Shown: piece by piece, positions 1 through 64,000 of the stretch
Position numbering within the stretch: position 1 is the first letter of the stretch
How the letters are laid out: each line of letters begins with the position of its first letter
Assembly (NCBI GenBank): GCA_006384855.1
Contig: VCJN01001421.1
Span: forward strand, 1 to 64,000
Direction of reading: 5' to 3'
DNA from: Tetraselmis striata
Lineage: Eukaryota; Chlorophyta; Chlorodendrophyceae; Chlorodendrales; Chlorodendraceae
DNA: 64,000 nucleotides
Position numbers and translations under genes: made by a program
The notes under the pieces: generated by a model
What the model was told of the DNA's origin: nothing
What the model saw: only the letters and a program-made list of their open reading frames with translations
Databases searched by the model: none

Positions 1-1997
1 CGGCGCGATGGCAACGCAGGGGGCATGTCCGACTGCGGCCACAACAACAGAGAGTGTCGCCGGGGCATTGGTTAGAGCGAGAGCAACGATACACTTGCGC
101 ATGAGCGGCGCCATTCCCCCCAAGTCGGATATTGAACAACGGTTAGCGCAAAAGAGCGCCGCCACACACGGCAAACATTTCGTGACGCCGTGAAGGAGCG
201 CGCGACGCGAGTGATGGCTTGCAGGGCAGCAGCGCCCGCCCCCGACGTCCTCCTTCGCCCTTACCGGTATGTTGCGTAGCTGTCGTCGTTGACAATTGTG
301 ACGGTCGACGGCCATGGTAGCAGTCTGCGCGTCCGCCTCACCTAACCTCAAGGTTTTGATTCACTGCGAGATTACTGCTCTGCGGGAGCCCCGTAGGCCA
401 GTTTGTGACTCGGCTATGGGTGCTGAGGTTGAACCCCCTCCCCCCCCCCCCCCCCCCCCCACCAACTGGGACCCCCTAGCTCCAACACCTCGTTGCGCAC
501 ATGGTCACCAAAAATGTCTCCGTCGGCTGCCAAACTGGGGCAGGACTTGGGAACTTGGAACCCATCTTGGGTGCACGAACCAAGTAAAATCACGATTATT
601 GGGGGCTGACTGTCGCTGACGATGAAGCAACGAATGAGCGTCGCACGACGACTCGCACCGACGACGTGGTCCTCGGTGCGGATTTGATCAGCCATGACCC
701 TCACACGAACAAGTACACGAAGCCGCTGCAGAAGGCAGCGAGCTGGAAGATGGTCATGCGAGTGGTGGTGGCTGCCCGGCCTAAGTAATTATAGCTTGCC
801 GGCCGGAAGCGGAGCATCACTGGCGATGGGACATTCCTTACATAGAGAGACCTGGCGGTACCGGTAACATGACCGGATGATGGAACCACCAAACCGTACG
901 GGGAGCATAACCGTGCGCGCGCCGGCTGTGATCCGGGAATAATAGCGGAAGATATCATCCTTGATAGGGGATAGGAAACCCAAAAACCAGTGTAGAATTC
1001 ATTCCTGGGTATAAACACCAGTACTTAACGAGTATAAATACCATACGTACTTGTGCAGGTAATAGTACTGTTTTTCGCGGTGGATTTGTTACTGATGGAA
1101 AAATGACCTTTTATGAATGTAATTCACACCAGTACCGCACCAGGCGGCGGTACCAGGGGTATCGTACTTCACTGATTACACGTGCTAGTTGCAAAATTTA
1201 AGAAATCCATACAGAAATCCAGAAGAAAATCCAGCTACGGGCCACAAGAGGCGGGAACCGCCATGACAGCCACCGATCAGGCATCACCACCAGCCAGCCG
1301 CCGCTCCACGCAGTAGGGACGCTCTCCCCAGCACACAATCCCGGGCCACTCCAATAGCGGCACTAGGCCGAATGTGATGTGAAGGCGCCGACAGGAAAGG
1401 GGCTTCGAAGTAGAGGTCTCGCAGCAAGGAGCGGAAGTGGGAGGGTCCAACCCAGAACGGGGCGCCACGGGCGTGCAACAGACGCAGGCCACCCCGCGCC
1501 AAATCCGCCGCCAGCTCGGTCGCGTCCCCTTCCGCCAAACGTAGAACGCCTTCCCCAGCACAACGTCCCGGTCCACTCCAATAGCGGCGCTGGGCCGAAT
1601 GTGATGTGGAGGCGCCAACAGGACAGGAAGGGGGAGGGTGCTCAAAGAACAGCGAACGGGGACTTGACCGAACCAGCAACGACGTGAGACTTCAGGAGGT
1701 AGCGTACTTCAGTACAGGGCACCCTTAACCTGGTAACGTACCTCGGGGACGTTACCAGGTCCCTGTACCCGTGGTGCCTGGTAACGTACTTCGGGGACGG
1801 ATCGGCGCCGATAGAGACCCATCACCGTGCGACGGCCCTCTTGCCGCTCCCCGCCGCCCGCGCCCCCCCCCCCCCCCCCCCCCCCCTTCTCCTGCCGCCC
1901 ATCCCCGACGCTACTCCCTCACCAATTCCAGCATAATTCAGCCTTATCATCCAAGAGGACGGGTGGTTTTCTTCTGGCCGCTGGTTTCTGTGACAGC
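1..1997. other. Intergenic region upstream of the first gene
   Basis: I recognise no gene here. It holds a C run at about 440-460, a second long C run at about 1863-1886 (just upstream of the first gene's start codon) and the direct repeats listed next. A short element containing GGTAACGTAC followed by TCGGGGACG occurs twice, at about 1730-1750 and 1780-1800. Open frames on both strands at 1277-1690 are composition-driven and overlap each other. Confidence 0.5.
1312..1632. repeat. Pair of ~90-bp imperfect direct repeats
   Basis: Copy 1 lies at about 1312-1400 and copy 2 at about 1541-1632. They share CTCCCCAGCACA-like and CACTCCAATAGCGGC blocks followed by GGGCCGAATGTGATGTG. The spacing is about 229 bp. 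I see no coding sense; these are possibly remnants of a larger tandem repeat. Confidence 0.65.
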
Positions 1998-4696
1998 ATG
2001 GAGGCGGCGGCGAGTGAGACGTCGCCCTTTGCCGCCGAGGAGGACATCGGCAGCGGCGGTGGCAGCTGGTGGACTCGGGCGACGCGCTATGTCGTCGACG
2101 GCAGCTCGTGGCTTAGCTGGGGTAGCGGGCGAGATGCTTTGAACCCCGCAGCCTCAGAGACTCTGCTGCCGCCAGACGAGAGCGCTGGCGTGGCGGAGGC
2201 GGGGCATGCTGTAGAGCGGATGCCGTCGGCGGAGGGCGTCCAGTCGCCGCCTGGCACCTCCCCTCCTCAGTCCGTGCCGCAACCGCACGAGCGCAGCCTG
2301 TCTACGCTGCCAGAGGGACTATACATGGATTCTTGGCAGGATCCGCTTTTTGCAGACCAGTCTGTGAGCCTGCCGGCCTTCCTGATGCCCAAGACCAGCG
2401 CCGCATTGGCAGGCTCCAGCAGGTGTGGGGGGGGGGGGGGGGGGGGGCTTCATCGGGGCGAAATGGAGGGTTGCGGAGGAGTCGTGCATGCTAATTATTG
2501 TCAAACTGAGGCACTGGCGGTGCTTTTTTTACTGCTGCTGCAGCAGCAGCAGTTGCGTCTGGGGCTGGCTGCGCAAGTGGCGCACCACACAAAGGCAGAG
2601 CTGTAAGTGTCGCCCCACCATATGAATTGCGGCACGTTGTGACCCTGGTCGCATCACTAGCACATTGTTCCGAGCTGGAGGGTGGGCTGATGGATGTGTG
2701 TTGCCTGGTGTCATGTACTGTAGCACGCAACGTATATGAGACTGCCATCAATCCGGTGAGCCGATGCTGCCCTGGTCCTGTTGTGTGCCTGTTGCCTGCC
2801 TGCCTGCCTGTTAGACTGGAGGAAGCCCTACAGAGCTCTTTCTCTCCGATGGCTGCCAAACAACGGGAGGGGCTGAGCGTTCATGGATCCATTGCTGCCT
2901 TCTTTTGCAGGATGAAGAGCCCAACACACCGGATATGCTGCACCGTCGTGCGCGCCCTGCCATTCCACACCTTTGTGGGGTAGGGTTACGCATTGTGGCC
3001 GCCTGAGCAGATGTACTTGCCAGCGCACTGACCGCGCCCCCTAACGTCATTGATCTGCCAGGCTACCAGAGGGTGCTGGGTGCCCAGGGCGCGCCAGAGC
3101 TGGACCACTTCAACGCGCAGGAGCTAAATCGCGCATACGTCATGCGGCCACTGCGCATGGCCGCCTGGCTGCTGCTGCTGCTGCTGGGCTACGCTGCCAC
3201 GCTGGGCTGGTGCCAGGCCGGTGTGCCGCAGAAGTGCATGAAAGCGCAGTCACCTGGCATTGCAATACTGTCTGGCATTTCTCAGGTGCTGCAGATGGGC
3301 TTTGTCACAGGCTGGTTTGCGCGCATCACCCACGAGTGAGTCCCAAACCACCCCGCCTGCTTGGCGTCCTGCACCTGACAATAGCAACCGCCGCCTCAGC
3401 CACAACCCACTTGTCTTTGCGCACCCGTAGGAAGCGCTTTGCCTGGCTTATTGCCAAGGAGAACCTGTGGTTCTACGCGGTATTTCTCCTCACATCGCCT
3501 GTCATTGGGCTGATGGCCAACCTGCCAGGTACGGGTGCTTGCTGCGCTGGATATACAGGGCTAACCGTAGGAAATGGAAACTAGGAGTTCCATCCACATA
3601 ATTCACGACATGCACCCCTCCCTACTTCCCCAAGCCTTTCAGCACAGTCTGGAGGACATCAAACACTGGAGCGCAAGCATGGCAGTCGCAGTGGGTGTGG
3701 CAGTGCTGCTGGCGGTGCTATCCATCCTGTGGCACAGTTGGCAGGCGTTCCGACGGGCCCCGGCTGTGGGGCTGGTATTTGTTGGCACCCGATTTGTCAT
3801 CCTCGCCTTCTTTTTTACAGGTGCTTTTCCTTCTCAACATGGGCGCATGCTGTATCTAGATATAGCCGTGTGCACGTACTGCGTAGCCTCTTCCACGTTT
3901 GGAGTTTTTTTCTGATTTGTTTAAAACGGTAGGTACATATGCTTGCTTTGTAGCCTTTTATTACAGTATTGTCCAGCCCGCTGTCATAGATATTACATGC
4001 ACATGTGTTAGAATGTTATTGTCTGTTTATACCAACAATACTAGGCGTGTATATGTATATATATGTGTATATGAAGATAGGTTTGTATATATACCTATGT
4101 GTTATCCTATCATATACATATTATGTATATATGCATATATGAATGTGTGTTTATGTATATATATACACATACATACATATATGTACATATGGATATACAT
4201 AGATATATGTTTATAGACATATACATATATATATATATATATATGCACACACACATGCTGTGATATGCTGGCCAATGCCTGACATGGCTGCCATGCTGTG
4301 CAGTGAAGGAGCTGTCGGAGGATCACCCACGGCACCGGTTCCACGTGTACCCGTACCTGCTCTTGTGGTGGACGAGCCTCTTCTCAGAATACAATCACGT
4401 GGTGTCCGATGCCACCATGGTCACCGGCGCAGCATTCCTGGTCCAGGTGGCCCTGCCTGCTCAAAACTGCCTGACGCCACTCCATCCCGTGAAAGCGTAC
4501 CTTGCTGGCTCTCTGTCGCTGAGCCCCACAGCTGCTGTTTGCAGGGCATCGCCGTCCACTCCCTTGAGGTGGGCAGCCCATGGTGACCAGCCCACTGCCA
4601 CAGGTCAACCCCAGTATGTACTGGCCAGGACCAGTCAGGCCCCATCCGCCAGCAGATTTTCTAGAGGGGTTTCTGTCTTTTGATGCCATGTCCTGA
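1998..4696 (+). CDS. Multi-exon polytopic membrane protein of unknown function
   Basis: Eight exons can be proposed: 1998-2422, 2911-2974, 3062-3335, 3431-3528, 3635-3820, 4304-4446, 4545-4568 and 4604-4696 (stop TGA). From exon 3 onward the phases agree. The exon 1/exon 2 join does not close cleanly, so one boundary there is wrong or a small exon is missing. The product is about 430 residues. An acidic, Ser/Pro-rich N-terminal third (with SWWTRATRYVV) is followed by at least four hydrophobic segments: AAWLLLLLLGYAATLG, FYAVFLLTSPVIGLM, MAVAVGVAVLLAVLSIL and VGLVFVGTRFVILAFFF. A conserved-looking block reads HVYPYLLLWW, LFSEYNHVVSDATMVTG and FLVQGIAVHS. I do not recognise the family. Intron 1 starts GTGT followed by 21 G. 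The gene is convergent with the transferase gene, about 160 bp away. Confidence 0.7.
4040..4256. repeat. AT-rich TATA/TACA-type microsatellite within an intron
   Basis: This stretch inside the intron before the sixth exon of the membrane-protein gene consists almost wholly of TATA, TGTATA and TACATA units. It ends in a (TA)n run followed by CACACACACA. It contrasts sharply with the GC-rich surroundings. Confidence 0.85.
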
Positions 4697-4856
4697 TGTA
4701 CTATGGGCGGTTACAAGAAATAGCAATAACAGGACAGCTGCCCTGCTTGGGCCGTATGGGTAACCGCGACGTGATTGCCCTGCTTTGGCCTCTCCATGAA
4801 ATGACACTGGCTTACAGATTGCATGAGATGTGCGCTGCCTACGGCCTCGCTGGGCT

Positions 4857-6832
4857 CTACCTGCGGTTTTGTGGATGCAGAGCTGTGGCGCCATACGTGC
4901 TGTAGTCGAAGAAATCGAGGCTCTTATGCTGCTTGTATGCGCGCAGTAGCTCCTGTGGTGCCGCCGCAGCACGCTGGCACGAGGGCCTCGCCTGCATAGC
5001 CTCCTGCGGACCAGAACAGCCGCGAGGTCACACATGGCTTGCACACCCCCGGGTGCAAAATGTCAGCGCCAACAGCAATGCTCACCAGCCAGCTGCTGAT
5101 GGCCCCGCCGCAGATCTCTGTCGCGTCTACACCATGGAAATTGCGCCCTATGATGTCGAATCTCTCGATAAACGGCATCAGCACTAGGTCGGCCTGCCAA
5201 GATGACAGATGGGAGAAGGGGGGGGGCTTGTAACTGTGCTTAGAAACACCCAGTGTAGCATGTGAGGGAGAGAGGGCGCTGCCACGTGACACTGCGATGG
5301 CACTACAGGTGGGGACAAGCTTCTCTTTCCGGGAGAAATAGAGGGGGGGGGGGGGGGGGGTACAATAGTCACTTGAGCCCCCAGCAAGAAGGGGCCGCCG
5401 CTCTTGGCGAGTGCCTGCTGCATCTGCCCAAGCGCGGACTCGTATCGCTTCAGCTGAGACGCACTAGCATGTGTGCCGATGCCCCAGAATCTGCGACCGC
5501 CCCGCAATTTGGCGGCGGCAGTCAGTCGCGCGGAGCGTGTACATGAGGCGTCTGGCATGCGTATATGCAAGGGCGAGTATCTGCGCCTCCACCTGCCATC
5601 TCTTCCGGAGGCCATGTCAAGCCCGGATGATACAATGCCAGATGCGGCAGAGATAAGGCTCTCCATCTCGTGGTGGGCTGGGCTACCTGCCTCAGGGCTC
5701 AGAGCGGGCCCAGGTAGCTCGGCATTCAGCACGCTGGGTACCAGAACAGGGGGCAGCACACCAGCCACATCAGCAGTGGCATGGCCATGTTAGGTGGAGT
5801 GCAGAGTGGGAGGTCGCGAGGACAGGCACAGGGCAGATGCAGCTGCTGCCAGCGGCGCTGGTGTCACCGGCACAAGTCGATGCTTTCCACCTCTACACGC
5901 CCCGTTGCACTGAACTCGATGGCAGGTACTAATCCGCGCGGGTTGACTGCTGAGTACCTACAGTCCATGCACGCATGCATGTGCATGAAGCTGAGTAATA
6001 TGCGAGATAGGCAACATACAGCACAGCATAGAGCGACGATGCACGAAAAGCGGACGCACCAGCCTGGTTTGGAGGACAGATCGATGTGAACGGTCTCGAA
6101 GTCCGCCCCCTGTTTGTGAGGGGGCAGGAGTGGGGAACATTTGCCCCAGATACCACGCCGATCTTGGTCATTGAGCGAGGTCCGCCCTCCCGTGTCCTCG
6201 CCCCTATACATCGGAAGATGCAGCAAGTGCCCCCCCCCCCCCCCCCCTCCACCCCGCCTCCTCGGGTGCCCTGGGCGACTTGCCTTCTCCAACAGTGTCA
6301 GCAGCACGCGCTGAGCGTAAGGGCAGAGCATGTGGGTGTAAAATACCAGCTCTCGGTCTCGCACGGGAGATGCGTTCGACAGCACGTCGAGATCCACAGC
6401 GCTCGCGAGTATTGCACCCTGAGCGGTGTGGATAGGCAGGGGGGGGGGGGGGGGCAGCGCTCTCTCACGCGACCCCCTCCCCAAACCTATAGGGCTGCAA
6501 GGAGAAAGAGCATATGGACGGAGTTTGCTCCGCAGGTAAGATTATAGACACCTGCTCACCGTGCTGGCGGCTTTCTCGCTACAGGAGAGCCTGTGCCTAG
6601 CAGCCGGGAATGCTATGAGGGGGGCTCGGCGCCAGCGCAGCCTTGCTGCACCTCTGGCGGAGTCTTGTGACAAGGCGCACAAATGCGACGACGGCGCGCG
6701 CACAACGCGAGCTGCTGGGACGGATGCCGAGAGAGACATTGAGAGGCGCGCCGCAGACCAACGAGGAAGCCCGCGTCGACCTCCGGCTCCGGACCTGAGT
6801 GCGACTTGGTTTGTTGTGTCCCAGGCTGCCAC
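4857..6832 (-). CDS. Glutathione S-transferase (omega/lambda-like), probably organelle-targeted
   Basis: Eight exons, with phases that close to 354 codons: 6832-6560, 6418-6284, 6109-6060, 5957-5868, 5733-5593, 5490-5373, 5193-5086 and 5003-4857. Exon 1 codes for about 90 residues rich in Ala, Arg and Ser, like a transit peptide; an internal Met at about 6739 is an alternative start. Exons 2-4 give the thioredoxin-like domain, with LVFYTHMLCPYAQRVLL. The cysteine of CPYAQR is the expected catalytic residue of Cys-type GSTs (omega, lambda, DHAR). They also give NPRGLVPAIEF, the glutathione-binding cis-Pro turn. Exons 5-8 give the helical C-terminal domain (ALAKSGGPFLLGAQ, ADLVLMPFIERF, FFDYSTYG). 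The intron after exon 2 appears to use a GC donor (GCAAGT). The intron after exon 6 has a long C run 11 nt past its donor. The LINE ends about 100 bp upstream of the start codon. The substrate is unknown; thiol transfer or dehydroascorbate reduction is typical of such classes. Confidence 0.85.
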
Positions 6833-6922
6833 CGACGTCCCCGAGTGCTGACCGGTGACAAATCTGCATCGTGTCCATCGATCGTCCCCATCGCGAACGT
6901 CGCCCGTAGATATATAATCCTT

Positions 6923-6932
6923 GGTCGCTCAT
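6923..6932. repeat. Target-site duplication, 3' side of the LINE
   Basis: GGTCGCTCAT, identical to 11883-11892. It abuts the poly-T (poly-A on the minus strand) end of the LINE. Confidence 0.9.
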
Positions 6933-7181
6933 TTTTTTTTCCGCCCCCGGGACAGGACTGGCACCAGTGAAACCCTTGCAGCGTCTCTACGACGGCCGTT
7001 TAGGCAGCAATCCAGTTACGGAAAGCCCTGAGTAGGCGACGCTCCGTTATAGTCATCAAGCAAATTGCCGAAGCATTTCGCAAGACTAATTGAAGGCCAG
7101 TGACGGAATTTCCAACACTGTTGGATCACCGTCTAAAACACTGCCATCAAAATACCCGGCACTGACCACGAAAGGTCCGCC

Positions 7182-10100
7182 CTACCCGTTTGGGCGTCGG
7201 CCCATTCGAGTAATGCGAGTTGGGGCAAGCCCCAACCCGCGGAGCAAAGCATTTCGGGAGTGCGATACATGTGCAACAAAAAAGGCAATGTGAGGGAGGG
7301 CCTGACGCCATAGCTGGAAAAATTTCCCATTCCCAGTAAAATCCAGGGCGCCGTGAAGGGAGGGGGGGACCCCGCCCAAAATAAAGGCAGTTAAGTCCTC
7401 AGGTGTTGACGCACTAACCTGACTACTAATAAAATCCCTGAACTCCGGAACTAACAACCCAAAATTATGACGGTGATACCCCCACCGCGGGCACTCCACC
7501 AACATATGTTCGATAGTCTCATATTCACCTCCGCCACATGCAGGGCAGTGTTCAAGGAACCGCTCAGGCATGGCATGAATCCGGGCCAATCGGCGGGCAG
7601 TGGGAAATACTCGGGTGCGTAATTGTATCATAATGTGCAACCCGGCCACAACCCCCGCGGGGACACCCACACCGTACTGTGGCAACGGGTTTGACGCATA
7701 GGACGCCTGGACATATATACCCCAGGTGTTATTGCGTGCTAACGATACCGACGATTCGTAACGCGCCCACACCGATGCCTTTACTAGTTTAGCGGCATCG
7801 CGCGCGGCTAGTGACCTCCACTCAAGTGGAAGGTGCGCCCCCTCAGCTAGCCCTACGTTCGCCCTAGCTAGTCGATCTAACCACCGCACAGTCCCCGACG
7901 TCCACGTGTTAGGGCGCGCCCGACTTGGCTGATCTACTAAATGGGTTATACATGTATTCAAGTCGGATGCTTTAAGGAACGCCCGAGCCCGTGCCGCAGC
8001 GGCCGTAGCCTCTATGGGCGCAATATCCAATTCCCGCATCATCGGTGCAGTGGCTACCCCAGGGGAGTTTTTACCTACCCCAATGAGGCAACGCAAGCAC
8101 TGATTGAGTACAGTTTGTAATTTATTTGCGCCGCTAGTTCTATCCATGCCCCATACTTCACACCCATAAGTTAAAACCGGCAGTACACAGGTTTTAAAAA
8201 CCGACACACGCACATTAATAGGGATTATGTCCCGTCCACCGACTAATACCGAATCGAGCGCCTCAATAGCGCGTTTACCCTTCTTAACCCGGTCGTCTAC
8301 TATGTGTTGCATACCTAAATCCGACTTAATGACCGTACCCAAGTACCTATATTCATTTACAACCGGTACCCGTTCCCCCCCAAGCTGCCATCGGGCAGCT
8401 TGTTCGCGTAACGCGGTCTCGTCGGAATATCGGCCTAATGCCATCACCCCACACTTAAGTACCCCAAACCCCATAAAATGATGCTCCGCCCACTGCGAGA
8501 AGTGGGCGAACATGGCATGCAGGTTATCGAACGAGCATGTGATACCAACAGCGTCGTCCGCGTATAACTGACCTGGCACCCTTAGTGGTTGCCTTGCCGC
8601 TAATGTGTCAGTGCACCATGGAACATCACATCCTAGATGTTCTACCCCATCGAATATATCGTTTATAAATATGTTAAATAGGATGGGGGAAGCGGGGCAT
8701 CCCTGTCGGAGGCCACGCTCTATGGGTATGGGGTCTGATAGTGTTCCCGGGGCCACCCCTGTCTTGACCCGTACCATACTATCCCTGTATAAAGTTTTAA
8801 TGAAGGTAAGCATATGACCCGAAACTCCTATGGCTTGTAGTTTTAGGAATAAAAGCTCATGAGGTACGGTGTCATATGCCTTCCTAAAGTCAATAAAACC
8901 CGCGTACGTGGGTAGACCTGCCGCTTGGCGACGAGCCGCGATATCGAACAAGCTGGCGACTTGCATGGGGCCCTCCTCATTCCGCATAAAACCCGCTTGC
9001 CAACGGCGGATTATCCCTTTAGCTTGGCAGACGTCTTGCAAGCGTTGGGAAATGATGGTCATAAGGAGTTTCATAGCGGCACCCATAATCGAAATACCCC
9101 TATAATTGTCCATAACGGTCGCGTCGCCTTTCTTGGGCACCGATACTATGGCCGAGCTACGCCACTGCTGGGGGATATAGTTCTTAGTCCATATCCCGTT
9201 AAGAAAGGCCAGCAATGCCTTGCCAAAATGGCTATTCGGGGCGTATATCGCCAATTTTAAAGCCTCTGCAGTGATCCCATCCTGCCCCTGCTGGGCCTTA
9301 TTATTTTTTAAACGCCTAAGAGCCTTGACTAGTTCCTCCCATGTTATATGCCCATTAACCCCGTTTAGTGCGGGGGCAATGGGTGGGGATGTACCGTGTC
9401 GGTGTTCCCACGCCGCACGGTATATCGCCACCCGTTGTGCTAGGGGGTGGGGGTCACGCAGCAGCTCCCGATAGTGCCGCGCCCAGCACGCATTGATTTC
9501 GCCCGGCTCGTTATGAAGTACCCCCGATACCGGATCGCGTACTGGCTGGTCGTTCGCGCCCTCGAATGAACCCTGCCCCTTACGGAGAGAGCGCGCCCAC
9601 TTCCAGAACTCCCGTCTCCCACCACCCTTCTTAAAATCCTGAACCGCTTTTAGCACGGCCCGCTCCCTCTGGCGGCGGCGGTTATTACGTACTAGTGTCC
9701 GGACCCTATGCCGTGCAGCAGCATAATGTGCCGACGCTAGAGCGGCATCCCGAGGGCCCCTAGTCCCCCGGCACGCCATAAAGGCCATGCGCCGACGATT
9801 AATCGCACCTAGGATAGACCGTTGGAGCGGCGGCCCTAGGCCACGACGCCTGGGCTTGGTAACAGCCCCTACCCCACGCGCCGCCGACCATATTGCCTGG
9901 ATAAAGTGGTCGGCGCCGGTGTCTAGGGATCCCCCCCCTCCCGAAGGCCCGCCGTCTACAGGTGGGTCATCTAGAGGGGTGAGCACCGCGAACGGATTAG
10001 CGGTGACAAAATCGTGGAACGGGTTGGGCCATTCAGAGGGAGAGTCACCGTGGGCCGGTTTGGGAATGGACCTTGCAGACAGGCGTTCATGCAGGGGAGG

Positions 10101-11210
10101 TGGACAGGCATCCTCACGGATGGCGCCCACGGGGAAAGAAGACAGGACAGGGAAGTGATCGGAGGTGTCCCAAGAGTAGTCCACCCATGCCGAGGGCGAG
10201 AGAGGGGGGGGAGGGCCTATGGTGGGAGGCCATGCGATGAAGTGGTCGAGAACGCGGCAGCTGCCCCTCCGGCAAGTACCCCGTTCGCGCGCCGATGCAT
10301 CCCGCGGCCACATGGGCTTACCGCCGGGAAGGCACCGCCAACGCCTGAGTAGAGCCGTCAACTCCCTTTCATCCATGTTCCAATCCCCCCCCACCACAAT
10401 CATATCCCTCGGATAACTCGTCCGAAGCCGCGCCAACTCTTCGCGCAGGCGGTCCCGATACGGTTCCCCCTGTGAGCCGGTGGGCAAATAGGCCGAGATA
10501 AATATAGTGGCCGCGGAGTCACTGCAACCTCCCCCCACCCGGACACAGGTCCAACATGGGTGGGGCGCGCCGACTGCCCGCGCCCGGTACGGCGACCGGA
10601 CTAACACACAACACCCACGTTCCGATGCAACGCGGTCCCCGAACGAATAGTAGTCAGCGTACCCATTAAAACGCACTCGCATATCGGTCGCCCTAACCGT
10701 GGTCTCCTGAATGAGCAGAACATCTACAGATCGCTCGATCAGCTACGCGCCAACATCCTCCACCTTAGAAGACAACCCATTCACATTAAGCGTCGCAACG
10801 CACAGGTGGGCGGGCATGGGAGGGAGGGGAAAGGGCAAGGGGTGGGAGGGAGGGGGAGGGCGGGCGGCGTGGCGATCCCAGTACGAGCGGTGTTCCCGCA
10901 AGTACCAACCCCACCGGCATGCAAAACGCTGTAAGCGCTCGCGGACATGCGCACCCTGCCCTTGGGTATAATACACATCAAAGCGCACTAGCCCATCCCG
11001 CTGCAACACACGATCGATCTTCGGAATGGCCGAGGGCCGGCCATTAAACGCCCGATCGACGCGGCTCCAGAAGGCAGGTAGTGGCGACGGGTCCCCCCAA
11101 CAACACACACGACGCAGGGACGCCCCAGCGCCCTCAGCCAAGTGCCCAACCGTCCAAGGGCGAACCCCCGTCACTATGACGGCTGCACCCGGTGGCGCGC
11201 GGTTGCCCAT
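7182..11210 (-). pseudogene. LINE polyprotein: endonuclease, reverse transcriptase, zinc knuckle; one in-frame TAG
   Basis: The frame runs 1,343 codons from ATG at 11210 to the stop at 7182, broken only by TAG at 10743-10745. The part upstream of the TAG (155 residues) carries a possible RNA-binding region and then CVATLNVNGLSS, the start of an AP-type endonuclease. Downstream follow LLIQET (catalytic Glu), GGDWNMD and TSDHFPV, all endonuclease signatures. The reverse transcriptase shows FIDFRKAYDTV, GLRQGCPASPILFNIFIND and YADDAVG. Near the C-terminus, CPACGGG...ETIEHMLVECP is a CCHC-type knuckle. I see no RNase H domain. The TAG lies inside the endonuclease just before its catalytic Glu, so an unassisted product starting at the next ATG (10682) would lack the N-terminal Asn and Glu motifs. 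Readthrough, a recent mutation or a base error could each explain it. Confidence 0.9.
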
Positions 11211-11553
11211 ATCGGGGCCAACCCTACCGGAGCTACGGTTATGTTATACCAGGCGGGAAAACTCGGTAATGCGGTAGGGTCCTGGCAAACATTCCCTAGC
11301 GCGAGGTACAAGGGTTACGGATCCCCGAGTCGCCGGCCGGACAGGGCCGACAGCAAGGGGCGGATACCGCTCGGTTAGGGACTAGTTTTTACGCGATGGG
11401 GGCGCTAAGGCCTGCCGGTTTGACCGCGGGAGGGCGGGCGGGCGGGCTGGGGCAATCTTGCCTGCGAAACGGAGCCGGGTTGCACCAAGAATCCTGTCCC
11501 GTCCTCGTGGCGTCCTGTCCTGGCCTTTTCTGTCCTCCGACCTGTCGGCGGGG

Positions 11554-11555
<2 letters not shown>

Positions 11556-11587
<32 letters not shown>
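11556..11587. repeat. 32-nt G homopolymer in the LINE 5' leader
   Basis: This is the longest homopolymer in the window. It lies in the non-coding leader of the LINE, where it reads as poly-C on the transcribed strand. Confidence 0.9.
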
Positions 11588-11882
11588 CGCTCGACGCAAG
11601 CAATAACTTAGTCGGTTAGTCCCCTAACCGCGCGACCGATCGCGGGATCCTCGCCGACACACGCAACCGCGACAACCGGTAAAACCCGCAAAGCTGCGCG
11701 GCTAGTCCCGAAGGAGGGCCGTTGGAGTGCTGATGATCGGCTGGCTGGCTGACTGGCTGGCGCTGGGGGGCTGGCGGGCTGACGGGCTGACGGGCGGTCG
11801 GCTCGGCGGAGCGGACGGCGTCGCGAGTACTTAACGGCAGTACTGCGCTTAACACAGGGAAAAAGCGGCTGAGAAGTGAGAA

Positions 11883-11892
11883 GGTCGCTCAT
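11883..11892. repeat. Target-site duplication, 5' side of the LINE
   Basis: GGTCGCTCAT, identical to 6923-6932. Confidence 0.9.
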
Positions 11893-12028
11893 GCTTTGCC
11901 TTCACCCGACTCTATCCAGTTCAAAATCCAGCATCGACGCTTCCTGCGTCCCTGTTAGTTCTGTTTGTAATGCGCATTTGTTAAAGCCCTGATGGAATAA
12001 AATGACAAAACCCAGCAGCATCGACGCC

Positions 12029-13412
12029 TTTTTCCCGCCTCCAGGACTGGCACCAGTAAAACCCTTGTTCACTCTACGACCGCCGTTTCGGCAGCGATCC
12101 AGTGACGGAAAGCCCTGGGTAGGCCACGCTCGGTTATTGTCAAATAGCCGAAGCATTCTAATTAAAGGCTAGTGAATGAAATTACCAACACTGTTGGATC
12201 ACCGTCGACAACACTGCCATCAAAATACCCGATACGATCTGACCACGAAAGGTCCGCCCTGTATCCGTTTGGCCGTCGGCCCATTCGAGTATTGCGAGTT
12301 GGGGCAAGCCCCATCCCGCGGAGCAAAGCATTTCGGGAGTGTGATACATGTGCAACAAAAAAGGCAATGTCAGGGAGGGCCCGACGAGCCATAGCTTGGA
12401 AATTTTCCAATTCCCCGTATAATCCAGGGCGCCGTGAAGGGAAAGAGGATCCCACCCACAATAAAGGCATTAAAGTCCTCAGGTGTTGACGCAATAATCT
12501 GACTACTAATGAAATCCGTAAACTCCAGAAGTAACAACCCCAAATTATGACGGTGATACCCCCACCGCGGGCACTCCACCAACATATGATCGATAGTCTT
12601 AAATTCACTTCCGCCACATGCACGCCAGTGTTCAAGAAACCGCTCCAGCATGGCATGAATCCGGGCCAATCGGCGGGCAGTGAGAAACATTCGGGTGCGT
12701 AATTGTATTATAATGTGCAGCCCGGCCACAACCCCCACAGGGACACCCGCACCGTACTGCGGCAACGGGTTTGACGCATAAGACGTCTTGACCCTAGGTT
12801 TTAGTACAAGCTAACGTTGCCGACGATTCGTAACGCGCCCACACCGATGCCTTTACTAGTTTAGCGGCATCGCGCGGCTAGTGACCTCCACTGAAGTGGG
12901 AGGTGCGTCCCCTAAGCTAGCCCTACGTTCGCCCTAGCTAGTCGATCTAACCACCGCACAGTCCCCGATGTCCACGTGTTAGGGCGCGGCCGACTTGGTT
13001 GATCTACTAAATGGGTTATGCTTGTATTTAAGTCGGATGCTTTCAGGAACGCCCGGGCCCGTGTTGTAGCGGCCCGTGTTGTAGCGGCCCGTGTTCCCTC
13101 TATGGGGGCAATATCCACTTCCCGCATCATCGGTGCGGTGGCCACCCCAAGGGAGTTTGTACCCACCCCAATACGGGTCCCCAAGCACTAATTGAGTACA
13201 GTTTGTAGTTTATTTGCGCCGCTAGTTCTATCCATACCCCATACTTAACAGCCGTAAGTTAGAACCGGTAGTATGCCCGTTTTAAAGACATGCACACGCA
13301 CATTAATAGGAATTATATCCCGTCCACCAACTAATAGCGAATCAAGCGCCTCAATGGCTCGTTTACCCGCCTTCTTAACCCTTCTATGTGCAGCATACCC
13401 AAATCCCGCGCT
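12029..13412 (-). mobile_element. 5'-truncated, decayed second copy of the LINE
   Basis: It is homologous to about 6933-8310 of the full element in the same orientation, starting with the 3' poly-A (TTTTT at 12029) and ending at about 13412. It keeps the C-terminal knuckle region and part of the sequence after the reverse transcriptase. It is broken by substitutions and small indels, for example a triplicated CGTGTTGTAGCGGCC segment at 13060-13090. It lies only 146 bp from the 5' end of the full copy. I found no convincing target duplication. Confidence 0.88.
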
Positions 13413-14470
13413 TCATTCTCTCACAACCCTCTCACCCACGCGTGTTGGTCTCCCTCCAACACGCACTATTTCCAGGCATGCGCTCCGCTTCTCGTGGGCT
13501 TCCAACCCAGTGTAGAGCTCCATCTGGCGGGAGTAGAGCTCATGATAGTGGTGGGACATCTGCCCCTACACCCCTGTCAGCTGCGACATCAGCTAAGTCA
13601 TGAGATGCGCGCCATATGGTTCGTAGCCTTGCCAAGCGTTGGATTGACCGGTCGCTCTCTGCGAGCCGGCCTTGTCATCCCTTGACATCAAAGCCAAAGC
13701 ATTGACGGACTGGGTTCGGACAGTGGTGAGCACTACTCGTCGTGACAGTGCCTACGGCGGGTTGAGAAAGCTTGGGTCTAGAGACCCACTACCTCCCGGC
13801 TATGAAGCTTAAGAGATGGCCCCGAGCTCTCCCTTTTCCGAGTCCTCCACCCATGTGTGGGGCACTGAAGGGACACTAGGGGCTGACCCAACTGTCCAAG
13901 ACGGTATCCGACTGACGTGCACTCCCGCCGAGTGCACGGCTTTCGCCCGCAACGCTGCGTAACGCTCCGGCACCTGTGTTGTGCACCGCTCGCGACGCTA
14001 TGTAACGCTTCAGTTGTACATGCGGTTGTCCCACTTTATCGCGCACTTATCCGAGCCGAACCAACCGACATTTACCAATTTAAGACGATGCACTCAGTGC
14101 CTATTGAGTGCACCTGCGGTTAGTTGAATGGCATCCAATATTATTGCCGTATACCCGCGCAACAGTGAATTCCCGCGTGTTGTGTGATTTTTGGGGGCAA
14201 GACTGTTGTGGGGGGATGTTAATGGTTTTCTGCCATGATTTCCCGCCATTCGTCCACAAGTTTGTTTACGTACTTCGTGTCGTGCTGAATGTAGCCGCCG
14301 CCCCACACCCATGCCCGATATGCGCAGTCGGGGAATAAATTGCCACCGAAAGTGGCTTCCGTTCCCGACACCGCCATGTAGTCATCCCCTGCGTCAGGGA
14401 AGGTGAGTGCCCCCCCCCCTCTGCCTTTCTCCGTGCCTTGATAAAATTTGGCTGGGGTATTTCTTGATTG
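13413..14470. other. Gene-free stretch
   Basis: I see no coding exon, RNA gene or recognisable element here. Open frames are short and lack protein-like composition. Confidence 0.4.
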
Positions 14471-15420
14471 TGCAGCCTTGAATATCCGAAGCCCGTGATT
14501 GTGGGAAATAAAACCCTCCTCGGGCACACAATCAGCATACCCGGCATCCGTGCAGGTAGACGCAAAGCACCTTCACGTGAGGCCTCGCGTTTCGGTCGTT
14601 TGCACCTCATATGCATTTGCTAAAGAGTTTTATATTTTGCTAATTTCAGTACCGCTGATTGTTGCTCGCACGGCTTGCCCTACTCGCAATCATGCGCGGG
14701 CACGCACCCCTCGCCATCACCGCAGAGCCCGTCTCGGTGCCCGGAGTCGCATCTAGGTCAACCCCAAGCACCCATGCCAAGGTGAGAATCCTGCGTTTGC
14801 GAACGATGTCCCCCGAAATCACAGGCATGTGTTTCCTTTCGCTTACCTCCCCGTTGCACTATCCATGTCAGTCGCCCCGGAAGCAATTAAAAAGTTGCTT
14901 TCACCCTGCAAATCGCCGTGCTCGGCGAGCCATTGATTTAATATATCCGGAGCCCTTGATTGCGGTTAGTTCCCCGCCTCCCCACCCTCAAGGCACCTAG
15001 TCCACAGTCCACGGACCGCCCGGCATCCGTTCCGCCTACCGCCGTGCTCTCCCGCCAGCCGGTGAGGCCTGCCTTTTGCCCGCACACATGCACCGTACTC
15101 ACGAGTTGCTACCTTGTTACTTCAAATGTAGATATGTGTTGCCCGCACCCATGCTCCTACTCGCAATCACGCGCAAGCAGCAGATAAATCTCCACTCGCC
15201 ACAGAGCCGGTTTTAGTGACCGACCTCGCACCTAAGTCGACCCTCCCGCGTGCCAAGGTGAGGCTCTTGCGTCTACAGTAGATCCACCTTGAAGGAAATT
15301 GTGAGCCATCCCCTGCGAATTGGCAAGATGCCAGGCGAGACTGGTTTCGTATATCCAAAGCCCATGATTGTGGCAAATCCCCCCCCCCCCCCTTGGTGCT
15401 TCTAAGGCCCCTTCCCCCAC
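14471..15420. repeat. Degenerate ~450-bp tandem repeat units
   Basis: A motif like TATCCGAAGCCCGTGATTG recurs at about 14483, 14941 and 15351. A second block (GCAATCACGCGCA..., CAGAGCC..., GCCAAGGTGAG) recurs at about 14688 and 15163. The units are strongly diverged. Function unknown. Confidence 0.6.
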
Positions 15421-15672
15421 AAATTTCGCGGCCGTCCAACTTGTGTCAGCACCCCGCAGGCATGTTTAGCCCCTTCCTCAAAAATCAATCTTGTATGCCT
15501 TTCCGACTGTCCGTCTCACCCCCTTCCCGTGCAGCGTATGGATGAAGCGCTTATACCTTGAAGGATGGGATTGCCCGTACTCGCGCCAATCTGAAGCGTC
15601 TTTGCGATCTCCATGTCAAAGCGTACGTGACAAGGAGATAGGACATCGACAAGGGTGGCCGATAATCCGCGC

Positions 15673-18600
15673 TACTGAGGGGCGCATATCGATCGGGTAG
15701 CATATATGGGACGAGCCAAACACGCTGCAACATAGCGCACCTCGCCCGGATGAGTACTAGTGGGCGGCGCACTGGGGTCGTTATGCAAAATACCTCCGAA
15801 ACCATTATGATGAACCGCGGCACGCGGTTTACCGTAGGCCTCACATAGCGCGCAATGGGGGCGCGCATGTGGGCTAGCATGTGCCCGGCGAGGCACACAC
15901 GTTGTCTCCCGCCGCCGCACTCCGGATGACCCCTTGGAGCCGTTCCGCGGGGTGGCCGATAATCCGTCTTGCGCCCGTACCTATGTGCCCATGCTCGGCA
16001 TGGGCTACACCGCATTGTACAAAATGCGCGCCGAGGGAATGCTCTCTAGGGAAGCACGTGTTGGACGACACAAACGCGACGCAACAAGCCACAGCTTTCA
16101 TGCTGACCGCCCGGCGCCGTTGCGCGGTGTGGAATAGCAAACCGTGACATTATGACGCATACCTGATGTGTATGTTCCCCAAGCACGGCGCTAGCGCGAT
16201 TCCGGAGCCGTACCAATGCGCACCGCTAGACGCGCGTAGCAGCAAGCATCTATTGGACGAGCCAAAGACGTGGCAAGATGCCGCACCTCGTCCGGATGAG
16301 TACTCGTAGCGCGACGGCTTCACCGCACGACGCCGTAAACCGTGTAGCGGCCATACCAATGCGGCATGCCCCACGCAAGGCACGCGCTACACTACCGGAG
16401 CGTTCAAAACACGCGCCGAGGAGACGTGGGCATAGGCATGCATGTGTCGGACGAGAGAAACGCGAAGCGACATGCCGCGGCTGCTCTCGATGAGTGACCG
16501 CTCGGGGCCGTTGCAGTGTGTGGATCGGCGAGCCGTATCGCGCCGCGTAACGGATGTATGTATGCCCCAAGCACAGCGCGCGCGAGATGTCGGAACCGGA
16601 CCAATGCGCGCCACTGAGGGGCGCATATCGATCGGGTAGCATATATGGGACGAGCCAAACACGCTGCAGCATGCCGCGCCTCGCCCGGATGAGTACTTCT
16701 AGGCGTTCCGCGGGGCGGCGCACTGGGGTCGTCATGCAAATAGCTCCGAAACCAGTCTGATGAACCGCGGCACGCGGCTTGCAGTGGGCCTCACATAGCG
16801 CGCAATGGGGGCGCACATGTGGGATATAGCATATGCCGGGCGAGGCAAACACGTCGCATCACGCCGCCGCACGCCGAATGACCGCTTGGAGCCGTTCCGC
16901 GGGGTGGCCGATCATCCGTCTTGCGCCCGTATAATGTGCATGTGCCCGTACACGGCACGGGCTACACCGCATCGTACGAACTGCGCGCCGAGGAGACGCT
17001 CTCTAGGGAAGCACGTGTCGGGCGAGACATACGCGACGCAACACGCCGCGACTATTCATGCCGACCGCCCGGCGCCGTTGCGCGGTGTAGAATAGCAAAC
17101 CGCGACGCGGCGCGTAACTTGTGTGTATGTGCCCAAAGCACGCCGCGAGGGCGATTCCGGAGCCGTACCAATGCGCGCCGCTGGAGGCGCGTAGCGGGTA
17201 AGAATTAGCATGTTTCGGACGAGCCAAACACGCGGCAAGATGCCGCACCTCGTCCGGATGAGTACTCGTAGCGCTACGGCTTCACCGCACGGCGCCGTAA
17301 ACCGTGTAGCGGCCATACCAATGCGGCATGCCCCACGCAAGGCACGCGCTACACTACCGGAGCGTTCATAACGCGCGCCGAGGAGACGCGGGTATAGGCA
17401 TGCATGTGTCGGACGAGAGAAACGCGAAGCGACATGCCGCGGCTGCTCTCGATGAGTGACCGCTCGGGGCCGTTGCAGTGTGTGGATCGGCGAGCCGTAT
17501 CGCGCCACATAACGGATGTATGTATGCCCTAAGCACGGTGCGCACGAGATGTCGGAACCGTACCAATGCGCGCCACTGAGGGGCGCATATCGATCGGGTA
17601 GCATATATGGGACGAGTCAAACACGCTGCAACATAGCGCACCTCGTCCAGATGAGTACTTCTAGGCGTTCATCGGGGCGGCGCACTGGGGTCGTTATGGA
17701 AATAGCTCCGAAACCAGTCTGATGAACCGCGGCACGCGGCTTACAGAGGGCCTCACATAGCGCGCAATGGGAGCGCACATGTGGGATATAGCATATGCCG
17801 GGCGAGGCAAACACGTCGTATCACGCCGCCGCACGCCGAATGACCGCGTGGAGCCGTACGTACGTTCCGCGGGGTGGCCGATCATCCGTCTTGCGCCCGT
17901 ATAATGTGCATGTGCCCGTACACGGCACGGGCTGCACCGCATCGTACGAACTGCGCGCCGAGGAGACGCTCTCTAGGGAAGCACGTGTCGGGCGAGACAT
18001 ACGCGACGCAACACGCCGCGACTATTCATGCCGACCGCCCGGCGCCGTTGCGCGGTGTAGAATAGCAAACCGCGACGCGGTGCGAAACTTATGTATATGT
18101 GCCCCAAGCACGGCGCTAGCGCGATTCCGGAGCCGTACCAATGCGCGCCGCTGGAGGTGCGTAGCGGATAGCATGTTTCGGACGAGCCAAACACGCGGCA
18201 AGATGCCGCACCTCGTCCGGATGAGTACTCGTAGCGCTACGGCTTCACCGCACGGCGCTGTAAACCGTGTAGCGGCCATACCAATGCGGCCTGCCCCACG
18301 CAAGGCACGCGCTACACTACCGGAGCGTTCATAACGCGCGCCGAGGAGACGCGGACATAGGCATGCATGTGTCGGACGAGAGAAACGCGAAGCGACATGC
18401 CGCGGCTGCTCTCGATGAGTGACCGCTCGGGGCCGTTGCAGTGTGTGGATCGGCGAGCCGTATCGCGCCGCGTAACGGATGTATGTATGCCCCAAGCACA
18501 GTGCGCACGGGATGTCGGAACCGGACCAATGCGCGCCACTGAGGGGCGCATATCGATCGGGTAGCATATATGGGACGAGCCAAACACGCTGCAACATGCC

Positions 18601-19053
18601 GCGCCTCATCCAGATGAGTACTAGTAGGCGTTCCGCGGGGCGGCGCACTGGGGTCGTCATGCAAATAGCTCCGAAACCAGTCTGATGAACCGCGGCACGC
18701 GGCTTGCAGTGGGCCTCACATAGCGCGCAATGGGGGCGCACATGTGGGATATAGCATATGCCGGGCGAGGCAAACACGTCGTATCACGCCGCCGCACGCC
18801 GAATGACCGCTTGGAGCCGTTCCGCGGGGTGGCCGATCATCCGTCTTGCGCCCGTATAATGTGCATGTGCCCGTACACGGCACGGGCTGCACCGCATCGT
18901 ACGAACTGCGCGCCGAGGAGACGCTCTCTGGGGAAGTACGTGTCGGGCGAGACATACGCGACGCAACACGCCGCGACTATTCATGCCGACCGCCCGGCGC
19001 CGTTGCGCGGTGTAGAATAGCAAACCGCGACGCGGTGCGAAACTTATGTGTAT
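15673..19053. repeat. ~955-bp tandem satellite, left part of the array
   Basis: The marker GGGCGCATATCGATCGGGT recurs at about 15680, 16620, 17580 and 18544, giving unit lengths of 940-964 bp and about 3.5 units. Units are roughly 90% alike by eye. The array is interrupted at 19053 by CACTA element A and resumes at 32348. Long open frames on both strands (up to 251 codons on the minus strand) repeat from unit to unit. They reflect GC-rich repetition and show no recognisable domain. Confidence 0.93.
19051..19053. repeat. TAT target duplication, left of CACTA element A
   Basis: TAT here and at 32348-32350. Removing the element and one TAT restores GTGTATGTGCCCAAAGCAC, which occurs uninterrupted in the satellite unit near 17123. 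A 3-bp duplication is the rule for CACTA (EnSpm) elements. Confidence 0.88.
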
Positions 19054-19512
19054 CAATGTGAGATTCAGATGTGACATACGGGTGACGAAGCACTACTACC
19101 AGCGACTATTATTTATCCGTGGAGGCTGATGCGGGTGGCGGCACGTCCATCCAGTTACGTGCGAGTACATCCGGCGTTATTGCCGGCGGGCGATAAATCC
19201 TGTTTGTAATCATTGTGGTAGTCTTACTAGTGCGGTGCCGTGTTACATGGCACTGACGTATAAGGTACAAGGTTGTCCGTGTAGTACCGGGTAGTACGCG
19301 ACATATTTATTAAGCCGGTACCGGGTATCGGGTAGGGCGCGCGTGTATATGTGCGCGAGTGCGCGACGAATATGCGCACCGGTGTGCAGCAGCGGTGTGC
19401 ACGACATGTAGGGGCGGAACGGGTGAGTGTCCGCCGCTCCACCCAGCGCCGCAAATCCCCGTGCGTGGGCACCCAAGACCCCCCCCCCCCCCCCCCCAAT
19501 AAACCTGCCGCC

Positions 19513-22512
19513 ATGTCAAACAGTGGTAATTCCCCCGAGCTCCTCGTTGAGGAAGATGCGACGACGAGGTTGCAAGCCTACCTCGAGCGGTGGCTACAGA
19601 ATGGTGGTACCTATGACCCCGTACGCATGGAGCTGTGGAGGCTTCTCGGAGAAGACGCCGCGGAGGCCTTGCTGAGAAAGTTCCCTGATGTGGTCCCGAC
19701 GCCAGACCCGGAACTGAACGCTCCCGGGCTGCTAGAGGTGGGTTTGTTGTCGCACATCGCACAAGACCTGGTTGGGTTTAGCGAAGGACGCGGCGGAGCG
19801 GAAGGGAGTACAAACGTCGTGGTTCTGAGCATGGTGTCCGGGAACGAGGCCTATCTGCGCAGGAAGTTGTTGGGAGAGGGCGATAGCATTGGGCAGTGGG
19901 AGATGGACGTGCGAGCGCAGCAGGCAGCCTTCCGGCGGGCCCGTTGCTTCCAGAACCCTCCCCCGGCGGCCCAGCCCTTATCGGACGTGCGCACCTTCGT
20001 GATTCCGGTCTGTGTCTCCGTCCACCTCACTGCCTTGGTGGTGGACGGTGCGGAAACCGAGCCCCTATTCTTCGACTCGATGATGAAAGAAACCAACTCG
20101 CAGCACACGCTGATCATGTCCATGTTCCGTGTGTTCGTGACCCGGATGATGAAGTCGCATGATCCGGGGGTGCCTGCCGGCTTGTGCTGGGAGAACGTGA
20201 CACACCTCCTGAGAGTAGCGGAGGCGGAGGCTCGCACTATCCCCGTGGCGGAGGAGCAGCTACAGGATGACATTTGGACCTGCGGGTGGCGGGTGATGTT
20301 CTTCATCTACTGCTTGCTGAAGTTGAAGCCCGAGGACGAGCGTCGCGCTGCACTGTTGAGCGCGGGGACGTGCAGAGAATTCAGCACGAAAGCCCTGGAA
20401 AGCTTTCGCAACAACGTTGTGCAGCAACGGAGTGCCCAGGACGGCGTCATCCGAGCTCCTACTGACACGGACATCGTCCCCATGGACTTGTGTGCGCGCG
20501 CGGGTGGGCAAGCCCGAGGATGGCCTGCGACCGTTCACGCCCTGGGCTGCAAGGCGCATTGCCCAGGTCCGCCCCCCCGCCCCTCTTGGCATGCAGCACT
20601 TGGCAAGTAGCATGCAACGTTGACATACAGTGGGGGGTGAGCACGTGCGTGGGCCATGCAACCCGCAGGTGCGAGGCTGGAAGTCTGTCTCCATGGGGGC
20701 GACAGTGGCGCTAGTGTAAACATTCCTGAACCAGTATCCGTCAGGCCTCGTCCAGCAAGAGGCGGCCGCGGGGAAAGCACCGGAGCTGGCGGTGAGGCCG
20801 GTACGGGAGGTTCGCATGAAGGGATGCACGGGCATCCTCCATGCTCCAGATGGTGTGTTCTTTGCAGCGGCCGCGTTCAATACCGCCAGCGGCAATCGGC
20901 GTACCTCGAAGTGCAAACGGTGCGTGGCGGTTGAAGCTGGTCAGCGGCGCAAGTCTACCAAGAGGCTGAAAGGAGCGGGAGGTTATTCATGCGTGCCACC
21001 CGCCGTGCATGAAGGCGGCACCCCAATGGAGCTGATATCTCCCTACCAAGCCCTGCGGGCGCGTTTCATCGGCAACAAGCGGTTGCAATCGGGCCAGCCC
21101 ACGCCGTTTAAGTTGGACCTGAGTGACGCCCAAAAGACCTTGCTGGAGATGGCGATGGAGTGTCTGGTCGGCATGTCAAGCAAGCAATGGAACGAAATGG
21201 GCTTTGGCATTCAGGGCGGGCGCATCCAGGTGCAACGCCCCCCTCCCCCCCCCCCTATAAACATGATGCCTTGCTGCTGCCGATGCCCGCCTTGGCTTGA
21301 CGTGTGTGTGCCCCTGACACCGACAGGTCATCCTGCCCCCGGAAGACATGTTGGACATTGCGGAACACACGCAGGTGATGCCGTATGACGGTGAAAAGGA
21401 GGGCAAAGTCGACCCGTGGAAGCTGTGGCATTGGGCAAGGAGTACGCCAGAGACCTTGGTCGGCAGCAGAAGGCAGACGCAGATGAAGAGGTGCCTTCCC
21501 GCCCCCCCCCCCCTGCTCCCTTCAACCCCTGACCCGTGCGTCGCTTATTCTGAGCGTGTGCCTTGCAGGAAGGCCTTGTTTGCCGCCTTGCTTGAGGTGC
21601 GGCGCGCTTTCGTGGCTGGTGCCGAGAAGGCCGGCGAGCTAGCACAAGGGTTTTGGTCGTGGCCGGTGATCTTGTTGCTGTTCACCCCGGCGAATGCCCC
21701 CGCTCAGATCACCCACATTGATGGGCAGGCTCCAAATCTGCAGGCCATCCTTGCATGCACGTGCCACTGCCGCCCCACAGAGGTGTACCGCGGGCCAGAA
21801 GTGAGCTTCACAGATGCCGTGAAGCACATTCGGTACCGGGTGCGCCCCCCCCCCCCTCCAGGCCGGTGGCGGAAGCGGGGGCGGGGGCGGGGACTGAGTG
21901 CCATCCATGTGTTGACATGAAAAGGGCCACGAGAATCACCGCCTCACGGAGAGGACGCTGGCGGAGACAGATCCGGGAGCTGCCGACTTCATCACGAGCC
22001 AGAAGAACTTGATGCAGCCCCTGGAGGACTTGGAGCGTGGCATGGGTGTCCCCGAGGAGAACAAGCCCTACATGGAACAAGCCCTACATGGGTACATGTT
22101 TGGGTCGGACACGACGCACCGCGGGCCCGTGGGCGCCCCAGTTGACCTGGCCGGCGGTAACCCGTGCCTCAAGTGTCAGGGGCGTGGCAATGTCCGCTTG
22201 TACGGGCAGGGGCAGCTTCTGGGACTGCCTGGCTGCGGCCGTGCGGACGACCCTACCCAGTACACGCCGTTCCTGGCAGCCTACAATGAGGCATTATACC
22301 CACACATCACCCCCCGTAGTGATGCTGCGGAGAAACGCAACCACGAGTTGGCGGCGCAGTATGTGGCCCACTTTGGGGATGATGCTGTGTGGCCAAACCA
22401 TTTGTACAGTGACGAGGACTACGCCAGCATCCATGCCAGGGCGAAGGAGCTGCGGGTTGTTGTTGAGGCTGCGGCTCCTGCCGCTGCCGCTGCCGCCTCC
22501 ACCCCGCCGTAG
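19513..22512 (+). CDS. Ulp1-like cysteine protease (C48) fused to a long unknown region, encoded by CACTA A
   Basis: Five exons, phases closing to 833 codons: 19513-20503, 20745-21229, 21327-21490, 21569-21839 and 21925-22512. The start ATG lies in a GCCGCCATG context. Residues 165-260 carry the C48 signature: His171 in SVHLTALVV, Asp188 in LFFDSM, Gln251 and Cys257 in QDDIWTCGW. The Gln-to-Cys spacing of six residues is as in Ulp1/SENP proteases. Residues about 330-832 are unrecognised. They include CKRC, a DPWKLWHWA block and PCLKCQGRGNVR, possible metal-binding sites. Ulp1-like proteases are known passengers of CACTA, Mutator-like and KDZ elements. Their role there is unproven; removing SUMO from host or transposon proteins is a reasonable guess. 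Three of its four introns carry a C run close behind the donor. Confidence 0.8.
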
Positions 22513-22829
22513 ACGATCGGGTCTGGCAGCACCGCCCGTGCTTGTAAATAAGCGACAATGGAACACGGCATGCTCCGGTTGTACTCCTACAGTTCCTCCA
22601 CGTGGGCGGGGGGCGGGGGGGGGGTCCTGTCCTTATTACTTGCATCGTTGGACGTGCTGGATATGGAGGTAACCGGGCACATCGCGTGGTTTCGGAGCAG
22701 TTCATGCGCGCCTCCTCGTCTTGTTTGCAATCGTCGCCCTAATCCAATGCAGGGTGAGTAGCGGGACACTGTGCCCCCCCCCCCCCCCCGGGTTTATGTA
22801 AACAAATATCTAGCCGTGAATGCGCCGCA

Positions 22830-24240
22830 ATCAGTACCCAATGAGCGGGGTATGTGACAGTGGTTTCGGAGCAGTGCAAGCATTCCGTGCGTGTGCACAA
22901 GCACGTACGACTGGGAACGAGGCGGGGGTTACGGATGGAGTGCATTGGCGGTATGGGTGCATAGAATAGCGTGTCCCTGGGGTTTTGGCTGCATCAGACG
23001 CCGTATTCCCATCCATCCGGCACGGAATGTCCGGTTTTCACACATTTGTGTGTGAATATAGTGTGAATATTACGCGTCTTTTACGCCGGGTGGATGGGCG
23101 TCCGGCGTCCGATGCACCCCAATTATTTGCAGCACACTAGTATGTGCACCGGCCAGTGCACTCCGCAAGCCCCGCCTCCATCCGCGTCGGAACCGGTAGT
23201 AAGTGTTGTTGTGTGCGCACATCGTGACAACATTACACGGTGGCAATTGCAATTAGCGGTGGATGATGTGAAGGCGTTTTCGAAATCGACAGAGAATGAG
23301 GCGGTGCTGGCGGAGTGCATTGGCGGTGCATAGAATAGCGTGTTGCTGGGGTTTTGGCTGCATCGGACGCCGTATTCCCATCCATCCGGCACGGAATGTC
23401 CGGTTTTCACACATTTGTGTGTGAATATAGTGTGAATATTACGCGTCTTTTACGCCGGGTGGATGGGCGTCCGGCGTCCGATGCACCCCAATTATTTGCA
23501 GCACACTAGTCTGTGCACCGGCAGTGCACTCCGCAAGCCCCGCCTCCATCCGCGTCGGAACCGGTAGTAAGTGTTGTTGTGTGCGCACATCGTGACAACA
23601 TTACACTGTGGCAATTGCAAATAGCGGTGGATAATGTGAAGGCGTTTTCGAAATCGACAGAGAATGAGGCGGTGCTGGCGGAGTGCATTGGCGGTGCATA
23701 GAATACCGTGTTGCTGGGGTTTTGGCTGCATCAGACGCCGTATTCCCATCCATCCGGCACGGAATGTCCGGTTTTCACACGTTTGTGTGTGAATATAGTG
23801 TGAATATTACGCGTCTTTTACGCCGGGTGGGTGGGCGTCCGGCGTCCGATGCACCCCAATTATTTGCAGCACACTAGTCTGTGCACCGGCAGTGCACTCC
23901 GCAAGCCCCGCCTCCATCCGCGTCGGAACCGGTAGTAAGTGTTGTTGTGTGCGCACATCGTGACAACATTACAAGGTGGCAATTGCAAATAGCGGTGGAT
24001 AATGTGAAGGCGTTTTCGAAATCGACAGAGAATGAGGCGGTGCTGGCGGAGTGCATTGGCGGTGCATAGAATAGCGTGTTGCTGGGGTTTTGGCTGCATT
24101 AGACGCCGTATTCCCATCCATCCGGCACGGAATGTCCGGTTTTCACACATTTGTGTGTGAATATAGTGTGAATATTACGCGTCTTTTACGCCGGGTGGGT
24201 GGGCATCCGGCGTCCGATGCACCCCGAATCTCACCAACAC
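22830..24240. repeat. 368-bp satellite of palindromic units inside CACTA A
   Basis: The marker GAATAGCGTGTTGCTGGGG (variants included) recurs at about 22963, 23333, 23701 and 24068, giving units of 367-370 bp. Within each unit the half containing GGTTTTGGCTGCATCGGACG resembles the reverse complement of the half containing CGTCCGATGCACCCC, so each unit is an imperfect inverted repeat. The array is flanked by inverted copies of a GTTTCGGAGCAGT-containing segment (about 22860 and 24345). Confidence 0.9.
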
Positions 24241-25003
24241 GCTACTCTACGAACCCCCAATGCACTCCGCCAGCCCCACCTCGTTCCGCGCAAGTCCTAC
24301 GTTCCATTGTATGTATATACATACGTACATGTACTGCTCCGAAACCAGCCCAAACTTAATGAGTGCACAAGTGTAAATGGGGGGGGGGGGGGGGGGGGGG
24401 GTGGAAGCGGGGCATCCACTCACACATACCCCGGCGATGCATGACAGGTATTACATGCCGTGGCGGGTCGGCGGGCCGACCCGGCGGGGGGGGGGGGGGG
24501 GGGGGGGGCGTCGTCGGGGCTATTCAACTACACGTGCGACAGTGTCGTTTCGTGGAACAGTATATGTGCCCGGCCTCATTTATACCGCCCCCTTCACGCG
24601 CTGCATGGTCCACCCCTTAGAATTACTTAGCACAAACCGCCATTACTTAATAGGAACCTAGCACAGCCAGGCTTATATGCCCGCTTTGCCGATCAACTTA
24701 TACGCACTTCCCGTCCCTCAGCCGCCGGACATGGGGGTTAAGCCGCCAGCCTCGGCAGTTGCTTAGCAAGACTTGGCATCCCGTACATGTCCATGGCTTC
24801 GCAGCTCTGCCGCCGGCACACGCCGAGTCCGGCGCTTGCTAGCGCCGGGTTACGCATGCATGCACGCACGGTAATATGCCGCCGACGCCGCCACGCTTAC
24901 TTCCACCACCTTCGCCAGCCGCAGCTTCGCACGCCGTTCCGCCGACATACGAAACGCACGAATTCTCCCCCCCCCCCCCCCCCCCCCGCCCAGTCCCCGC
25001 GTC
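24241..25003. other. Spacer of CACTA A with two long G runs and one C run
   Basis: G runs lie at about 24380-24401 and 24487-24508, and a C run at about 24966-24987. A minus-strand frame (MSAERRAKLRLAKVVEVSV...) between about 24960 and 24850 is kept, in longer form, in both arms of element B (about 59290-59572 and 62353-62042). It may be a small exon, but I see no domain and the frames differ in length between copies. Confidence 0.45.
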
Positions 25004-25913
25004 ATGTATAATATATTCGAGGCGACTATGCGGGGCGCAGCACACGCCGCGGCGTGGGTCGGCGGAGCGGCGGGCGGCGGGAGCCCTAATGGCCGGGCAG
25101 TATCCACACCCACACCGGCACCGCCGCTCACCTCCGACGCGGATGAACCGCCTCCCAAAGGAAACATGCCGGTTGGTGGTAAGCGCAGCAGGCGTGGGGT
25201 GCCGGTGCCGGTACCTGTGCGACGGAGCTGTCGCGTCAGGAACCGCACCGCAACCGGAACCGCACCGCATGTGGAGCAACACCTGGCGGTGCCGGCCCCA
25301 CCTATGTCTAGGGCCACCTCCTCACAGCACCCCGCCACGACGGCGTCGGCCACCGCCGACGGCGCCGTTGCGGGGGGGGGACGCCCTGCCAGGCGACGAT
25401 GATGCGCCTGATGCGCCGCATCAGGAGGCGGAGGAGGCCGTGGTAGAGGCGACTGATAGGGATGAGGGGGTTGTCGAGGCGAGCGAGGCTGCGCTCGCGC
25501 CACCCGCCCCGCAGCCACCTGCGGGACATGCCGACTTGCTCGTCGCCATGTTGACCGGAGCACTACGAGCAGTGGCGGGAGGCGGCCACATGCACTATCA
25601 TGTGCGTGTCCTGGCCGGACGCCCGTCATGCGTGTACTGCGGCCAACGGACGGACTGGGAGTGTTGCTGCGACGGCACCCCGGCTTTGTGCGGCCCCAAG
25701 TACCCATGCATGGCGACCCATCAGCGGGCAGTCCCCTGCCCGACCACGGCCGCGGTGAGGGCGGAGTTCCGCCATGCCAGGGACGCGTTCCACGACGCGA
25801 CTCGCGCCGCCGTGTCTGAGGCTTCCGAGAAGGCACGCGCGGCTGGTAGGGTGCGCAGGGTGAGGCGGCGGACGGCCCAGGAGATGAAGGAGAGCGAGAC
25901 ATGCCGTCAGTGA
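25004..25913 (+). CDS. Zinc-ribbon protein encoded by CACTA A, possibly frameshifted
   Basis: A first frame (25004-25402) begins MYNIFEATMRG and is Pro/Ala/Arg-rich. It must shift at the G run near 25372-25380 to join the second frame, which runs to the stop at 25913. The second frame has an acidic linker and then a Cys/His cluster of about 40 residues: RPSCVYCGQR, WECCCDG, ALCGPKYPC and ATHQ. This C-x2-C...C...C...C...H pattern resembles the C-terminal zinc ribbons of PiggyBac-type and other transposases. A basic tail (RVRRVRRRTAQEMK) follows. Element B carries a second copy at 58349-59256 (-). A DNA-binding helper role is inferred only from context. Confidence 0.6.
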
Positions 25914-26050
25914 GGTCGGGCGCAATGTTATTGGGTGGGGCACACGGGCGTGTAACACTTGCACTTTGCGCGTACTGCTGGGTTACATCCAGGCGGCGTC
26001 ACACTATGCAACCGGAAAGGCTGCGTTGCTACTGCAAACGATGCTAAGCC

Positions 26051-29000
26051 TCACTCGGTAGCAACCGCTGCGCCGCCTATCCCACAGCCGCTGCCCCCCC
26101 CCCCCCCCCCCCCTCGCGCACCGTCCTGCGACCTTGCGTGGATCCCCGCCACCAGCAGCTCCCCGGCGTCGACGCCCAAGTCGGCAGCCTTCGCGGAGGA
26201 CATGTCGGCAGGGGCCATGAGAACAGCCACCTTGCGGATGCCCGGACCATCTAGTAGGACAAGGGCCTCCTCCCCGCCGGAACCACCGCCGCCGCCCGGC
26301 ACTCTCCACAAGTCCAAGCCCACGGCAGTGTGGGCTCGTTCCGGCGTCCACACCGTACACAATGCAGCCCGAATGGGCCGCGCGCTGGCACGGCTGTCGT
26401 CCGAGTCAGCCCCTGGCGGGGGCGGTGGCGTGGCAAGGTAGAAGTGTTGAGCTCGCGCGACCATGGTGGTGTACTTGGCGTCTTCGCGCTCCGCCAGCAG
26501 GTTTCTTGGCAGCTCCTCCTCGCTCTCCAGCTCCTCGGTGGTGTAGGGGGGTGGGTCGGCGTCGGGGACTTGCTTCAACATCTTGTACACAAAGAAGGAG
26601 TTGTCTCTCGACGTCTCCCCGTCTCCCCCCCCCCCCCCCGGTGAAGCCGGGGCTTGTCGCCGTTGCGAAGCGACGCCGCCTTGTAGGCCAGGAGCCCCCC
26701 AGCGCCACCGCTGGGGCTCCAGCCCGGCAGGACCGCACCCCACCCCGCGAGTATGGGTGCATACGAGTGCGAGCCCTGCACCGTACGTCGGACGTCGTCC
26801 AGCAGCTTCTCCAAATGGTCCTTGAAGTCCACCGCGTGCTCCCACGCAGCGGATGCGCTCCCAACCAACCGGATGGGCGTCTCCACGGCGCCGGGGCCTG
26901 CGTCGTCTGGGGCCATGTACCCCTGTGTGTGTGGGTGGGTCGCTGTGAGTGCGAGTGTGAGTGTATGTGTGTGTGTGTGTGGGTGGGTGGGTATGGGTGC
27001 ACGTGGCTGAGGAGGCAGCAAGAGGCGGGGGGGGGGGGGGGGGGGAGAGACCTTCTTGTTGGGGTTGGGTTCCCGGTAGAGGCGATGCGCCTTCAGGCGG
27101 TTGATCTGCTGCGCGAAAAGGAGGTCCCTCATCATGGTCTCGCAGACATTCTTCGGCAGCACGCGCTTGGCGCCCGCCTTCAAGAAGCCCATGAGGTTCT
27201 CCATCCACAGCTCCGCAAGCGGGTGCCCGCAAGCCAGCATCTGGTGGATCATGCGGCACACCGCCGAGTGCAAGTTGGAGACGAGGAGCGACACGAAGCC
27301 GTTTCCCTCAGCCAGGCGGGCATACACGGTGATGTCCGCTAGGTATCGAGTCCTCCCCTCCCTGGTGAGCGCGTCCACCTGCGCCTTGCGCTCAGGGCCG
27401 TCCTCCTCCGTCACCACGTTCTGCAACCCCCACCGCGTGACGAACCACACAGCTCCTTGCAGGCGCTTGTACATGTGCCCAAGCACCCCCAGCTGCGACA
27501 CCGCACGCATCACCGCTGGGGACGCGAGCTCCTTCCCGGTCATGATCGCCTTCACCCGGGCCTCCTCGAACAGCGGACCGGCGGTAAGAAGGGAAAACGT
27601 TTCCGAGTGGTGCCAGCAGTCCTCTATGACCCAGCCGGACAGCACCGTCACCTTGCCTGACCCTGCAGTCATGAAGGGGAATGCCGTCACGCCCCCGCCC
27701 CGCCCACCCGCCCACGCCCATGGGGGGGGGGGGGGGGGGGGGCTTACCTTTCGACTTCTTGGACACCGCAAACGAAGGGCGCAACCCGCGTCCAAAGTTG
27801 CTGGGTATCAGGACTAAAGCCTTGCGCCGGTCTTCCTGCTTCATAGCCCGAAATCCAACGTGGCCCAGCACGTCGAGGAAGTTCCTCCAAAAGTCCTTTC
27901 CCAAGCCCAAAAAGCACAGGTGGTCCGGCGCGAGGGGGAAGAGGTTGACCATGCTGACATAGCCCAGGACCACAGGCACCTGGCACACGCCATGGCAGCC
28001 GGTGTTCTGCTTGGCCTGCTCCAGCCGGGTTGTGTTGAACGCACGCCGGGCAGCGGGGCTCAGTTCGCCGTCCTCATCCCCATCAAGGTCCGACTTGGCC
28101 AAGTCCTCCTCTATCTGGCCGATGACGCCCATCTGCTCCAGCATCTGGTCGCCGGAGAGCAGGAGGCAGCTCGCGCCTGTGCGCACAGCCTGGAACTCTA
28201 CGCCATCCACCCTCTGGATGACGTCCTTTGCATACCCCGCAGGCGCCACCTTCACCGTGCCGTCCGGGCACTCCACATGGCTCCGCAGACGGCACCAGGG
28301 GCAACCTCTGAGCTGGCTAGGCCCCCCCCCCGCACAAAGATCTTTCGTCTGCCCTGGGCGTCGCACACCCACATACCGAGGAAGACCTTGTGCACGAACT
28401 GTTCCCCCCCGTCTGCGGGGGTGACCCTCACTCCATGCTCGCCAAGCACCGCGAGCTCGTGCAGCACCTCTAACAGTATTTTGCCCAGGTTGGGCGGCTC
28501 CGGGGGGCCGATGAGTGCGACTGGGTGCCAGTTGCTCCTGGAGGTCAGCATGTGGGGCGGCATGTCCTCACACCTGATCCCAACCCCGGTGACAGACTGG
28601 GTGGCCCGAAGGTGCGACAGGAAGCCATCATCTGTGAGTGTGTAGATCCCGTTGTCGGCATGGAGGAAGTCTCCCGCGGCGAGGCCGGTGCCGTGCCCGC
28701 CTTCATTCAGGCGCTCCGCCTCCGACGAGGCGCGGAAGGCGTTGATAGACACGTCCGTCCCCTTCTTCCAGCAAGCGTACCACACAGGGTCTCGGAACCA
28801 GCCCTTGATGATGTCCGCCACGCTCAAGACGTACCAAACCCGTGCAGCCGTGAGCTTCAGGGACTGCGGCATGCGGATAAACCTGTCGGCATTGCACTCC
28901 GGGCAGTGCTGGTCGGGGAGGTTCGCCCATTCGGCAGCCTTCCCGGGCGCCCCGCTGAACGCCACGCACCCCTTGGGGCACATGTGCCGGACATATCTGG

Positions 29001-30184
29001 ATGTATCAGGCACCTGCATGCATCGGGAGGCGAGGAGCGTGAGGGGCCTGACACCCCAAGACGCGCCGCGTCAAGCACGCACCCAGGCACATCCCGGCCG
29101 TACCCGCAGGAACTTCCGCATCGCCTTGTGGCTGCGTGGCACGGCCATCCCACCCCAGGTGAAGCCGGCGGGCATGATGTCATGCAACAGCTGCCACTCG
29201 CTGTCAGCGGAGTTGTTGGAATTCTTGCTCTTCACCTGGGCCGAGCACTTCATGACTGCAAACGTGAGGGCATTCGTCTCGGACCCCGGCACAGCCGCAG
29301 ACTCCCACGCCCGGAGGTGCGCCTCCTCCTCCTCCTCCTCCTCATCGCTCGTCCACCCGGCGCCAGCCGCGTCCCCCCCCCCTTCCCAGCCCTCCTCTTC
29401 GGATTCACTGGACTGGTCATCGCCTTCAGGGACGGTTACCAAGCGAGCCTCCCCGTCCGCATCCACAGGGGGGTGCTCCTGGGCAGCCGCCATAGCCTCC
29501 ACAACCTGCCACGCCGACCGGGCGGGTGCGTGTGATTCCATACAACCGCAGGTGAGTGGTGCCACCAGCACACAGGCCGGGCCCACTCACCTCTGAACGC
29601 AGAAGGTCCACAGTGTCACCGTCCTCGAAAACAGCGCGCCACTGGGTCGCCCCGCCGTAGTCCTCCAACACCCACTCGGTAACAACGCCGGTTATCACGC
29701 CGTAGTGCCATACTCCCCGGAACTTCTTGGCGATGACCTTCATGTAGAAGTCACCGGGATCGCCTTCCCGTATCACGCCCTCATCGGCGGCTTCCACGCC
29801 CGCCGGCGGCCACGCAGGCGCGTCGATGTCCATACCGTCTTCGCCAACGGGGTCCTCCCCCACGCCCATCACATCGTCCTCCTTCGAGCCGCCGTCGTCC
29901 GAGACCGGCGCCGGCGGGCCGTTTCCGACGGCTGCAGCTACTCCTGCTGCCGCCCCTGCCGCTGCTGCTGCTGCTGCTGCCGCCCTGCTGCTGCTGCTTG
30001 TTGATAAGGCGGCCTTGCGGCGCAACTTAGCCGCACGCTTCAACGAGTGCCTACAGTTCGGGAATTTTCGGAAGTGCCGGTCTCGCGCCGTCCTTTCACT
30101 ACTGCCCGTCACGATGCCCTCGCAGTGCTTGCATGCGTACACGCCATCCTTCGACACACTCGATATCCATCCCTCTCCCGGCAT
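26051..30184 (-). CDS. CACTA transposase (Tnp2/Transposase_21-like) with BED-like finger, ~1,240 aa
   Basis: Exons: 30184-29591, 29505-29104, 29013-28336, 28312-27748, 27662-27052 and 26922-26051. The first five close to 950 codons. Residues 15-55 hold a BED-like finger (YACKHC...RHFRKFPNCRHSL). A poly-Ala stretch and a Tudor-like segment (FRGVWHYGVITG...FEDGDTVDLL) follow, then an acidic run. Residues about 340-380 have CPKGC...CPECNADRF. The Tnp2 core has LTDDGF (Asp about 460), NWHPVALIGPPEPPN and EHGV, then CPWC, APDHLCFLG (Asp about 688) and LWMENLMGFLK (Glu about 901). These are candidate D-D-E residues by analogy with CACTA transposases. The last exon needs a frame change at a G run near 26626-26639, in both copies A and B. 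Introns 3, 4 and 5 each have a long G or C run within 5-7 nt of the donor. Confidence 0.85.
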
Positions 30185-30837
30185 GCCTGCTGCCGCGCGC
30201 GCGCGGGGCGGGGGGGGGGGGGGGGGTTGAGAGTTGGGGTGGATGTAGCCCACCACCGGCAGGGAGCACAGATGCGAGTGCGCGGCTGTCCGCGCTTGAT
30301 TCAGCGGTGAGCGGCGGTGACCGTGAGGCGACCCCGTACTTCATGCGCGTGCTGGGGCGTTACACAATCATCAGCAGTTAGGGCGGCTGCATTAAAACGC
30401 GCACCTACGAACACCACCTACCGCCTACCAACCACCTAAGCTACCGGACCACCTACATCCGCCCACACCTCCGCCCGTCGTGCCGCACATCGCCGCACAC
30501 AACGTGACGCACAACGTGCCGCACATCGCCGCACACAACGTGCCGCACATCGCGCGCACACACGTCGTGGGGGCGCGCGCCCGGGACTGCACCGATACAT
30601 CGTACTACTACTCGCGCTGCGACTACGCAAATAAGCGTCAATACACCGGGCTAATATCGGGTGTATATCGCCGCTTATCTTTATGTTCACGCACACCTAG
30701 CGACGGCAGCACTTGCCCACTCCGCGATATGTATATCGCGCAGCAGCGCCGCGACGGTACGGACGCGCGACGCCGCCTGCTTCGCAAGGATATCAATCAC
30801 AAGAGGCGACGAAGTGTCACCAGTTGCACCACCCACC

Positions 30838-31665
30838 ATGGCACTATCGATGACACCCCAGAAAAGGGCCAGGATGGTGGAGCGCTGTACACGCACCCAA
30901 CTAGCATACGCGAGCGTGGAGGAGAACACGCTACAAAATAGACTCACCGACGAGGACATAAGAGGGGAATACATCCATCTCCCCGGCGGCTGGACTCCCA
31001 CCAAGTCCAGCAACCCGGCCCTCTACCGCTCCCTGCGCCACGCTTGGCACTGGCACACTTTGCTGGATGTCGGCGCGGACGCGCTCGCCCAGTACAAGCT
31101 CTTCCTGCTTGACCAGCCCGATCTGGACGGGGACATCGTCGACGCTGATACGCGTCTCACATACCTCCGCGGTTCGGATTCGGTGTGGCTGCAAGGCGCC
31201 GAGGATATGCTCGAGATCGCTGCGAAGCAGGCCGCTGTACTCGTCGAGAACGATGACGACGGGGCTATGGAGCCTCTCCTCGCTGGGGCCCACGCGGAGC
31301 AGTTCCCGCTGTTCCAACTCATGCGGCTGACCGCACGCGTGGTGCAAGAAGCCCTCACCCACACATGGATTCAGACGGACAGATTCAGCCGGTTCCTGTC
31401 CGACATCACAAAGGAAGCCCACAAGTGGGAGACAGACAGAGCGGCAATCCCCGGGAGCACGCACCACGTCGGGTCTTTCCTCCCCTATGCCCCTTTGACG
31501 TGGACCGCGACTTCCCCGCCAAGGCTTGCGCACATGGAACCCATTCATAAGTGGCGCGAGGGGTATTTCCCAACGGTAAGCCCAAGGAGGCACAGTATCC
31601 TCACAGCTTCCAGGGAACACTTGGCGCGGCTTCCAACTGTGGCAGACCTCACGAAGGTGCCCTAG
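30838..31665 (+). CDS. Hypothetical protein of CACTA A (275 aa)
   Basis: Single open frame from ATG at 30838 (context CACCATGG) to TAG at 31665. The product looks like a real soluble protein: acidic and helical (DVGADALAQYKLFLLDQPD, ADTRLTYLRGSDSVWLQG) with mixed charge and little low complexity. No family recognised. It lies between the transposase and the right end, transcribed away from the transposase. Element B lacks this whole segment (A about 30355-32060). It could be a second transposition protein (TnpA-like) or captured sequence. Confidence 0.55.
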   Translation: MALSMTPQKRARMVERCTRTQLAYASVEENTLQNRLTDEDIRGEYIHLPGGWTPTKSSNPALYRSLRHAWHWHTLLDVGADALAQYKLFLLDQPDLDGDIVDADTRLTYLRGSDSVWLQGAEDMLEIAAKQAAVLVENDDDGAMEPLLAGAHAEQFPLFQLMRLTARVVQEALTHTWIQTDRFSRFLSDITKEAHKWETDRAAIPGSTHHVGSFLPYAPLTWTATSPPRLAHMEPIHKWREGYFPTVSPRRHSILTASREHLARLPTVADLTKVP

Positions 31666-32059
31666 CCGCCCCCCTAAAGTCTGAATTTCATATGTATAGA
31701 ACATTAGGCAGGAGCTGTTTTGTGGTGGGCACCGCCCACAACGGCGAAGTGATGCCCAGCAATGTAATAAAAGCGCCTCCGCGACACCGGCCCACACCTC
31801 CGCCGTGACTGCCGCGCAAGCCATGATCGCATGCCGGCAGCCTGCGATCATGGTTTGCCACGCACTCCCGGCACCCTGCCGGCACATGCATGCTGTGCCG
31901 CAACGCTACGCGCGAACTAAGCACCATTGCTGTGCGGGCACGCACGGGCTTCGCGAGAGTAGGCCGCCGCACCGTGCCAGTACTTATCGTGATTACTCCT
32001 TGGCAGGGGCCGGGGGCGCGGCCCGCCAGCGTGGCGCACCGCGACGCCAGCGACCCCGC

Positions 32060-32347
32060 GTTGTGCAGTGATGTGCAGCGATGTGCGGCGATGTGCAGTG
32101 AGTACGTGCAGCCGCCTGTACTTAGCCCGGGTGCTCCGCGTCGGCGGGCGACACGCGAGCCCGCGTGCGCATATCAATTTGATGAAATTATGGAAACGAG
32201 ATATTCATATAGTACTTTACAGGTCGCGCGCGATAGTCGTCGCTACTCGGTATGAAATTCATGTCCCCCGTCCGTCCCGTATCGTCCCCGTATGTCGTCG
32301 TTCGTCACCAGTAGGGCACACTTTCGTCACATCTGAATCTCACAGTG
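32060..32347. promoter_or_regulatory. Right subterminal and terminal inverted repeat of CACTA A
   Basis: The terminal CACTGTGAGATTCAGATG (read inward on the minus strand) is followed by several TGACGAA and ACATACGGGGACGATACGGG-type repeats. This segment is kept in element B at 54930-55210. Subterminal repeats of this kind bind the TnpA-type protein in plant CACTA elements. Confidence 0.75.
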
Positions 32348-33318
32348 TATGTGCCCAAAGCACGGCGCTAGCGCGATTCCGGAGCCGTACCAATGCGCGC
32401 CGCTGGAGGTGCGTAGCGGATAACTTGTTTCGGACGAGCCAAACACGCGGCAAGATGCCGCACCTCGTCCGGATGAGTACTCGTAGCGCTACGGTTTCAC
32501 CGCACGGCGCCGCAAACCGTGTAGCGGCCATACCAATGCGGCCTGCCCCACGCACGGCACGCGCTACACTACCGGAGCGTTCATAACGCGCGCCGAGGAG
32601 ACGCGGGCATAGGCATGCATGTGTCGGACGAGAGAAATGCGAAGCGACATGCCGCGGCTGCTCTCGATGAGTGACCGCTCGGGGCCGTTGCAGTGTGCGG
32701 ATCGGCGAGCCGTATCGCGCCGCGTAACGGATGTATGTATGCCCCAAGCAAGCACGGTGCGCACGAGATGTCGGAACCGGCCCAATGCGCGCCACTGAGG
32801 GGCGCATATCGATCGGGTGGCATATATGGGACGAGCCAAACACGATGCAGCATGCCGCACCTCGTCCGGATGAGTACCTCTAGGCGTTCCGCGGGGCGGC
32901 GCACTGGGGTCGTTATGCAAATAGCTCCGAAACCAGTCTGATGAACCGCGGCACGCGGCTTACAGTGGGCCTCACATAGCGCGCAATGGGGGCGCACATG
33001 TGGGATATAGCATATGCCGGGCGAGGCAAACACGTCGCATCACGCCGCCGCACGCCGAATGACCGCTTGGAGCCGTTCCGCGGGGTGGCCGATCATCCGT
33101 CTTGCGCCCGTATAATGTGCATGTGCCCGTACACGGCACGGGCTGCACCGCATCGTACGAACTGCGCGCCGAGGAGACGCTCTCTAGGGAAGCACGTGTC
33201 GGGCGAGACATACGCGACGCAACACGCCGCGACTATTCTCTGCCGACCGCCCGGCGCCGTTGCGCGGTGTAGAATAGCAAACCGAGACGCGGCGCGTAAC
33301 TTGTGTGTATGTGCCCTT
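32348..33318. repeat. ~955-bp satellite, right part of the array
   Basis: This is the direct continuation of the satellite interrupted at 19053. It starts with the duplicated TAT and GTGCCCAAAGCAC and runs about one unit before unrelated sequence begins at about 33318. Confidence 0.92.
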
Positions 33319-34379
33319 ACCTGAGTTCTTGAGAACCCCGAGAACGGCCTACCGGGCCCAAGAACCTCCTATCTCATACACAGCCGGCGGCCGAATCCGC
33401 CGGGCTACGGCGTAGCCCGGCGTTCTGCCCCCGCCAAAGAACCCCGACGTACACTCCAAAGAACTAGCCGCCGGCCAGAGCCAGCGAGCAGTACTTTACA
33501 TGATGTGTCGCTGCTGGGCCGGCGGAGCGGGACGAACAACCCATAACACATTTGTCCAGATCCCGCCATAGCGCGCAGGCGCCCTTTTACGGTCTATGTT
33601 GCATGCAATCCACAGCGACTAATTCTTACGAGATCAACACAGATTACGAGAAGACGCTACCTTCGGGTAGTCGTCGCGCGTATGCTGTAGGGCTCATCAT
33701 CCATCGGCGCGGGTGCGCCATAGTCATCCGAAGCGGCGCCCTGAATGCGAGCGGGAGCGAACCCTGTCGCCGGCATCGGTCGTCGAGGAGCTCACTGTAG
33801 AGAACCGCCCAGCAAGAAAACATTAATTGACCGGCGCCGCACGATAGCGCGGTACTCCTTCCCCTCTTGCTCGTACGGAACTCTTCATGCCCGCCGCCAT
33901 CGTGAGCGGATCACCTAACAGCTAGGCGGCCCGGCTCGCCGTGGCGCTACTTGCCCTGTGTCGCGGTGAACACCGGTTCGACCGCCGCCGGCTCTCCCGC
34001 TCTCGCACGGGCTGATCGCTTGGAGAACGGTCTCGACGAGCCCGGGCACCTGCACGCTGCCGATGAGGTAATTTTTGCGACACCTGGGATACCATAGGTT
34101 ACTTCGGTTGCCTGGAAAAATTACCCCCCCCCCCCCCCCCCCCCCCCCCCACCAAAAAAAAAACTAAACCCCACACTCACAATGACCGTGATATGGTTTT
34201 ATATAATATGGTTTTTCCCGCCCCAATGATTTTTATCAGTTTTATAGTTATAATTTGCCCGACCTCTGCCGATGCCAGGAACCAGTGATATATGCAATTC
34301 CGGCGCCGTCATGTCGCCCGCGCAAGGAGCGTGACGCTGCGGAGGTGAAGGAGATACTTGGCATGCAGGGCAAAATCCC
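33319..34379. other. Gene-free stretch with a long C run
   Basis: I see no gene here. A run of about 26 C lies at about 34125-34150, followed by CACCAAAAAAAAA. Pairing segments (TTCTTGAGAACCCCGAGAA, AAGAACC) occur near 33325-33370, but I cannot assign them. Confidence 0.4.
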
Positions 34380-34394
34380 AACCAACAACTCATG

Positions 34395-36180
34395 AGGCAG
34401 AAGGTTTCAGAGCACAGAACGCAGTCTCTAGAAGCTGTGAATAGATCTAGCAGCAGCAAAGTAGGGTACAATCTAGGAAGCGATGCATGTAATTCTACAA
34501 CACTGACCATTTCCACGGTGCTCCCACTGTAAGCCGAATGACGGGCGATGAAAGCGATGCACATGGGGCACGCAGCCGTCGAGCGCATGTGCAATATATT
34601 GGACTTGATGGAGGGCGACCACAGGCTGTCCCTCAATCACCCGCTTTGAGAGCAGGTGCGTGCATGCGGGTCAAGCATACGCATGCAATCAGCTGGCCCG
34701 CTGCAAGCGCGCGTGCATGCGGAGGCTGGAAGGATTTGGCAGGATCGTGGCCACTTAACGGCAGCAGTCTCAACTTCCCTTGTGTGCGTGCGTGGTGCAG
34801 GTGCTCCCACTGCCGCCCAGCTCCGCCAGAGATACTAGCGCCCCGAAGTATTACACTGGTTTTATATATGCAATATCAACGCCTCTTATCACCATCTACA
34901 CCCAAAGGTTAGCACTTGAGCGCTCCCACGGCAATCATCCGCGCCCATGCTGTTGCCCCTGCCGCCAGCAGCACCAAACTCCAGCAAGCTGCGGTCATCA
35001 ACGGTCGCTGCAGGAGGCAGGTCCAGCTTGTATATCCTCAGCATGGATGACACCAAAATGTGTCAATAAATCTTCCGTAAGTTTGGAGATATATTCATGA
35101 ATCCCGCTGAGGGAGCAGCGGGGCGACTGAGGGCCCCAAGGCCAGAACAGAATGCCAGCGCCAACATGGGCGCAAACATAAGCATAATGCACACATCAGA
35201 TGGGGTCCAAAAACGCAAGTGACGGTTTGGCCGCGCGGGGGGGGGGGGGGGGGGGGTACCATACGCCCCAATATGAGCAGGCGAATGCTGCGGACTGGCA
35301 TAAGCCGCAATCAGTATGGGCTGCTACAGCGTGCATCCATTGCCATTGAATGGATGGGTGGGTGTGATGTCACTGATGGCAATGGGAACAAGGTCCGCAA
35401 ACACCCGGTGGCATCAACGCTTCTGGAGGGTAGGGCAGATGACTACCCCATGTTCCATGCATGGAAAAAGCGAAACGGCCGAAGCTTCTTCTACTACCGC
35501 CAAGTGATAATCCAAGAGATCATGTCAGATCCCAACTACCGCGGTAGAGTTGATGATAGTCAGACCATCACTGTTGCTCTCGATAATAAGAGGGGAAAGC
35601 GCAGTCTCCAGAAGCGTGCAATGGATCTACAATCTAGCAACACTGACAATGGAGTACAATCTAGCTAGTAATTCAGCAACACTGACCATTGACACGGTGA
35701 CCCAACTGTATGCCCAATGGTGGAGGGTGAAAGCTGTGCACATGAGGCGGGCAAGCACGCATCGCACACATATACAACATTTTTGACTAGGTGGAGGGGC
35801 GGCGGCCAACCGAACGCCGCCAAACCAGCCAGCGCCATGAATGGTTTTACCTAAGCAACATCAACGTATCCTTATCACAATCCACACGCGAAGCACTCAA
35901 GCGCTCCCACCCGCGCCCATGATGTTGCCCATGCCGCCAGCAGCACCAAACTCCAGCAAGCTGCGCTCAGCAACAGTCGCCGCAGCTGGCAGCTCATGCT
36001 TGTTGAACCTCGGCATGGATGACACCAGAATGGGTCAATATATAGTCGGTACATCTGGCGACATATTCATGAATCCTCTATAAACCGCTAAGTTTCCGGG
36101 GCGGCGCTATGGGGGCGGCGGGGCGACTGAGACGCCCGAGGCCACAACCCATGCAGTGCTGCTGCGCACATGCTGGCATT
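34395..36180. repeat. Diverged ~1-1.2-kb tandem duplication
   Basis: Two blocks repeat in order: 34400-34640 resembles 35593-35800 (CAACACTGACCATT..., GCAGTCTC), and 34870-35170 resembles 35858-36180 (CAGCAGCACCAAACTCCAGCAAGCTGCG). Identity is moderate, so the duplication is not recent. Confidence 0.7.
35273..35668 (+). CDS. Hypothetical ORF or exon (132 aa)
   Basis: ATG at 35273 to TAG at 35668. The residue mix is protein-like (SIAIEWMGGCDVTDGNGN, PMFHAWKKRNGRSFFYY, QVIIQEIMSDPNYRGRVDD), with charged and aromatic residues and no low complexity. No family recognised. A G run sits just upstream (about 35237-35255), as seen behind intron donors elsewhere here, so this may be an internal exon of a decayed gene or element within the duplicated region. 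Confidence 0.35.
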   Translation: MSRRMLRTGISRNQYGLLQRASIAIEWMGGCDVTDGNGNKVRKHPVASTLLEGRADDYPMFHAWKKRNGRSFFYYRQVIIQEIMSDPNYRGRVDDSQTITVALDNKRGKRSLQKRAMDLQSSNTDNGVQSS

Positions 36181-36996
36181 GCCATAGGCAGGCAGTGCTT
36201 GTTGCCGCGGACGCGCTCTCGTGCACCTCACAGCCACATGTATATGATTCGGCACCAAAGTCTATACCCCAGCCCTGGCCGGGGTTTTACCTTAAGTTCC
36301 CCTAGGCGGCTCAGCGAGCGAAGCACTTGCGGCACCACCTGCGCTTGGTGCCACCTTCTAGACGGCCCGCGGCATCCGCGGAGCACGAACGAATTCGTCA
36401 GATCCCCCCCCCCCCCCCCCCCCCCCCCCGGGACCTTGCCGCCGCCGTTCCCCCTTTCCTCCCCACTACGCCCGCTTTCTGGCAGCAAAAACCCGATGAG
36501 TCCTCAACCAGCCACACCACACCCTGAGGACGTATCTGCGACTGTTGCTCTGCCGCCTTTCGAGAAATGCTGTGGTGGATCGTGCTGTCCGACCTGGCGC
36601 GCCCACGCCCCAACCACCGTCAGGTCGTGCGCGCTCACGCCAGAGCAACGCCGTCGTTGTGTGTATGCGCGCGGGTGAGAGCCCTGCGGCGACCATGGCG
36701 GAAGGCGGACAGCAAACCTGTGGAACGGGGGGGCGCTATAGGTACGGTACCAGGTGGATCGGGCACAGCAGCCTTGAGAGTCGCAGCGAATTTGATGACC
36801 GGCTGGTGATATGCAGTAGCGACTACTGTAGCGACGGGTAAATCTGTAGCCCGCCCTTGTTATTTATTAATTGCACAGGACGAATAATAAAAAAGGACGT
36901 TATTTGGTCGCTACCATCGCTACAGGTACGACTGTCATATAATCCTTATGAGCCTTGCCAGGGTCTTGCTATGAATTAAAACCACCGCGAATAGCA
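36181..36996. other. Gene-free stretch
   Basis: Contains a C run at about 36405-36429. Open frames overlap on both strands without recognisable content. Confidence 0.4.
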
Positions 36997-37005
36997 TAGC
37001 ACCGC

Positions 37006-37254
37006 ACCGGACCTTTCGTGGTCAGTGCCGGGTATTTTGATGGCAGTGTTTTAGACGGTGATCCAACAGTGTTGGAAATTCCGTCACTGGCCTTCAATTA
37101 GTCTTGCGAAATGCTTCGGCAATTTGCTTGATGACTATAACGGAGCGTCGCCTACCCAGGGCTTTCCGTAAGTGGATTGCTGCCTAAACGGCCGTCGTAG
37201 AGACGCTGCAAGGGTTTCACTGGTGCCAGTCCTGTCCCGGGGGCGAAAAAAAAA
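37006..37254 (+). mobile_element. 5'-truncated LINE copy, 3' end only
   Basis: Matches the 3' UTR of the full LINE, from the CGGACCTTTCGTGG segment to the poly-A tail (37246-37254). It is flanked by AGCACCGCA at 36997-37005 and 37255-37263, a 9-bp target duplication. Confidence 0.92.
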
Positions 37255-37263
37255 AGCACCGCA

Positions 37264-38368
37264 TCAGCATAGCCGGACAAACCCAGCTGTAGGTAAGTCT
37301 ACCAAAGCACGGCGGGCGGCTAGGGTATCGGCCGGTGCTAGGGTATCGTGCAGGTTCCAACAGCCCCCCTCAATCAATGCATTGGGCCATCTCCGTTTGA
37401 CCGATGCGTGCAATTGGAGCAGTAGCACAGCGGCGGTAAATTACATAAAGCGCGGTAATACGGGCGACGTGGCGCGATGTCGAGAGCAAAATAATTTGAG
37501 CTATATTTTTGGCTGGAACCCTCTAATAGACGTCGGAATCTGGCGTCCTGTAGTAGTGAATACCCTGTAGTGGCAGTCATCAATAGCGCCTACCCCATAC
37601 ATCCTTGATAGCTTCCCGTCGACGCGCTCCCGTGTGCTGCAGCGTCGCCCCGCTGTGTTGTTTTTCGGCTTATCTGCCGGAGCTGGTTCTCGCCGCCATG
37701 GGCGAGGCCGCGAGGGCGTCATCTTTCTGCCCTGGGGGGTGCCGAGCAGTGCGTTGCGCAGTATGCTCTCCGGCAGCCTCTCTGCGAGCGGCAGGGCTGA
37801 TGAGCACGGTAGACTACACAGTGCGGGCTCGTGTAGGGAGGCAAGGGCGCAGTGTCAGGGTGATGGACTTGTTACGCTTGTGGTTATAGACGCTGGAAGT
37901 ACTGGCTGTTGTGAGGAACGGCTGCCCCCCTAGTACCTAACAAACACAATGCGTTTCTAGACAGACCCGGGCACAGTCCCAGGTCTGCTGGAAGTTGGCC
38001 CCCCTCACGGATCCAACTGCCACTTACTAATCACTGTACATATTTTTCTACGAAATCTTGGTCTTGATCTTCTCTTGCCTCATCTGTCTGCAGAAAACCG
38101 GCGTGGCCCTGGCCTATAGGCCACCACAAAACATGCCGTGCTACGAGTAGCGCGCTGGCAGCATTGTGAGCAAATAAGATTGTGACTGTAATTCCTGAGT
38201 AGTGCGAGCATGATGATGAACACTAACCAATCCCTGCCACATTTATTTACACGAGCTAGCCGCGAGACCGAGGCAATCACAAAATCACATCCCTAATTCC
38301 TAATCACGGATAATGACTTCATCAGACCGCCATTATGGTTGTTCTTCTTCTTTGCAGATCTTGTGTGC
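37264..38368. other. Gene-free stretch downstream of the xylulokinase gene
   Basis: I see no convincing exon. This region contains the 3' flank of the xylulokinase gene. Confidence 0.4.
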
Positions 38369-41300
38369 TCAACGGAACGAATACAGTGAGGTGCCTTTAA
38401 GCGCAGGGTGTAGCTCGCGAAAGATCTTGTAGAGCTTTGCATACATGTCTGCACGGCTCTCATCTGGCTCCACCATTGCACCACACGAAGTTTTTCCAGG
38501 CGCAGCTGATGCGAAAAATCCCTCTGGTGCAGTGTCCCCTGGCCACTGTCCCAACCATAGCAATGCTTCAGCCGCACAGCCGCGTGCCGCAACAGCATCT
38601 GCGTCTGGCTGTGGCAGCAATGGGCGCTGCAGGCAGTCTGACAGCGTCTGCATCCACAGTGCTGAGTTGGCGCCGCCACCCACAACTGGCAGTGGCTCCC
38701 CAAGCGGCAGCGACATGCAATCAGCCAACGCTGCGTAATTTAGAGCGGTGCCCTCCAACACACTACGTGCCAGCTCTGCCGCGGTTGTGTCAGCAGAGAT
38801 GTTCAGGAAGCCTGCTCGAGCACTTGGATCCGTGAAGGGGGAGCGCTCGCCCTGCAGCTGAGGGGCAGAGGAGCATGAAAACACAAACCTGAGTTGGCAT
38901 TCAAAAATGGCCCAGCACTCAATGTTGAATGTCAGAATCTGAGAGTACTCCCAGCTGAGTTAGCAACACCTATGTGTAGGATGAAAAAATGTCTGACACA
39001 GAAAGAATTTCAATGTACAAGCAAACTGCATGCAACACTGGAGAAAATCTGCTGACCCATAAAATTCACAATGGTGCAGACTAGCCAATTGACAGATTGC
39101 GCAAAGCCTGAAGCTTGGTGTGTACCTGCAGGTGCAGGGAATATAAGTATGTATAATAGGTAATTCTTGGGAGGGGGTGGGGCCAGATGCAATGTCTGCT
39201 AAGAGAGAAGCCTGTGGCATTGGGGCTGAGTTGGGCAGGCAGATCCCAGAGCCGAATCACCCATATACTTACATGTGGCATGTAGATGACGCCGCCGCTG
39301 CCAGGATCAGCCCTGGTAGCAAGTTGGTCAAACTCGGCAAGCGATGCGTCTTGTGGCAGCAGCAGCCGCCTTGCCCACTCGACGTTGCCGCCGGCAGTGG
39401 TCATGCTGGCAGCCACCATGCAGAGGCCTGGCGCCGGGTGTAGCAAGTTGAAAAGTCCCTCGGCGCCACATGTAACAGCATTCTCACTATCAGGCCGGCA
39501 GTCAGCAACCCAGCCACTGGTGCCGAGATAAAGGTAGGCGCCACCGCCAGTACCCAGCCCAGTGGCACCGATGGTAGTTGATGCAACATCGCCCACGCCG
39601 TGAAATACTGGCACACCAGCCAACTCAGCGGGCAGCCCTAGGGCTGCCACTGCCTGCGCGCAAACAGTGCCCAGTGGTCCACTGCTGCCAGCGTGAGGCA
39701 GATCTGGGAGCAGGCGCATGTCGAGGCCGGCGAAAGTGCTGATCTCTGGTGCCGCCCATGCTGGGCCGCGTCGGTCCAGCATACCAGTGGTGCAAGCAGT
39801 CGTCAAGTCGGTGGCAACCTTGCCACCTGTGAAGCGATAAGCTAGATAGGAATGCGCTCCCAACAGCATGGCGTCAGCGCATGCCAGCATCGATGGCTCG
39901 TGGCGCGCCAGCCATAGCCACTTTGCCAGGCACGAGGCCGCACCTTTGTAGTTGTCAAGCGCTCTGGCAACACGTGGAAGACCAAGCTCAGCTTCAATGT
40001 CAGCTGCCTCAGTGCTGGCTCGGACATCGCTATAGAGTAGCGCTGGCCGGAGCGCCCTACCGTCTGCAACAAGCACTACGTCTTGCATTTGCCCGCTCAG
40101 CGCAATAGCCAACACCTCCACACGCCCGCCCAACAGTGCGTCGGCGATGACTGCCGTAGCAGCACGCCCGGCAGCTTCCACCCAGTCATCCGGCTGCTGC
40201 TCCACCTTCCCACCTGCACCAGCAGCAGGGCAATAGCAGCAACCGGTCACATGATTTACGCAGAGGTCCCTGTACAACCATGGCTCGACCATAGACTGCT
40301 GCGAGTGCTCATGTCCACAATGTATCTAGAGGTATGTTCTATGGAAGCTCTAGCTAGAGATTTCCAATGGTGGTGATAGTGCCGATGTTTGATATGGCTG
40401 CTCCCCTCACCACCTAACGGTCAGCCACTAGTCACTATCATGGACGGTTGTCTGTTCCTGGCCTTGGAGACAAGTACGTTTTGGACCATGTTGCGTGCAG
40501 GACCGCTGTTAGTTTATCCGTTATGGAAGACGCTGGGCACAGTGTGCTGGTGCGTCATGCTTATTTGTATTTACGAAAGTTACAAATAACATAAATGTAA
40601 CCTGAATAGAATGCAATTACAGCTGTGTGAAGCAAAGTGATTGCAGCTGCAGGAAGACACCCAGGGCGGCGCACACTGCCGGACAGAATAAGGCAACATT
40701 CGAATCCCAATACCACTATGCCAATCTTGTGGCGCCGGCATGAGGTTGCTGATAAGGTTTAGGCCTTTAGGGCATCCATACCCACGTTGATATACCTCGG
40801 ACAATACTGTGATTGGGCACTTATTATGGATGGGGCCAACAAGGTATAATGGTAGATTAGTGCCACTTCATGGGAACGAGGGCTTTCGAAAGCACTGAAC
40901 AGAAACACAAGAAGCACAGCAAGGGAATGGAGAGGCAGTGAGGGGAAATATTTCCCTTCAGTGCTTGGCCAATTTCCACGCACTGCCTTGCGTTCCTCCA
41001 GCAGTGCTTATTTGGTTATTGCCCACAATACCGCAGCAGCGATGGGAAGTTCCCACAATGAACATGACCATAGACACCGCCTGACGCGGTGTGCACTTTT
41101 CGTTGATAATAAACGTTTTATCCTCCATTGCCTGCCCCCTCTGCCCTGTATGGTCCAGCGCACGCGTGCGCGATAAAATACCGGTAGCATCCACAACGCT
41201 CCATCAGCCCAATCCTCACCTGGCCCTGACTGAGTGCCAGTGGTGTAGGTTTCAGATGCCCTTGCCAGGAGCTCGCCGGACGGGGTCACCAGAGCTGCCT

Positions 41301-41502
41301 TTAGCGCCGTTGTTCCCACATCCAAGGCTAGCACTGCACCGGTCTTCAGCCCAGCTGTTGCATGTGCGTAAACGATTAGGCAGCGGTTCCGCCGGAGCAT
41401 GGCAGTATTTGATGCCACCGGGAGCTGTCGAGATGAGCCTCGCGCGAGCCGCCATGACGCCCTGCCCCGTGGCGCTTGGCTGCAAGCTGGCGGAGCGCGC
41501 AT
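38369..41502 (-). CDS. Xylulokinase-type FGGY carbohydrate kinase, probably plastid-targeted
   Basis: Three exons closing to 571 codons: 41502-41220, 40213-39273 and 38857-38369. The first ~55 residues are rich in Arg, Ala, Ser and Pro, like a transit peptide. The FGGY N-terminal domain follows: LALDVGTTALKAALV (phosphate-binding start), QMQDVVLVADG and ALLYSDVRAS (sugar-site Asp region). The C-terminal domain has YLGTSGWVA, GVIYMPHLQGERSPFTDP (substrate loop across the exon 2/3 join) and VVGGGANSALWMQTLSD (adenosine motif). The predicted role is ATP-dependent phosphorylation of D-xylulose or a related ketose; plant and cyanobacterial relatives (XK-1 type) may act on other ligands. Length (about 570 with leader) is normal. 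Intron 1 is about 1 kb. The gene diverges from the PAN-domain gene. Confidence 0.9.
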
Positions 41503-41882
41503 CAGAGATCGCGAACCTCCAGTCGATTGGGGCTGAGTATCGTTGCAAGCCCTGGCGCATGAGGGCTGTGTATCGTCGCAAGCCCTGGCGACAAATGTTG
41601 GATGGAACTATTACAGGTACATATTTCGCCGTCACCCAACGAACTTCAAATCGCCTCGCGCTGAGGTGACACTTGTCCGGCGCCGCGGGCGCACGATGCT
41701 GACGGGTGCGAGGAATATGAAGGATTAGTTTGTTAGCTGCGGACGATGATTAGTCGCTATACCGCGCCCTGTGGTCGTCACAATATAATCCGGCTCCCAC
41801 TGATTTAGCGACTGTTCCTATTTACGCATTGTAATGCTGCCCTTTAATGTATTACTCGCGTGCTCGTCTGGATAGTCGCCAT

Positions 41883-41918
41883 TTTTTTTCGCCCCCGGGA
41901 CAGGACTGGCACCAGTTG
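41883..41918 (-). mobile_element. 36-bp LINE insertion with 17-bp target duplication
   Basis: Poly-T followed by CGCCCCCGGGACAGGACTGG and CACCAGTT, the extreme 3' end of the LINE on the minus strand. It is flanked on both sides by GTCTGGATAGTCGCCAT (41866-41882 and 41919-41935). It is therefore a genuine, almost wholly truncated retrotransposition event, not a chance match. Confidence 0.9.
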
Positions 41919-42008
41919 TCTGGATAGTCGCCATGTCTATAGCGAACATTGTTTATATTCATGTATTCACTCGCTGCTGATGATTCGAGTCTAGATACGT
42001 ACGAGGTA

Positions 42009-42125
42009 AATATAGCTGCATCTCTATTCAGCATATTCGCATCGTCCCTATGATATGTAATATGGGGATACTCGATATATCATTGGGACGATGCAAATAT
42101 GCTGAATAGAGATGTAGCGATATTA
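42009..42125. repeat. Long imperfect hairpin (about 48-bp arms, 20-nt loop)
   Basis: The left arm at 42009-42056 contains CTCTATTCAGCATATT and CATCGTCCC. The right arm at 42077-42125 contains GGGACGATG and AATATGCTGAATAGAG. The two pair almost fully. It is AT-rich compared with its surroundings. It could be a small MITE or foldback element in the divergent promoter region. Confidence 0.85.
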
Positions 42126-42530
42126 TTTATGGTCGATCCTCAATCCTCAATCAGCAGTCGTCCCTGGTAAGGATTACAGGTAGCGCGTTCGAGTACCACT
42201 ACTTGGCCACTACTTGGCGGGGCGCGCATCTCCTGTCTATTCTCCGTCTCCAATTATATTGTATCATCGTTGCTGCGCATATTTAAAAGGATTATATATT
42301 GAAATGATTCTGCTCACGGGTACACCCGTGTATTGTTGGGTTTACTGCAGTTTTCCGGTCATTCACCCGATGTTGCGCGAGCTGGGCGGGTTAGGGGTGT
42401 GGTGCTCAAGTGCTCCACCTGCATGCGCCACAATCATCCAATAAACGCCCCAGCAGCAACAGACCTTTTATCCAAAACGTATCTCCATCCAACCATGTCC
42501 AACGCATTTCAAGCTTGACCGTGAAACACC

Positions 42531-45500
42531 ATGTGCACAGCGGCGCACTTTGCGGCGACGTCGCTGCTGTTGCTCGCGCTGTGCTGCGTTGCGCTGCCGT
42601 TCAAGGCAGCCAGCAACGGCCGCTGGCCGCTTGCCTCGTACGCGCCATGTCAACACCTGCGACTGGGCGATTCTAGAACCGAGTACACGTCCGCCTCTTA
42701 CGACGAAGACACCGACGTCATCTGGGCGACTGCTGGCAGTGTTTTACACCGAATTCGTTTCTCCACAGGGGAGTTGCTCGCGGAATACGACGTCGGCGCT
42801 CAGCTCGGCGTCGCATCTGGGAAAGGCGAAGGTGAGTCGAGCGCAGGACGACTATCAAGTTTCGCGCATGAATAGGCCGATATTTCGAAGTATCGCCCGT
42901 ACGTAATCCTTAGTAGCGACTATCTGGCTGATATACCACTTCGCCATCTGCTGCTCCATGACCAGAACGGAGCGTGGCCTACCCAGGGCTTTCCGTAGCT
43001 GAATCGCTGTCTAACTAGTAACAATAAAACGGCCGTCATAATGTACGCTGCAAGGCTATCGCTAGCAGTGCCAGTCCTGTCGCGGGCGGGGCGGGAAAAT
43101 CCTACGTAACTCGCACGTAGTACGGCTACCGGGCGGTTGAAAGTACCAGCATATTCCCCAACCTCTTGGGTTGAGCGGAGGAAAAGGAGGACCGCGTCCG
43201 AAATCGCCTGGAATACGACAGAATCGATACCGGTCGCAACACGGTTTTATTTCGGATTTTTAGGCGTCCTCCGTCCGTACGTCCGTCCTCCGTCCTCCGT
43301 CCTCTGTCATACGCGCTTCGTGTATGAACCGTCATACGTTCGGTCTTCTCTCGTTTGATTTCACGGTACAGGTACGTGTACGCCTCATTTCTGAATGGAT
43401 GCGCGTGTATTCTAGCCCAGGCACGTCATATATCCGTCTGATACGCCAAAATAACGCGGTACCGCAGCGCGTTTTTAACTGCTGAATCAGCAAGCGAGAC
43501 TTGCCCTCTTCTATACAGCGACTATAGTCCAAGTATATGCTCTAAAATGAGGCTGTAAAAAGGGGTCGCCGCGGTGCGGGGGCAGTCCGCCGACCCCGGG
43601 GCCCGGCGTCCGTCGACGGACGGGCGACGGTCGAACGAGGGCGTCCGGCGTCCGGTGCCGGTACAGGCGGCGGGCATGGCGATTCGCGTGCCCGCCCCGT
43701 AGACCTGACGACCGGCCCGACCTGCGCGGCCTCGTGCGGGATGCGGGCCGCCTGTAGGCGGCTTGGACTGTATTGCTGATCTTGTGGTGCTGCTTTTTTG
43801 GGGGGAGGGGGGGGAATACAACTTTTAGCGGTGGGTTGGGTACTAGCCTATTTGTAATGCATACCAGTAGTCAGCGGCCCGCTTATACGCGGCTTGCAGA
43901 TTTAATCTGTTTTACCAATTAATACGTCTCTTAAAAAATAAATTACTGACAAATCTAACGCTAAACTCAGCATTACCCGGAAAACACAATATTACAGGAT
44001 CAACACTACAAGCCGGCTAAAAGTGGCCCGCATCCCGCACCAGGCTCAACCCAAGAGGAGGGGCACCTCCACAAATCCCCGGCGCGGAGCGCCGCTTTGT
44101 ACAGTGATGATCAGCATTAGCGACTATTTATATTGTCTACTGTCAGCTAGCTCGTGTAATTTATATTGTCTACTGTCAGCTCGGTAAAGAAGCGAGCGGA
44201 GGTCTTGTACGCCAGAGGTTCCGGGTTCGATTTCCGGCTCCCCACTGAGGGCAATATCGACCGGGCGTGTCCCGGGTTTACGAGCTGGTTGATGCAGCCC
44301 TTCGAGGTTCGCAGGATGGGGGCAAGCGTCCAATGGCTACCTGGTATTCGCTACGCTGCCAGACCTTCGACTGCAGTTGGCGCATGAGGTCAAGTGCCGC
44401 GGGGCGGCTTCGGCCGTTGGCCTGGGGCGAACTTTGCTTCTTTATTCTTTTGTAGGTACCGGTAAGTTATTGTCCGGCATTATTATTATCTGCTAGGGTG
44501 TTATAGTTGGTCTCCAAAAATCTTCTGAGCACACTACTTTCTTGACTTTCCACGCTCGCTGGATCTGGACAGCCCGTGCTCCGCGGCCAAACGCTGTGGA
44601 AGTTGGATTCGGGGAAATTGCGCGGAAGGATCAAAGTGTTAACGCCACCTGTCCCTCGTTCCCTCGATGTCATTTATGACCCTGTCACACTGGGCTCCCG
44701 CGGAGCATTATTATTACTCCATATATGTCGACCGAAACATAAACACGCAAAATGCGCTTCCACGGTGTAGCGCTAGTTGAGGCCGCTCTACTACGCAGTC
44801 GCGTAGGATGCGCCATCATCCGATCATACTGTAATAAGCCTCGTCTGCTAACTGGCCCTGGTCAGGCGGGGGGGGGGGGGGGGGGGCAACCATAATGTAC
44901 CAGGAAGTTGGCTATAACTTCACTTCTCTTCAAATATAAAACATATGTGCGTAATTACCCAATAATAGGGTAAGTTACTATACACACCCAGTTTGTGAAG
45001 TCGCTGGATGTAGCCACGCATTAAAAGCTTTCAATGTACACGCCAGTGTTCTACCTGTCAATATATATCCCTGTTGGCTTACCTCTGCAGCGGCACTATG
45101 CTTATCTATTGCGTTTCATCCGTTCCAACATCTCCCCCCTCTCATAGTTTGGTGTCCCTTATGCAGCACCCAGAAATATACCTACTCTTACGCATCTCTG
45201 TCTTTGCCAAAGACAACTGTTATAAAAATTCGCCGACTTAAAAAAAAGCCAGTTTATATCATCGCTATGAAACCCTCTTGATTAGCAACCCAGAATTTGC
45301 AACCAATGCCGGTGCTTGTTGTGTGTTCAACTTACCCTGCGTGTCTTTGATCTCATGCCCCTTTCAGACGAGGCTTCTAATGCGCAAAGAGGTACTTTTG
45401 GAGAAGATGCCTCGAGACCTCGGGGCATCACCAGAGTGAGCCTTGGTGTGGCGCATATGGGCGCCGACAAGATTGGTGTGATAGACAGTGTGAGTCCAGT

Positions 45501-48500
45501 GATACGAATCATGCGCGTGTCGGCAACAAGACCAGGCAAGTCATCGTCCTTGGACGAGGTTGCCACCCTATTGCTGCAAGAGACTGGGCCACTGAAGAGC
45601 CTGACATACGATGGGGCGTACGAGGTATTCTATGGCACGCCCGAGGCGTCTCCTGACGCTGTGGTGCAGATCTCTGCGGTTCCCGGAGGGGGGGTGCCTC
45701 AGGTAATGTTTGGAGCCGGCAGTCAGGCAAGCCGCCTTCTTGGCGAAGCCTCGATTACAAGCTTACACTACGCTAGCAACACTGGCACCATATTTGTGCT
45801 GAGCACCTCCCTTGGACTACTCTTTGAGGTGAGAAACACAACTGTGGCCCTTCCTGCTGCCCCGGACACACATTTGTAATTGATGCTGGGAAGGGGAGGG
45901 GAGTGTAGTTATTATTAAGGATTACGGCCATTTGTTTTGACCATCGCGCTGCAAACCGCAACTTGTTGTGTGCTCCTGGCGGGAAGTGGCAACCATGTCA
46001 TTTTCTCCTTGCCATCTACAATGCCATCTACACGCCATTGCCATCAGATAAAATATATATGATTGTTCTCATGCAGTTCATAATGTGCTACAGGTCTGAT
46101 TCTCTGGGGCTATTTACAACATTAGTAGCGTTCAAGGCCAACACTAGTGATGATTTGTCACATATGGTGCATTAGGCCAACTTGTTGTGGGGTTTCAATA
46201 CTGCACATTACAGTTTCATCACTACTTCAATCTGTGCGTTGACAACTGAAAACATGTGCTCACGTGTGGATTAGCTTTATGTGAACGTAGTGCTGATACC
46301 TCTTGCTCTGCTACCTTTATTCCTGCAGGCAACTCTTTCCGGCGACTTGAAAGGCACCAATGTCCTTGAGGTGCCTACAAGCGAGTACATCGCGGTCTCC
46401 ATAGCTCGTACTGGGTCTCCACTCATCCTGGTGAAGGCGGATGGACAGACGCATGTATCTTGTCAGGATATTGTACCAGCACCACCAGCGCTCCCGCCGC
46501 CAAGAGTTGCCATACCACCGCTGCAGAGCTGGTTTCCATTGGAGTCCTACCAGTACTGCGGAGCATGGCAGTATGAAGGCTTTTCCAGCGGCAACATTCA
46601 ACTTGCAGACATGGCCATCAACCAGTTCACCAGGTAAGAATATAGTAATTTTTTTAACTACCTTGAATACCAGCCCAGTAACAATTTTATCATTGTCTCC
46701 ATGGTGATATATCAATGCCATGATTTGTTTCTGAAACGATATCCGAAGTGTGTCTCCATGAGGAGGACAGAGTATTTGAACGCTGTTAGGGTTGGGATAT
46801 CCATGTCCATTCTGTCCTCCGATAGTTTCTTTGGTATTTATGTAAATTGAGGCATGCTGTGTTGGCTTTGATGGGACCAGGACCGTGTGGGGCCTTGCCA
46901 GTGATGGGAGCTTAATGGAGTACAGCCTGCAAGGGGACCTACTTCGGCACATCACAGCCATGACCTTGCATTCTGTGGGACTTTTTGGCACCGTCACAAG
47001 TCTGGCATGGATGGAAGGGCCCAAGCTGCTCCTGGGCATGCAGACAGGCAACCGCCTCGCCGTGATCAACACCGCACCAGATGAGCTTGTGTCAAGCGTG
47101 CCCCTCCTCCTGACACAGCGAAGTGGCGCCATCGGTGTCAAGGTTGCAGAGCCTGTCGTGGATGGTCTTGAAGCTGACCTGCTAGAGCCTCCAGGAGAAG
47201 ATTTCGAACAGGAAGTAGTACGCGCATTCAACAGTTTTGTGCTTGAGAGCGTGGTGACTCTGCGAATGGATCGTCACCCGCACCTTATGCCGCATACCCT
47301 TGGAAGCCTTGCGTTCGATCGCGCATCGGGTCGGGTTCTGTACTCAACCTCAGCCACCTCTGGATACGCTGTTGGATGGACTTATGTAGATGGACTTGGT
47401 AAGGCGCTCTCAGCTTGGCCCTCATACAGCAAAATATGACTCCTCCCATGTGATGACATAGAAGGAGGGCTCCTTCCTTAAATTTAAGGCTTGCCATACA
47501 GCAAAAAATTGTCACACGTCTTGATGATTGACAATGCTCGCAGACGGCGGCCTAATCATATCCAAGCAAGACACACCGGTCGATGCGCTGGTGTATTCCC
47601 CAGTCCTGGGGGGGCTCTTGCTGTGGTGTGAGAGCTGCGGCAGCTTAGCCGAGGTGCGTGCCTGCTGGGGACGAATATTGTCACCTCGAATGAGTCTTGC
47701 ATGTCGTCCTCACCAGCGCAATGGGGAAATATGATAACCTTGCTCTCTTTCAGAATTCAAGCTCGTTTCATCTACACGTCGTTCTGATTAGCGTGCTTTC
47801 CAGATTAAGCAATCACCAACATGCCGCCTCACATACGCTTCTCTCAATTGCAATGTCACCGCAGGTGAGTACAATCAGTGGCGAGCAACTATCGTCCAGG
47901 ACGTTTTACAGCTTTACTTCCATGAGGCCGTCTGCGCGCGCGGAGGCGCTCGCCATGACTCCAGATGGCAGCCTGCTGATAATCGGCACCCGGGCAGGCG
48001 AGGTAGGGCTGTCTTTCAACTTGGCTCACTGGGTTGCGCTCGCAATATTAGATGATAGTGCACCTGGAGCAAGTCCATCTCCGCTAACCCAACAATCAAG
48101 ATGGATGTTGGAGTTATACCCGTAGAATATGTGAATTGTACCTTATCACATCCTGCTGCTGTCCCTGGTGAAGGTGAGTTTCTACTGCAGCGACGGCAGT
48201 GAGGTCCAGGACAGCAGCTTTCTTCTGAAGAGCGTCACAGACAGTGACGACCCCAGCGTCGGGCCGTACTACTTCTGGCAGTCTCGCGAGCGCAGTGCAA
48301 GCGCCCGGGCCGCTGCAGGCAAGCAGCCAGGTCCTATCCCGGAGGAGTTTCCTGGACGCCTCGACGCAAAAGACCGTGGCCACTCGATGCAACAGTCTGT
48401 TAACTTCGCCGCGCTTGTTGAAGAGCAGTATCACTACTTGGACAACATTGATTGCCATGGTGAAGACATTGGGCCGCCACTCGAGGGCGTCACTTTGCTT

Positions 48501-51500
48501 GAGTGCCAGCGACTTTGCGACCGCTCACCGCAATGTACTGCCTACACGACCCATCTCCGCCTCCGCGACTGCTACTTGAAGCGGAGCTGCTGGAATCGTG
48601 TCGACGACTACAGTGCCACTAGCGCCATCAGTTTGGTCGGAACGAAAAGCATGGAAGACAAGAATCACATGGCGAGCCGCTCAGCTTCGCAAGCTAAGCC
48701 CCGGGAGGTAGCCATCAGCGGCGAGCTGGTCAAGGACGCTGCAACGCCGCATGTATATCTGTACGTGGACAACACTGGATGCGGGGATGGAGTTCTACAT
48801 GAGATACCAAACGTGCCGCTGTCCGAGTGTGAGAGCATCTGCACCGCCGACATCGCTTGCGGAGTGTACACTTACCGCGTGCCGGAGCGTAGCTGTGCGA
48901 TCCGCTCAACGTGCACGCTTCCGAATCCGGCCAGCTTTACGGATTTCACTGCCATCAAGGTGCCGGCCGAGAGCGTAAGCGGGCTAGCAGCGCTGTCAAA
49001 TGCGCCCGCACAGCCCACATTCCTGTCCTACACCTACATCCAGCTCGTCGGCTGCAAGGACCCCCACTTCCAGGTGCTCCGTGACGTGCCGCAGTCAGCC
49101 TGCGAGTTGGCATGCAGCTCTGAGGTGCGCTGCCGAGCCTACACGTACAACACCGATCGCAATGACTGCTACCTGAAGGAAACCTGCACGGATGTTGAGG
49201 CGGTGGACGTGGACGTGAGCGCCTTCAAGGATGGGGAGTCCCTGCTGTGTGCAAACACGGCCGGCACGGTGCATTTGAGGTGGGCCAACATCGGGCAAGC
49301 AGCCACATGCCTAAGCAGCAGTGGAGCAGTGGTCACAGGGCCGCTGGTTTGCACCACCGTCTTCCGCTTGGATACCATAACAGTGCCCGAGGAGGGGATG
49401 AGGGCAACCTGCACGGCAGCTCTGCCGGCTTTGCCTATTCCATCTCAAGAGGCGCCAACGCAACCTCCTGTTGGCGACTCCCCTACCATAAGTCTGACAT
49501 ACACCTACATGGAAGGCGTGGGATGCAAGGACCCCCACTTCCAGGTGCTTCGCGACGTTCAGCAGTCAGCCTGCGAGTCAGCCTGCAGCTCTGAGGACCG
49601 CTGCCACGCCTACACCTTCAATACCGGTCGCAATGACTGCTACCTCAAAGTAATGTTCATTGCTTGCGCCGTTCACTGTCTTGCTTTCTTTTATACCGCC
49701 ATGGCGAGCTCTACTTCATTTACCCACCTACTGACACGGATCTCTCTATCTCTCTTTTTCTCCTTTCCCTTTTGCCTTTTCCATCCTGCAGGAGATCTGC
49801 AGGGATGTAGAGGCAGTGGGCGCGGACGTCAGCGGCTTCAGGGATGGGGAGTCAGTGTTGTGCTCACATTCCGGAGGCAGGCTGCAGCTCCGTTGGTCCG
49901 ACACTGCAGGACAGGAAGCAGCATGCGCAAGTAGCAACGGGGTCCTGATTTCCGGCCCCCTTGCTTGCGGCACCTTCCTTTCGTGTAGATGCCCTTCAGT
50001 CCTCGGCCCCAACAATGAGGGCAACGTGTGCCGCAGCTCTGCCTACGTTAACCAATCCCATCACGGAGGCGCCCACATCTCCCCCCACGCCTTCGCCGAC
50101 CACCGCACCAGCGATGTTCAGTTACGCTCACATGGAAGGTGTGGGCTGCATAGACCCCCACTTTGAGGTGCTCCGCGACGTGCAGCAGTCAGCCTGTGAG
50201 TCAGCCTGCAGCGCTGAGGCGCGATGCTCAGCCTACACCTACAACACCGATCGCAATGACTGCTATTTAAAAGAGGTATGCGAAGAGGTCGAGTTGGTTA
50301 ATGCCGACGTCACCGGCTTTAAGGAGGGCACTCCCATCCCACCAAGACCGACGCCCGCGCCGACGCCAGCCCCGACACCTGCACCCACACCTGCCCCCAC
50401 ACGAGCCCCGACACCTGCACCGGTGATCAGCTACACCTACATGGAAAGCGTGGGCTGCATGGACCCCCATTTTGAGGTGCTTCGCGATGTGCAGCAGACA
50501 ACCTGTGAGTCGGCTTGCAGCGCTGAGGAGCGCTGCTCCGCCTACACGTACAACACCGACCCAGGTGACTGCTATTTGAAAGAGGTATGCGAAGAGGTTC
50601 GGGTCGTTGACGTTGACATCAGCGGCTTCAAGGAGGGAACACCCATCCCACCGAGGCCGACGCTCGCGCCGACGCCCGCGCCGACGCCAGCCCCCACACC
50701 TGCCCCCACACCGGCACCCCCAGCTGACTCAGACCCTGGTGCATCTTTGGAAGGCGGATGGCAATGGAGCGGACAGGTGAGCAATTGTACCTCTGCTATT
50801 GCCGCCATTCCGCGATTTCCGTGCACATTTCATCCTTTCGAAGCAAATGGAACGAACTTCAGGGGAATGCGACAGGACCTCACTGTCTTGCTGTGGTACG
50901 CTTCATGCGCAGGATTGTGAGCCGTGGGAGGACCGGCAATGTGGTCTAGGCTCTGGCCCTGGACTTAAGATTGATGGGATCACCTGGTGAGTCCCAACCA
51001 AAGGCAGTATTTCATTGCTAGCCGGACGAAGAGAGGGAAATGGATGACGATTGGTGCAAATGGGGGGTGGGGGTCGCAGCGGAACCTCATCAACACAGCT
51101 TACATGAAATCACCTGCGCTGATTTGAGCTGCAGGTATCGGATGTACGCCCACAACGCAAACCCCTTGCGCAATGGAGGCGGGGGCGAAATGCATTGGAC
51201 ACCCTTTCGTGAGCGCCGTGACTACGGCGGCATGTATTACAAGGTCTGGGCTCCTCAAAATTGCTGCCACGGGAGCAACTGTAAATGCTTGGGATAGATG
51301 GCTGAGGGTTGGCCAACAGGAGCCCTGGTTTGCTGTGCGCCTACTGTGTCACACATTTCATTCCTCACCTAAAGACTATTGTTACTGCCGCCTGACTGGG
51401 GTGAAGGATGCCATGTACCCACGATTTCACAGCCGTTTCATGCGCGGCTCATTTGCGCTCGTCCCCCATGCAGGGCTCGGAAATCATTGGCTACTTTGAT

Positions 51501-53757
51501 CGCCCGATCCGTATCAGTGAGGTCGGTGACCGGGCGGAGATAAGCTTTCTGTGGCAGAGTGAAGGCGAGATCCAAGCTGGGCTGTGCCCCGCCAGGTGAT
51601 ATACAGTCCATGTTTTGAGGTCTGCCTCCCAATGGTGGAATTCACCAGGGACGAATCTATACCAGGCGTTGATAATTTGACATGCTGCCTGTGGTTGATT
51701 TCGGACACCCCTTGCCTACCACCATATGTATTTCTTGCGCCCGCAGCGATGCGCGGGATATTGACTGCGAGCGGTGCGAAGAAGTGGTGAAGGAACAAGC
51801 CGGGTATAAGCACATCTACCACGAGGTATGACCAAACAACATTGCCTAAGGTGCACAGCAGCATGATTTGTCACACTTTCTGTCCGACCCTAGTGGTTGG
51901 CTCCTGGGCAGCCCGGAGCGCGAACATTACCAAGCAGATCGATGGCAGTTATGCCTCCTGTACTCGCTAACGCTCTTGCCTGGTTGCGGCAGGTGCGGTG
52001 CTTCTCAGGCACCGGAGACTTTCGGGTGGCACTGGCTGACTCACGTGGTGGGAAAGTGGAGAGAGATGGGTAAGTCGCTGCAGCACCGCCCCAACCAAGG
52101 TGGGCTGAATCATTCATCTATTTGGGTTGTGTTTGCCCCCCAGCAAGCCAGAACATGTCTGGCATGGCTATTGTCATGACCCTTAATTGCGCTTATTGTA
52201 GTCTTAAGACGACTATCGGAATTCTTTATCATCGTCTCAAAGAATAGTAACCACCCAGCTGCGATTCTATTGCACACACCAGCTACACTGGCATAGATAA
52301 TGATGAGGTACCTATAGGAATCATTCCATAGTTACTATGTTGATGACACATAGTGGATGACCGGGCATTACCTTGCGCCAATTCTCAAATAGCCCTGGTA
52401 TCCCCCCTTCGTCCGTGAGCTATCGGCATATTTCCGCGTTTCGGGGTCGCATGTCTTTCTTGATTTATACTCCGATCACCACTCCACTACCGCCCCGCCG
52501 CAGGTATGGCTACTACAACACAAAAATGCTCGACTACCGCGGAGTGCAATGGCGGTTCCATCCGCACGCCTGCCCGCAGATCCCGCGCGACTACCCTGGC
52601 GGCTATGCTGCCACTGCCGCCAGCAGTTGGATCCGCAGCAACCTTGACCCGGATTTCATCAATGCGCGTGGACTAGTGTGCGACTTTGTGGAGACGCCCG
52701 AACTGGGGGATCGCTCCTTCAAAGAACGCATGTTTGACCCTGCAGAGGTAAGGAACATATCAAAACATATAGTAATAATTGCATCACATGTGCAGCACAG
52801 TCAATTGATATAATTATGTGGCAGAGCTTAATAGGTTGCCGGGCTGACCAGTGCCACGGTTGAATGACGCTGCTTTCATGCTGGTGTGTGCGTCCTCATC
52901 GTCATCAAACGGAGGTGCAACTGTGGCGCCCGCTCAGACAGCATGTACTGACTGAGCACACATTGTACGCCCACCTGCCTGTTGTCTGGTATGTTGCAGG
53001 ATGGAGCGTGCTTGAACCTCCCCAATGGAGAATGGACACCTGACGACAAACCGTTCACGATGAAGCTGACGTTGAGGGACCGAGGTTCCGGGAGGGTGGG
53101 CACCCACCTTTCACTCTGCCCTGACAAGCAGACATTCACCATAAATCCACCTCGCTGATTTAATGGCAGGGATGAGGATGACAGTACTTTGCACGAATAT
53201 ATCAGATGTGTGTGATGCGATGCGCGCGCGTTGTTGCGCTTGTTTTACAATGCGACCGCACTCGCTCTGTCCTTAGTCGCAGAAGCAGTGCCTGCTTAAG
53301 AGTCAAGCAAGAAATGGTACAATAGTTGCAGCCACTGATGTCTCATGGCTTGCCGCTCCTACTACGTATATTGTACGTGTTCTTGTATTCTGTTACATAT
53401 CCCGCTCTAGTTCGAACAGAGACACGCCCCGCTGTAGTATTTTGCTATTTAAAACCCGGGGACGTAGGACAAGCATATAGTTTTTTTGAGGCAACAGCGT
53501 AGGAACGAGTTCGAAATCGTCCCACCCATACTCATCGCGCGCTCAACGGAGTTTAGTAGGCTGCAATCGAGAAAAGCTTATCGAGGTTTGCTTCGTTGCA
53601 GGTGCGCTTCACGTGGACAATGGAGTTTAACGGTTGGAGCGCGTCCAAGACAGAGACGTGGGATCATGACCTCTTCCCGGACCAAATTGACAGCGTTGTG
53701 ATCGGCTACACAAACCCACGCAGCTTCACATCGTTGAAGCTCAAGCGCGTGACTTAG
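42531..53757 (+). CDS. Secreted multi-PAN/Apple-module protein, 16 exons, one frameshift
   Basis: Exons: 42531-42831, 45368-45828, 46329-46633, 46881-47398, 47544-47653, 47865-48002, 48174-49649, 49792-50776, 50913-50986, 51135-51243, 51474-51595, 51747-51825, 51993-52069, 52504-52747, 53000-53095 and 53602-53757. All phases close to 1,750 codons if one extra base near 49975 is discounted. A signal peptide (SLLLLALCCVALP) is followed by about 600 residues resembling a beta-propeller (repeats such as DTDVIWATAGSVLHRIRF). Exons 7-8 code for six Cys-rich PAN/Apple-like modules (GVGCKDPHFQVLRDV, CESACSSE, AYTYNTDRNDCYLKE). Modules 3-6 are nearly identical and are separated by PTPAPTPAP linkers. 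The C-terminal ~330 residues look like a beta-sandwich (FDRPI, GEIQAGLCP, RFTWTMEFNGW). PAN modules bind proteins or sugars, so a cell-surface or wall role is inferred. An extra last exon at 53792-53926 is possible if splicing occurs before the stop. Confidence 0.82.
42960..43096 (+). mobile_element. LINE 3'-end fragment in the first intron of the PAN-domain gene
   Basis: Resembles the LINE 3' UTR from AACGGAGCGTGGCCTACCC through GTGCCAGTCCTGTCGCGGG to a short A run (GGGAAAA). It has small indels and is more diverged than the 37006 copy. No target duplication is clear. Confidence 0.8.
44128..44181. repeat. Direct repeat of 21 bp, offset 33 bp
   Basis: TTATATTGTCTACTGTCAGC plus one base occurs at 44128-44148 and 44161-44181, directly upstream of the tRNA-like segment. 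Confidence 0.85.
44175..44250 (+). ncRNA. tRNA-like segment, possible SINE head or tRNA pseudogene
   Basis: CAGCTCGGTAAAGAAGCG resembles a degenerate A box/D arm. CCGGGTTCGATTTCCGG forms a full T arm with a near-consensus B box (GGTTCGATTTC). The distance between them fits a tRNA. The anticodon stem pairs poorly and no matching 5' acceptor strand is present, so it is not a functional tRNA. It lies within the long first intron of the PAN-domain gene. Confidence 0.4.
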
Positions 53758-54110
53758 CGTTTGATTATTGATTCAAATTGATTATTTGCTAGGTGGGTTC
53801 GAAAGACGGCTCCATGACCATTGTTGTTCACAGCGCGGACCTGGTGGATGACAGTGATTGCACCTGTAGCCACCGGGACTGGGCTATGTATTATGCCCAA
53901 TTGGCGTATGGTGGCGTCCTTGTGTAACTTCGTGCAGTAGTCTCCTGCCGCGCAAAGCCCCCCTCCCCCCTTCCAGCATTGCTATGTGTCCATAAGCTGC
54001 TGTGCGTGTTTCTCGTACGTTATGTGGCAGTAGTGCGACGGCGCGATTGATGTCTTTTCAAAGCAGGCTACCTGATAATGCCAGACCACACGTGATATTC
54101 TCGTAAGCAT

Positions 54111-54929
54111 CTACAGAGCTTTCAAGCACGAGGCAACAATCAGATAGCCATCACGCCTGGCTTGGGTGCGAGCTGTGCGCGCTTTGATTACACGGCTTGA
54201 GGCGATCAATCTGCCAGGGTTGTGGGATAGAACAGCACGCCGCCCTGGCCACCCGCCGCAGGTTGCTGCTGTTGGCGCTGATGGGTGCCAGGGCTCGCAC
54301 TTGCCGGGGATTCGAGCCCACCATAGCCAGCCGATGCACGCGCAACCACAGCCTCGTTGTATGCCGGTGAGAGTAGTGCAGCATGGTGTGGCCATGATGG
54401 TGACTGGCCTGCGGTAGCCAGCTTGCTGGCCCTCGATGATGCGAGTCGCCACTTTGAATGCTCGACCCGCTCGCAACAGGTGCGCTTTGCTCGAACTGAT
54501 CCCGGAGCTGATGCAACTGCCCCTCCGGCTCCTGCTTGAGCCGCCTATGTGCACACGAGAGCAGCACCTCTGCTTGAGGTCCACCAGGCGGCGCCTTGAC
54601 CTCAGAATTTGCAGCTCATCCTCCATGGGCACCATTTCCCGCCTCCACTCCTCCTCCATCCACGCAATATTCTCAGAGGGGTCCCCCTCAGCGACCAGTG
54701 AGGGGAGGCGTTGCAGCAGGGTCTGATGTGCGATCGCCGCCTCAGAATCGGCCGCCTCCGTTGCCAGTCCCCCAGACTCCATCACCTTTCCCAGCGTATG
54801 AACCTGCTTCAGGAGCTTGTTCACGATGGTCTGCGCCTCGTTCCGGCTGTCTGAAGATGAGCAGTCGCTCACGTCAAGGTCGATTCCGAGCCCGGGCCTT
54901 GGCTTGGCCGGCGCCTCCTTGGCCTGCTC
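54111..54929 (-). pseudogene. Coiled-coil protein gene fragment truncated by CACTA element B
   Basis: The minus-strand frame enters directly from the end of element B: the first apparent start codon is a GTG made by the element's terminal bases, so the true 5' end lies beyond the insertion. Residues 1-105 are acidic and helical (NEAQTIVNKLLKQVHTLGKV, AWMEEEWRREMVPMEDELQI), suggesting a coiled coil. At about 54567-54575 the natural continuation (LLSCAHRRLKQEPEGQLHQL) is in another frame, implying a 1-nt loss. Downstream residues to 54111 do not look coding and may be intron. No family recognised. Confidence 0.6.
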
Positions 54930-55400
54930 CACTGTGAGATTAGGATGTGACGTAAATGTGCCCTACTGGTGACGAACGATGACATACGGGGACGATACGG
55001 GACGGACGAGGGACGTGGATTTCATACCGTGTAGCGACGACTATCTCGCGCAACCTGTAAAGTACTATATGAATTTCTCGTTTCGATAATTTCATCAAAT
55101 TGATATGCGCACGCGGGCTCGCGTGTCGCGCGCCGACGCGGAGCACCCGGGCTGAGTACATGCGGCTACACGTACTCGCTGCACATCCCTGCACATCCTT
55201 GCACATCCCTGCACATACGACGTTGCACATCCCTGCACGCGCATGTAGTACGGGGTAGCCTGGCGGTCACCGCCGCTCACCGCTGAACCAAGCGCGGACA
55301 GCCGCGCACTCGCATTTGTGCTCCCTGCCGGTGGTGGGCTACATCCACCCCAACTCTCAACCCCACCCCCCCCCCCCCCCCCGCGCGCGCGGCAGCAGGC

Positions 55401-58211
55401 ATGCCGGGAGAGGGATGGATATCGAGTGTGTCGAAGGATGGCGTGTACGCATGCAAGCATTGCCAGGGCATCGTGACGGGCAGTAGTGAAAGGACGGCGC
55501 GAGACCGGCACTTCCTAAAATTCCCGAACTGTAGGCACTCGTTGAAGCGTGCGGGTAAGTTGCGCCGCAAGGCCGCCTTACAACAAGCAGCAGCAGCAGG
55601 GGCGGCAGCAGCAGCAGCGGCGGCGGCAGGGGCAGCAGCAGGAGTAGTTGCAGCCGTCGGAAACGGCCGCCGGCGCCGGTCTCGGACGACGGCGGCTCGA
55701 AGGAGGACGATGTGATGGGCGTGGGGGAGGACCCCGTTGGCGAAGACGGTATGGACATCGACGCGCCTGCGTGGCCGCCGGCGGGCGTGGAAGCCGCCGA
55801 TGAGGGCGTGATACGGGAAGGCGATCCCGGTGACTTCTACATGAAGGTCATCGCCAAGAAGTTCCGGGGAGTATGGCACTACGGCATGATAACCGGCGTT
55901 GTTACCGAGTGGGTGTTGGAGGACTATGGCGGGGCGACCCAGTGGCGCGCTGTTTTCGAGGACGGTGACACTGTGGACCTTCTGCGTTCAGAGGTGAGTG
56001 GGCCCGGCATGTGTGCTGGTGGCACCACTCACCTGCGGTTGTATGGAATCACACGCACCCGCCCGGTCGGCGTGGCAGGTTGTGGAGGCTATGGCGGCTG
56101 CCCAGGAGCACCCCCTTGTGGATGCGGACGGGGAGGCTCGCTTAATAACCGTCCCTGAAGGCGATGACCAGTCCAGTGAATCCGAAGAGGAGGGCTGGGA
56201 AGGGGGTGGGGACGCGGCTGGCGCCGGGTGGACGAGCGATGAGGAGGAGGAGGAGGAGGAGGCGCACCTCCGGGCATGGGAGTCTGCTGCTGTGCCGGGG
56301 TCCGACACGAATGCCCTCACGTTTGCAGTCATGAAGTCCTCTGCCCAGGTGAAGAGCAAGAACTACAACAACTCCGCTTACAGCGAGTGGCAGCTATTGC
56401 ATGACATCATGCCCGCCGGCTTCACCTGGGGTGGGATGGCCGTGCCACGCAGCCACAAGGCGATGCGGAAGTTCCTGCGGGTACGGCCGGGATGTGCCTC
56501 GGTGCGTGCTTGACGCGGCGCGTCTTGGGGTGTCAGGCCCTTCACGCTCCTCGCCTCCCGATGCATGCAGGTGCCTGATACATCCAGATATGTCCGGCAC
56601 ATGTGCCCCAAGGGGTGCGTGGCGTTCAGCGGGGCGCCCGGGAAGGCTGGCGGATGGGCGAACCTCCCCGACCAGCACTGCCCGGAGTGCAATGCCGACA
56701 GGTTTATCCGCATGCCGCAGTCCCTGAAGCTCACGGCTGCACGGGTTTGGTACGTCTTGAGCGTGGCGGACATCATCAAGGGCTGGTTCCGAGACCATGT
56801 GTGGTACGCTTGCTGGAAGAAGGGGACGCACGTGTCTATCAACGCCTTCCGCGCCTCGTCGGAGGCGGAGCGCCTGAATGAAGGCGGGCACGGCACCGGC
56901 CTCGCCGCGGGAGACTTCCTCCATGCCGACAACGGGATCTACACACTCACAGATGATGGCTTCCTGTCGCACCTTCGGGCCGCCCAGTCTGTCACCGGGG
57001 TTGGGATCAGGTGTGAGGACATGCCGCCCCACATGCTGACCTCCAGGAGCAACTGGCACCCAGTCGCACTCATCGGCCCCCCGGAGCCGCCCAACCGGGG
57101 CAAAATACGGTTAGAGGTGCTGCACGAGCTCGCGGTGCTTGGCGAGCATGGAGTGAGGGTCACCCCCGCAGACGGGGGGGAACAGTTCGTGCACAAGGTC
57201 TTCCTCGGTATGTGGGTGTGCGACGCCCAGGGCAGACGAAAGATCTTTGTGCGGGGGGGGGCCTAGCCAGCTCAGAGGTTGCCCCTGGTGCCGTCTGGTG
57301 AGCCGTGTGGAGTGCCCGGACGGCAAGAGGAAGGTGGCGCCTGCGGGGTATGCAAAGGACGTCATCCAGAGGGTGGATGGCGTAGAGTTCCAGGCTGTGC
57401 GCACAGGCGCGAGCTGCGTGGGAGCACGCGGTGGACTTCAAGGACCATTTGGAGAAGCTCCTGGACGACGTCCGACGTACGGTGCGGGGCTCGCACTCGT
57501 ATGCACCCATACTCGCGGGGTGGGGTGCGGTCCTGCCGGGCTGGACCCCCAGCGGTGGCGCTGGGGGGCTCCTGGCCTACAAGGCGGCGTCGCTTCGCAA
57601 CGGCGACAAGCCCCGGCTTCACCGGGGGGGGGGGGGGGAGACGGGGAGACGTCGAGAGACAACTCCTTCTTTGTGTACAAGATGTTGAAGCAAGTCCCCG
57701 ACGCTGACCCACCCCCTACACCACCGAGGAGCTTGAGAGCGAGGAGGAGCTGCCAAGAAACCTGCTGGCGGAGCGCGAAGACGCCAAGTACACCGCCATG
57801 GTCGCGCGAGCTCAACACTTCTACCTTGCCACGCCACCGCCCCCGCCAGGGGCTGACTCGGACGACAGCCGTGCCAGCGCGCGGTCCATTCGGGCTGCAT
57901 TGTGTACGGTGTGGACGCCGGAACGAGCCCACACTGCCGTGGGCTTGGACTTGTGGAGAGTGCCGGGCGGCGGCGGTGGTTCCGGCGGGGAGGAGGCCCT
58001 TGTCCTACTAGATGGTCCGGGCATCCGCAAGGTGGCTGTTCTCATGGCCCCTGCCGACATGTCCTCCGCGAAGGCTGCCGACTTGGGCGTCGATGCCGGG
58101 GAGCTGCTGGTGGCGGGGATCCACGCAAGGTCGCAGGACGGTGCGCGAGGGGGGGGGGGGGGGGGGGCCAGCGGTTGTGGGATAGGCGGGGCAGCGGTTG
58201 CTACCGAGTGA
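55401..58211 (+). pseudogene. Broken transposase gene of element B
   Basis: Exons homologous to A: 55401-55993, 56079-56480, 56571-57248 and about 57271-57417, then a deletion joining to the last exon (to 58211). One C is lost in exon 1 (after VAAVGNG), shifting the frame. A deletion of 1,321 bp removes residues about 607-975, including the second Asp and the Glu of the proposed D-D-E triad. The first Asp (LTDDGF) and the BED-like finger remain. It cannot encode an active transposase. Confidence 0.9.
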
Positions 58212-58348
58212 GGCTTAGCATCGTTTGCAGTAGCAACGCAGCCTTTCCGGTTGCATAGTGTGACGCCGCCTTGATGTAACCCAGCAGTACGCGCAAAGTG
58301 CAAGTGTTACACGCCCGTGAGCCCCACCCAATAACATTGCACCCGATC

Positions 58349-59256
58349 TCAGTGACGGCATGTCTCGCTCTCCTTCAGCTCCTGGGCCGTCCGCCGCCTC
58401 ACCCTGCGCACCCTACCAGCCGCGCGTGCCTTCTCGGAAGCCTCACACACGGCGGCGCGAGTCGCGTCGTGGAACGCGTCCCTGGCATGGCGGAACTCCG
58501 CCCTCACCGCGGCCGTGGTCGGGCAGGGGACTGCCCGCTGATGGGTCGCCATGCATGGGTACTTGGGGCCGCACCAAGCCGGGGTGCCGTCGAAGCAATA
58601 CTCCCAGTCCGTCCGTTGGCCGCAGTACACGCATGACGGGCGTCCGGCCAGGACACGCACATGATAGTGCATGTGGCCGCCTGCCGCCACTGCTCGTAGT
58701 GCTCCGTTCGGTCAACATGGCGACGAGCAAGTCGGCATGTCCCGCAGGTGGCTGCGGGGCGGGTGGCGCGAGCGCAGCCTCGCTCGCCTCGACAACCCCC
58801 TCATCCCTATCAGTCGCCTCTACCACGGCCTCCTCCGCCTCCTGATGCGGCGCATCAGGCGCATCATCGTCGCCTGGCAGGGCGTCCCCCCCCCGCAACG
58901 GCGCCGTCGGCGGTGGCCGACGCCGTCGTGGGGGGATGCTGTGAGGAGGTGGCCCTAGACATAGGTGGGGCCGGCACCGCCATGTGTTGCTCCACATGCG
59001 GTGCGGTTGCGGTGCGGTTCCTGACGCGACAGCTCCGTCGCACAGGTACCGGCACCGGCACCCCACGCCTCCTGCGCTTACCACCAACCGGCATGTTTCC
59101 TTTGGGAGGCGGTTCATCCGCGTCGGAGGTGAGCGGCGGTGCCGGTGTGGGTGTGGATACTGCGCGGCCATTAGGGCTCCCGCCGCCCGCCGCTCCGCCG
59201 ACCCACGCCGCGGCGTGTGCTGCGCCCCGCATAGTCGCCTCGAATATATTATACAT
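58349..59256 (-). pseudogene. Second copy of the zinc-ribbon protein gene (element B)
   Basis: Matches 25004-25913 of A: MYNIFEATMRG at 59256, then a frame change at a G/C run near 58890, then HYHVRVLAGRPSCVYCGQR and CGPKYPCMATHQRA before the stop at 58349. The Cys/His cluster has WEYCFDG in place of A's WECCCDG, so the CC pair is changed, and AWCGPKYPC in place of ALCGPKYPC. Whether the frame change is a defect or an unrecognised intron applies to both copies. Confidence 0.65.
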
Positions 59257-59999
59257 GACGCGGGGACAGGGGGGGGGGGGGGGGATTCGTGCGTTTCGTA
59301 TATCGGCGGAACGGCGTGCGAAGCTGCGGCTGGCGAAGGTGGTGGAAGTAAGCGTGGCGGCGTCGGCGGCGTATTACTGTGCGTGCATGCGTGCGCAACC
59401 CGGCGGCAGCAAGCGCCGGACTCGGAGCCATGGACACGGTACGGGATGCCAAGTCTGGCTAAGCAACTGCCGAGGCTGGCGGCTTAACCCCCATGTCCGG
59501 CGGTTGAGGGACGGGAAGTGCGTAGAAGTTGATCGGCAAAGCGGGCATGTAAGCCTGGCTGTGCTAGCTTAGGTTCCTACAAAGTAATGGCGGTTTGTGC
59601 TATGTAATTCGTAGGGGTGGACCATGCAGCGCAGGTAGGGGGCGGTATAAATGAGGCCGGGCACATATACTGCTCCACGAAACGACACTGTCGCACGTGC
59701 AGTTGAATAGAACCCCCCCCCCCCCCCCCCAACCCCCGCCGGGTCGGCCCGCCGACCCGCCACGGCATGTAATACCTGTCATGCATCGCCGGGGTATGTG
59801 TGAGTGGATGCCCCGCTTCCACCCGCCACCCCCCCCCCCCCCCCCATTGACACTTGTGCACTCATTAAGTTTGGGCTGGTTTCGGAGCAGTACATGTACG
59901 TATGTATATACATACAATGGAACGTAGTACTTGCGCGGAAAGAGGCGGGACTGGCGGATTGCATTGGGGGTGTGTAGAGTAGCGTGTTGGTGAGATTCG

Positions 60000-61600
60000 G
60001 GGTGCATCGGACGCCGGATACCCATCCACTCGGCGTAAAAGACGCGTAATATTCAAACTATATTCACACACAAATGTGTGAAAACCGGACATTCCGTGCC
60101 GGATGGGTGGGAACACGGCGTCCGATGCAGCCAAAACCCCAGGAACACGCTATTCTATGCACCGGCAATGCACTCCGCCAGCACCGCCTCATTCTCTATC
60201 GATTTTGAAAACGCCTTCACATTATGCACCGCTAATTGCAATCGCCACCGTGTAATGTTGTCACGATGTGCGCACACAACAACACTTACTACCGGTTCCG
60301 ACGCGGATGGAGGCGGTGCTGGCGGAGTGCATTGGTGGTGCATAGAATAGCGTGTTGCTGGGGTTTTGGCTGCATCGGACGCCGTATTCCCACCCATCCG
60401 GCACGGAATGTCCGGTTTTCACACATTTATGTGTTAATATAGTGTGAATATTACGCGTCTTTTACGCCGGGTGGATGGGCATCCGGCGTCCGATGCACCC
60501 CAATTATTCGCAGCACGCTACTCTACGCACCGCCAATGCACTCCGCAAGCCCTGCCTCCATCCGCGTGGGAACCGGTAGTAAGTGTTGTTGTGTGCGCAC
60601 ATCGTGACAACATTACACGGTGGCAATTGCAATTAGCGGTGCATAATGTGAAGGCGTTTTCGAAATCGACAGAGAATGAGGCGGTGCTGGCGGAGTGCAT
60701 TGGCGGTGCATAGAATAGCGTGTTGCTGGGGTTTTGGCTGCATCGGACGCCGTATTCCCATCCATCCGGCACGGAATGTCCGTTTTCACACATTTGTGTG
60801 TGAATATAGTGTGAATATTACGCGTCTTTTACGCTGGGTGGATGGGCATCCGGCGTCCGATGCACCCCAATTATTTGCATCACGCTAGTCTACGCACCGC
60901 CAGTGCACTCCGCAAGCCCCGCCTCCATCCGCGTGGGAACCGGTAGTAAGTGTTGTTGTGTGCGCACATCGTGACAACATTACACGGTGGCAATTGCAAT
61001 TAGCGGTGGATAATGTGAAGGCGTTTTCGAAATCGACAGAGAATGAGGCGGTGCTGGCGGAGTGCATTGGCGGTGCATAGAATAGCGTGTTGCTGGGGTT
61101 TTGGCTGCATCGGGCGCCGTGTTCCCATCAATCCGGCACGGAATGTCCGGTTTTCACACATTTGTGTGTGAATATAGTGTGAATATTACGCGTCTTTTAC
61201 GCCGGGTGGATGGGCATCCGGCGTCTGATGCACCCCAATTATTTGCAGCACGCTAGTCTACGCACCGCCAATGCACTCCGCAAGCCCCGCCTCCATCCGC
61301 GTGGGAACCGGTAGTAAGTGGTGTTGTGTGCGCACATCGTGACAACATTACACGGTGGCAATTGCAATTAGCGGTGGATAATGTGAAGGCGTTTTCGAAA
61401 TCGACACAGAATGAGGCGGTGCTGGCGGAGTGCATTGGCGGTGCATAGAATAGCGTGTTGCTGGGGTTTTGGCTGCATCGGACGCCGTATTCCCACCCAT
61501 CCGGCACGGAATGTCCGGTTTCACACATTTGCGTGTGAATATATATATAGTGTGAATATTACGTACGCGTCTTTTACGCCGGGTGGATGGGCATCCGGCG
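60000..61600. repeat. 368-bp palindromic-unit satellite inside element B
   Basis: Same family as 22830-24240. The marker GAATAGCGTGTTGCTGGGG recurs at about 60345, 60714, 61080 and 61447. The first ~300 bp (60000-60300) are in reverse orientation, and the change occurs at about 60300-60315 between CGACGCGGATGG and AGGCGGTGCTGGC. Confidence 0.88.
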
Positions 61601-62437
61601 TCCGATGCACCCCGAATCTCACCAACACGCTACTCTACGCACCCCCAACGCACTCCGCCAGCCCCGCCTCTTTCCGCGCAGGTCCTACGTTCCATTGTAT
61701 GTATATACATACGTACATGTACTGCTCCGAAACCAGCCCAAACTTAATGAGTGCACAAGTGTCAATGGGGGGGGGGGGGGGTGAAGGTGGGGGGGGGGGG
61801 GGGGGATGTGGCGGCGGGGCATCTACTCACACATACCCCGGCGATGCATGACAGATATTACACGCCGTGGCGGGTCGGCGGGCCGACCCGGCGAGGGGGG
61901 GGGGGGGGGGGGGTCTATTCAACAACACGTGCGACAGTGTCGTTTCGTGGAGCAGTATATGTGCCCGGCCTCATTTATACCGCCCCCTACCTGCGCTGCA
62001 TGGTCCACCCCTACGAATTACTTAGCACAAACCGCCATTACTTAATAGGAACCTAGCACAGCTAGGCTTATATGCCCGCTTTGCCGATCAACTTCTACGC
62101 ACTTTCCGTCCCTCAATTGCCGGACATGGGGGTTAAGCCGCCAGCCTCGGCAGTTGCTTAGCCAGACTTGGCATCCCGTACCGTGTCCATGGCTTCGCAG
62201 CTCTGCCGCCGGCACACGCCGAATACGCTTACTCCGGCGCTTGCTGCCGCGGGGTTGCGCACGCATGCACGCACGGTGATACGCCGCCGACGCCGCCACG
62301 CTTACTTCCACCAGCTTCGCCAGCCGCAGCTTCGCACGCCGTTCCGCCGACATACGAAACGCACGAATCCCCCCCCCCCCCCCCGTCCCCGCGTCATGTA
62401 TAATATATTCGAGGCGACTATGCGGGGCGCATCACAC
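61600..62437. repeat. Second (forward) arm of the element B inverted repeat
   Basis: Matches A about 24230-25040 in the same orientation and, inverted, matches about 59230-60020 of B itself. It holds the same G runs and the MSAERRAKLRLAK-type frame (62353-62042, minus strand). It ends at ATCACAC, where element C begins. Confidence 0.87.
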
Positions 62438-62929
62438 CACTGTGAGATTCAGATGTGACATACGGGTGACGAAGCACTACTACTAGCGACTATTATTTAT
62501 CCGTGAAGGCTGCTGCTGCTGGCGGCACGTCCATCCAGTTACGTGCGAGTACATCCGGCGTTATTGCCGGCGAGCGATAAATCCTTTTTGTAATCATTCT
62601 GGTAGTCGTACTAGCCCGGTGACGTGTTACATGGCACTGACGTAAAGATCCTTGTAAGGTACAAGGTTGTCCGTGTAGTACCGGGTAGTACGCGATATAT
62701 TTATCAAGCCGGTACCGGGTATCTAGTACGAACCCGGGCGCGATGACGAGTCGTCCTGTGGATAACTACGACTATTAGTACATGGGAGCGCAAATCGCAG
62801 CCGTACTATTCGGCTAGGGGCCTGCCCGCCGTCCGATCAAAGGTCATCATCGGGCGGTTTGGCTGCCATGTTTTGCCAAAGAGTGCTCACGTTACATAAA
62901 TATTTGCGAGGGGGGTAAGGGGGCGGGGG

Positions 62930-63205
62930 CTACTGCTTGTTCTTGTTCTTGCGTGCCCGGGGGACCCTCCGCTTCGACGATCTCGCTGCCTCCGCCTCCG
63001 CCTCCGCCTCCGCCTGCGCCTCCGACTCCGCCTCCGACTCCGCGACCGTCAGTTTCTTACCTCGGCGCTTCTTCACTGGCCTCTTCCGCTTCTTGTCATC
63101 CGTCAGTGTCTTCACCACCCCGGGAGGCTGTGCCGTCGACGACGCCGCCATGAGCTTCCTTACCTTGGCGTCGGGACGCCCCCTGTGCCCAGACGCCCAC
63201 AACAA
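62930..63205 (-). CDS. Small basic protein of element C
   Basis: The C-terminal end is clear: KKRKRPVKKRRGKKLTVAE, then a repeated AEAESE-type acidic stretch, then SKRRVPRARKNKNKQ and a stop. The basic clusters look like nuclear localisation signals. The start is uncertain; an acceptor (GGGCACAG) near 63185 suggests this is a last exon. No family recognised. Confidence 0.45.
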   Translation of the reverse strand: MLWASGHRGRPDAKVRKLMAASSTAQPPGVVKTLTDDKKRKRPVKKRRGKKLTVAESEAESEAQAEAEAEAEAARSSKRRVPRARKNKNKQ

Positions 63206-63223
63206 GCCACAATCGTTTCGCCT

Positions 63224-63645
63224 TTAAGCGGCTGAGGATGCGGCCTCCTCGGCCACCACGAGTTGCGCCGCTGGCACTGTGGAAGCCTTGGCGTTGAGGT
63301 GGGCCTTACGGCGCTCCCGGACGAATCTGCGCGCGGCACAAGTTAGCGACGAGTGGGTGCGTGCTAATGTGGAGGGTGGAGTGCTTTGTTGCGCGCCCAC
63401 CTTGTCACGCGTTTCCTCATGTCTTTCTCGTCCTCCTCGATGCCGGCGGCGCGGACACGCGAGACAACAAGGCTCGCCGCCCACTTTTGCCCGGGGGGCG
63501 AGGTCTGCCATGGCGCTGTGAGCGGTGAAGGGGGGGGGGGGGCGGCTGAGGTGGAGAAACTAACACCTAGTCGGCGACCGCCTTCCGCAGCAGTCAACGA
63601 CACATCGGAGGCGAGGAGCAGCGCGCCACTACTATTTATATGCAC
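63224..63645 (-). CDS. Small spliced ORF of element C
   Basis: An exon ending at 63401 (QKWAASLVVSRVRAAGIEED, DMRKRVTR) joins in phase to 63326-63224 (FVRERRKAHLNAKAST, stop TAA). A candidate first exon starts at ATG 63645 (MHINSSGALLLAS). The intron between them contains a C run at about 63531-63542. It is predicted to be a basic, helical protein of about 100 residues. Function unknown. Confidence 0.4.
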
Positions 63646-64000
63646 GTATTGTCAAGAGCTAGTCGGTGCGGCATTGTGTCGGTGTAATTTCGCAATGTTT
63701 ACTGTTGAAGTAGCACGGCGTAATGAATACGCGGTTTCACCGAGTGAATCCGGGATAATATGTGCGGTAGGGCGCGCGTATATGTGCGCGACGAATGTGC
63801 GCGGATGTGCGCAGCGTTGTGCGGCGGTGTGCGGCGGTGTGCGGCGGTGTGCACCGATGTGAATATAGTGTGAATATTATATCGGCCGTAGACGATCGGG
63901 TCTGGCAGCACCGCCCGTGCTTGTAAATAAGCGACAATGGATCACGTCATGCTCCGGTTGTACTCCTACACTTCCTCCACTTTGGCGGGTGGGGGGGGGG

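Follow-up and report, generated by a model that had tools for sequence, protein, structure and literature searches.

Long C runs sit just inside predicted intron starts beyond chance in the green alga Tetraselmis striata

Poly-C and G/C tracts in other introns

Poly-C close behind a 5′ splice site has been studied in a human minigene of SMN2, in which poly-C at position +10 of intron 7 lifts exon inclusion, the more so with increasing length, whereas poly-C at +15 of the same intron suppresses it, an effect that the authors attribute to a GCACC silencer (PMC8789036). The same report ties PCBP1/2 to C-rich motifs beside splice sites and names them as likely binders (PMC8789036), and further human introns are reported in which C-rich motifs enhance splicing from within the intron (PMC2481429). 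Long G/C homopolymers were described in Caenorhabditis, with 4 of 396 tracts in exons and with G tracts found 84 times on the non-coding and 47 times on the coding strand (PMC2211496). In the green algae Chlamydomonas and Volvox, intronic tandem repeats are enriched toward intron ends (PMC3887541).

In the present study, we followed up a window of 64,000 nt from Tetraselmis striata (contig VCJN01001421.1, positions 1 to 64,000), for which a sequence-only reading had reported long C or G runs next to eight intron donors. C runs sit just inside intron starts beyond chance, and G runs less so. The likeness to the SMN2 system is poly-C a few nt behind the donor, and in our case such C-rich tracts were found at used 5′ splice sites that are inferred from protein similarity, from copies and from codon use. 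SMN2 differs in that few Cs were inserted into one intron (PMC8789036), whereas here 10–35 Cs with a putative role occur in many introns. With the Caenorhabditis tracts our runs share their length, their near-absence from exons and the preference for sense C over G; the 396 tracts of C. elegans are, however, reported as unbiased within introns (PMC2211496), whereas the ∼100,000 runs of C12 or longer estimated here show a donor bias. In Chlamydomonas and Volvox, the top intron motif is GT/AC with a U-shaped distribution (PMC3887541), in contrast to C runs at the donor end, without significance at the acceptor, in Tetraselmis. The sequence-only reading knew of no named system for the pattern, which was too strong a statement, because C-rich intronic splicing enhancers and green-algal intron-end tandem repeats had both been described. 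As far as the cited reports go, exon-avoiding, sense-C-favouring G/C tracts (Caenorhabditis) and intron-end repeats (two green algae) were thus already known; what is new is the crowding of very long runs on the donor side, clearest for C. Among the papers that our literature search covered, none described poly-C enriched behind donors in an alga.

Abundance of G/C runs and the run-bearing introns of the window

The assembly comprises 224,097,584 bases in 2903 contigs, and run density was sampled in 260 kb with the window included (G+C ∼58%). This sample holds 136 G/C runs and 5 A/T runs of at least 10 nt, and the window 41 and 2, respectively; G/C runs are spaced at one per 1.6–1.9 kb in the window and the sample, and 100 of the 136 sampled runs are 14–27 nt long. 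By our estimate, the genome would contain 98,000–113,000 C runs of at least 12 nt, counting both strands. Called coding sequence, with coding status called from codon use, was overlapped by 4 of the 136 sampled runs with C on the sense strand and by none with sense G. G/C homopolymers of ∼10–35 nt are very many in this sample and near-absent from called coding sequence. Moreover, their lengths drift between copies, as seen in 21 copies of transposon gene A and in the intron-carrying glutamate synthase genes, where comparison of two contigs gave C23 and C22; the earlier suggestion that runs are slippage sites was in this way observed directly. An Rfam scan of the whole window found no family, and Pfam found none above cut-off for the window's first gene and both transposon proteins.

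All eight runs lie at the positions given by the sequence-only reading, while their standing as donor neighbours varies. Comparison of 21 copies of transposon gene A, i.e. the window copy and 20 of 39 other scored copies, bore out the C-run donors of its three introns on the plus strand. Intron 1 (21230..21326) has C11 at 21245–21255 behind an interrupted C stretch, and the reading frame passes from f1 to f2; intron 2 (21491..21568) has C12 at 21502–21513, a run whose length varies by non-multiples of 3 among the 21 copies; and intron 3 (21840..21924) has C12 at 21845–21856 with a change from f2 to f0. In the window copy the reading frame is open across the whole of intron 2. Across the 21 copies the C runs vary freely in length, including by non-multiples of 3, and 7 of 84 exon pieces (four per copy) differ from the window by such amounts. 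As judged by eye, 62 of 63 donors retain their GT. In two copies (L047 and L049) the run eats into the donor, giving GTCCC, which looks like damage to the donor.

On the minus strand, the donor proposed at 5372 belongs to a GST-like gene whose intron is real and does carry a C run near its donor, but the true donor is GTACCC at 5363. The Pfam domain GST_C_2 spans the junction and scores E = 8.9e-10 when exons are joined at 5363, compared with 8.9e-4 for a join at 5372. Thus, the intron is 5194..5363, and the C run begins at +4, with donor GTA followed directly by C18 (5343–5360). In transposon gene B, also on the minus strand, the donor at 27747 is supported by a shift of the reading frame across the intron and by the gene finder; the intron spans 27657..27747, with GTAAG followed by C21 (27722–27742) and the acceptor at 27657 or about 27663. 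A second gene B intron (26923..27051, minus strand), with C19 at 27027–27045 behind GTCTCT, is plausible based on a gene finder call, although GTCTCT makes a weak donor and the intron can be read through in one frame.

The two proposed G-run donors did not become proved partners of G runs. The donor at 28335 (minus strand) was misplaced, as it implies an intron of just 28 nt; the intron probably starts at 28376 and would run to 28306 (GTATGT...CAGAG, 71 nt), which puts the G10 run at +46 and, by eye only, fuses two frames as ...HKVFL-GCPWC.... Two window copies around 28335 differ by one G, and the frame is kept in neither. At 2423 (plus strand, 2423..2447), GTGT followed by G21 is a candidate: the gene finder places a donor there, yet G21 can be read as seven codons in a frame that stays open as far as a GTAAGT at 2603. 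The securely supported run-bearing donors in the window carry C runs throughout.

Excess of C runs on the donor side

Genome-wide, the consensus CAGGTRNG was used as donor marker and counted at set gaps upstream of C12 runs. The count was 654 at a gap of 1–9 nt, 300 at 26–34 nt and 241 at 61–69 nt, compared with 133, 94 and 111 for reversed-pattern controls at the same three gaps. Density alone, as drawn from the 260-kb sample containing the window, predicts 153–168 near C12 instead of the 654 counted, so that ∼500 CAG|GTRNG sites lie above density; the same motif makes up 11 of 68 predicted donors. For CAGGTGAG, 89 were counted near C12 against 21–23 expected. These density expectations are rough because composition differs between the flanks of C runs (mean C at 2–9 nt: 0.37 for the 5′ flank, 0.48 for the 3′ flank), and the paucity of G in the 5′ flank makes a G-rich donor motif less likely there. 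A coding score was computed on either side of 20 of the 100 near sites listed, and it was positive in some frame upstream of 10 and downstream of 2.

GTGAG alone was rejected as marker: it gave 1462 near and 713 far matches with reversed controls of 256 and 972, and is preceded by CAG in only 89 cases, which is why CAGGTRNG was adopted. GTGAG before G12 (2158; reversed control 991) was also dropped, due to the fact that one repeat accounts for 28 of the 100 listed sites by hand count. CAGGTRNG occurs 307 times near G12, about twice density, a figure for the near gap only, and the G-rich GTGGG appears at 42 of the 100 sites listed for G12 and at 27 of the 100 listed for C12 (hand count). Just past C12, the acceptor-like YGCAGG was counted 497 times against ∼834 expected (reversed control, 300 against 572), and these counts below density indicate no excess directly at acceptors. 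In the sample, the base composition that follows donor-like words was flat, with too few true donors among the words.

The placement of runs inside introns was determined with a gene finder based on codon usage, in which donors are scored over −3..+6 only. Compared with homology alignment, it agreed on 9 of 13 glutamate synthase donors (7/8 and 2/5 in two genes), and three of the four introns that it missed have a GC donor or a length under 64 nt. After retraining, 68 introns were predicted. Among their runs of at least 10 nt, 17 are of sense C and 9 of sense G, a roughly twofold preference for C in this small sample. Of the 17 C runs, seven begin no more than 20 nt behind the donor; uniform placement would give 1.37, and a single one of 20,000 random draws reached seven (P = 5e-5). 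With the window left out, 59 introns remain, and 5 of 15 C runs have their start in this 20-nt stretch (expected 0.96, P = 0.0013). For G runs in these 59 introns the figure is 1 of 8 (expected 0.34, P = 0.30), and within 40 nt of acceptors in the 68 introns five runs were found, with 3.2 expected (P = 0.19). Runs do not by themselves attract the finder: when 300 C runs were inserted into exons, a donor was called within 20 nt in two cases.

The sequence-only reading had named the lack of a genome-wide excess near donors as its refutation, and this did not come about: an excess is seen in both the motif gradient and the intron placement test, most clearly for sense-strand C. Its extension to G runs stands less firmly, with a non-significant intron test and a motif count (307) at twice density, and acceptors, which the proposed genome-wide count was to cover as well, show no significant excess. 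The pattern is common to host and transposon genes, since the excess is found in predicted host introns too.

Introns without runs were examined for the composition of the same zone. In 44 run-free introns the C content is 0.40 at +7..+16 compared with 0.30 in the interior, and the glutamate synthase introns alone (n = 9) give 0.41 and 0.26. Seeds of three or more Cs occur in 0.455 of the +7..+20 stretches versus 0.228 of interior 14-nt windows of these 44 introns, and seeds of four or more in 0.136 versus 0.073. G seeds of at least three are likewise denser near donors (0.250 versus 0.136), hence the donor-proximal zone is not C-only; G seeds of at least four stand at 0 versus 0.041 in the interior.

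Splicing, slippage and intron origin as explanations

The excess probably arises because intron starts are already C-rich, and tolerate and perhaps use such runs in splicing. We tentatively favour, with a probability of roughly 45%, a reading in which slippage expands a C-rich donor-proximal zone that acts as splicing enhancer. The zone behind the donor would serve as enhancer either because a KH protein with affinity for poly(C) recognizes it or because it prevents the donor from folding into structure; slippage would keep lengthening it, growth there being harmless or favoured, and sense-strand G runs would be disfavoured. A role of the runs in donor choice, as the sequence-only reading had suggested, is plausible in the light of the gain in exon inclusion with poly-C at +10 of the human intron, although poly-C at +15 had the opposite effect. 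The enhancer role for C runs is borrowed from animals. GCACC, a silencer in the human intron, is present at some donors here (L009, GTGCGCACCC; L051–L053), a counter-point to the enhancer reading, as are the damaged-looking donors of L047 and L049 and the denser G3+ seeds near donors.

The main rival, which we regard as a serious though less probable account, is that the runs are a neutral slippage by-product of C-rich seeds, the C-richness near donors having an unrelated cause and splicing being unaffected. The enrichment of C3+ (and G3+) seeds near donors and the length drift among the gene A copies and the two glutamate synthase contigs would be expected from mutation of this kind; however, the excess of long C runs near donors is ∼5-fold and that of C seeds ∼2-fold, in small samples, and the C-richness itself would still need a cause. 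It is also conceivable, but unlikely, that introns were created around runs, in that an exonic C run behind a latent AG|GT was spliced out and left a young intron. A C run stands at the beginning of all three gene A introns studied and probably of two in gene B, and the scarcity of exonic runs (4/136 and 0/136, see above) points the same way, whereas the seven introns with a donor-proximal C run are of ordinary length (median 186 nt, compared with 138 nt in the 44 run-free introns). With no better odds, C runs growing in coding sequence might survive only where they are spliced out, and poly-C would then be a donor enhancer of young introns.

Chance combined with selective listing, with a few of the densely spaced runs landing near donors, appears improbable: the eight cases do include two misplaced donors (5372 and 28335), one candidate (2423) and three from a single transposon gene, but the genome-wide motif gradient and the intron placement test speak against it. 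Homopolymer lengths are unreliable in long-read assemblies, and sequencing might thus have inserted or lengthened the runs; we consider this the least probable account, as C runs occupy matching places with differing lengths in the 21 transposon copies and likewise in a pair of gene copies from separate contigs.

The genome of this alga holds ∼100,000 long C runs, and between hundreds and a few thousand of them would lie directly behind donors. Their naturally varied lengths offer a ready series for studying the dependence of donor use on poly-C length, and for examining a possible link between the growth of repeats and the origin of introns.

Flanks of the C runs and a further donor-like site

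Base composition was compared on the two sides of the C runs, and at 2-9 nt from the run the mean C content was 0.48 in the 3′ flank and 0.37 in the 5′ flank (134 runs in the 260-kb genome sample that includes the window). Because the 3′ flank is richer in C than the 5′ flank, the C runs are polar, and their ragged end is the 3′ end. An additional donor-like site with a C run, absent from the eight sites listed by the sequence-only reading, is present at 14403 on the plus strand, where AAG|GTGAGTG is followed by C10. Upstream of this candidate donor, one frame stays open to the site over the 120 nt read.

Glutamate synthase copies

Slightly different versions of the same glutamate synthase gene are carried by contigs G000:C379 and G000:C2190 (loci L055 and L057), and the run in intron 1 differs between these copies (C23 versus C22). 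This pair may represent a duplication or haplotypes. Another glutamate synthase match, on the single contig G000:C15 (19869-24203), is unbroken inside a 1582-codon open frame, in contrast to the intron-bearing copies elsewhere in the assembly, and thus may be a contaminant of bacterial origin or a transfer.

Repeated elements

The transposon is present twice in the window. Its second copy (55231-60558, minus strand) aligns to 23666-26850 and 28166-30356 in two long blocks with 93-98% identity, and has no counterpart of 26850-28166. Genome-wide, a repeat consisting of GTGAGCGGTGAA followed by a G run accounts, by hand count, for 28/100 among the matches listed in the pattern search for GTGAG before G12, and is a repeat family carrying the G run.
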